A DNA stretch of 64,000 bases from Nitratireductor mangrovi (GTDB taxonomy: Bacteria > Pseudomonadota > Alphaproteobacteria > Rhizobiales > Rhizobiaceae): contig NZ_CP042301.2 in assembly GCF_007922615.2 (NCBI RefSeq), forward strand, positions 1,736,001 to 1,800,000, given 5' to 3'. The notes under the pieces were generated by a model. The model worked only from the letters and a program-made list of their open reading frames with translations. It had not been told where the DNA came from and made no database searches. A program made the translations under genes and the position numbers. Each line of letters opens with the position of its first letter. Within the stretch, counting starts at the first letter, position 1. Positions 1 through 64,000 of the stretch are shown one piece after another.

Positions 1-1297
<1,297 letters not shown>

Positions 1298-1307
1298 CGC
1301 AATCTCC

Positions 1308-2555
1308 TCAGCGCGGCTTCTTGCCGAAGACGCGGACATATTCCGCCTCGCCGCCCTTGGCGAGCGCCTTGGCCTGCTTGACCCACTCGTCACGTTCGAT
1401 GCGGCCATGGAACTTCAGGAAGCCGTCGACCCATTCGCGTTCGGCCTTCTTCCAGGCGGCGATCTGCGCATAGGTGAAGATGCCGAGCGAATGCAGGGTC
1501 TTCTCGATCTTGGGTCCGACACCGGAAATCAGCTTCAGATCGTCGGGCGCGGCGGGGCGCTCCATGCCGATCGGGCGGTTCTTGTCGAGCAGCGACGGCG
1601 CGCCGTCCTGTGCCGCCTTGCCGGCAGCCTTGCCCGCACTCCCTTTCGCGCCGGTTCCGGCAAGCTTCACCGGCCTGGCCGGCGCCTGTCGCGCCTTGCG
1701 CTGGCGGGCGTCACCCTCGACGGCCGGTTCGGCCTTGTTGGCGGTACGGGCATTGGCCTTCGGCGCGGCGACGCTTGCCGCCTTCTCGCCATTGGGGCTC
1801 GCCTTCACCTTCGACGGCGTCTTCACCGCCGGGCTGGTCTCGATCGCATCGGTCTTTGGCTTCGCCGACTTCGACGGCGGCACCGGGTCACCCTTGGGCT
1901 TGCCGGCCTTCGACGCCTTGTCACGCGTCGATTTCAGCACTGCCTTTTCATCGGCAAGCGACGTGAAGCCTGAAGCCGGCGCGGAGCGGAAACGATCAAC
2001 CTGCGGCCCCGGCGTCACGCTGTCGCCCTTGCCGTTCTCGAAGGCGTCGATGATCTCGCCAAGCCGTTCCGGAGTCAGGTCTTCGTAGGTATCCTTGAAG
2101 ATCATCACCATCGGCGCGTTCACGCAGGCCCCGAGGCACTCGACCTCCTCCCATGACAGCGTGCCGTCCGCATTGGCATGGAACTGCTCGGGATGGATCT
2201 TGTCCCGGCACACATCCATCAGCGCTTCCGAGCCGCGCAACATGCAGGGCGTGGTGCCGCAGACCTGGATGTGCGCCTTCGTGCCGACTGGCTTCAGCTG
2301 GAACTGGGTGTAGAAGGTCGCAACCTCGAGCGCGCGGATATAGGGCATGTCCAGCATGTCGGCGATCGCCTCGATCGCCGGCTGTGTCACCCAGCCCTCC
2401 TGTTCCTGAGCCAGCATCAGCAGCGGGATCACGGCCGACTGCTCGCGGCCCTTGGGATATTTCTTGATCCATTTCTTCGCTTCCGCCGACTTCGCCCGGT
2501 TGAAGGCGAAGGCGGCTGGCTGAAGGGCTGGCTCTGCTAGACGGCGGACGGACAT
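1308..2555 (-). CDS. nuoE: NADH-quinone oxidoreductase subunit E with long C-terminal extension
   Basis: NuoE holds the N1a [2Fe-2S] cluster next to NuoF. The thioredoxin-like domain spans about residues 20-190 and has the four expected cysteines: Cys99 and Cys104 (CGTTPC) and Cys140 and Cys144 (CLGAC). At 415 residues it is more than twice the length of the E. coli subunit. The extra part is a low-complexity Ala/Lys/Pro linker (about 200-320) followed by a compact domain of about 75 residues starting [16 protein letters not shown], which reads as a helix-hairpin-helix fold. Extended NuoE proteins of this kind are typical of Rhizobiales. The start lies immediately after the nuoD stop, so translation is probably coupled. 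Confidence 0.93.
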
Positions 2556-3746
2556 CTATCTGTCGACCTCACCAAAAACGATATCGAGGGAGCCGAGAAT
2601 GGCGGAAACGTCGGCCAGCATGTGACCGCGGCACAGGAAATCCATCGCCTGCAAATGCGCGAAGCCGGGCGCGCGCAGCTTGCAGCGATAGGGCTTGTTG
2701 GAGCCGTCTGAGACCAGGTAGACGCCGAACTCGCCCTTGGGCGCCTCGACCGCGGCATAGACCTCGCCCTCCGGCACCCGGTAGCCTTCGGTATAGAGCT
2801 TGAAGTGGTGGATGAGCGCTTCCATCGAGCGTTTCATTGCGCCGCGCTTGGGCGGCACGACCTTGCCGTCGATGTTCGACACCGGCCCGGTCTTTTCCTT
2901 GCCGAGCAGACGGTCGACGCACTGGCGCATGATCTTCGCCGACTGGCGCATCTCCTCCATGCGGATCAGGTAGCGGTCGTAGCAGTCACCGTTCTTCCCG
3001 ATCGGGATGGAGAACTCCATCTCGGGATAGCACTCGTATGGCTGCGACTTGCGCAGATCCCAGCGCGCGCCCGAGCCGCGCACCATCACGCCGGAAAAAC
3101 CCCACTCCCAGGCCTCGTCGAGCTTCACGACGCCGATATCGACGTTGCGCTGCTTGAAGATGCGGTTGTCGGTCAGAAGGTCGTCGAGATCCTTTACCGT
3201 CTTCAGGAACGGATCGATCCACTTGCCGATATCCTCGACCAGCTGGTCGGGAATGTCCTGGTGAACCCCGCCGGGGCGGAAATACGCCGCGTGCATGCGG
3301 CTGCCGCTGGCGCGCTCGTAGAACACCATCAGCTTCTCGCGCTCCTCGAAGCCCCACAGCGGCGGCGTGAGCGCTCCGACGTCCATGGCCTGGGTCGTGA
3401 CGTTGAGCAGATGCGACAGGATACGGCCGATCTCGGAATAGAGTACGCGGATCAGCTGCCCGCGCTTCGGCACCTCGATTTCCAGCAGGCGTTCCACCGC
3501 CAGCGCGAAGGCGTGCTCCTGGTTCATCGGCGCGACATAGTCGAGCCGGTCGAAATAGGGCACGGCCTGCAGATAGGTCTTGTGCTCGATCAGCTTCTCG
3601 GTGCCGCGGTGCAGCAGTCCGATATGCGGGTCGACGCGCTCGACCACCTCGCCGTCGAGCTCCAGGACAAGGCGCAGCACGCCGTGCGCCGCCGGATGCT
3701 GGGGGCCGAAATTGATGTTGAAGTTGCGGACGTTGTGCTCGGTCAT
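2556..3746 (-). CDS. nuoD: NADH-quinone oxidoreductase subunit D
   Basis: This is the 49-kDa-type subunit of complex I that forms the quinone-binding cavity with NuoB at the base of the peripheral arm. The 396-residue product begins [22 protein letters not shown], with the conserved quinone-site motif GPQHPAAHG, then [12 protein letters not shown], and ends with the family signature DIVFGEVDR. The frame stays open upstream, but that part overlaps the preceding gene and does not look like NuoD, so the ATG at 3746 is chosen. The start forms an ATGA overlap with the stop of the GFA gene. NuoC is a separate gene, as usual in alphaproteobacteria. Confidence 0.95.
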
Positions 3747-4177
3747 TGCACGCCCTCGCTTGATTTCGGCCCGTACAGCGCGAAGACTTCCGCCTCGGTC
3801 ATCTTGCGCGTTTCGTTGGCGAAGTCGTAATTGCCCGGTTTGCGGTCGATGAAGATCTCGCTGGCGAAGCGGAACGCGGCCGCGTCGTCGAAGGTGTGGA
3901 CCGAAACGTGCTGGTTCTTGCCGTCCTGGGTCTGCCACAGGATGGTCGAGCCACAGGCAGTGCAGAACAGCCGTTCGCCCCAGGACGATCCACGATAACG
4001 GCCGAGAGTCTCTTCGCTCTCGAAGCGCACGCTGTCGCCGCAGTCGGTGGACATGAACGTGCCGCCCGACCAGCGCCGGCACATGCCGCAATGGCAGATG
4101 CCCATCGCAGTGCCGGTCGGCGTTGCGGTGAAGCGCAATTCACCGCAAAGGCATTGTCCGTTGAGGGCTTCGGTCAT
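3743..4177 (-). CDS. GFA-family (glutathione-dependent formaldehyde-activating-like) zinc protein
   Basis: A 144-residue member of the GFA/CENP-V family, small Zn-binding proteins named after a glutathione-dependent formaldehyde-activating enzyme; most members have no proven reaction. The zinc ligands are visible: Cys9 and Cys11 (CLC), Cys28, Cys30 and Cys33 (CHCGMC), and Cys72 and Cys75 (CTAC). It lies inside the nuo operon between the 61-residue membrane protein and nuoD, and its TGA overlaps the nuoD ATG, so it is surely cotranscribed and translationally coupled with complex I genes. The start at 4177 is preferred over an in-frame ATG at 4240, which would add a proline- and glycine-rich leader overlapping the upstream gene. 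A link to complex I function is not known to me. Confidence 0.85.
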
Positions 4178-4184
4178 GCCGCCA

Positions 4185-4370
4185 TCACCATTCGCCGAAC
4201 AGCGCCCCGCCGCCGAAAAGCCAAAGCGCCAGCCCGGCAAGCGTCAGCGCCACCAGCACCTTGCCGAGCGTGTCGTTGACCAGTGGCCTGCCCGCGATTC
4301 GCGACCAGACGTAAAGCACCGCGCCCACGACGATCGCCGCCAGCAGGATGAGAACGATCAGCCGCGCCAT
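4185..4370 (-). CDS. Small two-helix membrane protein within the nuo operon
   Basis: A 61-residue protein with two predicted transmembrane helices: about residues 3-22 (LIVLILLAAIVVGAVLYVW) and about 35-53 (GKVLVALTLAGLALWLFGG). The short connecting loop contains RIAGRPLVNDT. It sits between nuoC (14 bases downstream of its stop) and the GFA gene (7 bases upstream), in the same direction, so it belongs to the nuo transcript. I do not recognise a named family. Its size and topology resemble small accessory membrane proteins, but nothing in the sequence proves an association with complex I. The reading frame is short but is supported by its hydrophobic pattern, tight spacing and consistent direction. 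Confidence 0.7.
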   Translation of the reverse strand: MARLIVLILLAAIVVGAVLYVWSRIAGRPLVNDTLGKVLVALTLAGLALWLFGGGALFGEW

Positions 4371-4385
4371 TTGCCAGCATCCCCA

Positions 4386-4985
4386 TCATTTGGCCTTCTC
4401 GTCGCCGGGCAGCACGTAGTCGGTGCCTTCCCACGGCGAAAGAAAGTCGAAATTGCGGAACTCCTGCTTCAGTTCGACGGGTTCGTAGACGACCCGCTTG
4501 ACCTCGTCGTCGTAGCGCACCTCGACGAAGCCTGTGAGCGGGAAGTCCTTCCTGAGCGGATGCCCCTCGAAACCATAGTCGGTAAGGATGCGGCGTAGGT
4601 CCGGATGGCCGGAAAACAGGATGCCGTATAGGTCGTAGGCCTCGCGCTCGAACCAGTCGGCGCCGGGAAAAACCGGCGTCGCCGACGGCACCGCCGTCTC
4701 CTCGTCCGTCATCACGCGGATACGCAGGCGAAGGTTCTGGCGCGGCGACAGCAGGTGGTAGACGACATCGAAGCGGTTTTCGCGTGACGGATAATCGACA
4801 CCGGAGATGTCGATCAGCGAGACGAACTGGCACTGCACGTCGCGCTTCAGGAACGAAAGAACCTCGAGCAGGTCGCCGGGAGCGACCGTCAGCGTCAGTT
4901 CACCGAAGGCGACCACCGCCTCCTCGATGCGTCCGTCGAGACGCTCCGAGACGTAGGCCGCCAGATCTTTCAGCGCTTCGCTCAT
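4386..4985 (-). CDS. nuoC: NADH-quinone oxidoreductase subunit C
   Basis: This is the 30-kDa-type subunit of the complex I peripheral arm, which packs against NuoD and NuoB. The 199-residue product contains the family signature around residues 115-150: [12 protein letters not shown], then [11 protein letters not shown] and [12 protein letters not shown]. The ATG at 4985 gives the standard start [16 protein letters not shown]; the longer open frame upstream overlaps nuoB and is not family-like. It follows nuoB by 16 bases. It is separate from nuoD, unlike the fused NuoCD of enterobacteria. Confidence 0.95.
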
Positions 4986-5001
4986 GCCGTCAGTCCAGTC
5001 T

Positions 5002-5583
5002 TCACCGCTCGATCGTGCCGGTGCGGCGGATCTTCTTCTGCAGCAACAGAATCCCGTAAAGCAGCGCCTCCGCGGTCGGCGGGCAGCCAGGCACATAGAT
5101 GTCGACCGGCACAACCCGATCACAACCGCGCACCACCGAGTAGGAATAGTGGTAGTAGCCGCCGCCATTGGCGCACGATCCCATCGAGATGACGTAGCGC
5201 GGCTCGGGCATCTGGTCGTAGACCTTCCTGAGCGCGGGCGCCATCTTGTTGGTCAGCGTGCCAGCCACGATCATGACGTCGGACTGGCGCGGGCTGGCGC
5301 GCGGCGCGATGCCAAAGCGCTCGGCGTCGTAGCGCGGCATGGAGATGTGCATCATCTCCACCGCGCAGCACGCGAGGCCGAACGTCATCCACATCAGCGA
5401 ACCGGTACGGGCCCATGTGATAAGCGACTGAGATGAGGTGACGATGAAGCCCTTGTCGGCGAGCTCGCTGTTGATGTCGCCGAAAAACGGATCGTCGGCG
5501 CCGACCGGCTTGCCGGTGTTGGGATCGATGATCCCCTTTGGTTTCGGCGCGATGAGGGTGTCTGAACCGGTATTCAATCCCAT
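5002..5583 (-). CDS. nuoB: NADH-quinone oxidoreductase subunit B
   Basis: NuoB carries the terminal N2 [4Fe-4S] cluster that passes electrons to quinone. In the 193-residue product the cluster ligands are the tandem Cys72-Cys73 ([10 protein letters not shown]), Cys137 (GSCANGG) and Cys167 ([11 protein letters not shown]). The ATG at 5583 gives [17 protein letters not shown], the usual alphaproteobacterial N-terminus with its extra ~40 residues before the core. The start overlaps the end of nuoA by 10 bases, an arrangement consistent with translational coupling. Confidence 0.96.
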
Positions 5584-5939
5584 TCCAGAGCTCCCTTCTT
5601 CCATTCGTAGATGAAGCCGATCGTCAGCACGCCGAGGAAGATCATCATCGACCAGAAGCCGAGCCAGCCGATCTCGGCAAACGACACCGCCCAAGGGAAC
5701 AGGAACGCCACTTCAAGATCGAAAATGATGAACAGGATTGCCACGAGGTAGAAGCGGATGTCGAACTTCATGCGCGCATCATCGAAGGCGTTGAACCCGC
5801 ATTCATAGGCCGACAGCTTTTCCGGGTCCGGATTGCGATAGGCGACAATGAAGGGGGCAACGATCAGCGCCACGCCGATCGCCAACGCCACGCCGATGAA
5901 GATGACGATGGGCAGATATGAAACGAGAAGGTCGTTCAT
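5574..5939 (-). CDS. nuoA: NADH-quinone oxidoreductase subunit A
   Basis: NuoA is a small membrane subunit at the junction between the membrane and peripheral arms of complex I. The 121-residue protein has three hydrophobic helices (about 8-30, 62-82 and 88-110) and the conserved loop [24 protein letters not shown], followed by [16 protein letters not shown], diagnostic for the ND3/NuoA family. It is the first gene of the nuo operon, so the operon promoter should lie in the 350 bases upstream, shared with the divergent glycosylase gene. Confidence 0.96.
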
Positions 5940-6288
5940 TCCTTAGCCTTCCGGAGCCGTCCGGCAGCCATCCTATCACCTGTCCGCGCGAAGAATACGC
6001 GACATGTTGGCAGAAAATGCCGCGGACCGTGCTCATGTTGCAACGCGGCGACGGTTAGCGCAGCCATCCGGGCGACGCAAGTCAAACCTTGGCCAAATCG
6101 GGGCATCCGCCGCGACAATCCCCGCAGGTTTCTGCCCGACAGCATCCACCATCGTGACAGCTTTGTCAGGAACGCATGCGGACGCGTTTCGTTTCGGGTT
6201 GACGCTGGCCGCGCCGCGCTTTCTCGTAAGCCGGAATGGCGGTCGCGCTTTCAGCGCAGGGCCGCGCCGGCACCAGACGAAGAGCTCC
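5940..6288 (+). other. Intergenic region between nuoA and the divergent YcaQ-like gene
   Basis: About 350 bases without a convincing gene. It must hold the nuo operon promoter (reading left) and the promoter of the glycosylase gene (reading right). I could not pick out clear -35/-10 boxes, a riboswitch or a strong hairpin by eye. Short reading frames on both strands have no recognisable features. Confidence 0.4.
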
Positions 6289-7497
6289 ATGGCCGACACC
6301 ATTTCCCTCGCCAGGGCGCGGCGTATCGCGCTTGCGGCCCAGGGCTTCACCGACCGCAGGCCTGACGGCGAATGCAATCAGCGGCATCTGAAACGCGTGC
6401 TCAGGCACACCCGCCTGCTGCAGATCGATTCGGTCAGCGCCGTCGTGCGCGCACATTACATGCCTGCCTTCTCGCGGCTCGGTCCCTACCGCATGTCGTT
6501 GATCGACGAGGCCGCCTCGAAGCGGCCCAGAAGGATGTTCGAATATTGGGCCCATGAAGCGTCATTGCTGCCGGTCGAGACCTGGCCGCTGGTGCAGTGG
6601 CGCATGGCGCGCGCCGCGGATGGCCACGGCATCTATTCCGGGCTTGCCAAATTCGGCCGCGAGAAGCGCGAATTCATCGAACGGGTCTTCGCCGAAGTCG
6701 ACGCACGCGGCCCGCTGGCCGCCTCCGATTTCGACGGGCACCAGGGCACCGGCGGCTGGTGGGGCTGGAGCGAGGTCAAGCACGCACTCGAATGGCTGTT
6801 CTGGGCCGGTCGGGTGACGACGCATTCGCGCAAGCCGAGCTTCGAGCGCCTTTACGACCTGCCGGAACGTGTCCTGCCGCAGACCATTCTGGCCGAACCG
6901 GTCCCGTCACCCGCCGATGCGCAACGCCAACTTGTCGAGCTATCCGCCCGCGCGCTTGGCATCGCGACCGCGAGCGACCTGCGCGACTATTTCCGTCTTG
7001 CGCCCGCCGACTGCTATCCGCGCATAGACGAACTGGTGGAGGAAGGCGCGCTCCTGCCGGTAGCGGTCAAAGGCTGGCCGAAACAGGCTTATCTGCATCG
7101 TGATGCGCGCATGCCGCGCAAGGTTGGCGGACGCGCGCTGCTCGCTCCGTTCGACCCGCTGGTCTGGGAGCGCAGCCGCGCCGAACGCCTGTTCGGCTTC
7201 CGCTACCGTATCGAGATCTATACCCCCGCCCACAAGCGAACGCATGGCTATTACGTGCTGCCGTTCCGGCTCGGCGAGGCGATCGTGGCGCGCATCGACG
7301 TCAAGTCCGATCGTGCCGGCAATGTGTTGCGTGTCGTTGCCGCCTATTCGGAACCCAATGCGCCGGACGACACCGCCGCTGAACTGGCGCAGGAACTGCA
7401 CCTGATGGCGGCATGGCTGGGACTCGACCGCGTGTCTGTGGAACCCGCTGGTGACCTGGCACCGGCGCTGGCCGCCGCCGTGGAGGGCGCCAACTAG
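6289..7497 (+). CDS. YcaQ/AlkZ-like DNA glycosylase (winged-helix, interstrand crosslink unhooking)
   Basis: A 402-residue member of the HTH_42 (YcaQ/AlkZ) family of bacterial DNA glycosylases. E. coli YcaQ and Streptomyces AlkZ remove bulky N7-alkylguanine lesions and unhook interstrand crosslinks. Near the N-terminus the sequence reads RLLQIDSVSAVVRAHYMPAFSRLG; the Q-I-D triplet corresponds to the catalytic Q-hydrophobic-D/Q motif, here of the YcaQ (QxD) type. Three winged-helix units follow, with GGWWGWSEVKHALEWLFWAGRV in the middle one, and a C-terminal beta domain containing RIEIYTPAHKRTHGYYVLPF. The ATG at 6289 gives MADTISLARARRIAL, the usual family start; the open frame upstream is non-homologous. 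The gene stands alone and converges on the peroxidase gene. Whether it acts on crosslinks or on simpler adducts cannot be told from the sequence. Confidence 0.82.
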   Translation: MADTISLARARRIALAAQGFTDRRPDGECNQRHLKRVLRHTRLLQIDSVSAVVRAHYMPAFSRLGPYRMSLIDEAASKRPRRMFEYWAHEASLLPVETWPLVQWRMARAADGHGIYSGLAKFGREKREFIERVFAEVDARGPLAASDFDGHQGTGGWWGWSEVKHALEWLFWAGRVTTHSRKPSFERLYDLPERVLPQTILAEPVPSPADAQRQLVELSARALGIATASDLRDYFRLAPADCYPRIDELVEEGALLPVAVKGWPKQAYLHRDARMPRKVGGRALLAPFDPLVWERSRAERLFGFRYRIEIYTPAHKRTHGYYVLPFRLGEAIVARIDVKSDRAGNVLRVVAAYSEPNAPDDTAAELAQELHLMAAWLGLDRVSVEPAGDLAPALAAAVEGAN

Positions 7498-7501
7498 CGC
7501 T

Positions 7502-8704
7502 TCAAAGCGTTTCCAGGAAGGCGACCAGGGCCTGTCGGCCACGCTCCGTGAGCCGCACCGGCCGCAACTCGCTTTCGCCGTCCGGTGACCGCGGTGCCGA
7601 CGCATAGTGATCGACAACCTCCTCCAGCGTCGCGAACTGGCCGGCATGCATATAGGGCGCACGGCTGCCCACGCCGCGCAGCGAGGGCGTCTTGAAGGCG
7701 CGGACGAGTTCCGGGCTCTCGCGCAGCATGAAACGCATTTCGTCGCATTCATCGGGCGTCGTGTCGCTGAAGGGGCCGGTGCAACTGAACGGGTCGGCCA
7801 GCAGCTTGTCGATCGCTTCCGCTCGGCCTTGCCCCGCCGTTGCGCCTTCCGGGTCAGGCACCCCGGTATTGTGGAAATGATCGTCGGTAAAGCGTGGCCC
7901 GTTGTGGCATTCAAGGCAGTTGCCACTGCCGATGAAAAGCCTCAGCCCCTCCCGTTCGAGCTCGGAAAACGCCGCCTCACCCTGCGGTGTCTCGTCCCTG
8001 GCGATCGGTGCCGCAAACCGGTCGAACCGTGTCTCCTCCGGGCGTAGCGTGCGCTCGAAGGCTGCGATTGCCTTGCCGACATTGGCGAATGCGAGGTCGA
8101 CCGCGAAGCGTTTATCCTCGCTCATTGCGCGCCATGCCGCCTTCTCGCTCTCATTGCCGAGCGGACTTGCCGCGTCCGGGACGTCGGTCAGCGAAGGCAC
8201 AGGGCCGAACACGGCCTCGTAGTCGTCCGGGTAATTTTGCACGACGTGGCGGACGATCCCGGTCCGCGTCGCCGCATGTTCGCGCGGGTTTTCGAGCGGT
8301 TCCAGTGCCTGGCTCCAAAGCGAATCCTTGCGCCCGTCCCAGAAGAACCAGATGTTCCACGCCACGCCGGCAAGCGGCATGGTGCGTTTGTCGGTGGTCC
8401 CGACCGCGACGCCGCGCGGCAGACCGTCCTGGAAGCCACGCGCGGGATCGTGGCAGGTCGCGCAGGCGACCGTGCCCGGCCCGCTGAGACCGGTATCGTG
8501 AAAGAGTTTCTCGCCGAGCGCGGCCGCTCGCGGATCATCCGCAACCCGATTGGAGCGCGACGGCGGCACATCTGGCAGCTCCGCCAGGGACAGCGAGACG
8601 ATCGTTTCCTTCTCGGACCGGCTCAGGTCGTCGCCGCAGCCGGCCAGCGCGGCAATCGAGGCCGCCAGCGCCGCCGAAATGAGGACCGAGCCAGCCCGCG
8701 ACAT
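7502..8704 (-). CDS. Di-haem cytochrome c peroxidase / MauG-like lipoprotein
   Basis: A 400-residue periplasmic protein of the bacterial di-haem peroxidase/MauG superfamily. It starts with a lipoprotein signal (SVLISAALAASIAALAGC, lipobox LAGC with Cys23), so it should be lipid-anchored. Two haem-binding motifs are visible, CATCH at 81-85 and CLECH at 263-267, with the family motif APYMHAGQF near 349-357. The ATG at 8704 is chosen because it begins the signal peptide; the frame is open further upstream but overlaps the partner gene. The FixH-like gene ends 7 bases before it. The family includes true peroxidases and MauG/MbnH enzymes that oxidise tryptophan residues on partner proteins. The paired small gene makes the second role possible, but this is inference. 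Confidence 0.85.
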   Translation of the reverse strand: MSRAGSVLISAALAASIAALAGCGDDLSRSEKETIVSLSLAELPDVPPSRSNRVADDPRAAALGEKLFHDTGLSGPGTVACATCHDPARGFQDGLPRGVAVGTTDKRTMPLAGVAWNIWFFWDGRKDSLWSQALEPLENPREHAATRTGIVRHVVQNYPDDYEAVFGPVPSLTDVPDAASPLGNESEKAAWRAMSEDKRFAVDLAFANVGKAIAAFERTLRPEETRFDRFAAPIARDETPQGEAAFSELEREGLRLFIGSGNCLECHNGPRFTDDHFHNTGVPDPEGATAGQGRAEAIDKLLADPFSCTGPFSDTTPDECDEMRFMLRESPELVRAFKTPSLRGVGSRAPYMHAGQFATLEEVVDHYASAPRSPDGESELRPVRLTERGRQALVAFLETL

Positions 8705-8711
8705 CGTAATC

Positions 8712-9143
8712 CTAAAGCTGCAGGTTGAAGGTTGCGCTGTCCTTGCCGGGGCCCGCGTCGATCTCGAATTCCAGCACCCACCAGCCGCCCATATTGAAAC
8801 GCACGCCCTCGACTTGGTAGCGGCCCTCGCCAAGTTCCGCGGTCATCTCCGGACTGGTCGGAAGCCCGTGGCCATGATCCGGCATGCCTCCTCCAACCGC
8901 GATCGCAGCCCCCTCGACCGCTTCGCCCGCAGGGGTCGTCAGCGTCACGACCCAGCCGTGCAGCACCCCTTGCTCGATCGGGTCCTTTTCCGGCGCGATC
9001 TCCACAACGTAGAGCCCGTTGTCGGAAGCCTTGGAACGGGAAAGGTCACGCGTCGCCGCGGGCTCGCTTCCCGGATTGAGCAAGAAGATCGCGGCAAAGG
9101 CAAGCGCCGCAGCGGAAAGAACGAAGGCAATAATTCTGAACAT
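8712..9143 (-). CDS. FixH/YtkA-like exported protein
   Basis: A 143-residue protein with one N-terminal membrane segment (MFRIIAFVLSAAALAFAAIFLL), followed by an immunoglobulin-like beta domain. The motif GGGMPDHGHGLPTSPEMTAELGEGRYQVEGVRFNMGGWW is partly of YtkA/FixH type: the GMPDHGHG loop and the NMGGWW stretch are characteristic. It is the first gene of a two-gene operon with the di-haem peroxidase, whose start is 7 bases beyond its stop. The ATG at 9143 is taken; an in-frame ATG at 9155 would add four residues. The histidine- and methionine-bearing loop could bind metal or be a substrate of the partner peroxidase; this is inference. Confidence 0.75.
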   Translation of the reverse strand: MFRIIAFVLSAAALAFAAIFLLNPGSEPAATRDLSRSKASDNGLYVVEIAPEKDPIEQGVLHGWVVTLTTPAGEAVEGAAIAVGGGMPDHGHGLPTSPEMTAELGEGRYQVEGVRFNMGGWWVLEFEIDAGPGKDSATFNLQL

Positions 9144-9290
9144 GGCGCCGACCATCGGACCTTTCCCGCGCCCGCACAACCGCATACCGCCCAGCAGCCC
9201 TCGGGAAATCGCCAATGATGAACAGCCTGGCAGTCGCCAAGCTTGCCGACACCGTGTAGAGCGGTCGGCGTCAAAAATGCGGGAGACGGC

Positions 9291-10220
9291 ATGAAAGCGG
9301 GCAACGTGGCCTCGATCGGCGAGTGTATGCTGGAACTGTCGGGGATCGGCGACGATGCCTGGCGCATGGGCCATGCCGGCGACACCTTCAACACGCTGTG
9401 GGCGCTCCGGGCGCTGACCGATCCCGGTCAAGGCGCCGATTATGTCAGCGCCTTCGGTGACGACCCTTTCTCCGCGGCGCAAATGGCGTTCATGAAGGAA
9501 AACGGCATCGGCACCGCGGCAAGCCCTGCCATCGACGGTGCCCGTCCCGGGCTTTATGCCATCACCTTGGACGGCGCCGAGCGCTCCTTTACCTACTGGC
9601 GCTCGGACTCGGCTGCACGGCGCCTCGCCGACGATCCGGCCCGACTGGCAAAAAGTCTGGAAAACCGGGCACTTGTCTATTTTTCCGGAATCACGCTGGC
9701 AATTCTGGAGGAAACCGCGCGCCATAACCTGCTTGCGGCGCTATCGGCGGCGCAGGCGAGCGGTGCCACGATCGCCTTCGATCCGAACTATCGGCCGCGG
9801 TTGTGGCCGGCGCCATCGGTCGCACAGGCGGCGATCGACGAGGCGCTGGCGGTCACGGACATCGCGCTGCCGACCTTTCCCGACGAGCAGATGCTGCATG
9901 GAGACGCGACGCCGGAGGCGACGGCCGGCAGACTTTCAAGCGCCGGTGTTGCCGAGATCATCGTCAAGGACGGTGCAGCCCCCGCCCTCGCCGTCTGGGG
10001 GGACGGCAGCGAGAGCATTGCGGCCGTGACCGTCGAAGCGCCGGTCGACACCACAGGGGCCGGCGATTCCTTCAACGGTGGCTATCTCGCCGCCCGTTTG
10101 GCCGGCCTTGAACCGGCCGAGGCCGTCCGCCGGGCGCATCGGGTCGCCGCCGCCGTCGTCCAAGTGCGTGGCGCGCTGGCGCCGTTCGATGTTCTGCGAA
10201 AGGCCTTCGGGACTACCTGA
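9291..10220 (+). CDS. kdgK: PfkB-family sugar kinase, 2-keto-3-deoxygluconate kinase-like
   Basis: A 309-residue ribokinase-fold enzyme. KdgK phosphorylates 2-keto-3-deoxygluconate with ATP to give KDPG for the Entner-Doudoroff aldolase. The N-terminus VASIGECMLELSG and the GHAGDTFNTLWALRAL motif are typical of KdgK. The C-terminal PfkB signature DTTGAGDSFNGGYLAARLAG, with the catalytic Asp in GAGD, lies around residues 245-264. The start ATG at 9291 is preceded by GGGAGACGG. It runs opposite to galM and overlaps it by 8 bases at the 3' ends. KdgK fits uronate or sugar-acid catabolism; being next to the sulfosugar cluster could be chance. It differs from the second PfkB kinase at 22.4-23.3 kb. 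Confidence 0.8.
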   Translation: MKAGNVASIGECMLELSGIGDDAWRMGHAGDTFNTLWALRALTDPGQGADYVSAFGDDPFSAAQMAFMKENGIGTAASPAIDGARPGLYAITLDGAERSFTYWRSDSAARRLADDPARLAKSLENRALVYFSGITLAILEETARHNLLAALSAAQASGATIAFDPNYRPRLWPAPSVAQAAIDEALAVTDIALPTFPDEQMLHGDATPEATAGRLSSAGVAEIIVKDGAAPALAVWGDGSESIAAVTVEAPVDTTGAGDSFNGGYLAARLAGLEPAEAVRRAHRVAAAVVQVRGALAPFDVLRKAFGTT

Positions 10221-11226
10221 ACCGGTACTCGGTGAGCTGCCGGTAGCGATCGCCCGGGTAAAGCAGCGCCTGCGGGAAGTAAGGCCGGTTGGGCGAATCG
10301 GGCCACACCTGCGGCTCCAGGCAGAAGCCGGCATAGGGCTGGTAGCGGCGCCCGCCGAGGCCATCGGCCTTCGGTGCGACTTTGTGACCGGCATAGAACT
10401 GGACGCCGGCCTCAGTCGTCCAGACCTCCATCTCGACGCCTGAATGGGCGCCCTGGACCCAGGCCGCCTGACGCAGCGGTCCGCGCGCCGCGGCAAGGCA
10501 GAAATTGTGATCGTAGGGGAGTTGCGCCGCCTCGGCGTCGGAGCGGACGGGGCGCGGCAACAGGAAATCGAACTCCGTGCCCTCGACGGGCTCGACGACG
10601 CCGGTCGGGATCATCTCCTCGTCGACCGGCAGGTAGGCCGACGCCGCGATCATCAGCCGATGGTCGAGAATGTCGGTGGTGCCGCCGTCGTCGAGGTTGA
10701 AGTAGGAATGATGCGCGAGGTTGCAGAGCGTCGGCTCGTCGCAGGTTGCGCTCAGTTCGACCGAAAGGGTGCCGGGCAGCTTCAGCCGGTAGGTGCAGAC
10801 GATCTCCAGATTGCCCGGAAAGCCCATCGTACCGGCACTGTCGCTGAGGCCAAGGGTGACGAAATCGTCGCCGGTGGCCTCGATACGCCAGACGCGCTTG
10901 CCGGTGCCGCCGGTGCCGCCGTGTAACGTATGCTTGCCGAGGAAGTTGCGGTCAGCCTCGAAACGCTGCCCTTCGATGGTGAAATGCCCGTCGCGGATGC
11001 GGTTGGCGCAACGTCCGGCGATCGCCCCGCAATAGGGCGAATGTGCCGGATAGTCGGCAAACCGTTCGAAGCCGAGCACCAAAGGCGCATCATGACCGGA
11101 AAGCCGCAAATCCTGGAGAACGGCGCCCCAGTTGAGGATTTTCGCCGTCAGGCCGCCACCCGAAATGACAACGCGGCGCACCGCCTCGCCATCGGCCGTT
11201 GACCCGAAATCCTCAACCTCGCTCAT
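10213..11226 (-). CDS. galM: Aldose 1-epimerase (mutarotase)
   Basis: A 337-residue galactose-mutarotase-family enzyme, which interconverts alpha and beta anomers of aldoses in the cytoplasm. Visible family motifs are NWGAVLQDLRL, AGRCANRIRDG, the HTLHGGTGG loop with catalytic-site histidine, and LAHHSYFNLDDGG with the second catalytic His. The C-terminal GAGFCLEPQ-like segment (here YAGFCLEPQVWPDSPN) contains the catalytic Glu. It lies downstream of gabD in the same direction (53 bases after the divergent region between them), as the last gene of the minus-strand run that starts at suyA. A mutarotase fits a sulfosugar cluster, because sulfoquinovose is released as one anomer by its glycosidase; it also serves ordinary aldoses. 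Confidence 0.87.
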   Translation of the reverse strand: MSEVEDFGSTADGEAVRRVVISGGGLTAKILNWGAVLQDLRLSGHDAPLVLGFERFADYPAHSPYCGAIAGRCANRIRDGHFTIEGQRFEADRNFLGKHTLHGGTGGTGKRVWRIEATGDDFVTLGLSDSAGTMGFPGNLEIVCTYRLKLPGTLSVELSATCDEPTLCNLAHHSYFNLDDGGTTDILDHRLMIAASAYLPVDEEMIPTGVVEPVEGTEFDFLLPRPVRSDAEAAQLPYDHNFCLAAARGPLRQAAWVQGAHSGVEMEVWTTEAGVQFYAGHKVAPKADGLGGRRYQPYAGFCLEPQVWPDSPNRPYFPQALLYPGDRYRQLTEYRFR

Positions 11227-11279
11227 TTCCGCTCCGTGGCTGCGGTAGCAGGTCGCCGGCCCACGCCCGCACTGGTCAG

Positions 11280-12737
11280 CTACAGCCCAAGGCCGCCGAT
11301 GCAGACATATTTGGTGTCGAGATAGTCGTCGATGCCCTGATGGCCGCCCTCGCGGCCGAGGCCCGATTCCTTGACGCCGCCGAACGGTGCCTCGACCGTA
11401 GTGATCAACCCCTCATTGACGCCAACCATGCCGTATTTCAGCGCTTCCGTGACCCGGAAGACGCGACCTAGGTCGCCGGAGTAGAAATAGCAGGCGAGGC
11501 CGAACTCGGTGTCGTTGGCCATGGCGACGGCCTCTTCCTCCTTATCGAAACGGAAGACCGGAGCGACCGGGCCGAAGATCTCCTCCTTCATGACCCGCAT
11601 GGCGGTCGTCGCCCCGGAGATCACCGTCGGCTCGAAGAATGAGCCGCCGAGTTCGTGACGCTTGCCGCCGGTGACAACCCTGGCGCCCTTCGAGGTGGCG
11701 TCGCCGATCAGTTCCTCGACCTTCTCGACGGCCTTGACGTCGATGAGCGGCCCCTGCTGGGTGCCCTCGTCGAGGCCGGCCCCGACCTTCAGCTTCTTCG
11801 ACGCCGCGGCAAGCTTGTCGACGAACTGGTCGTAGACGCCGGACTGCACGAAGAACCGGTTGGTGCAGACGCAGGTCTGACCGGAATTGCGGTACTTGGC
11901 GACCATCGCACCCTCGACTGCGCGGTCGATGTCGGCGTCGTCGAAAACGATGAACGGCGCATTGCCGCCGAGCTCCATCGAAACCTTCTTGACAGTCGAG
12001 GCCGACTTCTCGATCAGCAGCTTGCCGACCTCGGTGGAGCCGGTGAAGGTGATCTTCTTGACCAGGGGATTGGTGCAAAGCTCGTCGCCGATCTCGCCGG
12101 CCGAACCGGTGACGATGTTGACGACGCCCTTCGGAAAGCCTGCTTCCTCGCACAACGCGCCCCAAGCGAGTCCCGAATAGGGCGTCTGCGAGGCGGGCTT
12201 GACCACGCTGGTGCAGCCGGCGGCGAGGGCCGGGCCGATCTTGCGGGCCAGCATGGAGGACGGGAAATTCCACGGCGTGATCGCAGCGATCACGCCTACC
12301 GGCTCCTTGGTCACGAGGATACGCCGGTCGGCCCAGGGGCTGGGCACGACGTCGCCATAGGTGCGGCGGCCTTCCTCGGCGAACCAGAGGATGTAGGCGG
12401 CCGAGATCGCCACCTCGCCCTTCGCCTCCGCAAGCGACTTGCCCTGCTCCATCGTCAGGAGTTCGGCGAGCGCGTCCTGATTATCCATGATGACATCGTG
12501 CAGCTTCCGCAGCAGCTTGGCGCGGTCGTTGGCCGAGGTCTTCTTCCAGGAATGGAAAGCCTTTTCCGCCGCCTTGATGGCGCGCCGCGTCTCCGCCTTG
12601 CCGGATTTCGGCACGGTGCCGATCTTTTGGCCGTTGGCGGGGTTCGTCACATCGAGCGTTGCGCCGGAATCGGCCTCAACCCACTCGCCGCCGATCAGGT
12701 TGGCCTGACGCATGAAATGGCTGGTTTTCTGCAACAT
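11280..12737 (-). CDS. GabD-family aldehyde dehydrogenase; candidate sulfolactaldehyde dehydrogenase
   Basis: A 485-residue NAD(P)-dependent aldehyde dehydrogenase closest in look to succinate-semialdehyde dehydrogenase GabD. Key motifs are TPWNFPSSMLARKIGPALAAGC, the catalytic-Glu segment MELGGNAPFIVFDDADID and the catalytic-Cys segment NSGQTCVCTNRF. The C-x-C pair is the redox-switch arrangement known from GabD. A strong AGGAGG lies just before the ATG at 12737. The gene follows the ComC-like dehydrogenase by 11 bases in a five-gene run from suyA. Known sulfoglycolytic 3-sulfolactaldehyde dehydrogenases belong to this GabD-like group and produce (S)-sulfolactate, the substrate of the SlcC-like enzyme two genes upstream. 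Plain succinate-semialdehyde dehydrogenase activity is the alternative. Confidence 0.85.
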   Translation of the reverse strand: MLQKTSHFMRQANLIGGEWVEADSGATLDVTNPANGQKIGTVPKSGKAETRRAIKAAEKAFHSWKKTSANDRAKLLRKLHDVIMDNQDALAELLTMEQGKSLAEAKGEVAISAAYILWFAEEGRRTYGDVVPSPWADRRILVTKEPVGVIAAITPWNFPSSMLARKIGPALAAGCTSVVKPASQTPYSGLAWGALCEEAGFPKGVVNIVTGSAGEIGDELCTNPLVKKITFTGSTEVGKLLIEKSASTVKKVSMELGGNAPFIVFDDADIDRAVEGAMVAKYRNSGQTCVCTNRFFVQSGVYDQFVDKLAAASKKLKVGAGLDEGTQQGPLIDVKAVEKVEELIGDATSKGARVVTGGKRHELGGSFFEPTVISGATTAMRVMKEEIFGPVAPVFRFDKEEEAVAMANDTEFGLACYFYSGDLGRVFRVTEALKYGMVGVNEGLITTVEAPFGGVKESGLGREGGHQGIDDYLDTKYVCIGGLGL

Positions 12738-12748
12738 GGAAACGCCTC

Positions 12749-13765
12749 CTAGCCGCCTTTGCCGGCGGCGATGTTCTCGATGTCCTGAATGAGCGCCAAA
12801 TCGACCGGGATGCCGTCGCGCCGGAGGCGGTCACGAATAGCCTGCCGCCTTCTGCCTGGCAACCGCGCCCCTTCTGTATCGGTGACTGCCTGCGCCATCT
12901 CCGAAAAACGGGCGACCGCGCCGGCAGTTCCGAAAGCCGCCGGGTCGATGGCGATCAGGAACTGGCCGTTGGCAGGCGGCGGACCCTCGGCGTCGAAGAA
13001 CGAACTCTGCTCATAGGCGAAGTTCGCACCCGTCAATCCGGCGGCGAGCAGTTCGACCATCAGTGCCAGCGCCGTTCCCTTTGCATCGCCCAGAGGGATC
13101 ATGGTGCCGGCCAGCGCTTCCCTGGCGTCCGTCGTCGGTTGCCCGTGTCTGTCGAGCGCCCAGCCTTCAGGGATCGGCTCCTGCTTCTGGTTTGCGGCCA
13201 TGATCTTGCCGCGCGCCACCTTCGACAACGAGATATCGACGACGATCGGCTCATCTCCGGCTACCGGGCAAGCGAAGGCGATGGGGTCGGTGCCGAACAG
13301 CGGCCGCCGGCCACCCCAGGGCGCCATTGCGGCCGGCGCGTTGGCAAACATCAGCGCCGCCAGGCCATGCTTGGCGAGCGTTTCCACGGTAAGGCCCGCA
13401 ACGCCGGCATGATGCGAGCGAAAGATGCCGGCACATGCGATTCCTTGCACCGGGGTCATTGCGGCGAGTTCATCGATGGCAAGGTTCAGCGCCGGATAGG
13501 CGAAGCCGAGATTGGCATCGATATGGACCACGCCGGGACGGGGACGTGTCGCGCCCGGCGTTGCAAAGCCGTCGACCTTGCCCACGCGCGCTTGCGCCGC
13601 GTAGGCCGGCACCCGGCGCAGGCCATGCCCTCCCTGCCCGGCCAGTTCAGCCGCCACCAGCGCGTCAGCTACGGCGGTCGCGTTGTCCGGCGAGGTGCGT
13701 GAGGCCGAGAACGCCGCCACGCACAGGGCACGCGCATCGGCTACCGGGAGTGTGCGTTCGTTCAT
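12749..13765 (-). CDS. comC: Ldh-family (malate/L-lactate dehydrogenase-like) enzyme; candidate (R)-sulfolactate dehydrogenase ComC
   Basis: A 338-residue member of the NAD(P)H-dependent Ldh_2 family (YlbC/ComC/AllD), which is unrelated to classical Rossmann lactate dehydrogenases. Family motifs include GHGLRRVPAYA, the central RSHHAGVAG with catalytic His, DPIAFACPVAGDEPIVVDISLSKVARGKI partly visible, and AIDPAAFG near the C-terminus. Its ATG at 13765 overlaps the slcC stop (ATGA). In Chromohalobacter salexigens, ComC of this family reduces sulfopyruvate to (R)-sulfolactate and works with SlcC as a two-enzyme racemase. The suyA-suyB-slcC-comC gene set here repeats that set. The substrate is inferred from context; malate, ureidoglycolate or another 2-hydroxyacid cannot be excluded. 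Confidence 0.75.
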   Translation of the reverse strand: MNERTLPVADARALCVAAFSASRTSPDNATAVADALVAAELAGQGGHGLRRVPAYAAQARVGKVDGFATPGATRPRPGVVHIDANLGFAYPALNLAIDELAAMTPVQGIACAGIFRSHHAGVAGLTVETLAKHGLAALMFANAPAAMAPWGGRRPLFGTDPIAFACPVAGDEPIVVDISLSKVARGKIMAANQKQEPIPEGWALDRHGQPTTDAREALAGTMIPLGDAKGTALALMVELLAAGLTGANFAYEQSSFFDAEGPPPANGQFLIAIDPAAFGTAGAVARFSEMAQAVTDTEGARLPGRRRQAIRDRLRRDGIPVDLALIQDIENIAAGKGG

Positions 13766-14694
13766 CTATCCCCATCCAGATGCGCCAGCACGGCAGATGC
13801 AATCAGGTCGGAAACGCGCACGTTCGACTCGCGCGTCACGCCTGCGATGTGCGGCGTCAGGATCAGGTTGGCAAGGCCCTTGAACTTCGCGCCGGCTGCC
13901 GCCGTCAGCGGTTCGGTCTCGAATACGTCGAGGGCCGCTCCACCGATACGGCCACCGCGCAGCGCCGCCGCCAGCGCAGCCTCGTCAACCACTCCGCCGC
14001 GCGCGGCGTTGATCAGCACCGCATCGGGCTTCATCAGATCGAGTTGACGCTCGGCGATCATGTGGCGGGTCGCCGGGGTCAGCGGGACATGCAGGCTGAT
14101 GACGTCGGCTTGCGCCAGCATCTCGTCCAGTTCGAGGCGCTCTGTCTTGTCCCAGGCCGCATCTGACGCATCGAGATGAGGGTCGTACGCGGCCACCGTC
14201 ATGCCGAGGTCCCGCGCCCGCCTGGCGACATCCCTGGCGATTGCCCCGTAGCCGATCAGGCCCAGGAGCTTTCCCGAAAGCTCGCGCCCGACCAGCTGTT
14301 GGCGTGGCCACTCGCCGGCGGCCACCGCGGCGGTCGCCGCATATGCGCCACGTAGCAGGCTCATCGCCGAGGTGACAACATATTCAGCCACCGACAGGTC
14401 GTTGGCGCCGCTCGCCGGCACGACCTCGATCCCGCGTGCCTGACAGGCGCCCATGTCGATATTGTCGAGGCCGACCCCAAGCCGGCCGACGAAGGTCAGT
14501 GCCTTGCAGGCGGCCAGCAGATCGCCCCGCACCTGGGTGCGATTGCGCACCACGAGAACGCGGGCATCGCTGGCAGACGCCGCTAGGTCTTGCGGGCGGT
14601 CGACGAGGTCGGCGTCGTAAAGAACCGCGTACCGCTCTCCCAGGCGCTGAACCGCAGCCTCGTCCATGAACTCGGAGATGACGATATCCGGCAT
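13762..14694 (-). CDS. slcC: D-isomer-type 2-hydroxyacid dehydrogenase; candidate (S)-sulfolactate dehydrogenase SlcC
   Basis: A 310-residue NAD-dependent dehydrogenase of the phosphoglycerate dehydrogenase type. The Rossmann motif GLIGYGAIARDVARRA lies near residues 142-157. The catalytic triad is visible: Arg in NAARGGVVDEAAL, Glu in LDVFETEPL, and His in LTPHIAG. The ATG at 14694 gives MPDIVISEFMDEAAVQRL; an upstream in-frame start would add a non-homologous leader. The gene follows suyB by 114 bases and overlaps comC by 4 bases. In Chromohalobacter, SlcC oxidises (S)-sulfolactate to sulfopyruvate. The assignment rests on the conserved neighbourhood rather than on residues specific for sulfolactate, so phosphoglycerate- or hydroxypyruvate-type activity is possible. 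Confidence 0.75.
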   Translation of the reverse strand: MPDIVISEFMDEAAVQRLGERYAVLYDADLVDRPQDLAASASDARVLVVRNRTQVRGDLLAACKALTFVGRLGVGLDNIDMGACQARGIEVVPASGANDLSVAEYVVTSAMSLLRGAYAATAAVAAGEWPRQQLVGRELSGKLLGLIGYGAIARDVARRARDLGMTVAAYDPHLDASDAAWDKTERLELDEMLAQADVISLHVPLTPATRHMIAERQLDLMKPDAVLINAARGGVVDEAALAAALRGGRIGGAALDVFETEPLTAAAGAKFKGLANLILTPHIAGVTRESNVRVSDLIASAVLAHLDGDR

Positions 14695-14808
14695 GAAGTG
14701 CCTTTGTCGTTTGCCGAGCAACCGCGTACCGCTGCCGCTTAGCTTATCGGCGGAGGAGGATGGACTTTCAAGCACCGCAGGCCCCAGAGCTGAGGCCACG
14801 CCTTGATG

Positions 14809-15990
14809 TCAGGCGCTCCGATAGAGCTTCGTCATGACGAATTCGCGATGGCCGAGCGCTTCGGCGGCTGTGTTGCGGCCGTTGGCGGTCCTGACGATCA
14901 TGTCGATCAACGCGTCGCCGGCATCGTCGATGGTCATCTCGCGGCGCAGGATACCCGAGACGTCGACGTCGACATGCTCGCCCATGGTCCGGACCGTGCG
15001 CGGATTGGCGGTAATCTTGATCACCGGAACGATGGGATTGCCGATGACGTTTCCCTGCCCGGTCGGGAAGGTATGAACGACATAGCCGCCCGCCGCCATC
15101 AGCGTCACGCACTCGGCGGCCGCCGATGACGTATCCATGAAATAGAGCCCGTGGCCCGATTTCGGCTCCTCGGCCGGTTCCAGAATGTCGATATAGCGCG
15201 AGGTGCGGCCAATCTTTTCGAGATTGCCCAGCGCCTTTTCCTCGATCGTGGTCAGGCCGCCCTCGATATTGCCCTTTGTCGGCTGGCTCTCGGAGAGATC
15301 ATCGACCTTGTTGGCCTCGATCACCTCGTCCTGATAGGCCTTCCACATCCGGTACCAGCGCTCGCCGACTTCCGCAGTGGCGGCGCGCTGCTTGCAGATG
15401 TGCTCGGCCCCGGTGATCTCCGAGGTCTCGCCGAAACAGCCATAAATGCCCTCGGGCAGAAGCTTGTCGTACATGTTGCCCACGGTCGGGCACGAACCGA
15501 GACCGGTGGTGGTGTCGCTCTCGCCGCACTTTGTCGAGACCCAGAGTTCCGACACCGAGCATTCCTCGCGCTGCAGTTCGGTGGCGTAGTGCACGAACTC
15601 CTTTGCTTTGCGCGAAGCGTCCATGATCGTCTTCAGGTCGCCATTCTGCTCGATCGAAAAGCCGGCGACCGGCTTGCCGGTCTTCGCGATGCCGTCGACG
15701 ATCTTCTGAGTCCAGCCGGGCTCGATGCCGATCACCACGCAGGCGGCGACGTTGGGGTTGGCGCCAGTGCCGATCATGGTACGGAAATGCAGGTCGAGAT
15801 CCTCGCCGAACTGCAGGCGCCCATAAGCGTGCGGAAGCGCCAGCGTGCCCTTGATATTGTTGGCGACCGCTTCGCAGGCGGCATTGGAGATGTCGTCGAC
15901 CGGCAGGATCACGACATGGTTGCGCACCCCGACACGGCCATTGTCGCGCCGGTAACCATTGAAGGTCATGTTGGAATATTTCGAGGCCAT
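14809..15990 (-). CDS. suyB: UxaA-family lyase large subunit; candidate (R)-sulfolactate sulfo-lyase SuyB
   Basis: A 393-residue protein equivalent to the large C-terminal part of altronate/galactarate dehydratases (UxaA family), here as a separate subunit. It begins [20 protein letters not shown], the family's usual first strand. Cysteines likely to bind the active-site metal are seen in [21 protein letters not shown], and a later conserved block is [20 protein letters not shown] split into a ~95-residue and a ~390-residue subunit is the known arrangement of SuyAB, which cleaves (R)-sulfolactate into pyruvate and sulfite. The two dehydrogenases that follow match slcC and comC. The alternative is a split sugar-acid dehydratase; the sulfite dehydrogenase genes with a related operator favour SuyB. 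Confidence 0.8.
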
Positions 15991-16051
15991 AACCGCCCTG
16001 TCCTGAACAAAGAAATGCCGGGGCGCGCTTAACGCGCCGCGCGCCCCGGGC

Positions 16052-16339
16052 TTACCAGCGTTTCGTCTTCAGATTGTGGACGTGGACATGTCCCCCTTTG
16101 CCCACGTCGGCGACGAAACGCCCGATATCCTCGCCGTATTTGATTGCCGTATCGCCGTTGCTGAGGTCACTGAGTGCCACCTTGTGACCGATCGGGACGT
16201 CGTCCCTGGCCTCGATCTCGAAGCTGGAATCGTCCTCCGTGACGACCGCGAGCATACGGGTTCCGGCCTTAAGCCCCTCGACCACTACCACACCGACATT
16301 GTCCTTGCGGTCGTGCACGAGAAGCTGCGGAATCGGCAT
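16052..16339 (-). CDS. suyA: UxaA-family lyase small (SAF-domain) subunit; candidate SuyA
   Basis: A 95-residue SAF-domain protein corresponding to the N-terminal domain of altronate dehydratases. It starts [22 protein letters not shown] and ends [14 protein letters not shown], the typical end of the small subunit. The ATG at 16339 has GGGGGA eight bases upstream. An earlier in-frame ATG at 16390 would begin inside the palindromic operator and is rejected. suyB starts 61 bases after its stop. It is the first gene of the run suyA-suyB-slcC-comC-gabD-galM, and its promoter region is shared with the divergent GntR regulator. SuyA and SuyB together would release sulfite from (R)-sulfolactate. Confidence 0.8.
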
Positions 16340-16374
16340 GCGGTCCCCCGGTAGTCGGACATCTGGCGGATGAA

Positions 16375-16388
16375 GTCTTATATAAGAC
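16375..16388. promoter_or_regulatory. Perfect 14-bp palindromic operator between suyA and the GntR gene
   Basis: GTCTTATATAAGAC is its own reverse complement. It lies 36 bases upstream of the suyA start and 73 bases upstream of the regulator start, in the divergent promoter region. A partial second copy (ATAAGATATAA) follows directly at 16390-16400. The same 15 bases, AAGTCTTATATAAGA, occur upstream of the PfkB kinase gene at 23303-23317, and a related site precedes soeA at 34744-34761. The AT-rich palindrome stands out in very GC-rich DNA. The likely binder is the adjacent GntR/UTRA regulator, with autoregulation; this is inference. Confidence 0.85.
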
Positions 16389-16460
16389 ATAAGATATAAA
16401 AATCTGGCAAAGTCAATCGCGACTGGCTAGAAAAACCCGGTCCGAAACAGGGATTCGGCG

Positions 16461-17192
16461 ATGAACGAAAGCGCCCCGGCAGCATTCGCCTACAAGCCCC
16501 TTTATGTGCAGGTGAAGGACCAGCTGGTCCGCCGGATGATCGATGGCGAATGGCAGCCCGGTCAGCTCATCCCCTCCGAGATGGAGCTTGCGCGCCAGGT
16601 CGGCGTCAGCCAGGGCACCATCCGCAAGGCGCTCGACGCCATGACAACGGAAAACCTGCTGATCCGGCGCCAGGGCCGCGGCACGTTCGTCGCCAGCCCC
16701 GAGGAAAGCCGCATCCTGTTCCAGTTCTTCCGGATCGTCCCAGACAGCGGCGAGACCACGTTTCCGGACTCGCGCGTTTTGACCAGCGCGAGGTCTGTCG
16801 CCGAGGGCACGGAAGCCGAGGCCCTCGGTATCAGGGAAGGCGACGATCTCTGGCGCTTCGAGCGGGTGCGCGCCATCCGCGACGAGCCGGTGCTGGTCGA
16901 GACGATCCGGCTGCCCGCCGACCGTTTCCCGGGCTTCGGCGATCTTCCTCAGATTCCCAACAACGTCTACGGGCTCTATTCGCAGCGTTGGGGCATCACC
17001 ATCGCGCGCGCCAGCGAAAGGCTGAAGGCGGTAGGAGCGACCGCCGGTGACGCCGCGCGTCTTCGCTGCGCCAGGGGCGATCCGCTACTCGAGATCACGC
17101 GGATCGCCTACGATCTGGAGAACAAGCCGGTTGAACTGCGTGTCTCGCGCTGTCTCACCCGTACCACGCACTACACGTCGGAACTGCGATGA
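16461..17192 (+). CDS. GntR-family transcriptional regulator with UTRA domain (HutC subfamily)
   Basis: A 243-residue regulator. The N-terminal winged helix (about residues 12-78) includes PLYVQVKDQLVRRMIDGEW, the recognition-helix region LARQVGVSQGTIRKALD and the wing LLIRRQGRGTFVA. The C-terminal UTRA effector domain (about 95-240) has the usual LWRFERVRAIRDEPVLVE and NVYGLYSQRWGI segments, and probably binds a small metabolite, here perhaps a sulfosugar or its phosphate. It is divergent from suyA, with a perfect palindrome in between that recurs at two more promoters in the window. This makes it the best candidate for the local repressor of the sulfosugar/sulfite regulon. Effector identity is unknown. 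Confidence 0.9.
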   Translation: MNESAPAAFAYKPLYVQVKDQLVRRMIDGEWQPGQLIPSEMELARQVGVSQGTIRKALDAMTTENLLIRRQGRGTFVASPEESRILFQFFRIVPDSGETTFPDSRVLTSARSVAEGTEAEALGIREGDDLWRFERVRAIRDEPVLVETIRLPADRFPGFGDLPQIPNNVYGLYSQRWGITIARASERLKAVGATAGDAARLRCARGDPLLEITRIAYDLENKPVELRVSRCLTRTTHYTSELR

Positions 17193-17199
17193 ACGCGTT

Positions 17200-18150
17200 T
17201 CAGCCGAACACGACCTGCAGCACGAACAGCCAGAACGAGGCCGTGAGCACCGCGCTCGACGTGGCGATCATCATCGCATTGGTGGAAATGGCGTGGCCGG
17301 TGCCGAACTGCACCGCGATCAGGTAGGCGTTGACGCCGGTCGGCAGTGACGCCGTGATCACAGCGACCTGGGCGGCGAGCGGCGACAGGCCGAACAGAAG
17401 CGCCAGCGCCAGTGTTACCGCCGGCATCACCAGAAGCTTGAGGCCGGCAAGCGCCATCCCCGCCCTGACGTTCCCCGAAATGCCGTAACGGCGCATCGAG
17501 AGCCCGATCGAAAACAGCGCCAGCGGCCCGGCGATGCCCGCGAGCGCATCGACGAAACGAACCCCGAGCGCCGGCAGTTCAAGCCCTGCAAGGCGGAAGG
17601 TTAGTCCGACGGCGATGCCGATCAACAGCGGGTTGCGCACCAGCTTGGCCACAAAGTCCTTCGCCAGGGCCAGTGGCTGCACGCCACCCTCGCCGCTGCC
17701 GTCGAGGATGGCGAAGATAATGATCGAGGCCGCCATCATCACTGCGAGATGCACCGAAACGATCAGGGCGAGGATCTCGAACCCCTTCTGGCCAAAGACG
17801 CCCAGCACCAGCGGGATACCGAGCAGCACCGTGTTGGAGAAGGAGGCCGACACACCTCCAACGACGCCGGCGCGCGCGTCACGGCCGAAAACGCGGGTGG
17901 TGACGAGATGGCCCAGCGTCCAGGCGACGGCGACCGACGCGAAATAGGTGCCCCACAGCGACCAGGGCGCCGCACCGTGGAAATCCGCGCTCTGCATGGT
18001 GCGGAACAGGAGCAGCGGAAGCGCCACCGACACCGCGAATTCGGCCAACGCGTCGCCAGCCTCCGCCTTCAGATAGCCGGTGATGCCGGCGAGATAGCCG
18101 ACGGCAACGAGCCCGAAGATGAAAAGGACGGCTTCGACCTGGGGAGACAT
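17200..18150 (-). CDS. AEC-family transporter (auxin efflux carrier / malonate permease type)
   Basis: A 316-residue integral membrane protein with about ten transmembrane helices. It opens MSPQVEAVLFIFGLVAVGYLAG and has the internal NTVLLGIPLVLGVFG and TGVNAYLIAVQFG segments, typical of the AEC (MdcF/YfdV/auxin efflux) family. The family moves organic anions, mainly by secondary transport. The ATG at 18150 is chosen; the frame extends upstream into non-homologous sequence overlapping the next gene. It ends 8 bases from the end of the convergent GntR gene and lies 52 bases downstream of the Gfo/Idh gene. In this context it may carry a sulfonated anion such as sulfolactate, or export a product. 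The substrate is not visible in the sequence. Confidence 0.8.
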   Translation of the reverse strand: MSPQVEAVLFIFGLVAVGYLAGITGYLKAEAGDALAEFAVSVALPLLLFRTMQSADFHGAAPWSLWGTYFASVAVAWTLGHLVTTRVFGRDARAGVVGGVSASFSNTVLLGIPLVLGVFGQKGFEILALIVSVHLAVMMAASIIIFAILDGSGEGGVQPLALAKDFVAKLVRNPLLIGIAVGLTFRLAGLELPALGVRFVDALAGIAGPLALFSIGLSMRRYGISGNVRAGMALAGLKLLVMPAVTLALALLFGLSPLAAQVAVITASLPTGVNAYLIAVQFGTGHAISTNAMMIATSSAVLTASFWLFVLQVVFG

Positions 18151-18202
18151 CAACGCCTGATAGGCGAGCCGCAGCGTACCGGCAAGGCATCGCTGACCGA
18201 TG

Positions 18203-19303
18203 TCACAACTCGACCGCCCGCCCGGTCCTGGCACTTTCCTCGGCTGCTGCGCCGATCATCACCGCGCGCATCCCGTCTTCGAGCGAAACCTCGGGATTTC
18301 CGCCATTGCGCACCATGTCGAGGAACTTTCGGTGCTGGAAGAAGGTCGAGCCGTGATGATCGCCGGCCGCAAGGATGTCGGCGTCGACATGGATCTCCTC
18401 GCGGACCGGCACCTTGCTGGCGCGAGGCGAAAAGACAATCTCGGAAAGGCGCTCGCGCCCATCCGGGGAAAACCGCGCGGGACCAGGCACGAAGGCCTCG
18501 ACGCGCGCGAGGTCGCCGGTTGCCGCGATCTGTTCCTGCCAGTACGAGCCTTCCGCGAACATGCACAGGTCGAGCATCGCGCGCACGCCATTGTCGAAAT
18601 CGACGACGACGAAGGCATTGTCGAGGATATCGGCGGCACGGCCATCATAGCTCTCGCCGACGAAGTTCACGTCCATGGCGCCCGAAGCGTAGACGCGTAC
18701 CGCCTCGCCGCCCGCCATCAGCCGCATCAGATCGAAGAAATGGCAGCATTTTTCGACCAGCGTACCGCCGGTACGAACGGCGAAACGGTTCCAGTCATCG
18801 ACCTTGTCCAGGAACGGATAGCGATGCTCGCGGATCGCGATCATGCGCAGCCGTCCCGCGTCGCCTGCCTGCAGGCGCGAAATCAGCCGCTCGACCGGCG
18901 GCATGTAGCGATATTCCATCGCCACCCAAGCCGGCGCCTTCGCCGTTTCCGCAATGCGCAGGATGTCGTGGCAATCTTCGACGGTCGCGCAGAGCGGTTT
19001 TTCGACAAGCACCGGCTTTCCCGCAACGAGGACGTCGCGCAGGATCGCCGCGTGGGTGTCATTGGGGCTGGCGATGACCACGCAGTCGAACCCGCCGGCA
19101 CTCAGCAATTCCCTGTGGTCGGGAAACTGCACGCCAGCAAAGCCTGCTTGAGACACGCCCGCCCGGCTCTCGGCATTTGGATCGGCGATCGCGACAATCT
19201 CGGCGCCGTCGAGAAGGCCGATATTGCGCATGTGTTCGCGGCCCATCATCCCTGCGCCGATAATGGCGTAGCGCACCGTCGCTGGACGAGATTCAGAGGT
19301 CAA
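18203..19303 (-). CDS. Gfo/Idh/MocA-family NAD-binding protein; candidate NAD-dependent sulfoquinovosidase or sugar dehydrogenase
   Basis: A protein of about 366 residues with an N-terminal Rossmann domain (RYAIIGAGMMGREHMRNIGLL) and the family motif VLVEKPLCATVEDCHDI containing the EKP lysine. The C-terminal Gfo/Idh domain includes EYRYMPPVERLI and GTLVEKCCHFFDLMRLM. The start is uncertain. A TTG at 19303 overlapping the isomerase stop gives a normal-length leader, a GTG at 19276 is shorter, and an ATG at 19360 would overlap the upstream gene by 68 bases. It lies between the isomerase and AEC genes on the same strand. Family members are sugar dehydrogenases, but an NAD-dependent sulfoquinovosidase group has also been described from this superfamily, which would fit this cluster. 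The sequence alone does not decide. Confidence 0.75.
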   Translation of the reverse strand: MTSESRPATVRYAIIGAGMMGREHMRNIGLLDGAEIVAIADPNAESRAGVSQAGFAGVQFPDHRELLSAGGFDCVVIASPNDTHAAILRDVLVAGKPVLVEKPLCATVEDCHDILRIAETAKAPAWVAMEYRYMPPVERLISRLQAGDAGRLRMIAIREHRYPFLDKVDDWNRFAVRTGGTLVEKCCHFFDLMRLMAGGEAVRVYASGAMDVNFVGESYDGRAADILDNAFVVVDFDNGVRAMLDLCMFAEGSYWQEQIAATGDLARVEAFVPGPARFSPDGRERLSEIVFSPRASKVPVREEIHVDADILAAGDHHGSTFFQHRKFLDMVRNGGNPEVSLEDGMRAVMIGAAAEESARTGRAVEL

Positions 19304-20708
19304 GGACGGGGATGCCGAGGGTCTTGGCTGCGGCTCCGAGAGCATCGCGGTGGTCTCCATAGGCGAGCGCCATGTGATGCTCGAGCGCCGCGCCCATGAC
19401 GCGATCGAGCATGTCTTTGGCCGGCGTATCGAAGCGCACGACCCCGGAGGTGCCGGTGAACGCCATCGGTCGTTTCAGCATCTCGCCGCCGCCGATGACA
19501 GCGACCGTCTCCCCACGCGCCTGGCTGATGCGGAAGAAGGTGACCCGCCCCGGCTTGAGCGGGAACTGATAGAGCAGCGGCATCTTGCGGTTGGTGTGGA
19601 TCGTGGCCTCGGCGGCAAAATCCGGGTCGGCCATCGAAAGTGGCGCCTGACCGCAATGCCAGACCACGCCCGTGTCGTCTTCCCCGTCGAGGTCAACAAG
19701 GTCGGTCAGGAACGCCGGCGCGTCGGCGACCCTCTGCAACAGCAGGCTCGACAGCGCACCGTAGACGTCGGCCTCGCAGGCGCAGGGCGTCTTCGCCTCG
19801 CCCAACATCGCCACCGGACCGCAGACCGCGCCACCGTATTCTGTAAAGGTTTCGGGCCAGCAGCGGATCGCGAAGGCGTCATAGCCGCCAGCACGCCTGA
19901 TCCCGTCAAGCGCGAGCTTCAGCCGCAGCGAACGGTCGAGTTGCTCCTGATCGACAGCGTCGAGCTTGGCCAGTCGCCCCGACGCGGTCGCGCGCAACGC
20001 CGCCACCTCCGCGGCGTCTGCGCCCCGGCCGCCATCGAACATCGCCGCCAGTTCAAGCTCGTCGACATGGACGTCGGCGAGGTCGGCGATCCTGCCGGGA
20101 TCGTAGGCGCAGGTGTCGAAACCGTCAGGGTGGCGTCCGATGCGGGCGATACGCACACCTTTGAGAGAACGGGCAGCGGCGACCCCGCGCGGATCATCGC
20201 CCGTGGCCGCGCGTGTGGCGATCGGCAGCGCCCGCCGCCGTCCGGAGAGCAGTTCGGCAAGGTTGTCGTCGATGTCCGGCGCCGCCGGATCGGCATAAAG
20301 GTAACCGAAGTCGCGTCCGACGAGACCCAGGGCATGAGCGGCGAGATTCAGCCCGCAAAAGGAATTGAGCCGCAGCCTGCCGCCCTTGCGCGGCTCGGGG
20401 ATCGCCCAGATCGACAGCGCCTGGTCGAAGGCCTTCGCCGCCTCGCTCGTCATGGCGGCGTCGGTGAAGGTCACCTGGAGGATGAGGATATGCGCGGGTT
20501 GGCGCGCCTGCAGGTCGGCAATCGCCGCCCGCGTCGCCTCGGCGTCGAAAAGCAGCGACCGCGGACCGGCAATCTGCCATCCAACGCGATCCAGCACGGC
20601 CAGCATCGCCTCAAGCCGCTCTTCGGCAAAGCCGACGTCGAATGTCGGCCGGGCCAGCGGCAGGATGCCGACCACGCCTTCATTCGCTCCTTTGACTTTG
20701 CTTCCCAT
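19293..20708 (-). CDS. L-fucose/L-arabinose-isomerase-like protein; candidate sulfoquinovose isomerase
   Basis: A 471-residue protein with the fold pattern of L-fucose isomerase-like enzymes, which interconvert aldoses and ketoses using a divalent metal. An N-terminal Rossmann-like part (HILILQVTFTDA, FCGLNLAAHALG) is followed by a catalytic region with FAIRCWPETFTEYGGAVCGPVAMLGE and a C-terminal beta domain with WHCGQAPLSM. The probable metal-binding residues include Glu in PETF and His in VVWHCGQ. Isomerases of this broad type (SqvD) have been linked to sulfoquinovose-sulfofructose isomerisation in other sulfoglycolytic clusters. Here it heads a minus-strand operon (isomerase, Gfo/Idh, AEC) next to the kinase-aldolase operon. 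Action on a deoxy or ordinary aldose is the alternative. Confidence 0.75.
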   Translation of the reverse strand: MGSKVKGANEGVVGILPLARPTFDVGFAEERLEAMLAVLDRVGWQIAGPRSLLFDAEATRAAIADLQARQPAHILILQVTFTDAAMTSEAAKAFDQALSIWAIPEPRKGGRLRLNSFCGLNLAAHALGLVGRDFGYLYADPAAPDIDDNLAELLSGRRRALPIATRAATGDDPRGVAAARSLKGVRIARIGRHPDGFDTCAYDPGRIADLADVHVDELELAAMFDGGRGADAAEVAALRATASGRLAKLDAVDQEQLDRSLRLKLALDGIRRAGGYDAFAIRCWPETFTEYGGAVCGPVAMLGEAKTPCACEADVYGALSSLLLQRVADAPAFLTDLVDLDGEDDTGVVWHCGQAPLSMADPDFAAEATIHTNRKMPLLYQFPLKPGRVTFFRISQARGETVAVIGGGEMLKRPMAFTGTSGVVRFDTPAKDMLDRVMGAALEHHMALAYGDHRDALGAAAKTLGIPVLDL

Positions 20709-20747
20709 CCCGTATCCCTATATCCAAGGTCTCACACAGGAAGACGC

Positions 20748-21302
20748 ATGCTTCGCACCTTCATCATTCTCGCCGCGACCTTGCTTGCCGCACCCGCCCC
20801 GGCGACGGAGGCCGGCTGGGCGCTGCTTCGCGGCGGCGGCCAAGTCGTCCTGCTGCGCCACGCCTATGCGCTGGGCACCGTCGAGCCGCCCAATTTCGAC
20901 ATCGAGAAATGCAACACCCAGCGCAATCTTTCCGAACGAGGCCGACATCAGGCACGGCGCATCGGCTCGCTGATCGCGGCGCGCGGCGCGCCGGTCGAAA
21001 AGGTGCTTTCGAGCCGCCTGTGCCGGGCGCTGGATACGGCCCGCCTTGCCTTTGGCACTGGCGCGGTGGAGGAATTTGTGCCGCTCGACCCGCCGCCGGA
21101 AGACGAGGTCGCGGCCAGGGCGTCGCTGCTCGAGACCGTCGAGGCCGTGCGCGCCTATGGCGGATCCGGCAACATGGTGCTCGTTACCGACCTGGCCAAT
21201 ATCAAGGCGCTGACCGGGCGCTCGGCACGCGAGGGCGAGGCACTGATCGTCGCGCCTGACGAGGAAAGCCTGGTGGTGCTTGGCCGCATCGTATTCAACT
21301 AG
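20748..21302 (+). CDS. Exported histidine-phosphatase-fold protein with altered second catalytic residue
   Basis: A 184-residue protein with a cleavable-looking signal (MLRTFIILAATLLAAPAPATEA), followed by a histidine phosphatase fold. The phosphohistidine motif is VVLLRHAYALG (RHA instead of RHG) and the conserved SRLCRALDTA segment is present. The second catalytic histidine, expected in a VLVTH-x-x-NI motif, is Asp here (MVLVTDLANIKALTG), so catalytic activity is doubtful. The ATG at 20748 follows CAGGAAG. It lies on the opposite strand between the isomerase and aldolase genes, interrupting the sulfosugar cluster; it is divergent from the isomerase (39 bases between starts) and convergent with the aldolase. 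A much longer open frame upstream is antisense to the isomerase gene. Confidence 0.8.
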   Translation: MLRTFIILAATLLAAPAPATEAGWALLRGGGQVVLLRHAYALGTVEPPNFDIEKCNTQRNLSERGRHQARRIGSLIAARGAPVEKVLSSRLCRALDTARLAFGTGAVEEFVPLDPPPEDEVAARASLLETVEAVRAYGGSGNMVLVTDLANIKALTGRSAREGEALIVAPDEESLVVLGRIVFN

Positions 21303-21310
21303 GCGGCCCA

Positions 21311-22357
21311 TCACGACATTCCCTGATAGACATGCCGGAAGCGCTGGTCGGCCGGTACGAAATGCGCGCCTTCCGGCCCGTAAGCGACGTGTTCATGCCA
21401 CGGTGTGGCGCCCGCGTCGGTGAGGTCGTTGAGCCGGCGCATGTAGCCGATCGCCTCGCCTTCAAGGCCGGCGCGCATCGCCGTCCAGTCCGGAAAACGC
21501 GAAAACGCTTCCAGCCAGATGGCGCGCCCGGCCAGATAGCCTGAAGCCCCGGCCCGGTAGGCGTGGGCCAATATCCGCTCGAACGCCGCCTTGCCGGCGC
21601 CGGCCGACAGCATCACCCACGGCCGCCCGGCAAGCCGCCCCATCTCGTCGAAAAGCGCCTGCACCTCCCCGGCGTTCTGCCCTTCGACGCCCGGCACATC
21701 GTCGGCGTTGACCGGGCTTTCGAGCTTGAAGAGATCGACGCCGTAGTCGGGCGCCGCGAAGGTCTCGACCGACTTCAACACGTCGTCGGCTTTCTTGCCC
21801 TTCAGTTCGACATAGTCCTTGGTCTGGTGTTGATCGGCGGCAAGTGGATAGACGAGAAGCTCGAAAACAAATGGAATATCAAAGCGCTGGCAGGCTTCCC
21901 CGATTCTCTTTGCGAAGTCTCGCTGATGCTGTTTCACCGCCTCGCCGGCATCCGGCCGGTACCAGGCGAGCACCTTCACGGCATCGCCGCCCATTCGGCG
22001 GATCTTTTCGACTGACCAGTCGTCGATTTCCGACGACAGGCGACCGTCATCGGTCTCACGAAAGTTCGAATCCTCGAGCGTAACGATCAACCCCTTCTGC
22101 GGCGACAGGAATCGCAAGCCGCGCGGGATCGCATAATGCGGATCGAGCAGCATCGCTGACGATTCCGCCTGCAATGTCTCGACCAGCAGCGCCTTGAAGC
22201 GCCCGACATCGTCATAAGGCGCCTCGGCGAGCCCGTAATGCTTGGCGATCGGGTTCTTGATCGGCGGACGCTGGTCAACGGCTGTCATCTTGAAGCGCCC
22301 GCCGGCGTCAGCCATGCGCCTCAGCCCCCAGAGCTTTCCGGGTGAAAGTTCGATCAT
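21311..22357 (-). CDS. LacD/YihT-type class I aldolase; candidate sulfofructose-1-phosphate aldolase
   Basis: A 348-residue member of the tagatose-bisphosphate aldolase LacD family, which includes YihT. YihT cleaves 6-deoxy-6-sulfofructose-1-phosphate into dihydroxyacetone phosphate and 3-sulfolactaldehyde. The Schiff-base lysine is Lys211 in GVDLFKLESP, aligning with GADLYKVEMP of E. coli YihT as I recall it, and the C-terminal barrel motif GASGYLAGRAIW closely matches YihT's GASGFLAGRAVW. The ATG at 22357 overlaps the kinase stop (ATGA), so the kinase and aldolase are translationally coupled. The protein is about 55 residues longer than YihT, nearer to LacD length. Tagatose-1,6-bisphosphate aldolase activity is the main alternative, but the kinase partner favours a sulfosugar phosphate. 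Confidence 0.82.
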   Translation of the reverse strand: MIELSPGKLWGLRRMADAGGRFKMTAVDQRPPIKNPIAKHYGLAEAPYDDVGRFKALLVETLQAESSAMLLDPHYAIPRGLRFLSPQKGLIVTLEDSNFRETDDGRLSSEIDDWSVEKIRRMGGDAVKVLAWYRPDAGEAVKQHQRDFAKRIGEACQRFDIPFVFELLVYPLAADQHQTKDYVELKGKKADDVLKSVETFAAPDYGVDLFKLESPVNADDVPGVEGQNAGEVQALFDEMGRLAGRPWVMLSAGAGKAAFERILAHAYRAGASGYLAGRAIWLEAFSRFPDWTAMRAGLEGEAIGYMRRLNDLTDAGATPWHEHVAYGPEGAHFVPADQRFRHVYQGMS

Positions 22358-23250
22358 GCGGCCTTCCTCAGGAACTCTGCCACCTCGTCGCGTCCGGGCG
22401 TTCCCGCGCGCCCGCCGAAACGGGTGCATTTGATGGCGGCGACGGCGTTGGCGAAGCGGATTGCAGCCATCTCCGTCTCGCCTTCGCCGAGCGCCAGCGC
22501 AAACGCGCCGTGCCAGACATCTCCAGCACCAAGCGTATCGACGATATCGACCTTGAAAGCGGGGATGCGATGGGCTTCACCACCGTTTCGAAAGCTCACA
22601 CCCTTCGCCCCGTTGGTGTAGCCGACCCAGGCGCCGGTCTCGCGCTCGGCCGCTTCGAGGGCCTCGTCAAGATCATCGATTGCTGTGAAATCGCGCAGTC
22701 CCTGGGCCGAGAACGCAATATGCGACGCCCGCGCCAATGCCTCACCGGCTTCGCGCACCGGTGCCTCGGCGTCCATGATACCGGGAACACCAAGGCGCCG
22801 CGCGGCCTGCATCGCCACCGCCGCGCCCTGCGGCCAGCGCGTGTCGGCCAGGATGGCGTCGACATCGCCAGGAATATCGTTTTCCAGCCAGCCGGCATCA
22901 AAGCTCAGTTGCATGTCGCGAAAATTGACGATCTGGCGTTCACCTGTGGCATCGACATAGACCGAGGAGAAGGAGGAACGCCCCTCTTCCAGCCGCCGCA
23001 CCCGTGCACAATCCACCCCTTCCGCTTCCAGACCCGCGACGATCATCTCCCCGATCGGATCGCGGCCGACGCGCGCGGCAAGCAGCGCTTCCCCTCCCAG
23101 ACGCGCCACCGCGGCCGCCGCGTTTGCGGCGCAACCGCCCCCGACGATGGCGGCATCGCGCGCACGGAATTTTTCGGCCTTTCGCGGCAATTCGTCGATA
23201 GACATCACGATGTCGACCACGGCGACGCCGGCAATCAGGATCCTGGTCAT
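22354..23250 (-). CDS. YihV-type PfkB kinase; candidate sulfofructose kinase
   Basis: A 298-residue ribokinase-family enzyme, the same length as E. coli YihV, which phosphorylates 6-deoxy-6-sulfofructose with ATP. With the start at 23250 (MTRILIAGVAVVDIVMSID), the three residues I recall as sulfonate-binding in YihV fall at identical numbers: Lys27 (AEKFRA), Asn109 (QIVNF) and Arg138 (ILADTRW). The catalytic motif DTLGAGDVWHGAFALALG and the end ANAVAAIKCTRFGGRAG also resemble YihV closely. An in-frame ATG at 23283 is possible but would add residues with no YihV counterpart. The operator-like palindrome lies 55 bases upstream of the start. It is the first gene of a kinase-aldolase operon. Confidence 0.85.
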   Translation of the reverse strand: MTRILIAGVAVVDIVMSIDELPRKAEKFRARDAAIVGGGCAANAAAAVARLGGEALLAARVGRDPIGEMIVAGLEAEGVDCARVRRLEEGRSSFSSVYVDATGERQIVNFRDMQLSFDAGWLENDIPGDVDAILADTRWPQGAAVAMQAARRLGVPGIMDAEAPVREAGEALARASHIAFSAQGLRDFTAIDDLDEALEAAERETGAWVGYTNGAKGVSFRNGGEAHRIPAFKVDIVDTLGAGDVWHGAFALALGEGETEMAAIRFANAVAAIKCTRFGGRAGTPGRDEVAEFLRKAA

Positions 23251-23304
23251 GTCGCGCGGTTTCGGTTCAGGGGTTTCGGCCATGCGGCGACGCCAACCTA
23301 GCAA

Positions 23305-23318
23305 GTCTTATATAAGAT
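23305..23318. promoter_or_regulatory. Second copy of the palindromic operator, upstream of the kinase-aldolase operon
   Basis: GTCTTATATAAGAT differs from the suyA palindrome at the last base only; with the two preceding bases, 15 consecutive bases are identical (AAGTCTTATATAAGA). It lies 55 bases upstream of the kinase start, at a distance expected for an operator overlapping the promoter or transcript start. Such an AT-rich identical match 7 kb away in GC-rich DNA is very unlikely by chance and points to joint control with suyAB. Confidence 0.83.
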
Positions 23319-23600
23319 ACAAGAGTGAACTTCGACCCGCTGCTGAAGGGCCGTCCGCCTAACCGGAGAACCGCTTTCTCTATGGCACGTCGCTATCACC
23401 TGACGTTGCGTAAATGCCACATCAATCGTGCGCCCCAATGTGGGCACGAAATTGCCGCTTGCGACATCCCGCCGCAGGGGCTATTGGCGCGCTCCCGGTC
23501 GTCGAACCGGTTCGGATGTCAGCGGCCGGAGCTTTCGCCTCCGCCCGTGCAGGCGGCTCTGCCAGCGCTGTATGCGGACGCCGTACCGGAAATCGGGGTC
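23319..23600 (+). other. Non-coding stretch between the kinase operator and the tRNA-like pair
   Basis: No gene is supported here. A -24-like TGGCACG box sits at 23383-23389, but the expected GC at -12 is absent. The stretch may hold the promoter of the tRNA-like RNAs. I see no strong hairpin. Confidence 0.35.
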
Positions 23601-23675
23601 GCGGATATGGCTCAGTGGTAGAGCGCCCGGCATCTGGCCGGGAGGTCGCGGGTTCGATTCCCGTTATCTGCTCCA
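23601..23675 (+). tRNA. tRNA-like sequence, atypical anticodon loop (related to tRNA-Gly)
   Basis: A 75-base cloverleaf can be drawn. The acceptor GCGGATA pairs with TATCTGC, the D arm is GCTC-AGTGGTA-GAGC, the anticodon stem is CCCGG/CCGGG, the variable loop has 5 bases, and the T arm is GCGGG-TTCGATT-CCCGT. A discriminator T and an encoded CCA follow. The acceptor, D arm and discriminator resemble rhizobial tRNA-Gly(GCC). The anticodon loop, however, is CATCTGG: position 33 is A instead of the near-invariant T, and the formal anticodon would be TCT. It is therefore either an unusual tRNA, a decayed copy or a tRNA-like RNA with another role. The slipin gene follows on the same strand. Confidence 0.5.
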
Positions 23676-23743
23676 TGGATAGCTCAGTGGTAGAGCATCA
23701 GACTTTGGCTCTGACGGCGGGGGTTCGAATCCCCCTCCAACAC
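23673..23743 (+). tRNA. tRNA-like sequence with formal TTG (Gln) anticodon and defective acceptor stem
   Basis: The D arm (GCTC-AGTGGTA-GAGC), anticodon arm (TCAGA-CTTTGGC-TCTGA, anticodon TTG) and T arm (GGGGG-TTCGAAT-CCCCC) are well formed. The acceptor stem is not. Only four pairs form (TGGA/TCCA) and the outer three positions mismatch. The predicted 5' end overlaps the CCA of the preceding tRNA-like sequence, and no CCA follows at the right place. It does not resemble the normal rhizobial tRNA-Gln(TTG). It is best read as a tRNA-like element or pseudo-tRNA in tandem with the first one. Confidence 0.42.
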
Positions 23744-24083
23744 CCTCCTAAGGTGTCCACCGAAACGACGGCCCGGGGACCGGAATGCGGAAGGCGGAAG
23801 GCGGAAGCCACACGACCGAGCCTGCGGGCAAGGAAGCGCGGTGGAAACCGGATGCCATCTGCGTGCGGCCGGCCAGCGGTGAAGGCCGGGACGCATCCGG
23901 GTCGGCAAGCAGCGCCATGGCGTCGCACGCCCGCCCGGATGTCGAACGGCCCGCTCCCGCGTGCCCGCTTCGCGCCGATGCCACCGGTCCCCGGGTCATT
24001 TTGCCGGGAAGCCTGAAAGTGAACGAAACGACGGAAAGGAACATCGCAGCATGATTTAGCCATGCCGACGAAGGAGCACAAAG
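23744..24083 (+). other. Leader region between the tRNA-like pair and the slipin gene
   Basis: About 340 bases without a supported gene. It starts with a short hairpin, ACACC-CTCCTAA-GGTGT (23740-23756), whose loop happens to look like a tRNA anticodon loop (CCT). The rest is GC-rich with no clear motif. The long reading frames that cross the tRNA-like sequences have no protein family character. AAGGAG at 24070-24075 is the ribosome binding site of the slipin gene. Confidence 0.4.
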
Positions 24084-25229
24084 ATGATGAGCATTCTCGA
24101 GACAATTCTTGGGCGCCAGCGCGTCCTCGTGAAGGAAAACGAACGTGTGGTCGCCCTCTACAAGGGCGCGATCCTGGCCATCCTCGAACCGGGCGAGCAC
24201 ATGCTGCCGAACCGGCGCGGACGCCTGGAGACCATCCGTCACGACCTGACGAACCCGGTTTTCAGCTCGAACATCGAGAAGGCGATCTTCGACAGGCTCC
24301 CGGATGAGGCGGCACGTCAGCTGACGGTATTCCGTACCGGCCGTAACGAGGTCGAGGTGGTCGAACGCGACGGCCAGGTCTTTGCCGCACTGGCGCCGGA
24401 CCGGCGTCTGACCGTCTGGACCGATGCCGGTCCGTGGACGTCGACCCGCGTCGATGCTAGCGAAAACCTTGCGGTCGACCCGGCGCTGATGCGCCGGCTC
24501 GGTCAGGCGAGGAAGGCCGAACTGATGACTGTACACCCTGTGGTGGACGGCCAGGCCGGCCTGCTCTTCGTCGACGGCACGCTCGCCGGAACGCTCGAGC
24601 CGGGCGTCCATGCCTTCTGGAACGTCGGCAAGATGGTCCAAGTCAAGGTTGTCGACCTGAAGCGTCAGTCGCTCGACGTTGCGGGCCAGGAACTCCTGAC
24701 CCGTGATCGCGTGACCATCCGCGTCAACATCGCCGCCGAGTATCAGGTCGTCGACCCGGTCAAGGCGGTGACCGCGGTGAAGGATTTCGCCGAGGCGCTC
24801 TACCGTGCCCTGCAGCTTGCCTTCCGCAAGACGCTCGGCGCCATGACGCTCGACCAGATCCTCGAAAAGAAGGTCTCGGTCGATGAGGACGCCGCGGCGA
24901 AGGTGCGCGCCGACATGGCCGCGATCGGCATCGAGGTGTTCGATATCGCCCTCAAGGACGTGATCCTGCCGGGCGAGATGCGCGACATCCTCAATCAGGT
25001 CGTGGCCGCCGAGAAGCAGGCCGAGGCCAATGTCATCCGCCGTCGCGAAGAGACGAACGCGACGCGTTCGCTCCTCAACACGGCGAAGGTGATGGCCGAG
25101 AACCCGGTCATGCTGCGCCTCAAGGAGCTGGAGACGCTCGAGGCGATCGCCGGCAAGGTCGAGCGGCTTACGGTCCACAACGGTACCGGCGGCCTCATGA
25201 ACGACCTTGTCCGGCTGCGCGACGACTGA
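24084..25229 (+). CDS. Slipin (SPFH/band 7 domain protein), long form
   Basis: A 381-residue SPFH-domain protein of the slipin subgroup. The N-terminal ~150 residues ([28 protein letters not shown]) form an incomplete repeat of the core. The SPFH domain proper follows from about 155 ([40 protein letters not shown]). A helical tail contains [25 protein letters not shown], probably an oligomerising coiled coil. There is no clear transmembrane segment. Long slipins of this sort are known in RtcB-type RNA repair operons, and here two abnormal tRNA-like sequences lie directly upstream on the same strand; no rtcB is present in this window. AAGGAG precedes the ATG at 24084. A hairpin follows the gene. 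The function is uncertain. Confidence 0.85.
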
Positions 25230-25251
25230 GCCGCACGGCCCGAAACCATGT

Positions 25252-25279
25252 GAAAGGGCGGTCGAAAGGCCGCCCTTTC
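25252..25279. terminator. Hairpin downstream of the slipin gene
   Basis: GAAAGGGCGG pairs with CCGCCCTTTC (10 base pairs, 8-base loop), 23 bases after the slipin stop. It is not followed by a T-run on the plus strand, so it may be a weak terminator or an mRNA-stabilising structure. Confidence 0.6.
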
Positions 25280-25374
25280 CGCGTCATGGGGCTGGATTTC
25301 GCCCTTCCCCTCGGTCCAAAAACAGACTAGACACCCCGACCGACATTGCCCTGCGATCCTCCGAGGAAAAAGAC

Positions 25375-25653
25375 GTGCCCTCAACCTTCGACCGAGTCGC
25401 CGACATCATCGCCGAGACGAGCGAGATCGACCGCGACACCATCACCGCCGAAAGCCACACCATCGACGATCTCGGCATCGACAGCCTCGACTTCCTCGAC
25501 ATCGTGTTCGCGATCGACAAGGAATTCGGCATCAAGATCCCGCTCGAGAAGTGGACGCAGGAGGTCAATGACGGCAAGGTTCCGACCGAGGAATATTTCG
25601 TCATGAAGAACCTGTGCGCCAAGATCGACAGCCTCGTCGCCGAAAAGGCGTGA
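25375..25653 (+). CDS. acpXL: Acyl carrier protein AcpXL for very-long-chain fatty acid of lipid A
   Basis: A 92-residue specialised acyl carrier protein that carries the 27-hydroxyoctacosanoate-type chain of rhizobial lipid A. The phosphopantetheine serine is Ser37 in [15 protein letters not shown]. The start is a GTG at 25375 with GAGGAAAA upstream, giving the normal AcpXL length; no ATG in the right place exists. It is the first gene of acpXL-fabF2-fabF1-adh-lpxXL, the known order in rhizobia except that I find no fabZXL between acpXL and fabF2, only 34 bases. Confidence 0.92.
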
Positions 25654-25687
25654 CGGGCGATACCGCCTCCAACGTAGCGCGACCGGC

Positions 25688-26860
25688 ATGAGCGACCTCG
25701 ACGCTGTCATCACCGGGATCGGCATCGTCTCCTGCCTTGGCGAAGGCAAGGACGCGCACTGGTCGGCCCTGACGGCTCCCTCGCCGCGGCCGGTCATCGA
25801 CCGCGAACGCTTTCCTCCCTACACCGTGCATCCGCTGCCGGAGATCGACTGGGGCGCCCAGATTCCCAAGCGCGGCGACCAGCGCCAGATGGAAACCTGG
25901 CAGCGGCTCGGCACCTACGCGGCCGGCCTGGCGCTCGACGACGCCGGCGTCAAGGACGATGAGGCGCTGTGCGCGACCATGGACATGATCGTGGCCGCCG
26001 GCGGCGGTGAACGCGACGCCGGCGTCGACGCCGCCATCCTGGAGGCGTCGCTTTCACGCAACGATCAGGACGTGCTGCTCAACGAGAAGCTGACGACGGA
26101 GCTCCGCCCGACCCTGTTCCTGGCGCAGCTTTCCAACCTGCTCGCCGGCAACATCTCGATCGTGCACAAGGTAACCGGCTCTTCGCGCACCTTCATGGGC
26201 GAGGAAGGCGCCGGCATCTCGGCGCTGGAGACAGCCGTCGCCCGCATCCGATCCGGCCAGTCCTCGCATCTGCTCGTCGGGTCCGCCTATCAGACCGAGC
26301 ATCCCGACTATCTGCTGGCCTACGAACTCGGTGGCCTGCTGCATCGTGGCGACTGGACGCCTGTCTGGTCGCGTGGCGAGGATGGCGGCATCATCACCGG
26401 CTCCGGCGCCGCCTTTCTCGTCATCGAATCGCGCGCCCACGTGCAAAAGCGCGGCCGGCGCGCCTACGCCAGGATCGGGGCCGTGGCGAGCGAAGGCGCT
26501 CGCCGCGATCCGGAAAGCTTCGCCGAACGCATCGCCGGCCTGGTCGACAAGGCCGCGGACGGCGGCAAGCCGATGGTGCTATCGACGGCATCGGGCGCAC
26601 CCTTTGCCACCGGGGCGGAACTTGAAGCGCTGCGCAAGCGCGGCCGGCCCTTCCGCGGCATCTCCTCCTTGACCGGCCATCTCAAGGAAACGCAGTTTCC
26701 CTTTGCGGTGGCGCTGGCGGCGATGGCCGTCGACCGGGGAGAGGCCTTTGCGGCCATCGATGCGGCGAATGAGTCCGCCGTCGATGGCTTCGACAGCGTC
26801 CTAGTGACGACCGTGGGGCATCGCCGCGCCGAGGGAGTGGCGCGGATCGATCCCGCCTGA
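25688..26860 (+). CDS. fabF2: Beta-ketoacyl-ACP synthase homologue lacking the catalytic cysteine (FabF2XL)
   Basis: A 390-residue thiolase-fold protein of the KAS II type in the very-long-chain fatty acid cluster. At the place of the active-site cysteine the sequence reads HKVTGSSRTFMGEEGAG (about residues 160-176), with no cysteine, and the HGT histidine motif is also missing (the region reads LSTASGAPF). It is therefore probably not a condensing enzyme by itself. It may form a heterodimer with the next gene product, in the way chain-length-factor subunits pair with ketosynthases in type II polyketide systems. Rhizobial clusters have two fabF genes at this place. The start ATG at 25688 comes 34 bases after acpXL. 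Confidence 0.85.
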   Translation: MSDLDAVITGIGIVSCLGEGKDAHWSALTAPSPRPVIDRERFPPYTVHPLPEIDWGAQIPKRGDQRQMETWQRLGTYAAGLALDDAGVKDDEALCATMDMIVAAGGGERDAGVDAAILEASLSRNDQDVLLNEKLTTELRPTLFLAQLSNLLAGNISIVHKVTGSSRTFMGEEGAGISALETAVARIRSGQSSHLLVGSAYQTEHPDYLLAYELGGLLHRGDWTPVWSRGEDGGIITGSGAAFLVIESRAHVQKRGRRAYARIGAVASEGARRDPESFAERIAGLVDKAADGGKPMVLSTASGAPFATGAELEALRKRGRPFRGISSLTGHLKETQFPFAVALAAMAVDRGEAFAAIDAANESAVDGFDSVLVTTVGHRRAEGVARIDPA

Positions 26861-26880
26861 TCGAGATTCTGGAGCAGGCC

Positions 26881-28146
26881 ATGAGCAAGGACCGGTACGG
26901 CAGGCAAACGGTGGTGGTCACCGGCATCGGTGTGGTGACCGCGCTGGGCGTCGGCAAGACGGAGAACTGGCAGGCCCTGACTGCCGGCCGCTCCGGCATT
27001 CACGCTATCACCCGCTTTCCGGTCGATCAGCTTTCCACCCGTATTTCAGGCATGGTCGACTTCCTGCCATCGAGCAAGGTCGGCGCCAGCGCGTTGACCG
27101 ACGAACTCGCCGAAACCGCCGGTCGCGAGGCGCTGTCGCAAGCCGGTATCGGCGACGATCTCGGCGGACCGCTTTTCCTGGCCGCGCCGCCTGTCGAACT
27201 CGACTGGCACCGGCGTTTCGAGCTCTATCGCGACGGACGGCCCGGGCAGGAAGGCTACGAGCGCCTGCTCGGTGTCGCCCGCGACTACAAGACGCCGAAA
27301 GCGTACGAAGAAACCCAATTCGGAGTGATTGCCGAACGGCTTGCCGACCTTTTCGGCGCGCGCGGCCTGCCGGTGACGCTGTCGACGGCCTGCGCGTCCG
27401 GCGCCACGGCGATCCAGCTGGGCGTCGAGGCGATCCGGCGCGGCGAATGCGATCGCGCGCTGGCAATCGGCGCCGACGGTTCGGCCACTGCCGAGGCGCT
27501 GATCCGCTTTTCGTTGCTTTCGGCGCTGTCGACGCAGAACGACCCCCCCGAGAAGGCCTCCAAGCCGTTCTCCAAGGACCGCGACGGCTTTGTCATCTCG
27601 GAAGGTTCGGCCGCACTCGTGCTGGAATCGCTTGAAAGCGCCAAGGCTCGCGGCGCCGAAATCCTCGGCGTGATCAGCGGCTGCGGCGAGAAAGCCGACG
27701 ATTTCCACCGCACGCGCTCCAAGCCTGACGGCTCGCCGGCGATCGCGGCGGTGAAGGCAGCACTCGCCGATGCGGGAATGGATGCCGGCGAGATCGCCTA
27801 CATCAACGCCCATGGCACCTCGACGCCGGAAAACGACAAGATGGAGCATCTGTCGCTGTCGACCGTTTTCGGCGAGCGCATGCGCAGCATTCCGATCTCT
27901 TCCAATAAGTCGATGATCGGCCATACGCTGTCGGCCGCCGGCGCGATCGAGGCCGCCTTTTCGTTGATGACCATGCGCGAAGGCGTCATTCCGCCGACCA
28001 TCAACTATGACAATCCCGACCCGGCGATCGACCTGGACGTCGTGCCGAACGTCAAGCGCGAGGCCGACGTGGCGAGCGTCCTTTCGAACTCCTTCGGTTT
28101 CGGTGGCCAGAACACCTGCCTTGTCATGTCCCGCGAACCGGTCTAA
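26881..28146 (+). CDS. fabF1: Beta-ketoacyl-ACP synthase II (FabF1XL)
   Basis: A 421-residue KAS II enzyme that condenses malonyl-ACP with the growing acyl-AcpXL. The full catalytic set is present: Cys171 in STACASGAT, His311 in NAHGTSTPEND, Lys343 and His348 in SNKSMIGHTLSAAG. The N-terminal VVVTGIGVVTALGVG and C-terminal SNSFGFGGQN are standard. It follows fabF2 by 20 bases with GGAGCAGG before the ATG, in the lipid A very-long-chain cluster. Confidence 0.92.
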   Translation: MSKDRYGRQTVVVTGIGVVTALGVGKTENWQALTAGRSGIHAITRFPVDQLSTRISGMVDFLPSSKVGASALTDELAETAGREALSQAGIGDDLGGPLFLAAPPVELDWHRRFELYRDGRPGQEGYERLLGVARDYKTPKAYEETQFGVIAERLADLFGARGLPVTLSTACASGATAIQLGVEAIRRGECDRALAIGADGSATAEALIRFSLLSALSTQNDPPEKASKPFSKDRDGFVISEGSAALVLESLESAKARGAEILGVISGCGEKADDFHRTRSKPDGSPAIAAVKAALADAGMDAGEIAYINAHGTSTPENDKMEHLSLSTVFGERMRSIPISSNKSMIGHTLSAAGAIEAAFSLMTMREGVIPPTINYDNPDPAIDLDVVPNVKREADVASVLSNSFGFGGQNTCLVMSREPV

Positions 28147-28181
28147 GCGGACCCCTTTCCGCGAACAAGATCGGCCAGAAA

Positions 28182-29210
28182 ATGCGCGCATTGCAGCTCG
28201 TCGAGGATCGCAGGCTCGAACAGGTCGACCTGCCGCCCCCGCCCCCGCCCGCGGCCGGCGAGGTCACCGTCGCGATCAAGGTGGTGGCGCTCAATCACAT
28301 CGACGTCTGGGGCTGGCGCGGCATGGCCTTCGCCAAGCGCAAGATGCCGCTGGTCATCGGCGCGGAAGCCTCCGGCGTGGTCGATGCCGTCGGTTCGGGC
28401 GTGGGCAATCTCGCGCCCGGCCAACTCGTCTCGATCTATGGCGCGCGCACCTGCGGGCTTTGCCGGCCGTGTCGCGAGGGCCGCGACAATCTGTGCGAGC
28501 ACGTGTCAGGCGTTCACGGCTTCCATCTCGACGGCTTTGCACAAGAACGCATGAATCTGCCGGCGCGGCTTCTGGTGCCTGCTCCGCCCGGCGTCGACGA
28601 TGTCGCCGCAGCCCTTGCTCCGGTAACCTTCGGCACTGTCGAACACATGCTGTTCGACAATGCAAAGCTCGAGCCGGGCGAGACCATCCTGGTCCATGCC
28701 GGCGGCTCCGGCATCGGCTCGGCCGCGATCCAGCTTGCCCGCAGGATGGGCTGCACCGTCATCACCACCGTCGGATCCGACGACAAGGCCGACAAGGCGC
28801 GTGCCCTCGGTGCCGACCATGTCATCAACTACCGCAGTGATCGCTTCGAAGGCGTTGTGCGCAAGCTTACCAAGAAGAAGGGCGTCGACGTCGTCTTCGA
28901 GCATGTCGGCGCCGACACCTGGGCCGGCTCCATGCTGTGCCTGAAGCGCGGCGGCCGCCTCGTGACCTGCGGCTCGACATCGGGCGTCTCGACAAGCATG
29001 AACCTGATGCAGCTCTTCCAGCAGCAATTGAAGCTCCTCGGCTCCTTTGGCTGCCGCATGGAGAACATGGCCGACGCGATGCAGAAGTTGGCTGCCGGCC
29101 TCGTGCGGCCGGTGATCGACACGGAAGTCGATTTCGACAGCATCGGCGACGCGCTCGAACGCATGGAGAGCCGCGACGTCTTCGGCAAGATCATCCTGCG
29201 CGTTGCCTGA
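28182..29210 (+). CDS. Zinc-type alcohol dehydrogenase of the VLCFA/lipid A cluster
   Basis: A 342-residue medium-chain dehydrogenase/reductase. The structural zinc cysteines are visible in CGLCRPCREGRDNLC (about residues 89-103), and the cofactor motif GGSGIGSAAIQLARRMG lies near 171-187. The N-terminal VVALNHIDVWGWRGM is of the quinone oxidoreductase/ADH type. A gene of this kind is a constant member of the rhizobial acpXL-lpxXL cluster (adhXL or fabXL), where it is thought to act as an enoyl reductase in making the long acyl chain. It follows fabF1 by 35 bases and nearly touches lpxXL. Confidence 0.85.
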   Translation: MRALQLVEDRRLEQVDLPPPPPPAAGEVTVAIKVVALNHIDVWGWRGMAFAKRKMPLVIGAEASGVVDAVGSGVGNLAPGQLVSIYGARTCGLCRPCREGRDNLCEHVSGVHGFHLDGFAQERMNLPARLLVPAPPGVDDVAAALAPVTFGTVEHMLFDNAKLEPGETILVHAGGSGIGSAAIQLARRMGCTVITTVGSDDKADKARALGADHVINYRSDRFEGVVRKLTKKKGVDVVFEHVGADTWAGSMLCLKRGGRLVTCGSTSGVSTSMNLMQLFQQQLKLLGSFGCRMENMADAMQKLAAGLVRPVIDTEVDFDSIGDALERMESRDVFGKIILRVA

Positions 29211-29223
29211 CCCTGAACGAACA

Positions 29224-30198
29224 GTGACGACCACGTTCAAAAGCCTCTCGCGCCAGCTGTTCGCCCGCCTGCGCAACCGCACCCGGATCGCCAACTACTG
29301 GCTGATCGCCCAGGTCACGCTCGGTTTTCTGCGCCTGCTGCGGCTGCTGCCCGCCGAACGGGCTTTGAACTTCGTCGACCGGGCGGCGCGGCGGGTCGGT
29401 CCGCTAGCCGGTCGCCATCGCACCGCGATCGGCAACCTGCGCGCCGCCTATCCGGACAAGCCCGACGCGGAACTTGAACGGATCGCATCCGACATGTGGG
29501 CCAACATGGCGCGGCTGGCCGGCGAGTATGTCTTTATCGAAAAGCTGCTCGGCGAACAGGACGGAGACGAACTGCCTGCACGCGTGGAGGTCGTCGGCGC
29601 CGAGCTTTTCCTCAGACTGCGCGACGACCCGAGGCCGCGCATCATCTTCACCGCGCATCTCGGCAATTTCGAACTGCTGCCGATCATGGCGGCCCGCTAC
29701 GGCCTCGCCGTCAGCGCACTCTTTCGCGCGCCCAACAACCCCTTCCTGGCAGCCGAGCTACTCGAAAACCGCGAAGGCTCGATGGGCGACCTGATTGCCT
29801 CGCGCCAGGGCTCTGTCTTCGCGCTCGCCCGCGTGCTTGAAGGCAATGGCAATATCGGGCTGCTTGTCGACCAGAAATTCGTCGATGGCGTTCCGACCAC
29901 CTTCTTCGGGCGCGAGTGCCAGTCAAGCCCGGTGCTGGCGAGGTTGGCGCGTCAGTTCGATTGCGACGTGCACCCTGCCCGCTGCACGCGGCTGCCCGGC
30001 AACCGTTTCCGGATCGAACTTGAGGAAGCAATCGAATTGCCCCGCACCGCAAAGGGCCGCGTCGACGTCCAGGCCGCGACCCAGATGGTCAACGACATCG
30101 TGGAAGCCTGGGTTCGCGACGATCCCGGTCAGTGGATGTGGTTCCACCGCCGCTGGGAGATGAAAAGCTGGAAGAAGCAGCCTCCGGTGCGGGCCTAG
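29224..30198 (+). CDS. lpxXL: Lipid A very-long-chain acyltransferase LpxXL (HtrB/LpxL family)
   Basis: A 324-residue member of the LpxL/HtrB acyltransferase family, which transfers the long hydroxy acyl chain from AcpXL to lipid A at the inner membrane. A single N-terminal membrane-associated segment (NYWLIAQVTLGFLRLL) is followed by the catalytic HX4E motif HLGNFE (His145, counting from the GTG at 29224), the GLLVDQK motif and a conserved tail QWMWFHRRWE. A TTG at 29203 overlapping the adh stop is an alternative start adding seven residues. It ends the lipid A cluster and overlaps the end of the convergent soeC by 4 bases. Confidence 0.88.
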   Translation: MTTTFKSLSRQLFARLRNRTRIANYWLIAQVTLGFLRLLRLLPAERALNFVDRAARRVGPLAGRHRTAIGNLRAAYPDKPDAELERIASDMWANMARLAGEYVFIEKLLGEQDGDELPARVEVVGAELFLRLRDDPRPRIIFTAHLGNFELLPIMAARYGLAVSALFRAPNNPFLAAELLENREGSMGDLIASRQGSVFALARVLEGNGNIGLLVDQKFVDGVPTTFFGRECQSSPVLARLARQFDCDVHPARCTRLPGNRFRIELEEAIELPRTAKGRVDVQAATQMVNDIVEAWVRDDPGQWMWFHRRWEMKSWKKQPPVRA

Positions 30199-31121
30199 CC
30201 GCCATAATAATTCATGACCGCGTGGCGCGCCTCCGCGAAGAAGAGCCAGCGCTCAACAAGCATGCCGGCGGCATGCGACAGGGCGGCCAGGAAGGCCAAT
30301 GCCGCGGCACCTGCACCAGGCGCCGGCACGACCGAGGCCAGGAGCGCGATCAGCAGCAACGGGAGCACGCCTCCAAGGATCACCGCGATCACGGCCAGCT
30401 TGGCCGCGTGCTTGCGGGCGACGCGAAAACCCATCTCGCGGGTGAGGTAGTTCTCGGTCATGTGTGGCCGTTCCAGAAGGCGCACGCGGCCAATGTTCCC
30501 CAGTCCGGTGGCACTTTCCGGGCTCGACGGCGATACTAGGCGGCGCATCCGCGTTCGCCAGACAAGCTTGATCGCCCATGCCACGACCAGGAGGATAAGC
30601 GCGAGGAAGGCCGGCACTCCGGCCGCACCGCCGCCCGCCGCTGCGAACAACGTGGCAAGCACCGCGCCGCCGGCACCCGCAAAGCAAAGGAACGCCGCCG
30701 GCGTCAGCGGCGTATGCCAGGCCTCGACGGTGCGTAGCGAGGCGTAGATCATGGCGGTGCAGTAGACCGTGACGACGCAGCAGGCCGAACCTGCGAGCCC
30801 TACCGGCAACGAATAGCGCCCCTCGAACAGCGCCAGCCACGCCGAGACGCAAAGCGGCACGAAGCTGACGATCGCCATCACGCCCTCCCGCGACAGCCAG
30901 CTCGAACGCCATTGCGACAGCGCCCGCCACGCCCGTTGCGGGTTGCCGAGATGAAGTGTCGACGAAAGCAACCCTCCGGCGATCAGGGCGAGCGCCATCA
31001 GATGCGCCAGCTTTGCAGCCAAGGTTTGGGGATCGAGCAGCCCGAGGCCGAGCATGAACGCAAGGCCGTAGCCGAGCCCGGACGACGTGGTGAAAACGAT
31101 GATCGACAGCGCGGGATGCAT
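30195..31121 (-). CDS. soeC: DmsC/SoeC-type membrane anchor subunit
   Basis: A 308-residue membrane protein with about eight transmembrane helices. It begins MHPALSIIVFTTSSGLGYGLAFM and ends ERWLFFAEARHAVMNYYGG, the end typical of DmsC-like anchors of molybdenum oxidoreductases. It would bind quinone and hold the catalytic and iron-sulfur subunits on the cytoplasmic face. Its start directly abuts the soeB stop (31122), so it is the last gene of a soeA-soeB-soeC operon. SoeC is known from cytoplasmic sulfite dehydrogenases of purple bacteria and Ruegeria. Confidence 0.85.
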   Translation of the reverse strand: MHPALSIIVFTTSSGLGYGLAFMLGLGLLDPQTLAAKLAHLMALALIAGGLLSSTLHLGNPQRAWRALSQWRSSWLSREGVMAIVSFVPLCVSAWLALFEGRYSLPVGLAGSACCVVTVYCTAMIYASLRTVEAWHTPLTPAAFLCFAGAGGAVLATLFAAAGGGAAGVPAFLALILLVVAWAIKLVWRTRMRRLVSPSSPESATGLGNIGRVRLLERPHMTENYLTREMGFRVARKHAAKLAVIAVILGGVLPLLLIALLASVVPAPGAGAAALAFLAALSHAAGMLVERWLFFAEARHAVMNYYGG

Positions 31122-31886
31122 TCAGAGCCGGTCCAGCATGCCGTCCAGCCAGGCGAAGAAGCCCGCAGCGCCGCTCGTATCTTCTCCCACGCGCCCGGGT
31201 GCCCGCGACGCCAGGCTCGTGCGCGGACGGGGAGGCAGATATTTGTTCACCGGGCGCGTGCCTTGCTCCGGCATCAGGTCGACGCCGCCCCGAGCCGCAA
31301 CCATTTGCGAGACATCCGAATCAGGATCGCCGAGGTCGCCGAAATGGCGGGCATTGGCCGGGCATGTCCGCACACAGGCGGGCACGCGGTCGGCCTCCTC
31401 GAAGGTCTCGTTGTAGATGCGGTCGACGCATAGCGTGCATTTCTTCATCACGCCGGCGGCCAGGTCCATCTCGCGCGCGCCATAGGGACAGGCCCAGGCA
31501 CACAGCCCGCAGCCGATGCATTTGTCCTCGTCGACCAGCACGATTCCGTCGCTGGCGCGCTTGTAGGACGCGCCCGTAGGGCACACGGTCACGCAAGGCG
31601 CCTCCTCGCAATGCAGGCAGGATTTGGGGAAGTGGACGATGCGCGCGTCGCCGGCCTCGCCGACGATGTCGGCGCCTTCCGGTGTCACCTCGAAGGTGTG
31701 GATGCGATTCAGCCAGGCGCCGGAGACGTTTTCGCCATAGGGCTCCTGATCGGAGAGGGCAGCGCCGTAGCCGCCGGTGTTCCACTCCTTGCAGTTCACC
31801 ACGCAGGCATGGCAGCCGACGCAGACGTCGAGATCGATGACCAGCCCGAGCTTCTTCGCTGTCGACGAGGAAGGAAGCGACGTCAT
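31122..31886 (-). CDS. soeB: Four-cluster iron-sulfur subunit (SoeB-type)
   Basis: A 254-residue electron-transfer subunit of the DmsB/NrfC type. Four ferredoxin-like cysteine groups can be read in order: CVGCHACVVNC; CLHCEEAPCVTVCP; CIGCGLCAWACPYG; and CTLCVDRI with the later CVRTCP. There is no signal peptide, consistent with a cytoplasmic complex. The ATG at 31886 overlaps the soeA stop (ATGA); the open frame further upstream overlaps soeA and is not family-like. It relays electrons from the molybdenum subunit to the membrane anchor and the quinone pool. Confidence 0.88.
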   Translation of the reverse strand: MTSLPSSSTAKKLGLVIDLDVCVGCHACVVNCKEWNTGGYGAALSDQEPYGENVSGAWLNRIHTFEVTPEGADIVGEAGDARIVHFPKSCLHCEEAPCVTVCPTGASYKRASDGIVLVDEDKCIGCGLCAWACPYGAREMDLAAGVMKKCTLCVDRIYNETFEEADRVPACVRTCPANARHFGDLGDPDSDVSQMVAARGGVDLMPEQGTRPVNKYLPPRPRTSLASRAPGRVGEDTSGAAGFFAWLDGMLDRL

Positions 31887-34723
31887 TTGCTCCACTCCTG
31901 TCCGTAGCGCAGTTCTGCGGGTCCCTCGGCCGCCCGCTCGACCGGCGGAAACTGCGGTTCGGACATCTCGCCTGGTTCGGCCTTCTCGATCCTGACCCGC
32001 AAATCGTACCAGGCAGCCTGCCCCGTGACCGGATCGGAGTTCGACCATCTGAGGCCGTCGCCCTTCGGCGGCAGCAATTCGTGGATCAGGTGATTGAGCA
32101 GGAAGCCCTCCTTCGCCTCCGGCGCGTTTGCAGCAAGCGCCCAGGCTCCCCTGCGTTTGCCGATCGCGTTCCAGGTCCAGATCGTCGCGGCGTTGACCGC
32201 TTCCATGCGCGCGACCGGCACCTTGATGCGCCCGTGCGGCGAAATCAGCCAGGCCCAGTCGCCGTCGACGAGGCCGGCTTCATCGCAGACCGGACCGGGA
32301 ACGTAGAGCGGATTCGAGGTGTGAATCTGCCGGAGCCAGGCGTTCATCGAGCCCCAGGAATGATACATCGCCGCCGGCCGCTGGGTGATGGCATGATATG
32401 GGAAGCTCTTCCTGTCGATCGCTTCCTCCTCCAGCGGTCGGTACCAGCACGGCAGCGGGTCGAAGCTTGCCAGTATGCGCGCGCGATGGCTTTCCGGCGC
32501 CACCGGCTCCCGCGCGCCCTCTGCCGACAGGCGAAACTTTTGCAGCGTCTCCTGGTAGAGTTGGAAGGTCACCGGCTGCGGCTGGTCGAAAAAGCCCAAC
32601 CGCACCGCGAAATCCTGATAGGCGCGGTTGGCGTGTTTGAAGAACTGCGCCTCTTCCGGAATGTGGTGGACGAAGAAGGAACCGTTCTCGACATAGCGCG
32701 CCAGCTGGTCGGGGTTGATGGCCCCACGTCCCGTGCGGTCGCCTTCCGATCCACGAAAGCCGGCCAGCGGTCCGATCCCCGGCCGTCGCTCGTGACGCAC
32801 GATGTAGTCGGCGTAGTCGCGATAGAGTGCGGTGCCGCGATTGTCGACGAAGCCCGGCAGCTTCAGCCGCGCGCCAAGGTCGAGCAGCACGGACTGGAAG
32901 CCTCTCACGTCACGGTCTGGATCGACCACCGGCCAGCGGATCGCATCCTGCACCGCATCGGGCTCCGAGATCGGCCGGTCCAGCATCGAGATGCAGTCAT
33001 GGCGCTCCAGATAGGTGGTATCGGGCAACACCAGATCGGCATAGGCCGTCATCTCGGAAGCGTATGCGTCGGCAACGATGATCTTGGGGATGCGGTATTC
33101 GCCGGTCGCCTCGTCCTTGTCCTCCAGCATGGCGATGACGCCGCCGGTGTTCATGGAAGAATTCCAGGCCATGTTGGCCATGTAGAGGAACAAGACGTCG
33201 ACCGGATACGGATCGCCCGCGTGCGCGTTGGAAATTACCATGTGCATGAGGCCGTGGGCAGAAATCGGCGCGTCCCACGAAAACGCCTTGTCGATGCGCG
33301 CCGGGTACCCCTGCTCGTCGACCAAAAGGTCCTCGGGACCGCGCGGAAAGCCCAGATGTGGTCCCGCGAGCGGCTGCGACGAGCCGAAATGTTCGGCCTT
33401 GCCGTGAGGGCGCGGATGCGCCTCGACCGGCTTCGGATAAGGCGGCTCGTAGCGGAAGCCGCCGGGGCAGTCGATCGCGCCGATCAGCACCTGCAGGAGA
33501 TGCAGCGCGCGCGCCGTCTGGAAGCCGTTGGAATGGGCCGAGATGCCTCGCATGGCATGAAACGAAACCGGACGGCCGACGAACCCGTCATGGCGCCGAC
33601 CCTGCATGTCGGTCCAAGGCTGATGGATGAAGATTTCTTCATCGAACGCAACGCGTGCGATCTGGGCGGCAAGCCCGCGAATGGTGTCGGCGGCCACCCC
33701 GGTTTCTTCCGCGACCCGTTCCGGCGCATAACGCTCATCCAGGTACTTTTCCGCCAGAAGCTGGAACGAAGGCACCGCGAAGCGCCCGTCGGCAAGTTCG
33801 AAACGCCCCGACAGCGCCGGCCGCGCGCCTTTCTGGTCATGACGGACCGGCTGCTCGGTCACGGTCTCCCAGACCAGGGCCCTTCCTTCCCGGTCGCGCG
33901 CGAAGAGGCCGTGCTCACCGGTTCCCGGCGCGTCGATGACCAGCCAGGGCGCGTTCGAATAACGTAGCAGATAGTCGACATCGATCCGGCGCGCCTTCAG
34001 GAGTTCGTGCACGAGCGACAGGATCAGGAGCCCATCGGTGCCGGGCCGCACCCCGATCCAGTTGTCGGCGATCGCGGAATAGCCGGTGCGCACCGGATTG
34101 ACCGAGACGAAGCGCGCGCCACGGCTCTTCAGCTTCGAGATGCCCAGTTTCAACGGGTTGGAATCATGATCCTCCGCCACCCCGAACAGGATGAACAGCT
34201 TCGTTCGCTCCCAGTCGGGTGCGCCGAACTCCCAGAACGCACCGCCAATGGTCATGATGCCGGCGGCCGCCATGTTGACCGAGCAAAAGCCGCCATGGGC
34301 GGCGTAATTGGGCGTGCCGAACTGCTGCGCCCAGAAGCTGGTCAGGGCTTGGCTCTGGTCGCGGCCGGTAAAGAAGGCAAGCTTCTTCGGGTCCCTCTGG
34401 CGCGCCTCGCCCATCCATTCCGTGGCAAGCTGAAGCGCTTCTTCCCACGAGATGTGCCGGAATTGGCCGGCACCGCGCGGCCCGGTGCGCAGCATCGGCG
34501 CCGACAACCGCGCCGGCGAATAATGCTGCATGATCCCGGCCGAGCCCTTGGCGCACAATACGCCACGATTGACGGGATGGTCGCGATTGCCCTCGATATA
34601 GCGGACCTTGCCGTCCTTGAGGTGAACGTTGATGCCGCACCGGCAGGCGCACATGTAGCAGGTGGTCTTGCGCACCTCGTCGCCGACCGGCTCCGACAGC
34701 GCAAGGCGCGGCTCGCGACTCAT
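31883..34723 (-). CDS. soeA: Molybdopterin oxidoreductase, candidate sulfite dehydrogenase catalytic subunit SoeA
   Basis: A 946-residue member of the DMSO reductase superfamily, matching the usual SoeA size. The N-terminal [4Fe-4S] cluster is bound by Cys22, Cys25, Cys29 and Cys57 (CYMCACRC and GVLCAKG). A likely molybdenum ligand is Cys147 in HGGFCSVNMAA. There is no Tat signal, so the enzyme is cytoplasmic, as known for SoeABC, whereas DMSO or thiosulfate reductases of this superfamily are exported. The C-terminal domain shows SFPYHAITQRPAAMYHSW. GGAAGGGAG precedes the ATG at 34723. A palindrome related to the suyA operator lies 21 bases upstream. SoeABC oxidises sulfite to sulfate, which fits removal of the sulfite released by SuyAB. 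Other oxidoreductase substrates are possible. Confidence 0.85.
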   Translation of the reverse strand: MSREPRLALSEPVGDEVRKTTCYMCACRCGINVHLKDGKVRYIEGNRDHPVNRGVLCAKGSAGIMQHYSPARLSAPMLRTGPRGAGQFRHISWEEALQLATEWMGEARQRDPKKLAFFTGRDQSQALTSFWAQQFGTPNYAAHGGFCSVNMAAAGIMTIGGAFWEFGAPDWERTKLFILFGVAEDHDSNPLKLGISKLKSRGARFVSVNPVRTGYSAIADNWIGVRPGTDGLLILSLVHELLKARRIDVDYLLRYSNAPWLVIDAPGTGEHGLFARDREGRALVWETVTEQPVRHDQKGARPALSGRFELADGRFAVPSFQLLAEKYLDERYAPERVAEETGVAADTIRGLAAQIARVAFDEEIFIHQPWTDMQGRRHDGFVGRPVSFHAMRGISAHSNGFQTARALHLLQVLIGAIDCPGGFRYEPPYPKPVEAHPRPHGKAEHFGSSQPLAGPHLGFPRGPEDLLVDEQGYPARIDKAFSWDAPISAHGLMHMVISNAHAGDPYPVDVLFLYMANMAWNSSMNTGGVIAMLEDKDEATGEYRIPKIIVADAYASEMTAYADLVLPDTTYLERHDCISMLDRPISEPDAVQDAIRWPVVDPDRDVRGFQSVLLDLGARLKLPGFVDNRGTALYRDYADYIVRHERRPGIGPLAGFRGSEGDRTGRGAINPDQLARYVENGSFFVHHIPEEAQFFKHANRAYQDFAVRLGFFDQPQPVTFQLYQETLQKFRLSAEGAREPVAPESHRARILASFDPLPCWYRPLEEEAIDRKSFPYHAITQRPAAMYHSWGSMNAWLRQIHTSNPLYVPGPVCDEAGLVDGDWAWLISPHGRIKVPVARMEAVNAATIWTWNAIGKRRGAWALAANAPEAKEGFLLNHLIHELLPPKGDGLRWSNSDPVTGQAAWYDLRVRIEKAEPGEMSEPQFPPVERAAEGPAELRYGQEWSK

Positions 34724-34743
34724 GCAAAACTCCCTTCCGGCCC

Positions 34744-34761
34744 GAGTCCTATAGAAGACTC
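34744..34761. promoter_or_regulatory. Diverged copy of the sulfosugar operator upstream of soeA
   Basis: GAGTCCTATAGAAGACTC is an inverted repeat (GAGTC/GACTC) starting 21 bases upstream of the soeA start. Aligned with the suyA site, AGTC-TTATATAA-GAC against AGTC-CTATAGAA-GAC, it differs at two of 15 positions. The rest of this short intergenic region shows no other repeat. Confidence 0.65.
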
Positions 34762-34853
34762 AGGCGGTAGGAAATGGACGAATGCGCTGGATTCGGCAAC
34801 GATTGCGACCAGCGCGCAGTCATGCCGCGCAGGGTCGCCAAGCCGCCAAACGG

Positions 34854-35285
34854 TCAGTTCTCTACAATGATGCGCGTATTGCCGGGTCCGGCCTGCCTGA
34901 CCAGCGCGAAGAGACGCCTGGCATTGTCTGTATGCAGCCGTACGCAGCCATGCGACGCGGGACGACCGAGGCGGCTCACGGCATTGGTGCCGTGGATGGC
35001 ATATCCACCGTGATAGAAGATCGAATACGGCATTGGCGACATGTCGTATTTGCGCGAATGCCACATCCTGTGCATCCGGTACGGTCGGAACTCTCCCGGC
35101 GGCGTAATGTAGCCGGAGCGCGCGGTCGACACCTTCCAGGTATGGATGACACGGCCATGCTTCGTCACGGTCATGGTCTGCTCGGCAATGTTGACCTTCG
35201 CAACGATGCTCGCCGCCAGCCCGGTTTGCACGGACCCCAGCAGCACGGCCGCGGCCGACATGAACCCGATCAGCCAGTTTCTCAT
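34854..35285 (-). CDS. L,D-transpeptidase (YkuD domain), exported
   Basis: A 143-residue protein with a signal peptide (MRNWLIGFMSAAAVLLGSVQTGLA), followed by a small YkuD domain. The catalytic motif is complete: YAIHGTNAVSRLGRPASHGCVRLH, with His in IHGT and the nucleophile Cys in SHGC. Such enzymes crosslink peptidoglycan or attach proteins to it in the periplasm. A homologous gene lies divergently at 35.4-35.9 kb and shares most of its core, so the two arose by duplication. The segment STARSGYITPPGEF resembles the substrate-side loop of the family. Confidence 0.9.
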   Translation of the reverse strand: MRNWLIGFMSAAAVLLGSVQTGLAASIVAKVNIAEQTMTVTKHGRVIHTWKVSTARSGYITPPGEFRPYRMHRMWHSRKYDMSPMPYSIFYHGGYAIHGTNAVSRLGRPASHGCVRLHTDNARRLFALVRQAGPGNTRIIVEN

Positions 35286-35432
35286 ATTCTCAACCCTTGT
35301 TACGCCCTGTAACGTAAGCTTATGATCGCCTTTCTGAACGGTAAGTGAACAGCATTACACATCGTCGGCGGTCAAACCGTTAAGGATGCGGCGTGCCTGA
35401 CGAAAAGTTGAAGGGCTCGTAACGGGAAAGAA

Positions 35433-35924
35433 ATGACCGGCCGGTATAGGCTGCCTGTGTTGATACCGGTGCGTGGATTGGGGGTTGGTTCGATGTTGCG
35501 TTTGCTTGTTGCTTTTGCCCTGCTGGGCTTTTTTGTGGTTTCCACGCCAGTCGATGCTGTCGCCGCGAGGTTGATCGCCAAGGTTGACCTGTCGTCGCAG
35601 ACAATGACGGTCGTGCATCGCGGCCAGGTCAAATATCGCTGGAAGGTTTCGACAGCTCGGCGCGGCAAGGTGACGCCGGTCGGCACATGGCGCGCCAAAT
35701 GGCTGTCGCGCCACCATCGCTCGAGCCGCTACAACAACGCGCCGATGCCCTACTCGATCTTCTACAACGGCAACTACGCCATCCATGGCACCAACCAGGT
35801 CAAGCGCCTGGGTCGTCCCGCTTCGGCCGGTTGCATCCGCCTGCACCCGTCCAACGCGGCGATCCTGTTCCGCCTCGTGCAGCGCGAAGGGTTGAAGAAC
35901 ATGATGGTTATGGTCCGCCGCTGA
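35433..35924 (+). CDS. L,D-transpeptidase (YkuD domain), exported; paralogue of the neighbour
   Basis: A protein of up to 163 residues with a hydrophobic export signal (LRLLVAFALLGFFVV) and the YkuD catalytic motif YAIHGTNQVKRLGRPASAGCIRLH. The ATG at 35433 has GGGAAAG before it; the in-frame ATG at 35493, after GGGGG, would give 143 residues, exactly the length of the divergent paralogue. Both are plausible. The mature core shares the order TMTV-HRG/KHG, W-KVSTAR and APMPYSIFY with the neighbour. It probably acts on peptidoglycan in the periplasm. Confidence 0.88.
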   Translation: MTGRYRLPVLIPVRGLGVGSMLRLLVAFALLGFFVVSTPVDAVAARLIAKVDLSSQTMTVVHRGQVKYRWKVSTARRGKVTPVGTWRAKWLSRHHRSSRYNNAPMPYSIFYNGNYAIHGTNQVKRLGRPASAGCIRLHPSNAAILFRLVQREGLKNMMVMVRR

Positions 35925-35931
35925 CGGCGCC

Positions 35932-36285
35932 CTAGACGATCATCAGCATCAGCCGGTAGGTGACGAGCGCGATGACCGCAAACATCGCGTTCGAGGTGAG
36001 CACGTCCGCCCAGGGCAATCGTTTGGGTCCGAAGTAGTATTTCAGGCCTACACTCGGCGCCACCGTCAGCCAGATGAAGGCCAGAAGCCAGCCGGCCAAG
36101 CCGCCGACGGCGAGGATCGCCGGCACCGGGATCATATAGATCACCGACCAGAGATGCTTGCCGGGCTTGCCGGCGAGCATGGCAAACGGCACGCGTTTGG
36201 TGAGATAGAGGATCACCCACAGCCCGAGGCATCCGCCGACGCCCGCGGCGACGACGGCGATCCATATACCAAAGCTTGCATACAT
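35932..36285 (-). CDS. Hypothetical four-helix membrane protein
   Basis: A 117-residue protein with about four hydrophobic helices: residues 5-28 (GIWIAVVAAGVGGCLGLWVILYL), 46-68, 70-78 with the following stretch, and 95-116 (NAMFAVIALVTYRLMLMIV). Short polar loops contain KRVPFAMLAGKPGKH and YYFGPKRLPWADV. I do not recognise the family. It ends 7 bases from the end of the convergent transpeptidase gene and is divergent from the ABC importer operon. Confidence 0.7.
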   Translation of the reverse strand: MYASFGIWIAVVAAGVGGCLGLWVILYLTKRVPFAMLAGKPGKHLWSVIYMIPVPAILAVGGLAGWLLAFIWLTVAPSVGLKYYFGPKRLPWADVLTSNAMFAVIALVTYRLMLMIV

Positions 36286-36440
36286 TTCTTTTCTCCCGTG
36301 CTCGCCAGAACCCTGCGCATTTCATATCCCCTGCGCCGCGGCCACGATAGATTTGGGCCAGCGGAACAATCGCGATTTACTCGCGATGGGATTCGCGCTT
36401 TGATCGCAGCCGATCCGAACCGAGAGTGGGAGCAACAACA

Positions 36441-37922
36441 ATGAAAACAGCAAAATCCGTGCTGGCGGCCGTGGCGTTCGCGCTGGCTTCGACCACCGCC
36501 TCGCTGGCCGCGCGCACCGATATCGTGGTGGGCGTGGTGCTCGAGCCGCCGCATCTCGACCCGACCGCGGGCGCCGCCGCGGCGATCGATGAGGTGGTTT
36601 ATGCCAACGTCTTCGAGGGCCTGACGCGCATCGGCTCCGGCGGCGAGGTTCGTCCGGCGCTCGCCGAGAGCTGGGAGATTTCCGACGACGGCAAGACCTA
36701 CACCTTCAAGCTGCGCTCCGGCGTGAAGTTCCACGATGGCACCGACTTTACAGCCGACGACGTGAAATTCTCGCTCGACCGCGCCATGGCCGAGGAGTCG
36801 ACCAATGCGCAAAAGGGCCTGTTCGCGGCGATCGACAGCGTCGAGGTGGTCGACCCGACCACGGTGAAGGTGATGCTGAAGAACCCGCAAGGGTCGTTTC
36901 TCTACAATATGGGCTGGGGCGACGCCGTGATCGTTGCGCCGGAATCGGCCGAAGGCAACAAGGAAAAGCCGGTCGGAACCGGCCCGTTCAAGTTCGACGA
37001 ATGGGCCAAGGGATCGGCGATCAGGCTGTCCAAGGCCGACGGCTACTGGGGTGATGCCGTGGCGCTCGACAAGGTCGAGTTCCGCATCATTCCCGATGCC
37101 GCGGCCGCCGTGCCCGCGCTCTTGACCGGCGACGTGCACGCCTTTCCGAACATGCCGGCAGGCGATGCACTGCCGCAGATCCAGGCCGATCCCCGCTTCG
37201 AGGTCGTGATCGGCTCGACGGAAGGCGAGACGATCCTCTCGACGAACAACGGCAAAGAGCCCTTCAACAATCTCAAGGTGCGCCAGGCGATCGCCCACGC
37301 GCTCGACCGGGAAGCCATCATCGCCGGCAACGGTTCCGGCTACGGCACGCCGATCGGCTCGCATTTCTCGCCCGGCAACGAAGCCTATGTCGATCTGACC
37401 GGCACCTATCCGCACGATGTCGAGAAGGCCAAGGCGCTGTTGAAGGAAGCCGGCTTCGAGAACGGCTTTTCCGCCACGCTGAAGCTGCCGCCGCCGTCCT
37501 ATGCCCGCGACGGCGGCCAGATCGTCGCCTCGCAGTTGCGCGAGGTTGGCATCGAGCTCGAACTCATCCCGGTCGAATGGGCGCAATGGCTCGACCAGGT
37601 CTTCAAGGCCAAGGACTACGACCTGACGATCGTTTCGCACACCGAGCCGAACGACATCGGCATCTATGCGCGCGATGACTATTATTTCGCCTACGATAAC
37701 CCCGACTTCGACGCCGTGATCGCCGAGCTCGACGTGACCTCCGACCAGGCCAAGCGCAACGAGCTCTACAAGAAGGCGCAGGAGATCATCGCCAAGGACG
37801 CCGTCAACGGCTTCATGTTCCAGCTGCCGAAGATCGGCGTCTGGGACGCCAAGCTGGAAGGCATGTGGGAGAACTCGCCGGTGCAGGCGACCGACCTGAC
37901 CGGGGTGAAGTGGACGGACTGA
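36441..37922 (+). CDS. ABC transporter substrate-binding protein, peptide/opine type (SBP_bac_5)
   Basis: A 493-residue periplasmic binding protein. The signal peptide is MKTAKSVLAAVAFALASTTASLAA. The family 5 signature region reads NVFEGLTRIGSGGEVRPALAESWEISDDGKTYTFKLRSGVKFHDG partly, with FTADDVKFSLDRA following, and VRQAIAHALDREAII later. These bind peptides, opines, nickel chelates or sugars. It is the first gene of an importer operon (binding protein, two permeases, one fused ATPase). Two strong hairpins follow it before the permease gene, which probably raise its relative expression. The ligand is unknown. Confidence 0.9.
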   Translation: MKTAKSVLAAVAFALASTTASLAARTDIVVGVVLEPPHLDPTAGAAAAIDEVVYANVFEGLTRIGSGGEVRPALAESWEISDDGKTYTFKLRSGVKFHDGTDFTADDVKFSLDRAMAEESTNAQKGLFAAIDSVEVVDPTTVKVMLKNPQGSFLYNMGWGDAVIVAPESAEGNKEKPVGTGPFKFDEWAKGSAIRLSKADGYWGDAVALDKVEFRIIPDAAAAVPALLTGDVHAFPNMPAGDALPQIQADPRFEVVIGSTEGETILSTNNGKEPFNNLKVRQAIAHALDREAIIAGNGSGYGTPIGSHFSPGNEAYVDLTGTYPHDVEKAKALLKEAGFENGFSATLKLPPPSYARDGGQIVASQLREVGIELELIPVEWAQWLDQVFKAKDYDLTIVSHTEPNDIGIYARDDYYFAYDNPDFDAVIAELDVTSDQAKRNELYKKAQEIIAKDAVNGFMFQLPKIGVWDAKLEGMWENSPVQATDLTGVKWTD

Positions 37923-37931
37923 CCGGATCCG

Positions 37932-38059
37932 GGCTTCCTCCCCTTCGCGGGGAGGAAGCCGCTTGATGCAGTGGGACCGGCATCGGCCGAGCATGGCCGC
38001 TGAACTCGCTGCCGGTTCCGATCGCCTTCGGCCCTTGGCCTCCCTCCCCTGCGGGAGGG
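37932..38059 (+). repeat. Two intercistronic hairpins between binding-protein and permease genes
   Basis: The first is GGCTTCCTCCCC / GGGGAGGAAGCC (12 pairs, loop TTCGC, 37932-37960), and the second is CCCTCCC / GGGAGGG (38042-38059). They resemble REP-like extragenic palindromes. In importer operons such structures stabilise the upstream mRNA, so the binding protein is made in excess over the permeases; they may also weaken read-through. Confidence 0.75.
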
Positions 38060-38074
38060 GAATCACCTGATACG

Positions 38075-39019
38075 ATGACCGCATTCCTCCTCAAACGCCT
38101 CGCCATCGGCTTTGCGACCTTGTTGCTGGCCTCGATCGTCGTGTTCTCGGTGCTGGAGATCTTGCCCGGCGATCCCGCGCAGCTGATGCTGGGCATGAAC
38201 GCGACCGAGGATGCGTTGCAGGCGCTGCGCGAGCAGATGGGGCTCAACAAGCCGCTACTGACCCGCTATCTCGACTGGGTGGGCGGCTTGCTGGTCGGCG
38301 ATTTCGGACGCTCCTTCACCTATTCGAGCCCGGTCATCGAACTGGTCGGCGAGCGCGCCGTGGTTTCCCTGCCGCTGGCGGTCATGGCGCTGGTGTTGTC
38401 GACCGTCATTGCCATTCCTGTCGGCCTTTTTGCCGCCTCGCGCCGCGGTCGCGCCGCCGATACGGTCGCGATGGGCACGGCCCAGTTCGGCGTTGCCGTG
38501 CCCAATTTCTGGTTCGCGCTGATTTTGATCTACATCTTTGCGGTCTGGCTGCGGCTGGTGCCCGCCGGCGGCTTCCCCGGCTGGCAAGCCGGGCTGTGGC
38601 CCGGGATCAAGTCCCTGCTGCTGCCTGCGATTGCCCTCGCCCTGCCGCAGGCCGCGATCCTGTCCCGCGTGACCCGTTCCGCGCTCCTGGAAGTGCTCGG
38701 CGAGGATTACATCCGCACGGCGCGCGCCAAGGGGATGCCGCGCCGCTACGTGCTCTGGCGCCATGCGCTCAGAAACGCCATGATCCCGGTGCTGACCATC
38801 CTCGGCCTCCAGTTCGCCTTCCTGCTCGCTGGCACCATCATCATCGAGAATGTCTTTTACCTGCCGGGGCTCGGACGGCTCGTCTTTCAGGCCATCACCC
38901 AGCGCGACCTGATCGTGGTCGAAGGGGTCGTCATGCTGCTCGTTGCCAGCGTGGTGATCGTGAACATTCTCGTCGACATCTGCTACGCGATGGTCGACCC
39001 GCGGCTGAGGACACGCTGA
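38075..39019 (+). CDS. ABC transporter permease (DppB type)
   Basis: A 314-residue inner membrane permease with about six helices. It starts with the type-B hallmark MTAFLLKRLAIGFATLLLASIVVFSVLEILPGDPA partly, then the cytoplasmic EAA-like loop DYIRTARAKGMPRRYVLWRHALRNAMIP. It partners with the next permease to form the membrane pore of the family 5 importer. Its TGA shares one base with the ATG of the second permease (TGATG). Confidence 0.92.
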   Translation: MTAFLLKRLAIGFATLLLASIVVFSVLEILPGDPAQLMLGMNATEDALQALREQMGLNKPLLTRYLDWVGGLLVGDFGRSFTYSSPVIELVGERAVVSLPLAVMALVLSTVIAIPVGLFAASRRGRAADTVAMGTAQFGVAVPNFWFALILIYIFAVWLRLVPAGGFPGWQAGLWPGIKSLLLPAIALALPQAAILSRVTRSALLEVLGEDYIRTARAKGMPRRYVLWRHALRNAMIPVLTILGLQFAFLLAGTIIIENVFYLPGLGRLVFQAITQRDLIVVEGVVMLLVASVVIVNILVDICYAMVDPRLRTR

Positions 39020-39888
39020 TGGCGAGCGAATCCCTCGACCTGCCACAGCCCGAAAAGGGGCTCCTTGCCGCGGCGTTTGCCAATCGGTCCTTCCTCGCCG
39101 GGTTCGTCATCACCGCCCTGATCGCGGCGATGGCGCTCCTCTCCTTCTTCTGGACCCCGTTCGACGTCACCAGGCTCGAGCCGGCCAACCGGATGCAGGG
39201 GCTGTCCTGGACGCATCTCTTCGGCACCGACCATTTCGGCCGCGACATCCTGTCGATGATCATGATCGGCTCTCGCAACTCGATCGCGGTCGCCATCGTC
39301 GCGGTCTGCATCGGCATGGGCATCGGCGTGCCGCTCGGCTGCTGGGCGGCCGCGCGTGGCGGGCTGGTCGACGAGGCGCTGATGCGCTTCAACGACCTCG
39401 TCTTCGCCTTCCCGGCCCTGCTGTCGGCCGTGTTGATCACCGCCATCTTCGGACCTGGCGCCGTCAACGCGATCATCGCCATCGGCCTTTTCTACATCCC
39501 GGTTTTTGCCCGCGTGGCACGTGCCGGCGCGCTATCGCTGTGGCCGCGCGAATTCATCCTTGCCGCCCGCGCCGCCGGCAAGGGCAAGGCGCTGATCACC
39601 ATCGAGCACATCCTGCCCAACATCGCCTCGATCCTGCTCGTTCAGGGCACGATCCAGTTCGCGCTCGGCGTGCTCGCCGAAGCCGGGCTCTCCTATGTCG
39701 GACTCGGCACCCAGCCGCCGATGCCGTCCTGGGGCCGCATGCTCTTCGACGCCCAGACCCGGATGATGGTGGCCCCTCATCTGGCTCTCTTCCCCGGTTT
39801 CGCGATCGTCATCACGGTTCTCGGGCTCAACCTTCTCGGCGACGGTCTGCGCGATGTCCTCGACCCGCGCCTGCGGCGGGAACGCTGA
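39019..39888 (+). CDS. ABC transporter permease (DppC type)
   Basis: A 289-residue inner membrane permease. Typical type-C features are the motif HLFGTDHFGRDILSMIMIGSR after the first helix and the EAA loop EFILAARAAGKGKALITIEHILPNI. The C-terminus ends NLLGDGLRDVLDPRLRR, standard for DppC. The start is coupled to the first permease. The open frame further upstream is an out-of-frame overlap with that gene. Confidence 0.92.
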   Translation: MASESLDLPQPEKGLLAAAFANRSFLAGFVITALIAAMALLSFFWTPFDVTRLEPANRMQGLSWTHLFGTDHFGRDILSMIMIGSRNSIAVAIVAVCIGMGIGVPLGCWAAARGGLVDEALMRFNDLVFAFPALLSAVLITAIFGPGAVNAIIAIGLFYIPVFARVARAGALSLWPREFILAARAAGKGKALITIEHILPNIASILLVQGTIQFALGVLAEAGLSYVGLGTQPPMPSWGRMLFDAQTRMMVAPHLALFPGFAIVITVLGLNLLGDGLRDVLDPRLRRER

Positions 39889-39892
39889 CGAC

Positions 39893-41518
39893 ATGGCGCT
39901 GCTTGAGATCGAAAATCTGCGCCTGTCGATCGGCGACACGCCTATCCTCAGGGATGTAGACCTCGTCATCGGCGCCGGCGAAACGATGGGGCTGGTCGGC
40001 GAATCCGGCTCCGGCAAGTCGATGACGGCACTCACCGTCATGCAATTGCTCCCGAATGCGGCCAGGGCCGAGGGCCGGGTCACCTTTGACGGCATCGACA
40101 TCCTGTCTGCCCCCGAAGCCGCCATGAACCGCCTTCGCGGCGACGACATCGGCATGGTCTTCCAGGAGCCGATGACCGCGCTCAATCCGGTCAAGACCAT
40201 CGGCGAGCAGGTTGCCGAGGGCATTCGCTGGCACACCGGAGCCAACCGCGCCGACGCGGAGGCTTCGGCACGACAAATCCTCGACCGCGTCGGCCTGCCG
40301 GAAAGGCAGTTCCCGCTGTCGCGCTATCCCCACCAGCTTTCAGGCGGCCAGCGCCAGCGTGTCGTGATCGCCATCGCCTGCGCGCTCAAGCCGAAACTCC
40401 TGATCGCCGACGAACCCACCACCGCCCTCGACGTGGTGCTGCAGGCCCAGATCCTCGACCTCTTGCGTGATCTCGTCGCCGAAAACCGCATGGGGCTGCT
40501 GCTGATCAGCCACGACCTTGCCGTCGTCACCGACATGGCCGACCGCGTCACCATCATGCGCCATGGCGAGGTCATGGAGGAAGGCGAGACGGCGCCGACG
40601 CTGTCGGCGCAGGTCCATCCCTACACACGCCAGCTCGCCGAGGCCTCCATGCATGTGCCGGCGCGGCCGCATCGCGACGCCGCCAGGACCGACGCGGCCA
40701 ACCTGCTGGAGGTGCGCGACGTGGTGCGTGACTATCCTGGCCGCCGCGTGTCGCTCCTGAAGGCGCCGGAGCCCTTCCGCGCCGTCGACGGCGTCTCGTT
40801 CTCCATGAAGCCCGGCCAGTCCGTGGCGCTGGTCGGCCGTTCCGGCTGCGGCAAGTCCACGCTCGCCCGCATGATCCTGGCGCTCGACCGGCCGACGGCT
40901 GGCGAAATCGGCTTCCTGGGCGAAACGCTCACCGCCAGGAGCGAGGAGGAACTGAAGCCGGCCCGCCGCAACATGCAGGTGGTGTTCCAGGACCCTTACG
41001 GCTCGTTCAACCCGCGCCACAAGGTCGTGCGGCTGGTGGCGGAGCCGCTGCATCTCCTGGACAAGGCGCCCTCCTCCGCCGAACGCCGCGAGATGGTTGC
41101 GCAGGCGCTCACCGAAGTCGGCCTGCGTGCCGACGACATGGACAAGTATCCGCACGAATTTTCCGGCGGCCAGCGCCAGCGCATCTCGATCGCCCGGGCG
41201 CTTATCACCCGGCCGAAGCTCATCGTCGCCGACGAGCCGGTCTCCGCGCTTGACGTGTCGATCCGTGCGCAGGTGCTGGACCTCTTCGCCGACCTCAACC
41301 AGCGTCTCGGCGTGGCCTATCTCTTCATCACCCACGATCTGACCGTTGCCCGTGCCATCACCGACGAGGTGATGGTGATGCATGACGGAAGGATCGTCGA
41401 GGAAGGTCGCACCGACGCGGTGCTCGACAACCCGCGCTCCGAGGCCGCGAAGGCGCTGGTAGCGGCCGCGCCGGACTTGAGGCGTGCCATCCGCCGCAGG
41501 CTGGTCGAGCAAGGGTGA
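39893..41518 (+). CDS. Fused ABC transporter ATPase (DppD-DppF type, two nucleotide-binding domains)
   Basis: A 541-residue protein with two complete ATPase domains. Domain 1 has Walker A GESGSGKS (about residues 36-43), signature LSGGQRQR and Walker B LLIADEPTTALD. Domain 2 has Walker A GRSGCGKS, signature FSGGQRQR and Walker B LIVADEPVSALD. Each is of the oligopeptide transporter type, and a fusion of both in one gene is common in rhizobia. The ATG at 39893 follows the permease stop by 4 bases. It powers the importer encoded by the three preceding genes. Confidence 0.93.
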   Translation: MALLEIENLRLSIGDTPILRDVDLVIGAGETMGLVGESGSGKSMTALTVMQLLPNAARAEGRVTFDGIDILSAPEAAMNRLRGDDIGMVFQEPMTALNPVKTIGEQVAEGIRWHTGANRADAEASARQILDRVGLPERQFPLSRYPHQLSGGQRQRVVIAIACALKPKLLIADEPTTALDVVLQAQILDLLRDLVAENRMGLLLISHDLAVVTDMADRVTIMRHGEVMEEGETAPTLSAQVHPYTRQLAEASMHVPARPHRDAARTDAANLLEVRDVVRDYPGRRVSLLKAPEPFRAVDGVSFSMKPGQSVALVGRSGCGKSTLARMILALDRPTAGEIGFLGETLTARSEEELKPARRNMQVVFQDPYGSFNPRHKVVRLVAEPLHLLDKAPSSAERREMVAQALTEVGLRADDMDKYPHEFSGGQRQRISIARALITRPKLIVADEPVSALDVSIRAQVLDLFADLNQRLGVAYLFITHDLTVARAITDEVMVMHDGRIVEEGRTDAVLDNPRSEAAKALVAAAPDLRRAIRRRLVEQG

Positions 41519-41659
41519 CCTCCGGCCTGAGGCCCAGCCAAACGGCAATCGATGTCTCGGCGGAGAGCCACTGTCCTGCTTGCCGCGCTCCCGACGCGGG
41601 CGTAGATTCACGATGCGGGGCAGATGCGGCACGGCCTGTTTTTTTGGGGAAGATGGTCC

Positions 41660-42145
41660 ATGCGCGCGATTCATTTCGTGTCAGGTGCGGTCTTGACGCT
41701 TGCGTTGCCGGCGGCAGGACAAGCGGGTGTTGGCGAAAACTACGGCAGCCGGGATCCTGTAGCGTGCCCGCAGGTCGAGGGGGCAGGTCCCACCCTAGAT
41801 GAAGCAGTGGAGCTTTTCCGATGCACAAACGAGATCGAGGCGTCGCACCTGTTCTTAGTCGACGACGTCAGGTTGCAGATTGGAAAGTCGCGCCCTTTCC
41901 AGGACGGCGACAACTACCCTGAGATCGACCGTGCTCTGGCGGTATTCCCGATCCGCGGAGCTTGGACCGAGCATCAGTGCACCAACATCAAGACCTTCCC
42001 GGGGGCCGCGCCGGCGAGTTGTAGGGTTTTCGACAAGACCAACGGCAGCGGCATCTGCTATCGAACCACGTTCGGCGATTGGCGTTGCCAGATGTCAGGC
42101 GCCAGCGCGAATCTGCGTCCGGGCTGGTTCGAGCCGCCGCGCTAG
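41660..42145 (+). CDS. Hypothetical exported cysteine-containing protein
   Basis: A 161-residue protein with a signal peptide (MRAIHFVSGAVLTLALPAAGQA), then a mature part with six cysteines: ACPQ, FRCTNE, HQCTN, SCRVF, GICYRTT and WRCQM. These suggest disulfide bonds in the periplasm. I do not recognise the family. The ATG at 41660 is chosen because it begins the signal peptide; an ATG at 41624 would add 12 residues. It stands alone, 141 bases after the ABC operon. Confidence 0.65.
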   Translation: MRAIHFVSGAVLTLALPAAGQAGVGENYGSRDPVACPQVEGAGPTLDEAVELFRCTNEIEASHLFLVDDVRLQIGKSRPFQDGDNYPEIDRALAVFPIRGAWTEHQCTNIKTFPGAAPASCRVFDKTNGSGICYRTTFGDWRCQMSGASANLRPGWFEPPR

Positions 42146-42169
42146 TGACGGACGCCGCTCCGACCGTGA

Positions 42170-42601
42170 TTATTGCGGGCCGCTGACAAGGTCGGCGGGC
42201 TCCAGTTCCAGCACGTCGAGAGTCCGCTTCAGCAACCGCACCTCGTACTCGCTCAGATCCTCGTCCGACTTGGCGATCTCGGCGAGGTGGCGGGCAAGTT
42301 CGATCCGGCGTTGGCGATCGAGTGTCCGGAACACCGCGAGTGCCTGGGAGCCGCTGGTCTCGTAGCCGAAATCCTGCAGATAGCGGATGACGCCCTTCAG
42401 GCTTTCCTCGCCGATCCCGAACGCGTCGCGACAGATGCGCCGGAACGTCGCGAGTTCCTTTTCGTCTACCGCCCCGTCAGCGAGGATCATCCTGAACAGC
42501 AGCAGCAACTCGGCCGACAGCACCGGGTCATCGGCGACGCGACGAACGGCCGGATCGCCTTCGAACAGCATTCTCAGTTTCGCAAGGAACCCTTCCGACA
42601 T
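42170..42601 (-). CDS. TerB-family protein
   Basis: A 143-residue all-helical protein with a TerB (tellurite resistance B) fold. The acidic signature LLFRMILADGAVDEKELATFRRICRDAFGI partly matches the metal-binding helix of TerB, and a second one occurs in EIAKSDEDLSEYEVRLLKRTLDVL. There is no signal or membrane segment. The ATG at 42601 (MSEGFLAKLRMLFEG) is preferred to the longer arginine-rich frame. TerB-like proteins are often regulatory or stress-linked; none of the other ter genes is nearby, so a tellurite role should not be assumed. Confidence 0.82.
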   Translation of the reverse strand: MSEGFLAKLRMLFEGDPAVRRVADDPVLSAELLLLFRMILADGAVDEKELATFRRICRDAFGIGEESLKGVIRYLQDFGYETSGSQALAVFRTLDRQRRIELARHLAEIAKSDEDLSEYEVRLLKRTLDVLELEPADLVSGPQ

Positions 42602-42780
42602 CGCCCGCCCCTCCTGCGATCGCCCGTTAGCGAAACTAGCCCGGAATCCCGCGCCTGCAAATCTGCCCGAGGCGATCAGCAACCTTCTCCACGGACTTCT
42701 GAGCCGTAGCTGCCGCGGCAAGCGACGCCTGCCGGCACGACGGCCTTCCGCCAAAAGGAAAACCGTCCTAGTGTCGCGAC

Positions 42781-43626
42781 ATGAGCGAGCCACGCGACGC
42801 GCTGCAACTGAAACCCAACTCTTCGGTGCCGGCGGGCTATGACCCCTTCCTGCTGCGGCGCGCCGTGGCGCCCGACCTCGCCCCAGACGTTTTCGGGATC
42901 GCCGGTTATCGCGAAAACGGCTGCCGTCTGCACCATGCGCTCGAGATGGCGCCGCTGGTCGTCCCGCTGATCATCGGTTTCGGCGAGGCGTTCGAGATCG
43001 CTCTCGGGCGCGAGCCGACGAAAAATGACCGTTACAACAGCTTCACCTCCGGCCTTTACCCCGGCTACGTGATGATCAATTCGACCGGGCACGCCGAATG
43101 CATCCAGGTCGACTTCACGCCGCTCGGCGCTTTCCGTTTCTTCGGTATGCCGATGACCGAGATCGCCAGCCGCATGGTCACGCTTGACGATCTTGGCGAT
43201 CGTGCCGTGATCGAGCTGCGGCTGCGGCTCGGCGAGGAAGCCGACTGGCACCGGCGTTTTATCCTCGTGGAGCGCTTCCTGCGCGCGCGCCTTCTCCGCG
43301 CCCGGCGCGAAAGCGCGCCTGTCGCCTGGGCCTACGAGGCCATCCTGCGCGGCCAGGGCAAGGTGCGTGTCGCCGACCTGGCCAGGGCGCTCGACTGGAG
43401 CCGCAAGCATCTCAACCATCGGTTCCAGACCGAAATCGGGCTCGGCCCCAAGGCGGTCGCGCGTATGGTGCGCTTCAACCGGGCACTGGCGATCGCAAGG
43501 ACGCAAGGCAATGACGGCTGGGCGGCGATCGCCGCTGATTGCGGCTACGCCGACCAGGCCCATCTGGTGCGCGAGTTCCGCGAGTTTGCGGGATCCTCAC
43601 CGGGCGCACTACCCGCCTTTCCCTGA
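42781..43626 (+). CDS. AraC-family transcriptional regulator
   Basis: A 281-residue regulator. The N-terminal ~180 residues form a sensor part (HHALEMAPLVVPLIIGFGEAFEIALG; a DUF6597-like layout). The C-terminal AraC domain has two helix-turn-helix motifs: VADLARALDWSRKHLNHRFQTEIGLGPKAVAR and WAAIAADCGYADQAHLVREFREFAGSSPGA. It lies just upstream of the VOC and cupin genes in the same direction (96 bases), so it may control them. Confidence 0.88.
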   Translation: MSEPRDALQLKPNSSVPAGYDPFLLRRAVAPDLAPDVFGIAGYRENGCRLHHALEMAPLVVPLIIGFGEAFEIALGREPTKNDRYNSFTSGLYPGYVMINSTGHAECIQVDFTPLGAFRFFGMPMTEIASRMVTLDDLGDRAVIELRLRLGEEADWHRRFILVERFLRARLLRARRESAPVAWAYEAILRGQGKVRVADLARALDWSRKHLNHRFQTEIGLGPKAVARMVRFNRALAIARTQGNDGWAAIAADCGYADQAHLVREFREFAGSSPGALPAFP

Positions 43627-43722
43627 CGCCACTCCTGGCGAAAGCCCGCGGGTTACATTTCTTCAATACCGTCTCACCTTTCCCGAGCATGATGGGGACA
43701 TCAGACGAGAAAGGATTTCTCC

Positions 43723-44151
43723 ATGCAAACCTACATCGCCATCGAGGCCCCGCGCATCTTCCCTGCCATGCGCTTCAAGAACGCCTCTGAGATGATCGAC
43801 TGGCTCTGCGAGGCGTTCGGCTTCCAGGTCCACGCCAAATATGTGGAAGGCGACAAGGTCGCTCACGCCCAACTCGCCTTCGGCTCGTCCATGATCATGT
43901 GCGGCGACGAGCGCGACAACGCCTATGGCGACCTCGTCGGGTCACCAGATGGGTTGGGCGGAAAATCGCTCTATGTCGCCGTCGACGACCCCGACGCGCT
44001 GTGCGAACGCGCGCGCAAGGCCGGCGCGGAGATCGTCGAGGAGCCGGTGGACCGCGACTACGGCAGCCGCGATTTCGTCTGCCGGGATCCCGAGGGCAAT
44101 ATCTGGTCCTTCGGCACGTATTGGCCCAAGGCGCACGAAGAGGCCGAATGA
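43723..44151 (+). CDS. VOC-family (glyoxalase/bleomycin resistance-like) protein
   Basis: A 142-residue vicinal oxygen chelate protein with two beta-alpha-beta-beta-beta modules. It starts PAMRFKNASEMIDWLCEAFGFQ, the typical glyoxalase-like opening, and ends FVCRDPEGNIWSFGTYWP, the usual C-terminal strand with its metal-site glutamate region. The specific substrate is not apparent. The stop overlaps the start of the cupin gene (ATGA), so the two are coupled. GAAAGGA lies upstream of the ATG. Confidence 0.85.
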   Translation: MQTYIAIEAPRIFPAMRFKNASEMIDWLCEAFGFQVHAKYVEGDKVAHAQLAFGSSMIMCGDERDNAYGDLVGSPDGLGGKSLYVAVDDPDALCERARKAGAEIVEEPVDRDYGSRDFVCRDPEGNIWSFGTYWPKAHEEAE

Positions 44152-44570
44152 CCATGAACCGAATGGATCGCCCCGCCGCCGACGCCATCGTCCTCGGTCC
44201 CGGCGAGGGTCGCGGCTACGACATGCCGACCATGCGCGCCGTCTTCAAGGCCGACGGCGTTGAAAGCCGCGGCCGCTTCAGCGTCTCCGAATGGTGGGTC
44301 GCACCGCAAAGCACCGGCCCCGGAGCCCATAGCCATGCCGACAATGACGAGATCTTCTACGTCGTCGAGGGGACGGCCGCGATCCTTGTGGGGAACACCT
44401 GGATCAACGCAGAAAAAGGTTCCTTCGTGATGATCCCGGCCGGCACTGTGCACGATTTCGAAAACCGCACCGAATATCGCATGGGCCTGCTCAACATCTT
44501 CATCCCCGGAACCTTCGAGGAGAACATGCCGAAAATCCTCGCCTGGTACGAACAGAACGGCCGTGCCTGA
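44148..44570 (+). CDS. Cupin-domain protein
   Basis: A 140-residue single-domain cupin. The metal-binding motif 1 is visible as GAHSHADNDEIFYVVEG (two His and a Glu) and motif 2 as IPAGTVHDFENR with His. Proteins like this may be small dioxygenases, isomerases or ligand-binding proteins. It is translationally coupled to the VOC gene, and the pair may act on one small molecule. No further assignment is possible from sequence. Confidence 0.85.
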   Translation: MTMNRMDRPAADAIVLGPGEGRGYDMPTMRAVFKADGVESRGRFSVSEWWVAPQSTGPGAHSHADNDEIFYVVEGTAAILVGNTWINAEKGSFVMIPAGTVHDFENRTEYRMGLLNIFIPGTFEENMPKILAWYEQNGRA

Positions 44571-44726
44571 CGGCGACCGCCGTCCGCCGCTGTGCGCGGT
44601 ATCGATATCGCGCACTTCGGCTGACGTATTTTCGCACATCAGTTTGTCGAGCGTCGTGTTGCACGGCCTTGTCATTGGTCTAGATTGCCTCTCCAGGAAA
44701 TGTCGAACCGTTTCCGGGAGGATGAG

Positions 44727-45905
44727 ATGGACGCGATCGTCGACGCCGCGGCTGGCCAGTTCGAGCTCAACGAGGACCAGCGCGCGATCCGCGAAATGGC
44801 GCAGGGTTTCGCCGCCGACAAGGTTGCTCCGCACGCGCTCGAATGGGATCGCGACAAGTATTTCCCAGCCGACGTGATCCGCGAGACCGGTCCGCTGGGC
44901 TTCGGCGGCATCTATGTGCGCGACGACGTCGGCGGCTCCGCACTCGGCCGCCTCGACGCGGTGCTGATCTTTGAAGCGCTGGCCTATGCCTGCCCCGGCT
45001 TTTCCTCCTTCATCTCCATCCACAACATGGCCGCGTGGATGATCGACATGTTCGGCAATGACGAGCAGCGCCAGAAATACCTGCCGCGGCTGTGCTCCAT
45101 GGAACTGCTGGCCAGCTATTGCCTGACCGAACCGGGTTCGGGCTCGGATGCCGCCGCGCTGAAGACCCGCGCCGTGCGCAGCGGCGGCAATGGCAGCGAC
45201 TACGTGCTGAACGGCACCAAGCAGTTCATTTCGGGCGCCGGCGGCAACGATGTCTACGTCGTCATGGCGCGCACCGGCGAGGAGGACGGCCCCGCCGGCG
45301 TGTCGACATTCGTCGTCGAAAAGGACGCGCCCGGCCTCTCCTTCGGCAACAACGAAGCCAAGATGGGCTGGCACATGCAGGAGACCCGCCAGGTCGTCTT
45401 CGAGGACTGCAAGGTGCCGGCGGAAAACCTGCTCTCCGGCGAGGGTGCAGGTTTCAAGATCGCTATGGCTGGCCTCGACGGCGGCCGCCTGAATATCGGC
45501 GCCTGCTCGCTCGGCGGTGCGCAGTCGGCGCTCGACAAGGCGCTCGCCTATGCGGCCGAGCGCAAGGCTTTCGGCAAGGCGATCAATCAGTTCCAGGCCC
45601 TGCAGTTCAAGTTCGCCGACATGGAGACCGAGTTGAGCGCGGCCCGTCTGATGCTTTATGCCGCCGCCTCGAAGCTCGACCGCAAGGCCCACGACGCCTC
45701 CAAATGGTCGGCCATGGCCAAGCGCTTCGTCACCGACACCGGCTTCGACATCGCCAACGAGGCGCTGCAGATTCACGGCGGCTACGGTTACCTGCACGAA
45801 TACGGCGTCGAGAAGCTGGTCCGCGACCTGCGCGTCCACCAGATTCTGGAAGGCACCAACGAGATCATGCGCGTCATCATCGCCCGCCATCTGGTTGGGC
45901 GCTAG
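44727..45905 (+). CDS. Acyl-CoA dehydrogenase, isobutyryl-CoA dehydrogenase-like
   Basis: A 392-residue FAD-dependent acyl-CoA dehydrogenase. Motifs include YCLTEPGSGSDAAALKTRA and KQFISGAGGNDVYVVMART for FAD/substrate binding, and IHGGYGYLHEYGVEKLVRDLRVHQILEGTNEIMR at the C-terminus, partly the family signature. Its neighbour encodes 3-hydroxyisobutyrate dehydrogenase, so valine catabolism (isobutyryl-CoA to methacrylyl-CoA) is the best reading. The ATG at 44727 is chosen because GGGAGGA lies just upstream; earlier in-frame starts lack one. Confidence 0.88.
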   Translation: MDAIVDAAAGQFELNEDQRAIREMAQGFAADKVAPHALEWDRDKYFPADVIRETGPLGFGGIYVRDDVGGSALGRLDAVLIFEALAYACPGFSSFISIHNMAAWMIDMFGNDEQRQKYLPRLCSMELLASYCLTEPGSGSDAAALKTRAVRSGGNGSDYVLNGTKQFISGAGGNDVYVVMARTGEEDGPAGVSTFVVEKDAPGLSFGNNEAKMGWHMQETRQVVFEDCKVPAENLLSGEGAGFKIAMAGLDGGRLNIGACSLGGAQSALDKALAYAAERKAFGKAINQFQALQFKFADMETELSAARLMLYAAASKLDRKAHDASKWSAMAKRFVTDTGFDIANEALQIHGGYGYLHEYGVEKLVRDLRVHQILEGTNEIMRVIIARHLVGR

Positions 45906-45981
45906 ATATCTCGCCCTGCCAACCTATGGTGGGCCGCCGATCGAGCGCCGACTGCCTTTCTTTCGCGGAGGAGACCCTCAA

Positions 45982-46866
45982 ATGACCACCATCGCCTTCA
46001 TCGGCCTCGGCAATATGGGCAATCCCATGGCCGCCAATCTGGTCAAGGCCGGCCATCAGGTTCAGGGTTACGACCTCGTCACCGACAACCTCACCACCGC
46101 CAAGGAAAACGGCGTCACGATCATGGCCAATGCGGCCGCGGCCGTGAAAGGCGCCGACGTGGTGGTCACCATGCTGCCCGCCGGCAAGCATGTCATTTCG
46201 GTTTACGGGGATGTCGTCGCCAAGGCCGCCAAGGGTACGCTCTTCATTGATTCCTCCACCATCGACGTCGATTCAGCGCGCAAGGCGCACGCCATCGCGG
46301 CCGAACACGGCATGCTGTCGATCGACGCGCCAGTGTCCGGCGGCACCGCCGGCGCGGCCGCCGGATCGCTCACCTTCATGGCGGGCGGCTCGGACAAGGC
46401 CTTTGCCAGGGCCGAACCGATCCTGGAGCCGATGGCCGGCCGCGTCGTCCATTGCGGCGGCGACGGCGCCGGCCAGGCGGCCAAGATCTGCAACAACATG
46501 ATCCTCGGCATTTCGATGATCGGCGTGTCGGAGGCCTTCGTCCTGGCCGAAAAACTCGGCCTTTCGCATCAGGCACTGTTCGATGTCGCCTCCACCTCGT
46601 CCGGCCAGTGCTGGTCGATCACCTCCTATTGCCCGGTTCCCGGCCCGGTACCGGCTTCGCCGGCCAACAAGGAGTACAAACCCGGCTTCGCGGCAGCGTT
46701 GATGCTCAAGGACCTGCGGCTTGCGCAGGAAGCGGCGGCATCGGCGGGCGCCGTCACGCCGATGGGGGCGGAAGCCGCGCAGCTCTACGCGCTGTTCAAC
46801 GCCCGCGGCCATGGCGGCGACGATTTCTCCGGCATCATCAACTTCCTGCGCGGCGACAAGGGCTGA
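45982..46866 (+). CDS. mmsB: 3-hydroxyisobutyrate dehydrogenase
   Basis: A 294-residue NAD-dependent beta-hydroxyacid dehydrogenase. The Rossmann motif IAFIGLGNMGNPMAANLVKAG opens the protein, the substrate motif DAPVSGGTAGAAAGSLTFM follows, and the catalytic lysine is in GQAAKICNNM. GGAGGAGA precedes the ATG at 45982. It is 76 bases downstream of the acyl-CoA dehydrogenase and acts further along valine degradation (to methylmalonate semialdehyde). The family also includes YihU, the sulfolactaldehyde reductase, but context and the SSGQCWS segment favour mmsB. Confidence 0.9.
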   Translation: MTTIAFIGLGNMGNPMAANLVKAGHQVQGYDLVTDNLTTAKENGVTIMANAAAAVKGADVVVTMLPAGKHVISVYGDVVAKAAKGTLFIDSSTIDVDSARKAHAIAAEHGMLSIDAPVSGGTAGAAAGSLTFMAGGSDKAFARAEPILEPMAGRVVHCGGDGAGQAAKICNNMILGISMIGVSEAFVLAEKLGLSHQALFDVASTSSGQCWSITSYCPVPGPVPASPANKEYKPGFAAALMLKDLRLAQEAAASAGAVTPMGAEAAQLYALFNARGHGGDDFSGIINFLRGDKG

Positions 46867-47073
46867 CAAAATTTTTCCGCCGCTTAACCTGAAAAACCGT
46901 CGAATTTACCATCGCTTAAGCGCTCGCTAACCGCGCGGTAACGATGTGCCGCTAGAACGGACAACGAGGCGGTTGCGCAAGGGCCGCCCCCCGCTCCGGA
47001 TCAGGTCTTGCGTACCGGAGCCGTACGTTTCGCGAGCGTTCGAGTTGACGCGAAATGCCTGCGTAGTTGAAGC

Positions 47074-47110
47074 AAAACCGCGCTCTTCCCGCCCGGAAGA
47101 ACGCGGTTTT
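47074..47110. terminator. Bidirectional terminator between mmsB and the aminotransferase gene
   Basis: A long inverted repeat: AAAACCGCG-CTCTTCC pairs with GGAAGA-ACGCGGTTTT around a CGCC loop. It has an A-run on the left and a T-run on the right, so it can end transcripts from both directions. It lies between convergent genes. Confidence 0.85.
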
Positions 47111-47160
47111 CGCATTTGGCAGCGACTTTACATCGGCCGGATGCGATGACCCGCCAGACC

Positions 47161-48540
47161 CTAACCGTGGCGTAGCTCTGTTCGCGCCAGGTCGAGCGCC
47201 CTGGCAATCCTCTCGCAAGCCATGTCGATCGTCGCCTTCGTCCAGATCAAGGGCGGCGACAGGATCATCGTGTCGTTGACCGCGCGCATCATCACGCCGG
47301 TGGCGATCGCATGATCCCGCACGCATGACGCCGCCCGGCCGACAGGATCGAAGCGCTTTTTCGCCGCCTTGTCCTTGACGATCTCGATCGCCGCCAGGAG
47401 CCCGAAGCTGCGCACCTCGCCGACGAGATCGTGGTCGCCAAGCCGCTCCTTCAGCGCCTTGCCGAGATAAGGCCCGGTCTCGCTCCGCACCCGCTCGATC
47501 AAGCCCTCCCGCTCGATGATCTCGAGGTTTTTCAGTGCCACCGCACAGGCCACGGGATGGCCGGAATAGGTGTAGCCGTGGAAGAATTCACCGCCCTTCT
47601 CGACGAGAGTGCCGGCGATGCGGTCGCCGACCAGCAGCGCCGACAAGGGCTGGTACCCCGAGGTCAGCGCCTTGGCGGTTGTGATCGTGTCGGGCTCGAT
47701 GCCCATCGACTGCGCGGCAAACCATTCGCCGGTGCGGCCATAGCCGGTAATCACCTCGTCGAGCATCAGAAGCACGTCGTGCTTGCGGCAGATGCGCTGG
47801 ACTTCCGGCCAATAGCTTGCCGGCGGGATTTTGACGCCACCCGCCCCCATCACGGGCTCGCCGATGAAGGCGGCGACGTTTTCAGGGCCGGCTTCCAGGA
47901 TCGCCTCTTCCACCGCGCGCGCGGCGCGCAGGCCAAATGCCTCGTCGCTCTCGCCGTCTTCCGCCAGTTCGTAGGCATAGGGCGGCATCACGTGCGTGAT
48001 GTTGGGCACGGCGCCATGCAACTGCCCGTGCATGGCCGCCATGCCGCCCAGCGACGTGCCGGCGATGGTGGAGCCGTGATAGGCCCAGTTGCGCGAGATG
48101 ATGTGGTTCTTTTCCGGCTTGCCCTCAAGCGCCCAGTAGTGGCGCACGAGGCGCACTGCGGTGTCGTTGGCCTCCGAACCCGACGAGCCGTAAAAGACCT
48201 GGCTCAGGCCGGAAGGCGCGATCTCGGCCAGCTTCCTGGCCAGAAGCACCGGGGTCGGCGTCGAGCAGCGGAAGAAGGAATTGTAATAGGGCAGTTCCTT
48301 CATCTGCGTGTAGGCGGCATCGGCCAGTTCGTCGCGGCCGTAGCCGACATTGACGCACCAGAGCCCGGCCATGCCGTCGAGGATCTCGTTGCCCTCCGTG
48401 TCATAGATGAACGGCCCGTCGGCACGCGTTATGATGCGGCTGCCAGCGGCGCGCAGATCCTTGTGATCGGTGAAAGGGTGTAGATGGTGTGCTGCGTCCG
48501 CCTCGCGGAGCTGCGCCAGTGAATAGTTTTGGTAGGTCAT
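47161..48540 (-). CDS. Class III aminotransferase (omega-amino acid:pyruvate type)
   Basis: A 459-residue PLP enzyme of the acetylornithine/omega-aminotransferase class. Visible are YGSSGSEANDTAVRLVRHYW, the PLP phosphate-binding NWAYHGSTIAG, the Asp of LMLDEVITGYGRTG, and the Schiff-base lysine in TTAKALTSGYQPLSA. Family members use putrescine, beta-alanine, GABA or taurine with pyruvate. Given the sulfonate theme a taurine:pyruvate aminotransferase is conceivable, but no partner gene (for example xsc) is nearby, so the substrate stays open. It is divergent from the MttB-like operon across about 380 bases. Confidence 0.88.
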   Translation of the reverse strand: MTYQNYSLAQLREADAAHHLHPFTDHKDLRAAGSRIITRADGPFIYDTEGNEILDGMAGLWCVNVGYGRDELADAAYTQMKELPYYNSFFRCSTPTPVLLARKLAEIAPSGLSQVFYGSSGSEANDTAVRLVRHYWALEGKPEKNHIISRNWAYHGSTIAGTSLGGMAAMHGQLHGAVPNITHVMPPYAYELAEDGESDEAFGLRAARAVEEAILEAGPENVAAFIGEPVMGAGGVKIPPASYWPEVQRICRKHDVLLMLDEVITGYGRTGEWFAAQSMGIEPDTITTAKALTSGYQPLSALLVGDRIAGTLVEKGGEFFHGYTYSGHPVACAVALKNLEIIEREGLIERVRSETGPYLGKALKERLGDHDLVGEVRSFGLLAAIEIVKDKAAKKRFDPVGRAASCVRDHAIATGVMMRAVNDTMILSPPLIWTKATIDMACERIARALDLARTELRHG

Positions 48541-48924
48541 GGGTTTGTTGTCCTTGCTTGAATCGATCCGGCAACTGCCGGGGCTAATTCAGGCACGAAC
48601 GGGCGGCGAGTAGCCGATGCGTGCGCACAGCCTCAGCAACTCCGTGTGACGCGTACGCGGCGACGGCGTCGAGGCGGCAAAACGCATCAGGGTCTGAAGC
48701 TTGCGCATGCAGGGAGATTAGCCGAGCCGTTCGCGCGGTTTCAAGCTCGCAAAGGTGGGCCCCGGGGGCGCTAATACCTCCAATGTCGCATTTCTGACAG
48801 GCGCCTCGCGCGCCAATGTCGCATTGCTCGCGCTTGTGGTCGCCGCTTCCCCTATCCGGCTTTTGCCGATGCGCCAATATGGACCGATAGCCCGAAAACC
48901 ATTCACGGGAGCGCCACGGGACCC
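48541..48924 (+). other. Divergent intergenic region with a 13-bp direct repeat
   Basis: About 385 bases without a supported gene. It must hold the promoters of the aminotransferase gene (left) and the MttB-like operon (right). CCAATGTCGCATT occurs twice, at 48780-48792 and 48813-48825, 33 bases apart, about three helical turns. The first copy is followed by TCTGACA, giving a partial TGTC/GACA dyad. This looks like a regulator site. Confidence 0.5.
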
Positions 48925-50496
48925 ATGGACATGACGACGTCGAGCCCCTCGCCCACGGCCGATCGCGGTCGCCGCGGTGGTCGCGCCGGCAAGCGCGCTG
49001 CAGGTTCGGACGCTTTCGAGCAGAAGCCATTCCGCCAGCTAATCATCCCTTTCGAACCGACACGCGGCGTTTCCGAGGACGAACTGGAAGCAATCCACCT
49101 GGCCTCGCTGCGCGTGCTCAAGGAGATCGGCATCGACGTCCTGCATGACGACGCCCGTGCCATCATGAAGAAGGCCGGTGCCGATGTGCGACCCGGCGAC
49201 GACCGCGTGCGTTTCGACGCCGACATGATCCTGGAATGGATGGGCCACTGCCCGTCCGAATTCACGCTTCACGCCCGAAATCCCGAGCACAATGTCCGCT
49301 TCGGCGGCAACAACATCATCTTTTCGCTGATGGCCTCGGCGCCCAACTGCGCCGACAATGACAGCGGCCGCCGGCCCGGCAACCAGCTCGACTACCGCAA
49401 CCTTCTGAAACTCGGGCAGCAGCACAACATCATTCAATGCACGGGCGGCTATCCGGTCGAGCCGATCGACATCCACCCTTCGATCAGGCACCTGGAATGC
49501 ATTCGCGACCTCGCCACCCTCACCGACAAGGCCTTCCACATCTATTCGCTCGGCAAGGAGCGCAATGTCGACGGCATCGAGATCGCCCGCATCGCCCGCG
49601 GCGTCTCGCGCGAGCAACTGGCAGACGAGCCCTCATCCTTCACCATCATCAACACCAACTCGCCGCTCAAGCTCGACATCCCGATGATGGAGGGCATCAT
49701 CCAGATGTCGGGCGCCGGGCAAGCCGTCGTCGTGACACCCTTCACGCTCGCCGGCGCGATGGCGCCGGTGACGGTCGCCGGCGCACTGGTCGAACAGAAC
49801 GCCGAGGCGTTGGCCGCGCTCGCCTTCACGCAGATGGTGAGAAAAGGTGCGCCGGTCGGCTATGGCGGCTTCACCTCCAATGTCGACATGAAGTCGGGCG
49901 CGCCGGCCTTCGGCACGCCCGAATACATGAAGGCACAGCTTGTCGGCGGCCAGCTCGCGCGGCGCTACAATATCCCCTATCGCACCTCCAATGTCTGCGC
50001 GGCCAACACCGTCGACGCGCAGGCCGCCTATGAGAGCGTCTTTTCGCTGTGGGGCGCGATCCAGGGAGGCGGCAACCTCCTGATGCACGGCGCCGGCTGG
50101 CTCGAGGGCGGGCTGCAATGCTCCTACGAAAAGCTGATCCTCGACATCGAACTGCTGCAGATGGTGGCCGAGTTCATGACGCCGCTCGAAGTGACCGAGG
50201 ACGCGCTTGCCGTGGACGCCATTCGCGCCGTCGGTCCCGGTGGCCACTTCTTCGGCACCGAACATACGCAATCGCGCTACAAGACCGCCTTCCATCAGCC
50301 GATGATTTCCGACTGGCGCAACTACGAGAACTGGCAGCTGGCCGGCAGCCCGACAGCGATCGACCGCGCCAACACGCTTTGGAAGGAGCGGCTTGCCGCC
50401 TATCAGAAGCCGCCTATGGACCCCGCGATCGAGGAGGAACTCAACGATTTCGTCGAGCGTCGCATCGCCGAAGGCGGCGCCCCGACGGACTTTTGA
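48925..50496 (+). CDS. Trimethylamine methyltransferase family protein, non-pyrrolysine (MttB/MtgB-like)
   Basis: A 523-residue member of the MttB superfamily. True MttB has a pyrrolysine at an in-frame TAG; here the frame is uninterrupted, so this is a non-pyrrolysine member, the group that includes glycine betaine methyltransferase MtgB. The barrel segments AQAAYESVFSLWGAIQGGGNLLMHGAGWLEGGL and VGPGGHFFGTEHTQSRYKTAF are family-typical. The N-terminus has a basic, disordered stretch (RGRRGGRAGKRA). It heads a three-gene run with an M24 hydrolase and a DMGDH-like flavoprotein, so it may demethylate a quaternary amine or a related osmolyte to a corrinoid or folate carrier. No corrinoid protein gene is visible here. 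Confidence 0.82.
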   Translation: MDMTTSSPSPTADRGRRGGRAGKRAAGSDAFEQKPFRQLIIPFEPTRGVSEDELEAIHLASLRVLKEIGIDVLHDDARAIMKKAGADVRPGDDRVRFDADMILEWMGHCPSEFTLHARNPEHNVRFGGNNIIFSLMASAPNCADNDSGRRPGNQLDYRNLLKLGQQHNIIQCTGGYPVEPIDIHPSIRHLECIRDLATLTDKAFHIYSLGKERNVDGIEIARIARGVSREQLADEPSSFTIINTNSPLKLDIPMMEGIIQMSGAGQAVVVTPFTLAGAMAPVTVAGALVEQNAEALAALAFTQMVRKGAPVGYGGFTSNVDMKSGAPAFGTPEYMKAQLVGGQLARRYNIPYRTSNVCAANTVDAQAAYESVFSLWGAIQGGGNLLMHGAGWLEGGLQCSYEKLILDIELLQMVAEFMTPLEVTEDALAVDAIRAVGPGGHFFGTEHTQSRYKTAFHQPMISDWRNYENWQLAGSPTAIDRANTLWKERLAAYQKPPMDPAIEEELNDFVERRIAEGGAPTDF

Positions 50497-50505
50497 GAGC
50501 AAGCC

Positions 50506-51771
50506 ATGACCACGCTCGACTGGCATGCCGGGCGCAGCGACCTGGCCGCGATCGCGACGCTGGACCGGGCACCGCAGGACGGTGGCATCGACCTCGTCGC
50601 CGTGCGCGCCTACCGGCTGGGTCGCGTTCGCGCCGAAATGGCGAAGCGCGACATTGCCGCCCTCATCCTGTCGGACCCCGTCAACATCCGATACGCCACC
50701 GGCACGCGCAACATGCAGGTCTTTTCGGCGCGCAACACGCCGTCGCGCTATCTGCTCGTGACCGCCGATCGCACCATCCTCTATGAATTCACCGGCTGCA
50801 TGCATCTGGCCGACGGCTATGAGATGGTCGACGAGGTGCGCCCTGCACTGACCGCCAGCTTCGTCGCCGCCGGCCCGCGCATTGCCGCGCGCGAGCGTGC
50901 CTGGGCAAGGGAGATAGCCCTGACGCTCAAGGAACTGGTCGGCTCGAGGTCAACGGTCGGGCTCGAACGAATGAACGCCGGCGCGGCGCTGGCGCTGAAG
51001 GAGCACGGCGTGTGCATCGTCGACGCTCAGGAACCGGTCGAGATGGCGCGCGCCGTCAAGTCTGCCGAGGAGATGAAATGCGTACGCGCGTCACTCCGTG
51101 CCACTGAAGTCGCGGTCGGCCGCATGCGCGGGGCGATCCGCCCCGGCCTGACGGAGAACCAGCTCTGGTCGGTCATGCATCAGGCGGTCATCGCCCAGGA
51201 TGGCGACTATTGCGAGACCCGCCTGCTCTCCTCCGGCGAGCGGACTAATCCGTGGTTCCAGGAATCTGGCCCGCGCATCATCGGCGACAACGAGCTGATC
51301 GCGCTCGATACCGACGTCGTCGGCTGCCACGGCTACTATTCCGACTTCTCGCGAACGTTCCATTCCGGACCAGGCCGGCCGAGCGCGGCGCAACGCGAAC
51401 TCTACCGGACCGCGCGCGAGCAGGTCGAGCACAACATGGCGATCCTCCGGCCCGGCCTGACCTTCCGCGATTACGCTGAAAAAGCCTGGGACATCCCGGA
51501 AAAATACCATGCCAACCGCTACTACCTGTCGGCGCATGGCTGCGGGATGACGGGTGAATATCCCTATCTCTACCACAGGGCGGACTTCCCGGCCGCCGGC
51601 TATGATGGCGTCATCGAGCCGGGCATGACGTTGTGCGTGGAAAGCTACATCGGCGAGGAAGGCGGCAGCGAAGGCGTCAAGCTGGAACAGCAGATCCTCG
51701 TCACCGAAACCGGCATCGAGCTCCTTTCCGAATTTCCCTTCGAAGATGCGCTGCTCGCAGGCAACGCATGA
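50506..51771 (+). CDS. M24 metallopeptidase-fold protein, DddP paralogue without the catalytic Asp
   Basis: A 421-residue creatinase/prolidase-fold protein. Metal ligands are all present: Asp268 and Asp270 (LDTD), Asp280 (YSDFSR), His344 (SAHGCGM), Glu379 (CVES) and Glu394 (KLEQQ). It resembles the DddP DMSP lyase over its whole length (PVNIRYATGTRNMQ; CETRLLSSGERTNPWFQESGPR), but the catalytic aspartate after the HG motif is Gly350 (MTGEYP). Thus it is probably not a DMSP lyase. It starts 9 bases after the MttB-like stop and precedes the DMGDH-like gene, so it may hydrolyse a C-N or similar bond in an osmolyte pathway. Confidence 0.8.
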   Translation: MTTLDWHAGRSDLAAIATLDRAPQDGGIDLVAVRAYRLGRVRAEMAKRDIAALILSDPVNIRYATGTRNMQVFSARNTPSRYLLVTADRTILYEFTGCMHLADGYEMVDEVRPALTASFVAAGPRIAARERAWAREIALTLKELVGSRSTVGLERMNAGAALALKEHGVCIVDAQEPVEMARAVKSAEEMKCVRASLRATEVAVGRMRGAIRPGLTENQLWSVMHQAVIAQDGDYCETRLLSSGERTNPWFQESGPRIIGDNELIALDTDVVGCHGYYSDFSRTFHSGPGRPSAAQRELYRTAREQVEHNMAILRPGLTFRDYAEKAWDIPEKYHANRYYLSAHGCGMTGEYPYLYHRADFPAAGYDGVIEPGMTLCVESYIGEEGGSEGVKLEQQILVTETGIELLSEFPFEDALLAGNA

Positions 51772-51801
51772 TTCAGATCTGACAGAAACGGGTACAAGCG
51801 C

Positions 51802-54375
51802 ATGAAATCCCATGCAAAAGTGGTTGTGATCGGTGGCGGCGTCGTCGGCTGTTCGGTGCTCTATCACCTCGCCCGGGCAGGCTGGACCGACATTGTTCTG
51901 ATCGAGCGATCGGAGCTCACGTCGGGATCGTCATGGCATGCCGCGGGCGGCTTCCATACGCTCAATGGCGATCCCAACGTCGCCAAGCTGCAGGCCTACA
52001 CGGTGCAGCTCTACAGGGAGCTGGAGGAGCTTTCGGGCCAGTCATGCTCGCTTCACCTGACCGGCGGCGTGATGATGGCCGACAGCCCCGAGCGCATGGA
52101 TTTCCTCAGGCTCGCCCACGCCAAGGGCCGCTATCTCGGCATGGACACCGAACTGATCACGCCTTCCGAAGCCAAGGCGATGTTCCCCTTCATGGACGAG
52201 AGCCATTTCGTCGGCGCCATGTGGGACCCCGTCGAAGGCCATCTCGATCCCTCGGGCACCACCCACGCCTACGCAAAGGCGGCCCGCAAGCTCGGCGCCG
52301 AAATCGTCCTGCGCAACCGGGTCGTCGAACTCACCCAGGAAGCCGACGGGACCTGGAACGTCGTCACCGAGCAGGGCACGGTGCGCTGCGAGCATGTCGT
52401 CAATTGCGGCGGCCTGTGGGCGCGAGAGGTCGGTCGCATGGTCGGCGTCGAACTGCCGCTGCTCGCCATGGAGCATATGTATCTGCTGACCGAGCCGATG
52501 CCGGAAGTCGAGGCCTTCAATCGGGAAACCGGCCGCGAGATGGTCGGGGTGCTGGATTTCAAGGGGGAGATCTATACCCGCCAGGAACGCAACGGCATTC
52601 TGCTCGGAACCTACGAGAAGGCGTGCAAGCCGTGGTCGCCGCGCGAGACACCTTGGGATTTCGGCCACGAATTGCTGCAGCCGGACCTCGACCGCATCGC
52701 GCCGTCACTTGAGATCGGCTTCAGGCACTTCCCTGGCATAGCCAATGCCGGCATCAAGCAGGTGATCAACGGTCCTTTCACTTTCGCGCCGGACGGCAAC
52801 CCGCTGGTCGGCCCCGTGCAGGGGCTGACCAATTTCTGGTGTGCCTGCGCAGTCATGGCCGGCTTCAGCCAGGGCGGCGGCGTCGGCCTCGCGCTCTCAA
52901 ACTGGATGGTCAATGGCGATCCCGGCTTCGACGTCTGGGGCATGGATGTCGCCCGCTTCGGCGAATGGGCGAGCCTGCGCTACACCAATGCCAAGGTGCG
53001 CGAGAACTATTCGCGCCGTTTCTCGATCCGCTTTCCCAACGAGGAACTGCCGGCGGCGCGACCGGCCCAGACGACGCCGCTCTACGACACCATGGTCGCG
53101 CAGAACGCGGTGATGGGCGACAGCTGGGGCCTCGAAACGCCACTCTGGTTCGCGCCCGAAGGAAGCGAGGCAAAGGACATCGTCTCCTTCCACCGCTCCA
53201 ACGATTTCGACCACGTCGGCAACGAGGTGCGCAGGACGCGCGAATCGGTCGGCGTGACCGAGATCGCCAATTTCGCGAAATACGAAGTCAGCGGGTCCGG
53301 TTCGGAAGATTTCCTCAACCGGCTGATGACCAATCGCATGCCGCGGGCCGGGCGCATCGTGCTGACCCCGATGCTCAACGAGTTCGGCAAGCTGATCGGC
53401 GACTTCACGATCGCGAAGGCCGCGGAGGACCGCTTCATGATCTGGGGTTCGTCCGCGGCCGCGAAGTACCATATGCGCTGGTTCGAAAAACACCTGCCGA
53501 ATGACGGTACCGTCCGTATCCATCGTTTCGACCAGACCCTCGTCGGACTGTCGATCGCCGGCCCGAAATCACAAAAGCTGCTTCAGAAACTGGTCGATGC
53601 CGACGTCTCGTCCAAGGCGTTCCGCTTCATGGATTTCCGCGAGATGGCGGTCGCCGGCGCGCCGTGCATGGTCAACCGCATCACCTACACCGGCGATCTA
53701 GGCTACGAGATCTGGATGCAGCCAGCCTATGAACGGTTGGTCTATGAGGGGATCAAGCAGGCCGGCGAGGAATTCGGCATCGTCGATTTCGGCATGCGGG
53801 CGCTGCTGTCGATGCGGCTCGAAAAGAACTTCCCGACCTGGTTTCGCGAGCTCCGGCCGATCTACGGCCCGTTCGAGGGCGCGATGGAGCGTTTCGTCAA
53901 GCTCGAGAAGAACGATTTCATCGGGCGCGAGGCGGCAGCAGCCGAACACGCCAACGGGCCGAAACTGAGGCGGGTGTCGATGGTCGTTGACGCGCTCGAC
54001 GCCGACGTGATGGGCGACGAGCCGATCTGGGCCAGGGTCGACGGCCGCGATTTCGGCACCGTGGAAAAGCCGCACGGCTATGGCGCTCCGCGGTTTGGAC
54101 GGGACGGCAAGGAGGTGCGCGGTTCGGCGGCGGCGGACGGTGCCTCGAGCGTGCGGGGCATCCGCGACGGCGACTGGAGCGTGGTCGGCTGGGTGACCTC
54201 CGGCGGCTACGCGCACCATGTCGGCAAATCGATGGCGCAGGGATACGTGCCGGTCGAACTGGCCGAGAACGAAACAGACGGGCTCTTCGAGATCGAGATC
54301 CTCGGCCACCGCCGCCCGGCACGCATCAATGTCGAGCCATTGTTCGACCCGACCGGCGAAAAGATGCGCTCATAG
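51802..54375 (+). CDS. FAD-dependent oxidoreductase with GcvT domain (dimethylglycine/sarcosine dehydrogenase-like)
   Basis: An 857-residue protein. The N-terminal DAO domain (residues 1-~370) has the FAD motif VVVIGGGVVGCSVLYHL. It also has SGSSWHAAGG with His46, the residue that binds FAD covalently in dimethylglycine dehydrogenases. A FAO_M-type linker follows, then a GcvT aminomethyltransferase-like domain (about 430-830, with FMIWGSSAAAKYHMRW and NRITYTGDLGYEIWM). The last domain contains a variable Gly/Ala/Ser-rich insert around 770-790. Such enzymes demethylate N-methylated amines and pass the methyl group to tetrahydrofolate. It is third in the MttB-like/M24 operon, 30 bases after the M24 gene. 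Confidence 0.85.
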   Translation: MKSHAKVVVIGGGVVGCSVLYHLARAGWTDIVLIERSELTSGSSWHAAGGFHTLNGDPNVAKLQAYTVQLYRELEELSGQSCSLHLTGGVMMADSPERMDFLRLAHAKGRYLGMDTELITPSEAKAMFPFMDESHFVGAMWDPVEGHLDPSGTTHAYAKAARKLGAEIVLRNRVVELTQEADGTWNVVTEQGTVRCEHVVNCGGLWAREVGRMVGVELPLLAMEHMYLLTEPMPEVEAFNRETGREMVGVLDFKGEIYTRQERNGILLGTYEKACKPWSPRETPWDFGHELLQPDLDRIAPSLEIGFRHFPGIANAGIKQVINGPFTFAPDGNPLVGPVQGLTNFWCACAVMAGFSQGGGVGLALSNWMVNGDPGFDVWGMDVARFGEWASLRYTNAKVRENYSRRFSIRFPNEELPAARPAQTTPLYDTMVAQNAVMGDSWGLETPLWFAPEGSEAKDIVSFHRSNDFDHVGNEVRRTRESVGVTEIANFAKYEVSGSGSEDFLNRLMTNRMPRAGRIVLTPMLNEFGKLIGDFTIAKAAEDRFMIWGSSAAAKYHMRWFEKHLPNDGTVRIHRFDQTLVGLSIAGPKSQKLLQKLVDADVSSKAFRFMDFREMAVAGAPCMVNRITYTGDLGYEIWMQPAYERLVYEGIKQAGEEFGIVDFGMRALLSMRLEKNFPTWFRELRPIYGPFEGAMERFVKLEKNDFIGREAAAAEHANGPKLRRVSMVVDALDADVMGDEPIWARVDGRDFGTVEKPHGYGAPRFGRDGKEVRGSAAADGASSVRGIRDGDWSVVGWVTSGGYAHHVGKSMAQGYVPVELAENETDGLFEIEILGHRRPARINVEPLFDPTGEKMRS

Positions 54376-54397
54376 AGCAGCGCCCCTTTCGGTACGC

Positions 54398-54685
54398 CTA
54401 CTTCGTGCAGCCGTTGACGTTCTTGGCGCAATAGGGATCGACGCTCACGCCGGGGCAGCAATAAGGCAGTTCGTCCGAGCAATACGCGCCGCTGCCTGTC
54501 GGGCATTCGGCGCCTGCGACAGGCACCAGCGGCGTTCCGGCCGCGGGCGGCACCGGACGCTCGCCTTTGAACACGACCACCGTCATCGGCACCGAATTTT
54601 CGGACGCCGCGCCAGCCCGACCGGGCACGAGCATCATCGTAAGCACTGCTGCGGCGAGAAACGGCATTTTGAGGACATGCGACAT
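54398..54685 (-). CDS. Small exported cysteine-rich protein
   Basis: A 95-residue protein with a signal peptide (MSHVLKMPFLAAAVLTMMLVPGRAGA), a proline-rich middle and a C-terminal cysteine cluster: ECPTGSGAYCSDELPYCCPG and then YCAKNVNGCTK, seven cysteines in about 33 residues. This looks like a disulfide-stabilised knot in the periplasm or outside the cell. I do not recognise a family. It is convergent with the flavoprotein gene and divergent from the nitroreductase gene. Confidence 0.6.
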   Translation of the reverse strand: MSHVLKMPFLAAAVLTMMLVPGRAGAASENSVPMTVVVFKGERPVPPAAGTPLVPVAGAECPTGSGAYCSDELPYCCPGVSVDPYCAKNVNGCTK

Positions 54686-54790
54686 GAGGACCTCCCTTCG
54701 CATGCGGCCGGCAATCCGGCCGCCCGGAGATGCCAGCTTGATCCGCGGGTCGCCTGCGGCCACTCTCACAGGCCACAGGGAGGAACCCGC

Positions 54791-55603
54791 ATGGCCAATC
54801 ATACAACATCTTTGCACGCACCGGCGGTCAATCTTGCCGAGGCCGAGGCCGCCGTCGACCTGCCGCCGATCGGTTCGCGCGAACGCTACGACGTCCTGAT
54901 GCAGGTGGTGACGAACCGCGTCACCGTGCGCGCCTTCGATCCCGATTTCGAGGTGCCTCGCGAGCATTTCGAGCTGATCCTGGAGGCTGCACGCCACGCG
55001 CCGTCCGGCGCCAACTCGCAGCCTTGGCATTTCATCGTCGTCACCGACAAGGCGCTGAAGGCCGAGATTTCGGGCTATTTCGTCGAGGAACAGCGCCGCC
55101 GCGCCAAGCTGAAGATGAAGTTCCCGACGCCCGACTATCGCGGGCTCGAGACCGCGCCCGGCCTGATCGTCGTTGCCACCGATTTTCGCTGGGTAAACGC
55201 CTTCCCCGTGCTCAGGGACGACGAATCCGACCTGAACCGCATGTACAGGGAAAACGCCGAGCGCATCCTGTTGCAGTCGGTTGCCGCCGCCACCATGTCC
55301 GCGCACCTCGCCGCCGCAGCCCTCGGCTACAATGTCTGGTGGGTCACCGCGATCGGCCAGGAGGCGGCGCAGGAGGCGATGAAACCGCGCCTCGGCATTC
55401 CGGAGGAACTGTCTATCCTCGACATCATGGCCTTCGGACCGCCGGCCAAGACGCCTTACAAGCGCTGGCGGCGCGACCTCGATGCGATCACCAACTGGAA
55501 CCGCTTCGATCCCGGACATCACATGAGCGACGCCGAACTGGACGACTGGATCCACAACCAGCGCCACCGCGTCATGTACAAGGACGCCTCCAAGATCGAC
55601 TGA
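54791..55603 (+). CDS. Nitroreductase-family flavoprotein
   Basis: A 270-residue FMN-dependent nitroreductase-fold protein. The N-terminal motif NRVTVRAFDPDFEVPREHFELILEAARHAPSGANSQPWHFIV is partly diagnostic (RxxRxF/APSGxNxQPW). The C-terminus is extended (RWRRDLDAITNWNRFDPGHHMSDAELDDWIH) compared with the usual ~220 residues. Long members of this kind reduce or dehalogenate small substrates, but the substrate here is unknown. The ATG at 54791 follows GGGAGGAA. The dddP-like gene starts 112 bases downstream in the same direction. Confidence 0.85.
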   Translation: MANHTTSLHAPAVNLAEAEAAVDLPPIGSRERYDVLMQVVTNRVTVRAFDPDFEVPREHFELILEAARHAPSGANSQPWHFIVVTDKALKAEISGYFVEEQRRRAKLKMKFPTPDYRGLETAPGLIVVATDFRWVNAFPVLRDDESDLNRMYRENAERILLQSVAAATMSAHLAAAALGYNVWWVTAIGQEAAQEAMKPRLGIPEELSILDIMAFGPPAKTPYKRWRRDLDAITNWNRFDPGHHMSDAELDDWIHNQRHRVMYKDASKID

Positions 55604-55715
55604 GCCGGTCGAGCGGCACGTGCTCGCCGGCGCGTCCGAATCCCGCAAGTCCGTGTCGGCTTTGTGCGTTGTCGCCCCTGTGGAATGCCTCCAGTCTCGC
55701 TTGAACGGAGGCGCC

Positions 55716-57083
55716 ATGGACACAGACCCCAAAGCCGGCTTCGGCCGCCATCGCAAGATCATGCCGTTCCTGCCCGACCTCGCGGACCCACGCGACGAAG
55801 CCGCACTGCTCAAGGCCTCACGTGAAAAGGCAGGCTTGCTCAACCAGCACGTACTTGGCTACGGCGCGCTGGCCGAGGCCGAATGGGCGGCCGCCGGCAT
55901 TCCCGATCCCGACCTTGGCGCCATGCGCCGATACCGCCTCGAGCGTATCCGCGCCGAGCTTGCCCGGCACGACTATGCCGGCCTGATTGTCTACGATCCC
56001 GTCAATATCCGCTACGCCACCGACAGCACCAACATGCAGCTCTGGGTGACGCACAATGCCACCCGCTTCTGCTTTGTCGGCGCCAATGGCCGGGTGATCC
56101 TCTACGACTACCACCACAGCGAACATCTTTCCGACCATTCCGGGGTGGTCGACGAGGTGCGCCCATGCCTTTCGACGATCTTCATGTATGGCGGGGACCT
56201 GATCACCGAGCGCATCGGCCGCTGGGCCGACGAGGTCGCCGACCTTGTGCGCACCGAATGCGGCACGAACCGCCGCATCGCCTTCGATCTGCTGCAGCCG
56301 GACGCCTACGCCGCGCTGGTCGCCCGCGGTATCTCGGTGCATGACGGCCAGCAGGTCATCGAGCGGGCGCGGTCCGTCAAGTCGCCCGACGAAATCCTGT
56401 GCATGCGCCGCGCGATCACCGCCTGCGAGCGCGCCATGGGTGAAATGGAGGCGGGTCTGCGGCCCGGGATGAGCGAGAACGATCTCTGGGCGCTGCTGCA
56501 CCATGGCAACATCGTGCGCGGCGGCGAATGGATCGAAACCCGGCTGCTGGCCTCCGGTCCCCGTACCAATCCCTGGTTCCAGGAGTCGTCGTCGCGCGTC
56601 ATCGAGGCTGGCGACCTCGTCGCCTTCGACACTGACCTCATCGGGCCCTACGGCTTTTGCGCCGACATCTCGCGTACATGGCTGGCCGGTGACGGGTTGC
56701 CAGATGGCGAACAACGCACGCTCTACGGCATTGCCGCAGATCAGGTCGCGCACAACACCGCGCTGCTGAAACCCGGAATGAGTTTCCGGGAACTCTGGGA
56801 AACCGCGAAGCTGCTTCCCGAGGACTGCCTGCCCAACCGCTATGGCTGCCTCTATCACGGCGCTGGGCTTTGCGACGAGTACCCGACCATCCCCTATCCG
56901 CAGGATGTGGAGCCCGACATTCCGGCCGACGACGTGCTTCTGCCGGGCATGGTGTTGTGCGTGGAAAGCTACACCGGCCGTCTCGGCGGCCATGAAGGCG
57001 TCAAGCTCGAACAGCAGGTTCTGATTACGGAAACGGGCTGCGAGCAGTTGTCCGCCTACCCGCTCGACGAGCGGCTGGGCTAG
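55716..57083 (+). CDS. dddP: DMSP lyase DddP
   Basis: A 455-residue M24-fold protein that matches DddP, the enzyme cleaving dimethylsulfoniopropionate (DMSP) to dimethyl sulfide and acrylate. DddP-like stretches include DPVNIRYATDSTNMQLW and RGGEWIETRLLASGPRTNPW. The iron ligands are Asp305, Asp307, Asp317, His381, Glu417 and Glu432, and the catalytic Asp387 (HGAGLCDEYP) and Tyr376 are present. The spacing equals that of Ruegeria DddP (295, 297, 307, 371, 406, 421; 377; 366) with a shift of 10-11, as I recall those numbers. CGGAGG precedes the ATG at 55716. It has no signal peptide. No acrylate-use genes are adjacent. A general peptidase role is much less likely. Confidence 0.88.
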   Translation: MDTDPKAGFGRHRKIMPFLPDLADPRDEAALLKASREKAGLLNQHVLGYGALAEAEWAAAGIPDPDLGAMRRYRLERIRAELARHDYAGLIVYDPVNIRYATDSTNMQLWVTHNATRFCFVGANGRVILYDYHHSEHLSDHSGVVDEVRPCLSTIFMYGGDLITERIGRWADEVADLVRTECGTNRRIAFDLLQPDAYAALVARGISVHDGQQVIERARSVKSPDEILCMRRAITACERAMGEMEAGLRPGMSENDLWALLHHGNIVRGGEWIETRLLASGPRTNPWFQESSSRVIEAGDLVAFDTDLIGPYGFCADISRTWLAGDGLPDGEQRTLYGIAADQVAHNTALLKPGMSFRELWETAKLLPEDCLPNRYGCLYHGAGLCDEYPTIPYPQDVEPDIPADDVLLPGMVLCVESYTGRLGGHEGVKLEQQVLITETGCEQLSAYPLDERLG

Positions 57084-57110
57084 CGCAATAGGAAAAAAGT
57101 GCCTCGCATT

Positions 57111-58397
57111 CTACCGCAGGCCTTTGCCGATAAAATATTCCGCGTCTCGAACGAATTCCATGATCCAGTCCCATACCGAATCATGGATACGCTCAACGGT
57201 GTTCCGGTCTCCGTTCATCATGAACACGGCAGCGTCCGAACCCTCGCTAGCCGGGATGAATGTCGGATAGTCGCCCTGCCGCGCCGAAATGAAGAATACG
57301 GGTCCCGTCTCCGGCAGTGACACGCCGTCAGCTTCGAAATCCTGCATCGCGCTTCGGCCGTGGCGATTCACCTCGTCGAGCCGATCGGCGTAGATCCAGA
57401 ACTCCATGCGGTCGACGAGCCGACCGGCGCCGTGGCCGATGAGACGCAGAATTTCCTTGTACGCGTCCGGCAGCGGGCCGTAGCGATCCTCGATCTGTCG
57501 GATTTCCGCCTGGGTGCAACCGCGTATTTCGTCCGGGGATGCGATTCCGCCCTCGATCAGCTTCCGGCGCAGCAAACGCGCGTCCGGCCGGTCCTGTATC
57601 GCGTTCCGGATCGCTTCGTGAAGGTCTGCCACTACCCTCGACGAGATATAGGGAAGTCCCGGCCGAAATCCGGTCCACCCAACCACCGCGACCTCCCGCG
57701 CTGCTGGCTCAAAACGCTGCGCCAGCGACCAGGTCCGGCAGTCTATCGCGGCGATGTCGGCCCGGCCCTCTGCGACCGCTCGGATCGAGAGCCGGTGAGC
57801 CCCCGTCTCGACGAGCGCCGAAAACACGCCGATATCTTGCCCGGCGGCCTCGAGATCCTGCCGCAGCGCAATCATGCCGGACATCGAATGCGGCTCGTTG
57901 AAGGCCAGACGCCGCCCTTTCAGAATTTCAACCGGTAGCACGGGCCTGCCGTCCGGCGGGCGGGGCGCGCCGCGATTGCCCCAGGCGCTGGCTGACCCCC
58001 GCCGCATCAGCAGCGCGCTGGAATAGGACGTGCCACGGCCGCCCTTGTATGGCGCATAATCGGGTTGACCGACGACGGCCACTTCCTTTGAGAGCCCGGT
58101 TTCCTGCATCGGCCCCCAGCAGGTCTGGCCGAAAAGCAGTGCCGGATGCCGCCACAGCGTCGCGAAGTCGAATTCATCCGGCGGTAGTGTCGCCGGATCG
58201 GGCGCAATCACCGCGCCGTGCGCATCACGGATGCCGCCGGGAACCGCCGGCAGGTCGGCGTTGCGGCGAGCCAGCACGACCGGCGCATCGATGCCTGCCG
58301 CGACGAGCCGGTCGCGGATCGCGGCCCACTGCGCGTCGGTCTCGGCCCGCACTTCGGGCCAGTCATACATGGGCAGTGCGGCGACGAACGAACTCAT
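57111..58397 (-). CDS. Cytoplasmic PhnD-like domain fused to SMI1/KNR4 (SUKH) domain
   Basis: A 428-residue protein in two parts. Residues 1-~265 look like a phosphate/phosphonate ABC binding protein (PhnD type): LLFGQTCWGPMQ, VVGQPDYAPYKGGRGTSYSSAL, LKGRRLAFNEPHSMSGMIAL and VAEGRADIAAIDCRTW. There is no signal peptide, so it should stay in the cytoplasm. Residues ~290-428 look like an SMI1/KNR4 (SUKH) domain: EIRQIEDRYGPLPDAYKEILRLIGHGAG, MEFWIYADRLDEVN, and a tail with WDWIMEFVRDAEYFIG. SUKH domains are immunity or binding modules in toxin systems. I do not know a described fusion of these two. The frame is continuous with no sign of a frameshift. Confidence 0.78.
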   Translation of the reverse strand: MSSFVAALPMYDWPEVRAETDAQWAAIRDRLVAAGIDAPVVLARRNADLPAVPGGIRDAHGAVIAPDPATLPPDEFDFATLWRHPALLFGQTCWGPMQETGLSKEVAVVGQPDYAPYKGGRGTSYSSALLMRRGSASAWGNRGAPRPPDGRPVLPVEILKGRRLAFNEPHSMSGMIALRQDLEAAGQDIGVFSALVETGAHRLSIRAVAEGRADIAAIDCRTWSLAQRFEPAAREVAVVGWTGFRPGLPYISSRVVADLHEAIRNAIQDRPDARLLRRKLIEGGIASPDEIRGCTQAEIRQIEDRYGPLPDAYKEILRLIGHGAGRLVDRMEFWIYADRLDEVNRHGRSAMQDFEADGVSLPETGPVFFISARQGDYPTFIPASEGSDAAVFMMNGDRNTVERIHDSVWDWIMEFVRDAEYFIGKGLR

Positions 58398-58445
58398 GCA
58401 GCCTTATGCCGGCCCGGGCGGGTAATGAGCAAGCGGGCCGCCGCC

Positions 58446-59456
58446 TCAGTCTTTCGGCGGCCTTGCCGGCACCGGCACGGTGCCGCCGAGATTGCCGACG
58501 CCGTGGCTGCGCACACGGGGGCGGAAAGCGCGACCGGGCTCGGGCGCACGACGCAATGCGGGATGCACGACCGGCTCCTTGGCCTTGAGCGCAAAGGCGC
58601 GAAACAGGGCCAGGTAGTTCGGATAGACATAACCGTCGTTGCGCGCGACCCACTCGGCGCGCCGTTCGGCAAACAGTCCCGGCAAACGGTACCACGGGGC
58701 GTTGGGCAGCTTGTGATGCACAAGATGCAAATTGTTGTTGAGGAACAGCAACGCCAGCGGTGACCGTTCCACGATGATGGTGCGACCGTCGGGTCGTTCC
58801 GACCACTGGTGCTCGGCATAGGTGCGAATCGAGATCAGCGCCTGCCCGATCCAGACCGGACCGACGACGTAGAGCCAGAGCGGCATGTCGAAAACCAGCA
58901 CCACGACAGGAATGACCGCGGCCAGCCCCGCCGCATGCAGGAGCCATGCCTTTCGGACCGAGCGTTCGCCCGCCGCCATCAGCCGGATATCGGCGATGAA
59001 GAAGCCGATGCTGCCGAGCCAGGGATTGATGAGCAACCGGCCGAGCATGGTGTTGTTGGCGCCAAGCAGAAACTTCATCGCCGGCGGCAGCGCCTCGTGC
59101 TTCCAAAGCGCCCGGTAGTAGCTCTCGGGATCGTCGAACGGGTCGGTGAGGCGTTCGTCGGCATGGTGCCGCAAATGAATGGCCTTGAAACGCCGGAACG
59201 GCCACACGAGCCCGACCGGCAGCGCTACCAGGGCCTCGTTGAGACGAGCATTGCGCGTCGGATGGCCGTGCGAGGCCTCGTGCATCAATGAGGATTGCAG
59301 GGCGAGGATGACACCCAGCACAACAATGGCGAAGGCTGGATAAAGCGGCCACAGGTAGAAGCCGGCTGCCAACCAGCTTCCGTAGCAGATGAAAATCAGC
59401 CCCACTGTGGGCCATTCCACGGGGCCGATGCCGCCGCGGGAGTGTTGCCTGGTCAT
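58446..59456 (-). CDS. Membrane fatty acid desaturase
   Basis: A 336-residue membrane di-iron desaturase/hydroxylase-type protein. The three histidine boxes are visible: HEASH (59-63), HLRHH (94-98) and HLVHH (about 244-248). Hydrophobic helices flank them (VGLIFICYGSWLAAGFYLW, IVVLGVILALQSSLM). It introduces a double bond or a hydroxyl into a lipid acyl chain or a similar substrate. The ATG at 59456 (MTRQHSRGG) is preferred to a longer upstream frame. It is divergent from the XRE regulator, which may control it. Confidence 0.85.
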   Translation of the reverse strand: MTRQHSRGGIGPVEWPTVGLIFICYGSWLAAGFYLWPLYPAFAIVVLGVILALQSSLMHEASHGHPTRNARLNEALVALPVGLVWPFRRFKAIHLRHHADERLTDPFDDPESYYRALWKHEALPPAMKFLLGANNTMLGRLLINPWLGSIGFFIADIRLMAAGERSVRKAWLLHAAGLAAVIPVVVLVFDMPLWLYVVGPVWIGQALISIRTYAEHQWSERPDGRTIIVERSPLALLFLNNNLHLVHHKLPNAPWYRLPGLFAERRAEWVARNDGYVYPNYLALFRAFALKAKEPVVHPALRRAPEPGRAFRPRVRSHGVGNLGGTVPVPARPPKD

Positions 59457-59624
59457 CCTTGTCAATGTGCCTTTGCTGCGGAATCGACTGATTCCTGACA
59501 CAAGCTTGTCAGCAGCAGGCGTTTTGCTCAATGCGAGAACGCGCACGAAGCGTTGATTTCGCGCACCTTCATACGCTACCGTTTACTATTGTAATCATCA
59601 CAGCCGGCAGCGAAAGGGTCATCG

Positions 59625-60500
59625 ATGGACAAGCGCGACCTCTCCGGACAGTTCCGCGAGCGCCTCAAGGCGCTGCTGCAGCGTTCCGGCGCCAATCAAT
59701 CAGCCTTTGCGTCGAGCGTTGGCATCGACCGTTCCGCGCTCTCGCAGCTCCTCTCGGGAGCCACCACCCGGCTGCCGCGCGCCGAAACGCTGATGAACAT
59801 CGCCGAGCGCTATCGCGTCTCGCTCGACTGGCTTCTTGGCCTCAGCCAGGACGAAGGCCTGACCGGCGAAATCCGTGAGACCTTCGAGATCGAGGAAAGC
59901 GGCGGCGGCTTTGATCGCACGCTCCTCGCCAAATGGCACGCCGAGGCAGCCGGAACCAAGATCCGCTACGTGCCTGCCGGCCTGCCCGATCTCCTGCGCA
60001 CCGACGCGCTGATCGAATACGAGGCCAACATCACCAGCCGCAGCCGCGAAAGCCAGTACGACGAAACCCAGTACCGCATCGACTACACCCGCCGCCCGGA
60101 GACCGACATGGAGGTGTGCATGCCACGCCACATGCTCGACATCTTCGCCGCCGGCATGGGTGTTTGGCGCGAATTCCCCGAGCGCTCGCGCCGCGCTCAG
60201 CTCGAACACATGGCCCGGCTTCTGGACGAACTCTACCCCGCCTTCCGCCTGTTTCTCTATGACGGGCTGGCGCGTTATTCGATCCCCTACACGATCTTCG
60301 GACCCTATCGCGCCGCAATCTTCGCCGGAGACATGTATCTGGTCCTGAACGCCACCTCGGCGATCCAGACGCTGACCCGTCATTTCGACAATCTGATCCG
60401 CGCTGCCGTCATCAATCCGCACGAATCGGCAGCCTACGCCGCTGAGTTGGCAAAGAGGTCGAGTTCCGGTTTCTCGCCGCATCTCGATCGATTGACGTGA
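59625..60500 (+). CDS. XRE-family transcriptional regulator with C-terminal sensor domain
   Basis: A 291-residue protein. The N-terminal helix-turn-helix (FRERLKALLQRSGANQSAFASSVGIDRSALSQLLSG) is of the XRE/Cro type. The ~200-residue C-terminal part (ALIEYEANITSRSRESQYDETQY; MLDIFAAGMGVWREFPERSRR) has no motif I can name; it may bind a ligand. It is divergent from the fatty acid desaturase across 168 bases, a layout that suggests local control of lipid modification. Its stop codon touches the palindrome upstream of the methyltransferase gene. Confidence 0.83.
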   Translation: MDKRDLSGQFRERLKALLQRSGANQSAFASSVGIDRSALSQLLSGATTRLPRAETLMNIAERYRVSLDWLLGLSQDEGLTGEIRETFEIEESGGGFDRTLLAKWHAEAAGTKIRYVPAGLPDLLRTDALIEYEANITSRSRESQYDETQYRIDYTRRPETDMEVCMPRHMLDIFAAGMGVWREFPERSRRAQLEHMARLLDELYPAFRLFLYDGLARYSIPYTIFGPYRAAIFAGDMYLVLNATSAIQTLTRHFDNLIRAAVINPHESAAYAAELAKRSSSGFSPHLDRLT

Positions 60501-60520
60501 TATAAAGATTTCTTTATATC
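60499..60520. promoter_or_regulatory. Palindromic operator upstream of the homocysteine methyltransferase gene
   Basis: GATATAAAG-ATTT-CTTTATATC is a perfect 9+9 inverted repeat, 36 bases before the methyltransferase start at 60557. In alphaproteobacteria similar ATATAAAG/CTTTATAT dyads precede methionine-cycle genes and are attributed to ArsR-type SahR or related regulators. The AT-rich block contrasts with its GC-rich surroundings. Which regulator binds it here is inference. Confidence 0.78.
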
Positions 60521-60556
60521 GTTATGCAAGATCTTCTTACGCGAAAGCCCCCACCG

Positions 60557-61573
60557 ATGCTGAATCCGATCGACGCCCTTCTCGCCGAAAAGGGCGTGCT
60601 TCTTGCCGACGGCGCCACCGGCACCAATCTCTTCGACATGGGGCTCGTTTCCGGCGAGGCGCCGGAGCTCTGGAACGAGACTGCCCCGGAAAAGATCGCC
60701 GCGCTTCATCAGGGCTTTGTCGATGCCGGGGCCGACATCATTCTCACCAATTCCTTCGGCGGCACCCGCCACCGACTTAAGCTGCACGACGCCCAGGACC
60801 GTGTCTTCGAGCTTAACCGGCTTGCGGCCGAGATCGCTTGCGACGTGGCCGCCAGCGCGGACCGCAAGGTCGTCGTCGCCGGCTCGGTCGGCCCGACCGG
60901 GGAGCTGTTGCAGCCGCTGGGTGCGCTGACCTACGACGATGCCGTCGAAGCGTTCGCCGAGCAGATCGAAGGGCTGAAGGCCGGCGGCGCCGAGGTCGCC
61001 TGGATCGAAACCATGTCCTCGCCGGAAGAAATTCGCGCGGCCGCCGAGGCGGCGATCCGTGTCGGCCTGCCCTACACCTTCACCGCCTCCTTCGACACCG
61101 CCGGCCGTACCATGATGGGGCTGGCGCCGAAGGACATCCACGCCGTCACCGACGGTCTGGCCGCAGCACCGCTCGGTGTCGGTGCCAATTGCGGCGTCGG
61201 CGCGTCCGACATCCTCGCCTCGCTGTTCGACATGACCGAGGCCGCCCCGGCCGCGACCGTCATCGTCAAGGGCAATTGCGGGATTCCGGAATTCCGTGGC
61301 ACCGAGATCCACTATTCCGGCACCCCGGAACTGATGGCGGAATATGTCAGGCTCGCCGTCGACGGTGGCGCCAGGATTATCGGCGGTTGCTGCGGCACGT
61401 CCTTCGAACATCTGAACGCGATGCGCTTGGCGCTCGATGCGCATCACAAGGGCGCCCGCCCCGCGCTCGAGACCGTGATCGAGCGTATCGGCCCGATGCG
61501 CAACAAGATCGCCAGTGAGAGCGGCGCCGCCAGCGCGCCGCCCCGGCGCGAACGCCGCCGCGCAAGGGGCTGA
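60557..61573 (+). CDS. bmt: Homocysteine S-methyltransferase (betaine-homocysteine methyltransferase type)
   Basis: A 338-residue zinc-dependent methyltransferase that makes methionine from homocysteine using betaine or another methyl donor. The zinc ligands are the GANCGVG cysteine and the twin cysteines of IIGGCCGTS. The N-terminus LLADGATGTNLFDMGL is the standard family opening. An ATG at 60524 directly after the palindrome is rejected in favour of 60557 (MLNPIDALLAEKG), which leaves room for an RBS. It fits with the betaine-type demethylation genes elsewhere in the window. The C-terminus is Arg/Ala-rich (APPRRERRRARG). Confidence 0.87.
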   Translation: MLNPIDALLAEKGVLLADGATGTNLFDMGLVSGEAPELWNETAPEKIAALHQGFVDAGADIILTNSFGGTRHRLKLHDAQDRVFELNRLAAEIACDVAASADRKVVVAGSVGPTGELLQPLGALTYDDAVEAFAEQIEGLKAGGAEVAWIETMSSPEEIRAAAEAAIRVGLPYTFTASFDTAGRTMMGLAPKDIHAVTDGLAAAPLGVGANCGVGASDILASLFDMTEAAPAATVIVKGNCGIPEFRGTEIHYSGTPELMAEYVRLAVDGGARIIGGCCGTSFEHLNAMRLALDAHHKGARPALETVIERIGPMRNKIASESGAASAPPRRERRRARG

Positions 61574-61613
61574 ACCGCTCGGTCGTGTCCGCAACGTCAG
61601 GCCCGCTTTCGTG

Positions 61614-61646
61614 AAAAAGGCCGGCAGGAACGAGGTCCTGCCGGCC
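61614..61646 (-). terminator. Rho-independent terminator of the VWA gene
   Basis: GGCCGGCAGGA pairs with TCCTGCCGGCC (11 pairs, 6-base loop ACGAGG). On the minus strand it is followed by a T-run (AAAAA at 61614-61618 on the plus strand), so it ends the transcript of the VWA/sigma operon. It may also slow read-through from the methyltransferase gene. Confidence 0.85.
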
Positions 61647-61721
61647 TGCCTCACCCGCCCAAAGGGACGGCGGCACGTTTCCCGCGCGGTCGCGGAAATC
61701 GCCCGGCCGCCCCGATCGCCC

Positions 61722-63749
61722 TCACCGCTTGGAGGCGTCGAGCGCCGAGGCCAGGCGCACGAGCTGGAGGAACTCCGCACGGTAGCCGAACGGGTCGGCG
61801 CCGCGCGCGGCGGTGGCGATTTCCATGATCCGCTCATAGTCGAGGCCGGCCGTCTGGTCGGTGTCGCGCAGCTTCTGGCCGAAGGCGGCGACGGCGACCG
61901 AGAAGCGCTGGTCGTCGCTGGCCTGACCGAAGCTCGCAATCTCCTCGGCGGCCGTCACCGGGGTCTCGATCAGCTTCGAGACGTCCTCATCCGGCAGCTT
62001 GTAGCGGATCTTCACGAAGGCATATTCGTCGGCGTGGGCGATGCCGGCGGCGTTGTCCGTCTTGGCCTCGCCATAGCGCAGATCGTCGATCACCTGCGCC
62101 GGGCTGCCCTTCGGCGTGATCTCGTAGATCGCCGTGACCGAATGGCCTGAGCCGATGTCTCCGGCGTCGACGCGATCATTGTTGAAGTCCTCGCGCTTCA
62201 GCGCCCGGGTCTCGTAACCGATCAGCCTGTATTCGGCGACCGCCTCGGGATTGAACTCGACCTGGATCTTCACATCCTTGGCAATCGGAAACAGCGTCGA
62301 ACTCGCCTCCTGGACCAGCGTCTTTTCGGCCTCGGCGAGCGTGTCGATATAAGCCGCCGTGCCGTTGCCGTTCTGGGCGATCGTCTGCATCATCTGGTCG
62401 TTGTAATTGCCGCGGCCGAAGCCGAACACCGACAGGAAGACGCCGGATTCGCGCTTGGATTCGATCAGCCGCTTCAGGTCCTCGTCCGAGGTCTGGCCGA
62501 CATTGAAGTCGCCGTCGGTCGCCAGCATGACCCGGTTGACGCCGCCTTCCACGAAGCTTTCCTCGGCAAGGCGATAGGCCTGGCGCAGGCCGGCTTCGCC
62601 GGCAGTCGACCCGCCGGCGCCGAGCTTGTCGAGCGCAGCCAGGATCTTTGCTTTCTCCGAGCCTTTGGTCGGCTCCAGCACCGTGCCGGCACTTCCGGCA
62701 TAGGCCACGATCGAGATGGTGTCGTCCGCGCCCATGCGCTCGACCAGCAGCCGGAAGGCCGACTTCAGCAGCGGCAGCTTGTCGGGCTGGTTCATCGAGC
62801 CCGAAGTGTCGACCAGGAACACCAGGTTCGACTTCGGGTTTTCGGCCGGCGCAACATCGTAACCCTTGATCGCCACATGCATCAGCTTGGTGTGGTCGTT
62901 CCAGGGCGTCGGCATGACGGTGATGGTCGAGTTGAACGGCGTCTCGGCGTTCTCGGGCCCCTGCCAGTCATAGGGGAAGTAGTTGACCATTTCCTCGACG
63001 CGCACCGTATCGGCCTGCGGCAGCACGCCCCGCTTCAGCGAAGAACGCACGAAGGCATAGGACGCCGTATCGACATCGATCGAGAAGGTGGAGACCGGGC
63101 TTTCCAGCGCCGACTTCACCGGATTGGTGTCGAAAACCTCGAGCCGGTCGCGGTTTTCTTCCGGCACCGGCATCAGGTCGGGCGGCATCACGCCGGTGGC
63201 CGGCGGCGGGCTGGCGGCGATCCGCGGCGCGTTGAAGCCGTCGGCGCCGCGCATGTCGCGGTGTTTGGTGAGTTGGCCAATCGGCGCCGCAGGCTGCGAC
63301 ACGGCCATGTCCGCGGCCGGCTCCTCGGCTTCTTGCTGCCGTTTCGGTTCCGGCCTCGGCGCCGACTCGAGCGCCAGTTCGCGCTTGACCTCGCCCGCAC
63401 CGTCGCTTTCGGCGCTGCCCTCGCCGCCCGCGCCGGTGCTCAGCACACCACCGCCCAGGCCAGGGCCCAGCGGCTGTTCATTGAGCAGGTAAAAGGTCGT
63501 GTATCCAGCCACCGGCAACACCAGAAGGCTGGCGATGGCGGACGAGGAAAGCAGCTTGTGGTTCATGATCCGGCTCCAGAAGTTTCTTGTTCCGGAGCTT
63601 TGACGTTGCTGAGCAGCCGATCCTTGGGGCCGGCTCGAAAAATTTTCGTCGAAGACCGACAGCGCGGCTAAAACCGCGCGTTCGCGCGCTTCCTCGCTCG
63701 GCGCCGGAACGCGTGCCTTTCGCAGGATGTCCAGTTCGTCCTTGGCCAT
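61722..63749 (-). CDS. VWA-domain membrane protein with DUF3520 (YfbK-like)
   Basis: A 675-residue protein. The first ~60 residues are cytoplasmic (DILRKARVPAPSEEARERAVLAALSVFDENF), then one transmembrane helix (SSSAIASLLVLPVAGYTTFYLL, about 68-90) and a long Gly/Glu-rich linker. The von Willebrand factor A domain has the MIDAS motif FLVDTSGSMNQPD and the MLATDGDFNVG segment. The C-terminal part (about 500-675; SGHSVTAIYEITPKG) corresponds to DUF3520. The gene starts one base after the sigma factor stop, so they form an operon. The N-terminal cytoplasmic part may act as an anti-sigma segment; this is inference. Confidence 0.88.
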   Translation of the reverse strand: MAKDELDILRKARVPAPSEEARERAVLAALSVFDENFSSRPQGSAAQQRQSSGTRNFWSRIMNHKLLSSSAIASLLVLPVAGYTTFYLLNEQPLGPGLGGGVLSTGAGGEGSAESDGAGEVKRELALESAPRPEPKRQQEAEEPAADMAVSQPAAPIGQLTKHRDMRGADGFNAPRIAASPPPATGVMPPDLMPVPEENRDRLEVFDTNPVKSALESPVSTFSIDVDTASYAFVRSSLKRGVLPQADTVRVEEMVNYFPYDWQGPENAETPFNSTITVMPTPWNDHTKLMHVAIKGYDVAPAENPKSNLVFLVDTSGSMNQPDKLPLLKSAFRLLVERMGADDTISIVAYAGSAGTVLEPTKGSEKAKILAALDKLGAGGSTAGEAGLRQAYRLAEESFVEGGVNRVMLATDGDFNVGQTSDEDLKRLIESKRESGVFLSVFGFGRGNYNDQMMQTIAQNGNGTAAYIDTLAEAEKTLVQEASSTLFPIAKDVKIQVEFNPEAVAEYRLIGYETRALKREDFNNDRVDAGDIGSGHSVTAIYEITPKGSPAQVIDDLRYGEAKTDNAAGIAHADEYAFVKIRYKLPDEDVSKLIETPVTAAEEIASFGQASDDQRFSVAVAAFGQKLRDTDQTAGLDYERIMEIATAARGADPFGYRAEFLQLVRLASALDASKR

Positions 63750-63750
63750 G

Positions 63751-64000
63751 TCAGTTTTCCCGGGCTCCGTCCTTCATCAGGACCTTGAGCCGCTTCTTTG
63801 CCTCGTGGATGTGCCAGGAGACGGTTGCCTCCGCGCATCCCATCACCTCCGAGGCTTCCTCGTGGCTGAGTTCCTCGCCATAAACGAGGAGCACGGCCTG
63901 GCATTGCTTGGTCGGCAATTGCCGAACCGCTTCCCAGAGCGCCCCGGCCTCGTCCTCGGCTTCCGCCGTCGGACCGCCCTCGGTCAGGGCCTGTACGGCA
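63751..64000 (-). CDS. ECF sigma-70 family RNA polymerase sigma factor (5' end outside window)
   Basis: The visible C-terminal 82 residues contain sigma region 4: LPTKQCQAVLLVYGEELSHEEASEVMGCAEATVSWHIHEAKKRLK, partly the typical helix-turn-helix of small extracytoplasmic function sigma factors. The protein ends VLMKDGAREN. The start lies beyond the right edge. It precedes the VWA gene by one base, the pairing often seen for these VWA proteins. The product would direct RNA polymerase to an envelope-linked regulon. Confidence 0.88.
   Translation of the reverse strand, partial: AVQALTEGGPTAEAEDEAGALWEAVRQLPTKQCQAVLLVYGEELSHEEASEVMGCAEATVSWHIHEAKKRLKVLMKDGAREN

Follow-up and report, generated by a model that had tools for sequence, protein, structure and literature searches.

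A regulon predicted to take sulfoquinovose glycosides to pyruvate and sulfate in the alphaproteobacterium Nitratireductor mangrovi

Operons tied together by one operator make it likely that a single alphaproteobacterium takes up glycosides of sulfoquinovose (SQ) and converts the sugar to dihydroxyacetone phosphate (DHAP), pyruvate and sulfate. Sulfoglycolytic breakdown of SQ is usually described as split between species, and SQ itself ranks with the organosulfur compounds of highest abundance (PMC12890257). The window analysed here is a stretch of 64,000 nucleotides of the Nitratireductor mangrovi genome, in which the SQ gene set occupies positions 10213-23304, and the whole gene set predicted to lead from SQ to pyruvate and sulfate fits in about 25,000 bases (Table 1). 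Gene order, protein families, active-site residues of SqgA, and operator sites with their conservation were read from the sequence, and from these we infer the steps of the pathway. The genes listed in an earlier note on this DNA (isomerase, kinase, aldolase, GabD, SlcC, ComC, SuyAB and SoeABC) are all present as open reading frames with family matches, while SqgA of family GH188 and an aldose 1-epimerase had been overlooked in that list. The region does not form a single cluster, because a tRNA-Arg gene and a block of lipid-A/VLCFA genes (23601-30198) intervene and set SoeABC about 7 kb beyond the SQ genes.

Table 1. Features of the SQ region and of the SoeABC operon, in positions of the window
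Feature	Position	Strand	Basis and remarks
Aldose 1-epimerase (mutarotase)	10213..11226	-	PF01263, 243 bits; terminal gene of predicted suyAB-led operon
GabD-type aldehyde dehydrogenase, predicted sulfolactaldehyde dehydrogenase	11280..12737	-	TIGR01780 above cut-off
ComC-like Ldh_2 dehydrogenase, predicted half of sulfolactate racemase	12749..13765	-	NF040650, 181 of 500 bits; context
SlcC-like 2-hydroxyacid dehydrogenase, predicted other racemase half	13762..14799	-	Generic families only
SuyB, (R)-sulfolactate sulfo-lyase large subunit	14809..15990	-	PF04295/PF20629
SuyA, small subunit	ORF 16052..16390	-	Start probably near 16339
Operator, exact TCTTATATAAGA	16376..16387	.	Between suyA and gntR
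GntR (PhnF/HutC-like), predicted regulator of operator	16461..17192	+	Family match; divergent from suyA
AEC-family permease	17200..18234	-	TIGR00946, 102 of 246 bits; terminal gene of predicted kinase operon
SqgA, GH188 NAD+-dependent sulfoquinovosidase	18203..19360	-	Similarity to PDB 8qc2/8qc3; residues conserved
SftI/SqvD-like sulfoquinovose isomerase	19293..20708	-	NF048012; fold of AlphaFold model
PRK06193-like histidine phosphatase	20748..21302	+	Between aldolase and isomerase; not thought a pathway member
LacD/PRK12858-type class I aldolase, predicted sulfofructose-1-phosphate aldolase	21311..22429	-	PRK12858
YihV-type sulfofructose kinase (PfkB)	22354..23304	-	Start probably 23250
Operator, exact TCTTATATAAGA	23306..23317	.	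Ahead of kinase operon
SoeC candidate, DmsC/NrfD membrane anchor	30195..31121	-	Family match
SoeB candidate, 4Fe-4S protein	31122..32048	-	Family match
SoeA candidate, molybdopterin oxidoreductase	31883..34723	-	Family match; start without twin-arginine motif
Operator with 2 mismatches, TCCTATAGAAGA	34747..34758	.	About 30 bp before soeA

The strongest argument for a single pathway comes from the palindrome TCTTATATAAGA, which stands ahead of the kinase and of suyAB and, with two changes, ahead of soeABC. Three operator sites were observed in the window against 0.05 expected, and the exact core occurs three times in the 4.86-Mb genome against a Markov expectation of 0.002-0.004; the third exact copy precedes an unlinked operon of an ABC importer and a GH31 glycosidase. 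The core, with at most one mismatch, was present in all 25 gntR/suyA intergenic regions compared, the operator preceded the kinase in 16 of 16 loci having this GntR, and 71 of 75 sites (99 sources) were located where pathway or transporter genes begin. Since the operator does not fit the published HutC consensus (PMC4494728), its assignment to the GntR beside suyA, the predicted regulator, is based on linkage; the BioR site TTATMKATAA given in the same source differs from the operator by two inserted bases. As the operator occurs ahead of both the SQ genes and a likely sugar importer, the two are probably under the control of one regulator. A looser match with one core mismatch at C1:1257620 was set aside because the control with the reversed pattern still yielded 2 matches per strand, compared with 4, and 14-mer matches with three or fewer mismatches (18 against 44 in the control) were given no weight.

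Among the front-end proteins, SqgA scored about 400 bits against PDB entries 8qc2/8qc3 and 383 bits against 8zn9 (putative oxidoreductase), the dehydrogenases that come next among the others listed reaching at most 80 bits; 8QC2 is a GH188 crystal structure (PMC11465081). All nine residues checked in its active site are kept at the right spacing: K107, Y136, E189, H193, H321, the sulfonate contacts R166, L170 and K172, and E164, which is printed as Glu163 in PMC10755693 (ArSqgA numbering of that paper). They are identical in all 68 aligned rows, comprising the window and 67 homologues from loci. Similarity and residues thus assign the window protein to GH188, with hydrolysis of SQ glycosides as its predicted activity. 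The only NCBIfam match of the isomerase is NF048012 (sulfoquinovose isomerase SftI), covered over nearly its full length at 244 bits against a cut-off of 700, and its AlphaFold model (pLDDT 90) has the predicted fold of L-arabinose/L-fucose isomerase. For the kinase, the best solved relative is the sulfofructose kinase of E. coli (221 bits, the next 162), with 124 of 295 alignment columns identical, which makes it of YihV type. The aldolase matches PRK12858 (344 bits, cut-off 184), and in PDB comparisons it scored 61 bits with YihT, 143 with tagatose-bisphosphate (TBP) aldolase and 319 with the uncharacterised 8tnf. It is therefore LacD-like and not a YihT orthologue, which corrects the label YihT/LacD-type of the earlier note; it belongs to another branch of the YihT superfamily, nearer to TBP aldolases, and may have a YihT-like function. 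Placement of kinase and aldolase in tagatose pathways, which would have spoken against the pathway, is contradicted by the kinase, nearest to sulfofructose kinase, and the aldolase of LacD/tagatose type is the weak point. An ORF at 20718-21314(-) was dropped as a pathway gene; it is antisense to the histidine phosphatase and was matched in genomes G248 and G265 too.

In the back end, the ComC-like protein gave 128 bits with L-sulfolactate dehydrogenase in PDB, but this was only its fourth best match, and a relative of the SlcC-like protein, which matched generic families only, was found in 48 of 80 isomerase loci. Their action as a sulfolactate racemase is predicted, with linkage to SuyAB as support. 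The nearest paralogue of gabD elsewhere in the genome is at 45%. SuyB is 69% identical to the gene that takes the SuyB position in the hps cluster annotated in Cupriavidus pinatubonensis; among the 40 plasmid records listed, identity fell from 61% (Rhodococcus) to 40% or less in other UxaA-family hydrolases, and the concern that this UxaA-like pair might group with sugar-acid dehydratases was thereby answered in favour of SuyAB. SuyA is 48% identical over 91 amino acids to the corresponding C. pinatubonensis gene, and the two counterparts adjoin in the hpsNO cluster of strain HN-2, where both are annotated just as "UxaA family hydrolase"; SuyAB biochemistry was done in strain JMP134, named in PMC9594981. 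The revised start of SuyA (Table 1) was chosen because the operator overlaps the first codons of the ORF. SoeABC, the predicted sulfite:quinone oxidoreductase, comprises a Mo protein, an FeS protein and an NrfD/DmsC anchor in one operon, and the missing twin-arginine motif of SoeA can be set beside the R. pomeroyi SoeA-type catalytic subunit, annotated as cytosolic (PMC4334477). Among 120 SoeA homologues listed, two are named SoeA by JGI, and others are entered as molybdopterin oxidoreductase, anaerobic dehydrogenase or formate dehydrogenase.

The same gene set was looked for in related genomes, as had been recommended. Of 80 named loci retrieved with the isomerase, 76 have a relative of the aldolase, 72 one of the kinase and 68 one of SqgA, and because of this the grouping is not a matter of chance (the 50-genome sample was the first 50 of these loci by rank). 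The kinase, aldolase, isomerase, SqgA, SlcC, ComC and SuyAB occur together in 9 of the 80 loci and also in G287 and G354, and most of the set in G378, G230 and G093; a sulfoglycolytic front end and SuyAB thus stand in one cluster, as in extended sulfoglycolysis. Nitratireductor alexandrii and N. arenosus share the gene order of the window and have the operator at four corresponding kinds of position. In 13 of the 80 loci (Shimia and others) a sulfopyruvate decarboxylase follows the same front end, and it scored above its cut-offs in the one Shimia-type locus scanned. Among 397 genomes of the order, SuyB was present in 18 of the 20 whose isomerase reaches 50% identity (13 of 14 genera) and in 66 of the 377 others (Fisher 2e-11, a statistic that leaves shared ancestry in). 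Before this count, two SuyB matches at 34-35% (G206, G226) were dropped, and isomerase matches below 50% (12 genomes) were counted apart.

The binding protein of the unlinked ABC importer was found in 10 of 14 SQ-bearing relatives against 0 of 5 others; four of the 14 gave no match and a further one only 44%. For 8 of the 10 genomes with this match the surroundings were fetched, and all 8 SQ-positive relatives have the ABC and GH31 operon, with the operator in 7. Membership of the GH31 protein in the YihQ group was rejected because YihQ scored about 104 bits and other GH31 enzymes in PDB up to 244. The TRAP transporter binding protein that is common in other loci has no close relative in the genome (best 27%).

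Taken together, the gene set suggests the following route. The unlinked ABC importer would bring in SQ or an SQ glycoside, from which SqgA would release SQ. The FucI-fold isomerase would convert SQ to sulfofructose, the YihV-type kinase would form sulfofructose 1-phosphate, and the LacD-type aldolase would split this into DHAP and sulfolactaldehyde. After oxidation of sulfolactaldehyde to (S)-sulfolactate by the GabD-type enzyme, SlcC and ComC would lead through sulfopyruvate to (R)-sulfolactate, which SuyAB would cleave to pyruvate and sulfite, and SoeABC would oxidise sulfite to sulfate, passing the electrons to quinone. GntR is predicted to occupy the operators and to leave them in response to a metabolite of the route, perhaps sulfolactate. 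With a common operator and this gene set, a single cell could therefore do the job usually described for two species. The pathway interpretation of the earlier note is thus strengthened by the kinase and SuyAB comparisons, the newly recognised SqgA and the common operator, within what sequence comparison can support.

A rival reading, breakdown of non-sulfonated sugars and sugar acids alone (tagatose or fucose plus altronate or galactarate), is extremely improbable. It agrees with the automatic names UxaA family hydrolase, tagatose 1,6-diphosphate aldolase and L-fucose isomerase C-terminal domain; against it, the kinase and SqgA match sulfosugar enzymes ahead of sugar enzymes, SuyAB match the hps-suy pair, and Shimia-type loci set a sulfopyruvate decarboxylase behind the same front end. 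The comparisons of the kinase, SqgA and SuyAB led us to reject a tagatose/altronate cluster. Another sulfosugar is a better candidate, if still quite an unlikely one: with sulfofucose, the FucI-like isomerase would give sulfotagatose and the LacD-like aldolase would split sulfotagatose 1-phosphate to sulfolactaldehyde. By type, the aldolase goes with the tagatose-bisphosphate aldolases, which accept both epimers at C4. Paracoccus wurundjeri, whose suy cluster has PF00294 and PF01791 genes, grows on sulfofucose and not on SQ (PMC12421959), and the operator is also found in the suy cluster of Sinorhizobium mexicanum, a species on the sulfofucose list of that paper. What counts for SQ is the GH188 SqgA, which retains its contacts to SQ and to the sulfonate and is encoded in the same predicted operon; moreover, P. 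wurundjeri uses an Entner-Doudoroff route for sulfofucose, and growth on this sugar brought no significant rise of its kinase and aldolase (PMC12421959).

It is also conceivable, though rather unlikely, that the front end takes SQ to sulfolactate while GabD, the mutarotase and SoeABC are ordinary residents, so that sulfite or sulfolactate is released and not oxidised via this SoeABC. G248 and G265, without SQ genes at the site, have SoeABC and the same order of mutarotase, gabD and AEC permease there (G265 has an isomerase relative at 32% elsewhere in its genome), and SoeA is present in 99 of the 377 genomes in which no isomerase reaches 50% identity. The soeA operator was found in 13 of 25 SQ-positive genomes against 1 of 35 others, and its lack in 12 of the 25 within the 300 or 750 bases searched fits resident genes as well. 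This sample was composed of named genomes, 16 of 17 searched having SoeA, and, from the 11 genomes of the order with all three genes, the window and G115 together with seven more; G029, where soeA follows suyB directly, and G267, whose soeA is split in two, were excluded. The 35 others were looked at from the 99 genomes with SoeA and without a close isomerase. Arguing for a place of SoeABC and GabD in the SQ pathway, the soeA promoter of the window has the operator at about -30, a spacing shared by six relatives; Nitratireductor, Aquibium and two MAGs retain this site, which was not seen in G248 or G265; gabD is 11 bp behind comC, inside an operator-led operon; and SoeABC is near SuyAB in three other genera (G029, G211, G120).

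Clusters of sulfoglycolysis with SuyAB have already been published, and the window is a variant of them; the novelty claimed in the earlier note was too strong in view of PMC11465081, PMC9594981 and the tandem sulfofucose pathway in PMC12421959. The actinobacterial GH188 cluster 'Y160' (PMC11465081) likewise has a fucose isomerase, SF kinase, SFP aldolase, SLA dehydrogenase, SuyAB and GH188, together with a phosphoglycerate-dehydrogenase gene. 'Y160' and 'Y158' were each proposed from one representative and have ABC genes inside the cluster (PMC11465081). In the window, by contrast, the sulfonate loop of SqgA carries Leu, as is usual, in place of Tyr; the window belongs to Alphaproteobacteria and adds a ComC-like gene, SoeABC, the GntR/operator regulon and the unlinked ABC and GH31 operon. 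Thermotogae and Chloroflexi also join sulfoglycolysis and SuyAB in one cluster, by a transaldolase route (sulfo-TAL) in place of the kinase and class I aldolase route with predicted sulfite oxidation (PMC9594981). In P. wurundjeri, also an alphaproteobacterium, SlcC, ComC and SuyAB stand beside a sulfosugar front end, which is of Entner-Doudoroff type for sulfofucose, and sulfite release was shown (PMC12421959); the main text of that paper uses neither the term SoeABC nor GntR. The sulfo-EMP pathway of Arthrobacter AK01 shares SqgA, kinase, aldolase and SLA dehydrogenase (GabD/SlaB) with the window and differs in a YihS-type isomerase and in excreting sulfolactate, desulfonation not being reported in the parts seen (PMC10755693, PMC8873060). 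Alphaproteobacterial GH188 clusters named in PMC10755693 are those of Jannaschia faecimaris and a Paracoccaceae bacterium. In a literature search on SQ with SuyAB/SoeABC, Xsc, ComDE and regulators, neither this regulon nor a sulfo-EMP plus ComDE cluster was described in the titles, abstract starts and matches listed.

As a tentative proposal, to which we give somewhat less than an even chance, one-cell mineralisation of SQ may be widespread in Alphaproteobacteria as modules: a constant front end of SqgA, FucI-type isomerase, YihV-type kinase and LacD-type aldolase, and interchangeable desulfonation back ends, SuyAB with SoeABC under the TCTTATATAAGA regulon in Hyphomicrobiales and ComDE with Xsc in Roseobacter-type genomes. 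The ABC and GH31 operon would then represent a new system for importing SQ glycosides, and its GH31 protein a sulfoquinovosidase that does not belong to the YihQ clade. The regulon points to this importer and second glycosidase for assay and suggests what SoeABC may do physiologically in these genomes. The operator offers an inexpensive way to recognise the whole pathway when reading genomes. If the regulon acts as proposed here, many Alphaproteobacteria would close the SQ route alone via the kinase/aldolase path.

The genes predicted to convert sulfoquinovose (SQ) into DHAP, pyruvate and sulfate are arranged in two predicted operons with a divergent regulator gene between them, and soeABC lies apart from both. 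The intergenic gaps in operon 2 are, in order, 61, 9, -4, 11 and 53 bp. The 602-bp gap between the aldolase and isomerase genes houses a histidine phosphatase gene on the opposite strand. An ORF antisense to the latter was matched at the same place in G248 and G265, two relatives of the window's family having no SQ genes at this site, so that SQ genes and resident genes appear intermixed here.

Features of the predicted SQ gene set and its operator sites (window positions; C1, coordinates on a contig of the same genome; L136, a fetched region)
Feature	Position	Strand	Remark
kinase	22354-23304	-	predicted operon 1, first gene
aldolase	21311-22429	-	predicted operon 1
histidine phosphatase	20748-21302	+	start signal-like; inside kinase operon, opposite strand
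isomerase	19293-20708	-	predicted operon 1
SqgA	18203-19360	-	predicted operon 1
AEC permease	17200-18234	-	predicted operon 1, last gene
GntR regulator	16461-17192	+	divergent from suyA
suyA, suyB, slcC, comC, gabD, mutarotase	16390 down to 10213	-	predicted operon 2, in this order
lipid-A/VLCFA block	24084-30198		between SQ genes and soeABC, as is tRNA-Arg
soeABC	34723 to 30195	-	past tRNA-Arg and lipid-A/VLCFA block
exact core	16376		gntR/suyA intergenic region
exact core	23306		before kinase
core, two mismatches	34747		about 30 bp before soeA
binding protein, two permeases, MalK-type ATPase, GH31 last	C1:3196500-3203507 (L136:501-7508)		same operator

On sequence grounds, the fourth gene of operon 1 is assigned as GH188 SqgA, which the earlier note does not name. 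Its best PDB sequences were 8qc2 and 8qc3 (about 400 bits), 8QC2 being described as a GH188 crystal structure in the accessible text of PMC11465081; a putative oxidoreductase came third (383 bits), and other dehydrogenases among the matches listed scored 80 or less. The catalytic and sulfonate-binding residues checked, as given in the accessible text of PMC10755693, were all present and were identical in 68/68 aligned rows. The YihV-type kinase of the earlier note was borne out by 42% identity (124/295 columns) to E. coli sulfofructose kinase, and its L-fucose-isomerase-like isomerase agrees with an AlphaFold model (pLDDT 90) predicting an L-arabinose/L-fucose isomerase fold, the class in which SqvD is put in the accessible part of PMC9594981. 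The sole NCBIfam match of this isomerase was sulfoquinovose isomerase SftI, with a score under the cut-off. For the aldolase, proposed as YihT/LacD-type, the LacD side held and the YihT side did not: it belongs to PRK12858 and is nearer to tagatose-bisphosphate aldolases and the uncharacterised 8tnf than to YihT.

SuyB and SuyA have their counterparts in two neighbouring genes of the hpsNO cluster on a Cupriavidus pinatubonensis plasmid, with 69% and 48% identity, respectively. For SuyB, the next values in the 40 plasmid records listed out of 246 were 61% (Rhodococcus) and then 40% or less. Scores alone do not settle the assignment of GabD, SlcC and ComC. Inspection of the SoeA start found no twin-arginine motif, which fits a cytosolic SoeA; among 120 listed homologues two were named SoeA, and the other names given were generic or formate dehydrogenase.

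A genome-contig scan gave 342 isomerase relatives, and 80 loci were kept. Relatives of the aldolase, kinase and SqgA were found beside the isomerase in 76, 72 and 68 of these, respectively. In nine of the 80 loci (Nitratireductor, Hoeflea and others), isomerase, aldolase, kinase and SqgA were joined by SlcC, ComC and SuyAB within about 10 kb. G287 and G354 have the window's gene order minus the AEC permease; G378 and G230 gave no kinase match above 60 bits, G230 giving none to SqgA either, and G093, with a differently arranged Suy block, had no kinase match either. The TRAP transporter DctP is present in 53/80 isomerase loci, and only distant proteins (27%) were found in the window's genome. 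A MauG/di-haem cytochrome c peroxidase-like gene was observed in 43/80 isomerase loci (L042-L110), mostly directly before the kinase, and a distant relative (27%) lies past the mutarotase at 7502-8833 in the window, and also in G248 and G265.

Among 397 genomes of the order, the window's included, the isomerase, SuyB and SoeA were found in 32, 86 (84 once two matches at 34-35% identity were dropped) and 110, respectively. SuyB was found in 18/20 genomes with an isomerase at least 50% identical vs 66/377 others, kinship ignored, and by genus in 13/14; it was found in 0/12 genomes with a more distant isomerase. For SoeA the numbers were 11/20 vs 99/377, and all three occurred together in 11 of the 20. 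An isomerase 44-46% identical was observed in G273 and nine more genomes of family f44 genus g76 (L022-L030, G175), and at L121 it lies beside distant TRAP genes. SuyB was found in none of these ten, which perhaps use another sugar or form an alternative end product. An isomerase relative (39% identical) is also carried by a 33.9-kb Zymomonas mobilis plasmid (H41-H44).

The 12-base core TCTTATATAAGA was found with at most one mismatch in all 25 gntR/suyA intergenic regions compared. The window holds three operator matches vs 0.05 expected (0/100 shuffles), and the whole genome has three exact copies, 0.002-0.004 being expected from a Markov model of window composition. With up to two mismatches, GTCTTATATAAGAC occurs four times genome-wide, three of them inside the window. 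Among 75 sites (at most one mismatch) from 99 sources, 71 coincide with where a pathway or transporter gene (kinase, gntR/suyA/suyB, TRAP, mutarotase or soeA) is projected to start; because the sources were picked for these genes, this indicates specificity within loci, not genome-wide frequency. The kinase-front site was present in 16/16 named loci with a GntR at least 45% identical and in 7/54 with no such GntR in view. Comparison with the published HutC consensus gave no match, so the GntR protein beside suyA was assigned by linkage as the predicted regulator of the operator. A second exact core on a Sinorhizobium mexicanum plasmid (L125:7008), 2.7 kb from the suyA one and with no labelled gene, may control that species' sulfofucose genes.

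The mutarotase, GabD, AEC permease, lipid-A genes and SoeABC are residents of the site: G248 and G265 have them there with the antisense ORF and no SQ genes, and no operator was found at their site. G265 has relatives of the isomerase (32%) and kinase (43%) elsewhere. Because of this resident status, nearness to the SQ genes alone is no proof of a link, and soeABC is tied to them because the soeA promoter carries the operator. With up to two mismatches, this was found in 13/25 SQ-positive genomes (8/16 named, 3/7, G115 and the window) vs 1/35 others (0/13 with SuyB, 1/20 without SuyB, and 0/2; Fisher 1e-5). In two Nitratireductor, two Aquibium and two MAGs, as in the window, the spacing from operator to soeA is about 30 bp, and soeABC is close to suyAB in G029, G211 and G120. 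Of five Hoeflea genomes, four were outright without a soeA operator, and the H. poritis site has three mismatches.

The fourth genomic operator place (C1:3203585) is ahead of an unlinked ABC transporter operon, whose GH31 glycosidase falls outside the YihQ clade and which has an FCD-type GntR gene directly upstream. Its binding protein was matched at 1e-60 in 10/14 isomerase-bearing genomes searched (70-92% identity in nine, 44% in G400) and in 0/5 genomes that share the window's family but lack a close isomerase. The operator lies 71-93 bp upstream of it in eight of the ten, and is missing in G404 and G400. The entire operon was present in 8/8 regions fetched, with the operator in seven.

According to the accessible portions of earlier papers, an actinobacterial cluster with nearly the window's gene list was termed a possible new sulfoglycolytic pathway (PMC11465081), SuyAB occurs within sulfo-TAL clusters (PMC9594981), a tandem sulfofucose-to-sulfite pathway was shown and such coexistence termed unusual (PMC12421959), and hybrid sulfo-EMP1/2 enzyme sets are known (PMC12890257). 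In the same portions of these four papers, no mention was found of the GntR/operator regulon, the soeABC tie, the unlinked ABC and GH31 operon, or ComDE taking over from SuyAB after a shared front end.

Two genes stand directly after slcC in 13/80 loci, five of them Shimia (L047, L054 and L110 among the 13), and those of L110 exceed NCBIfam cut-offs for sulfopyruvate decarboxylase subunits. This pair was found in 0/15 loci holding SuyA or SuyB. Among the first 50 genomes by rank, SuyB was found in 36 and Xsc over the cut-off in 36, the Xsc figure covering these 50 genomes alone; Xsc also functions in taurine breakdown. One or both were present in 47/50, the exceptions being G403, whose SQ contig stops at suyA, G421 and G441. 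Judged from gene content, ComDE is the predicted replacement of SuyAB behind one sulfosugar front end in the 13 loci.
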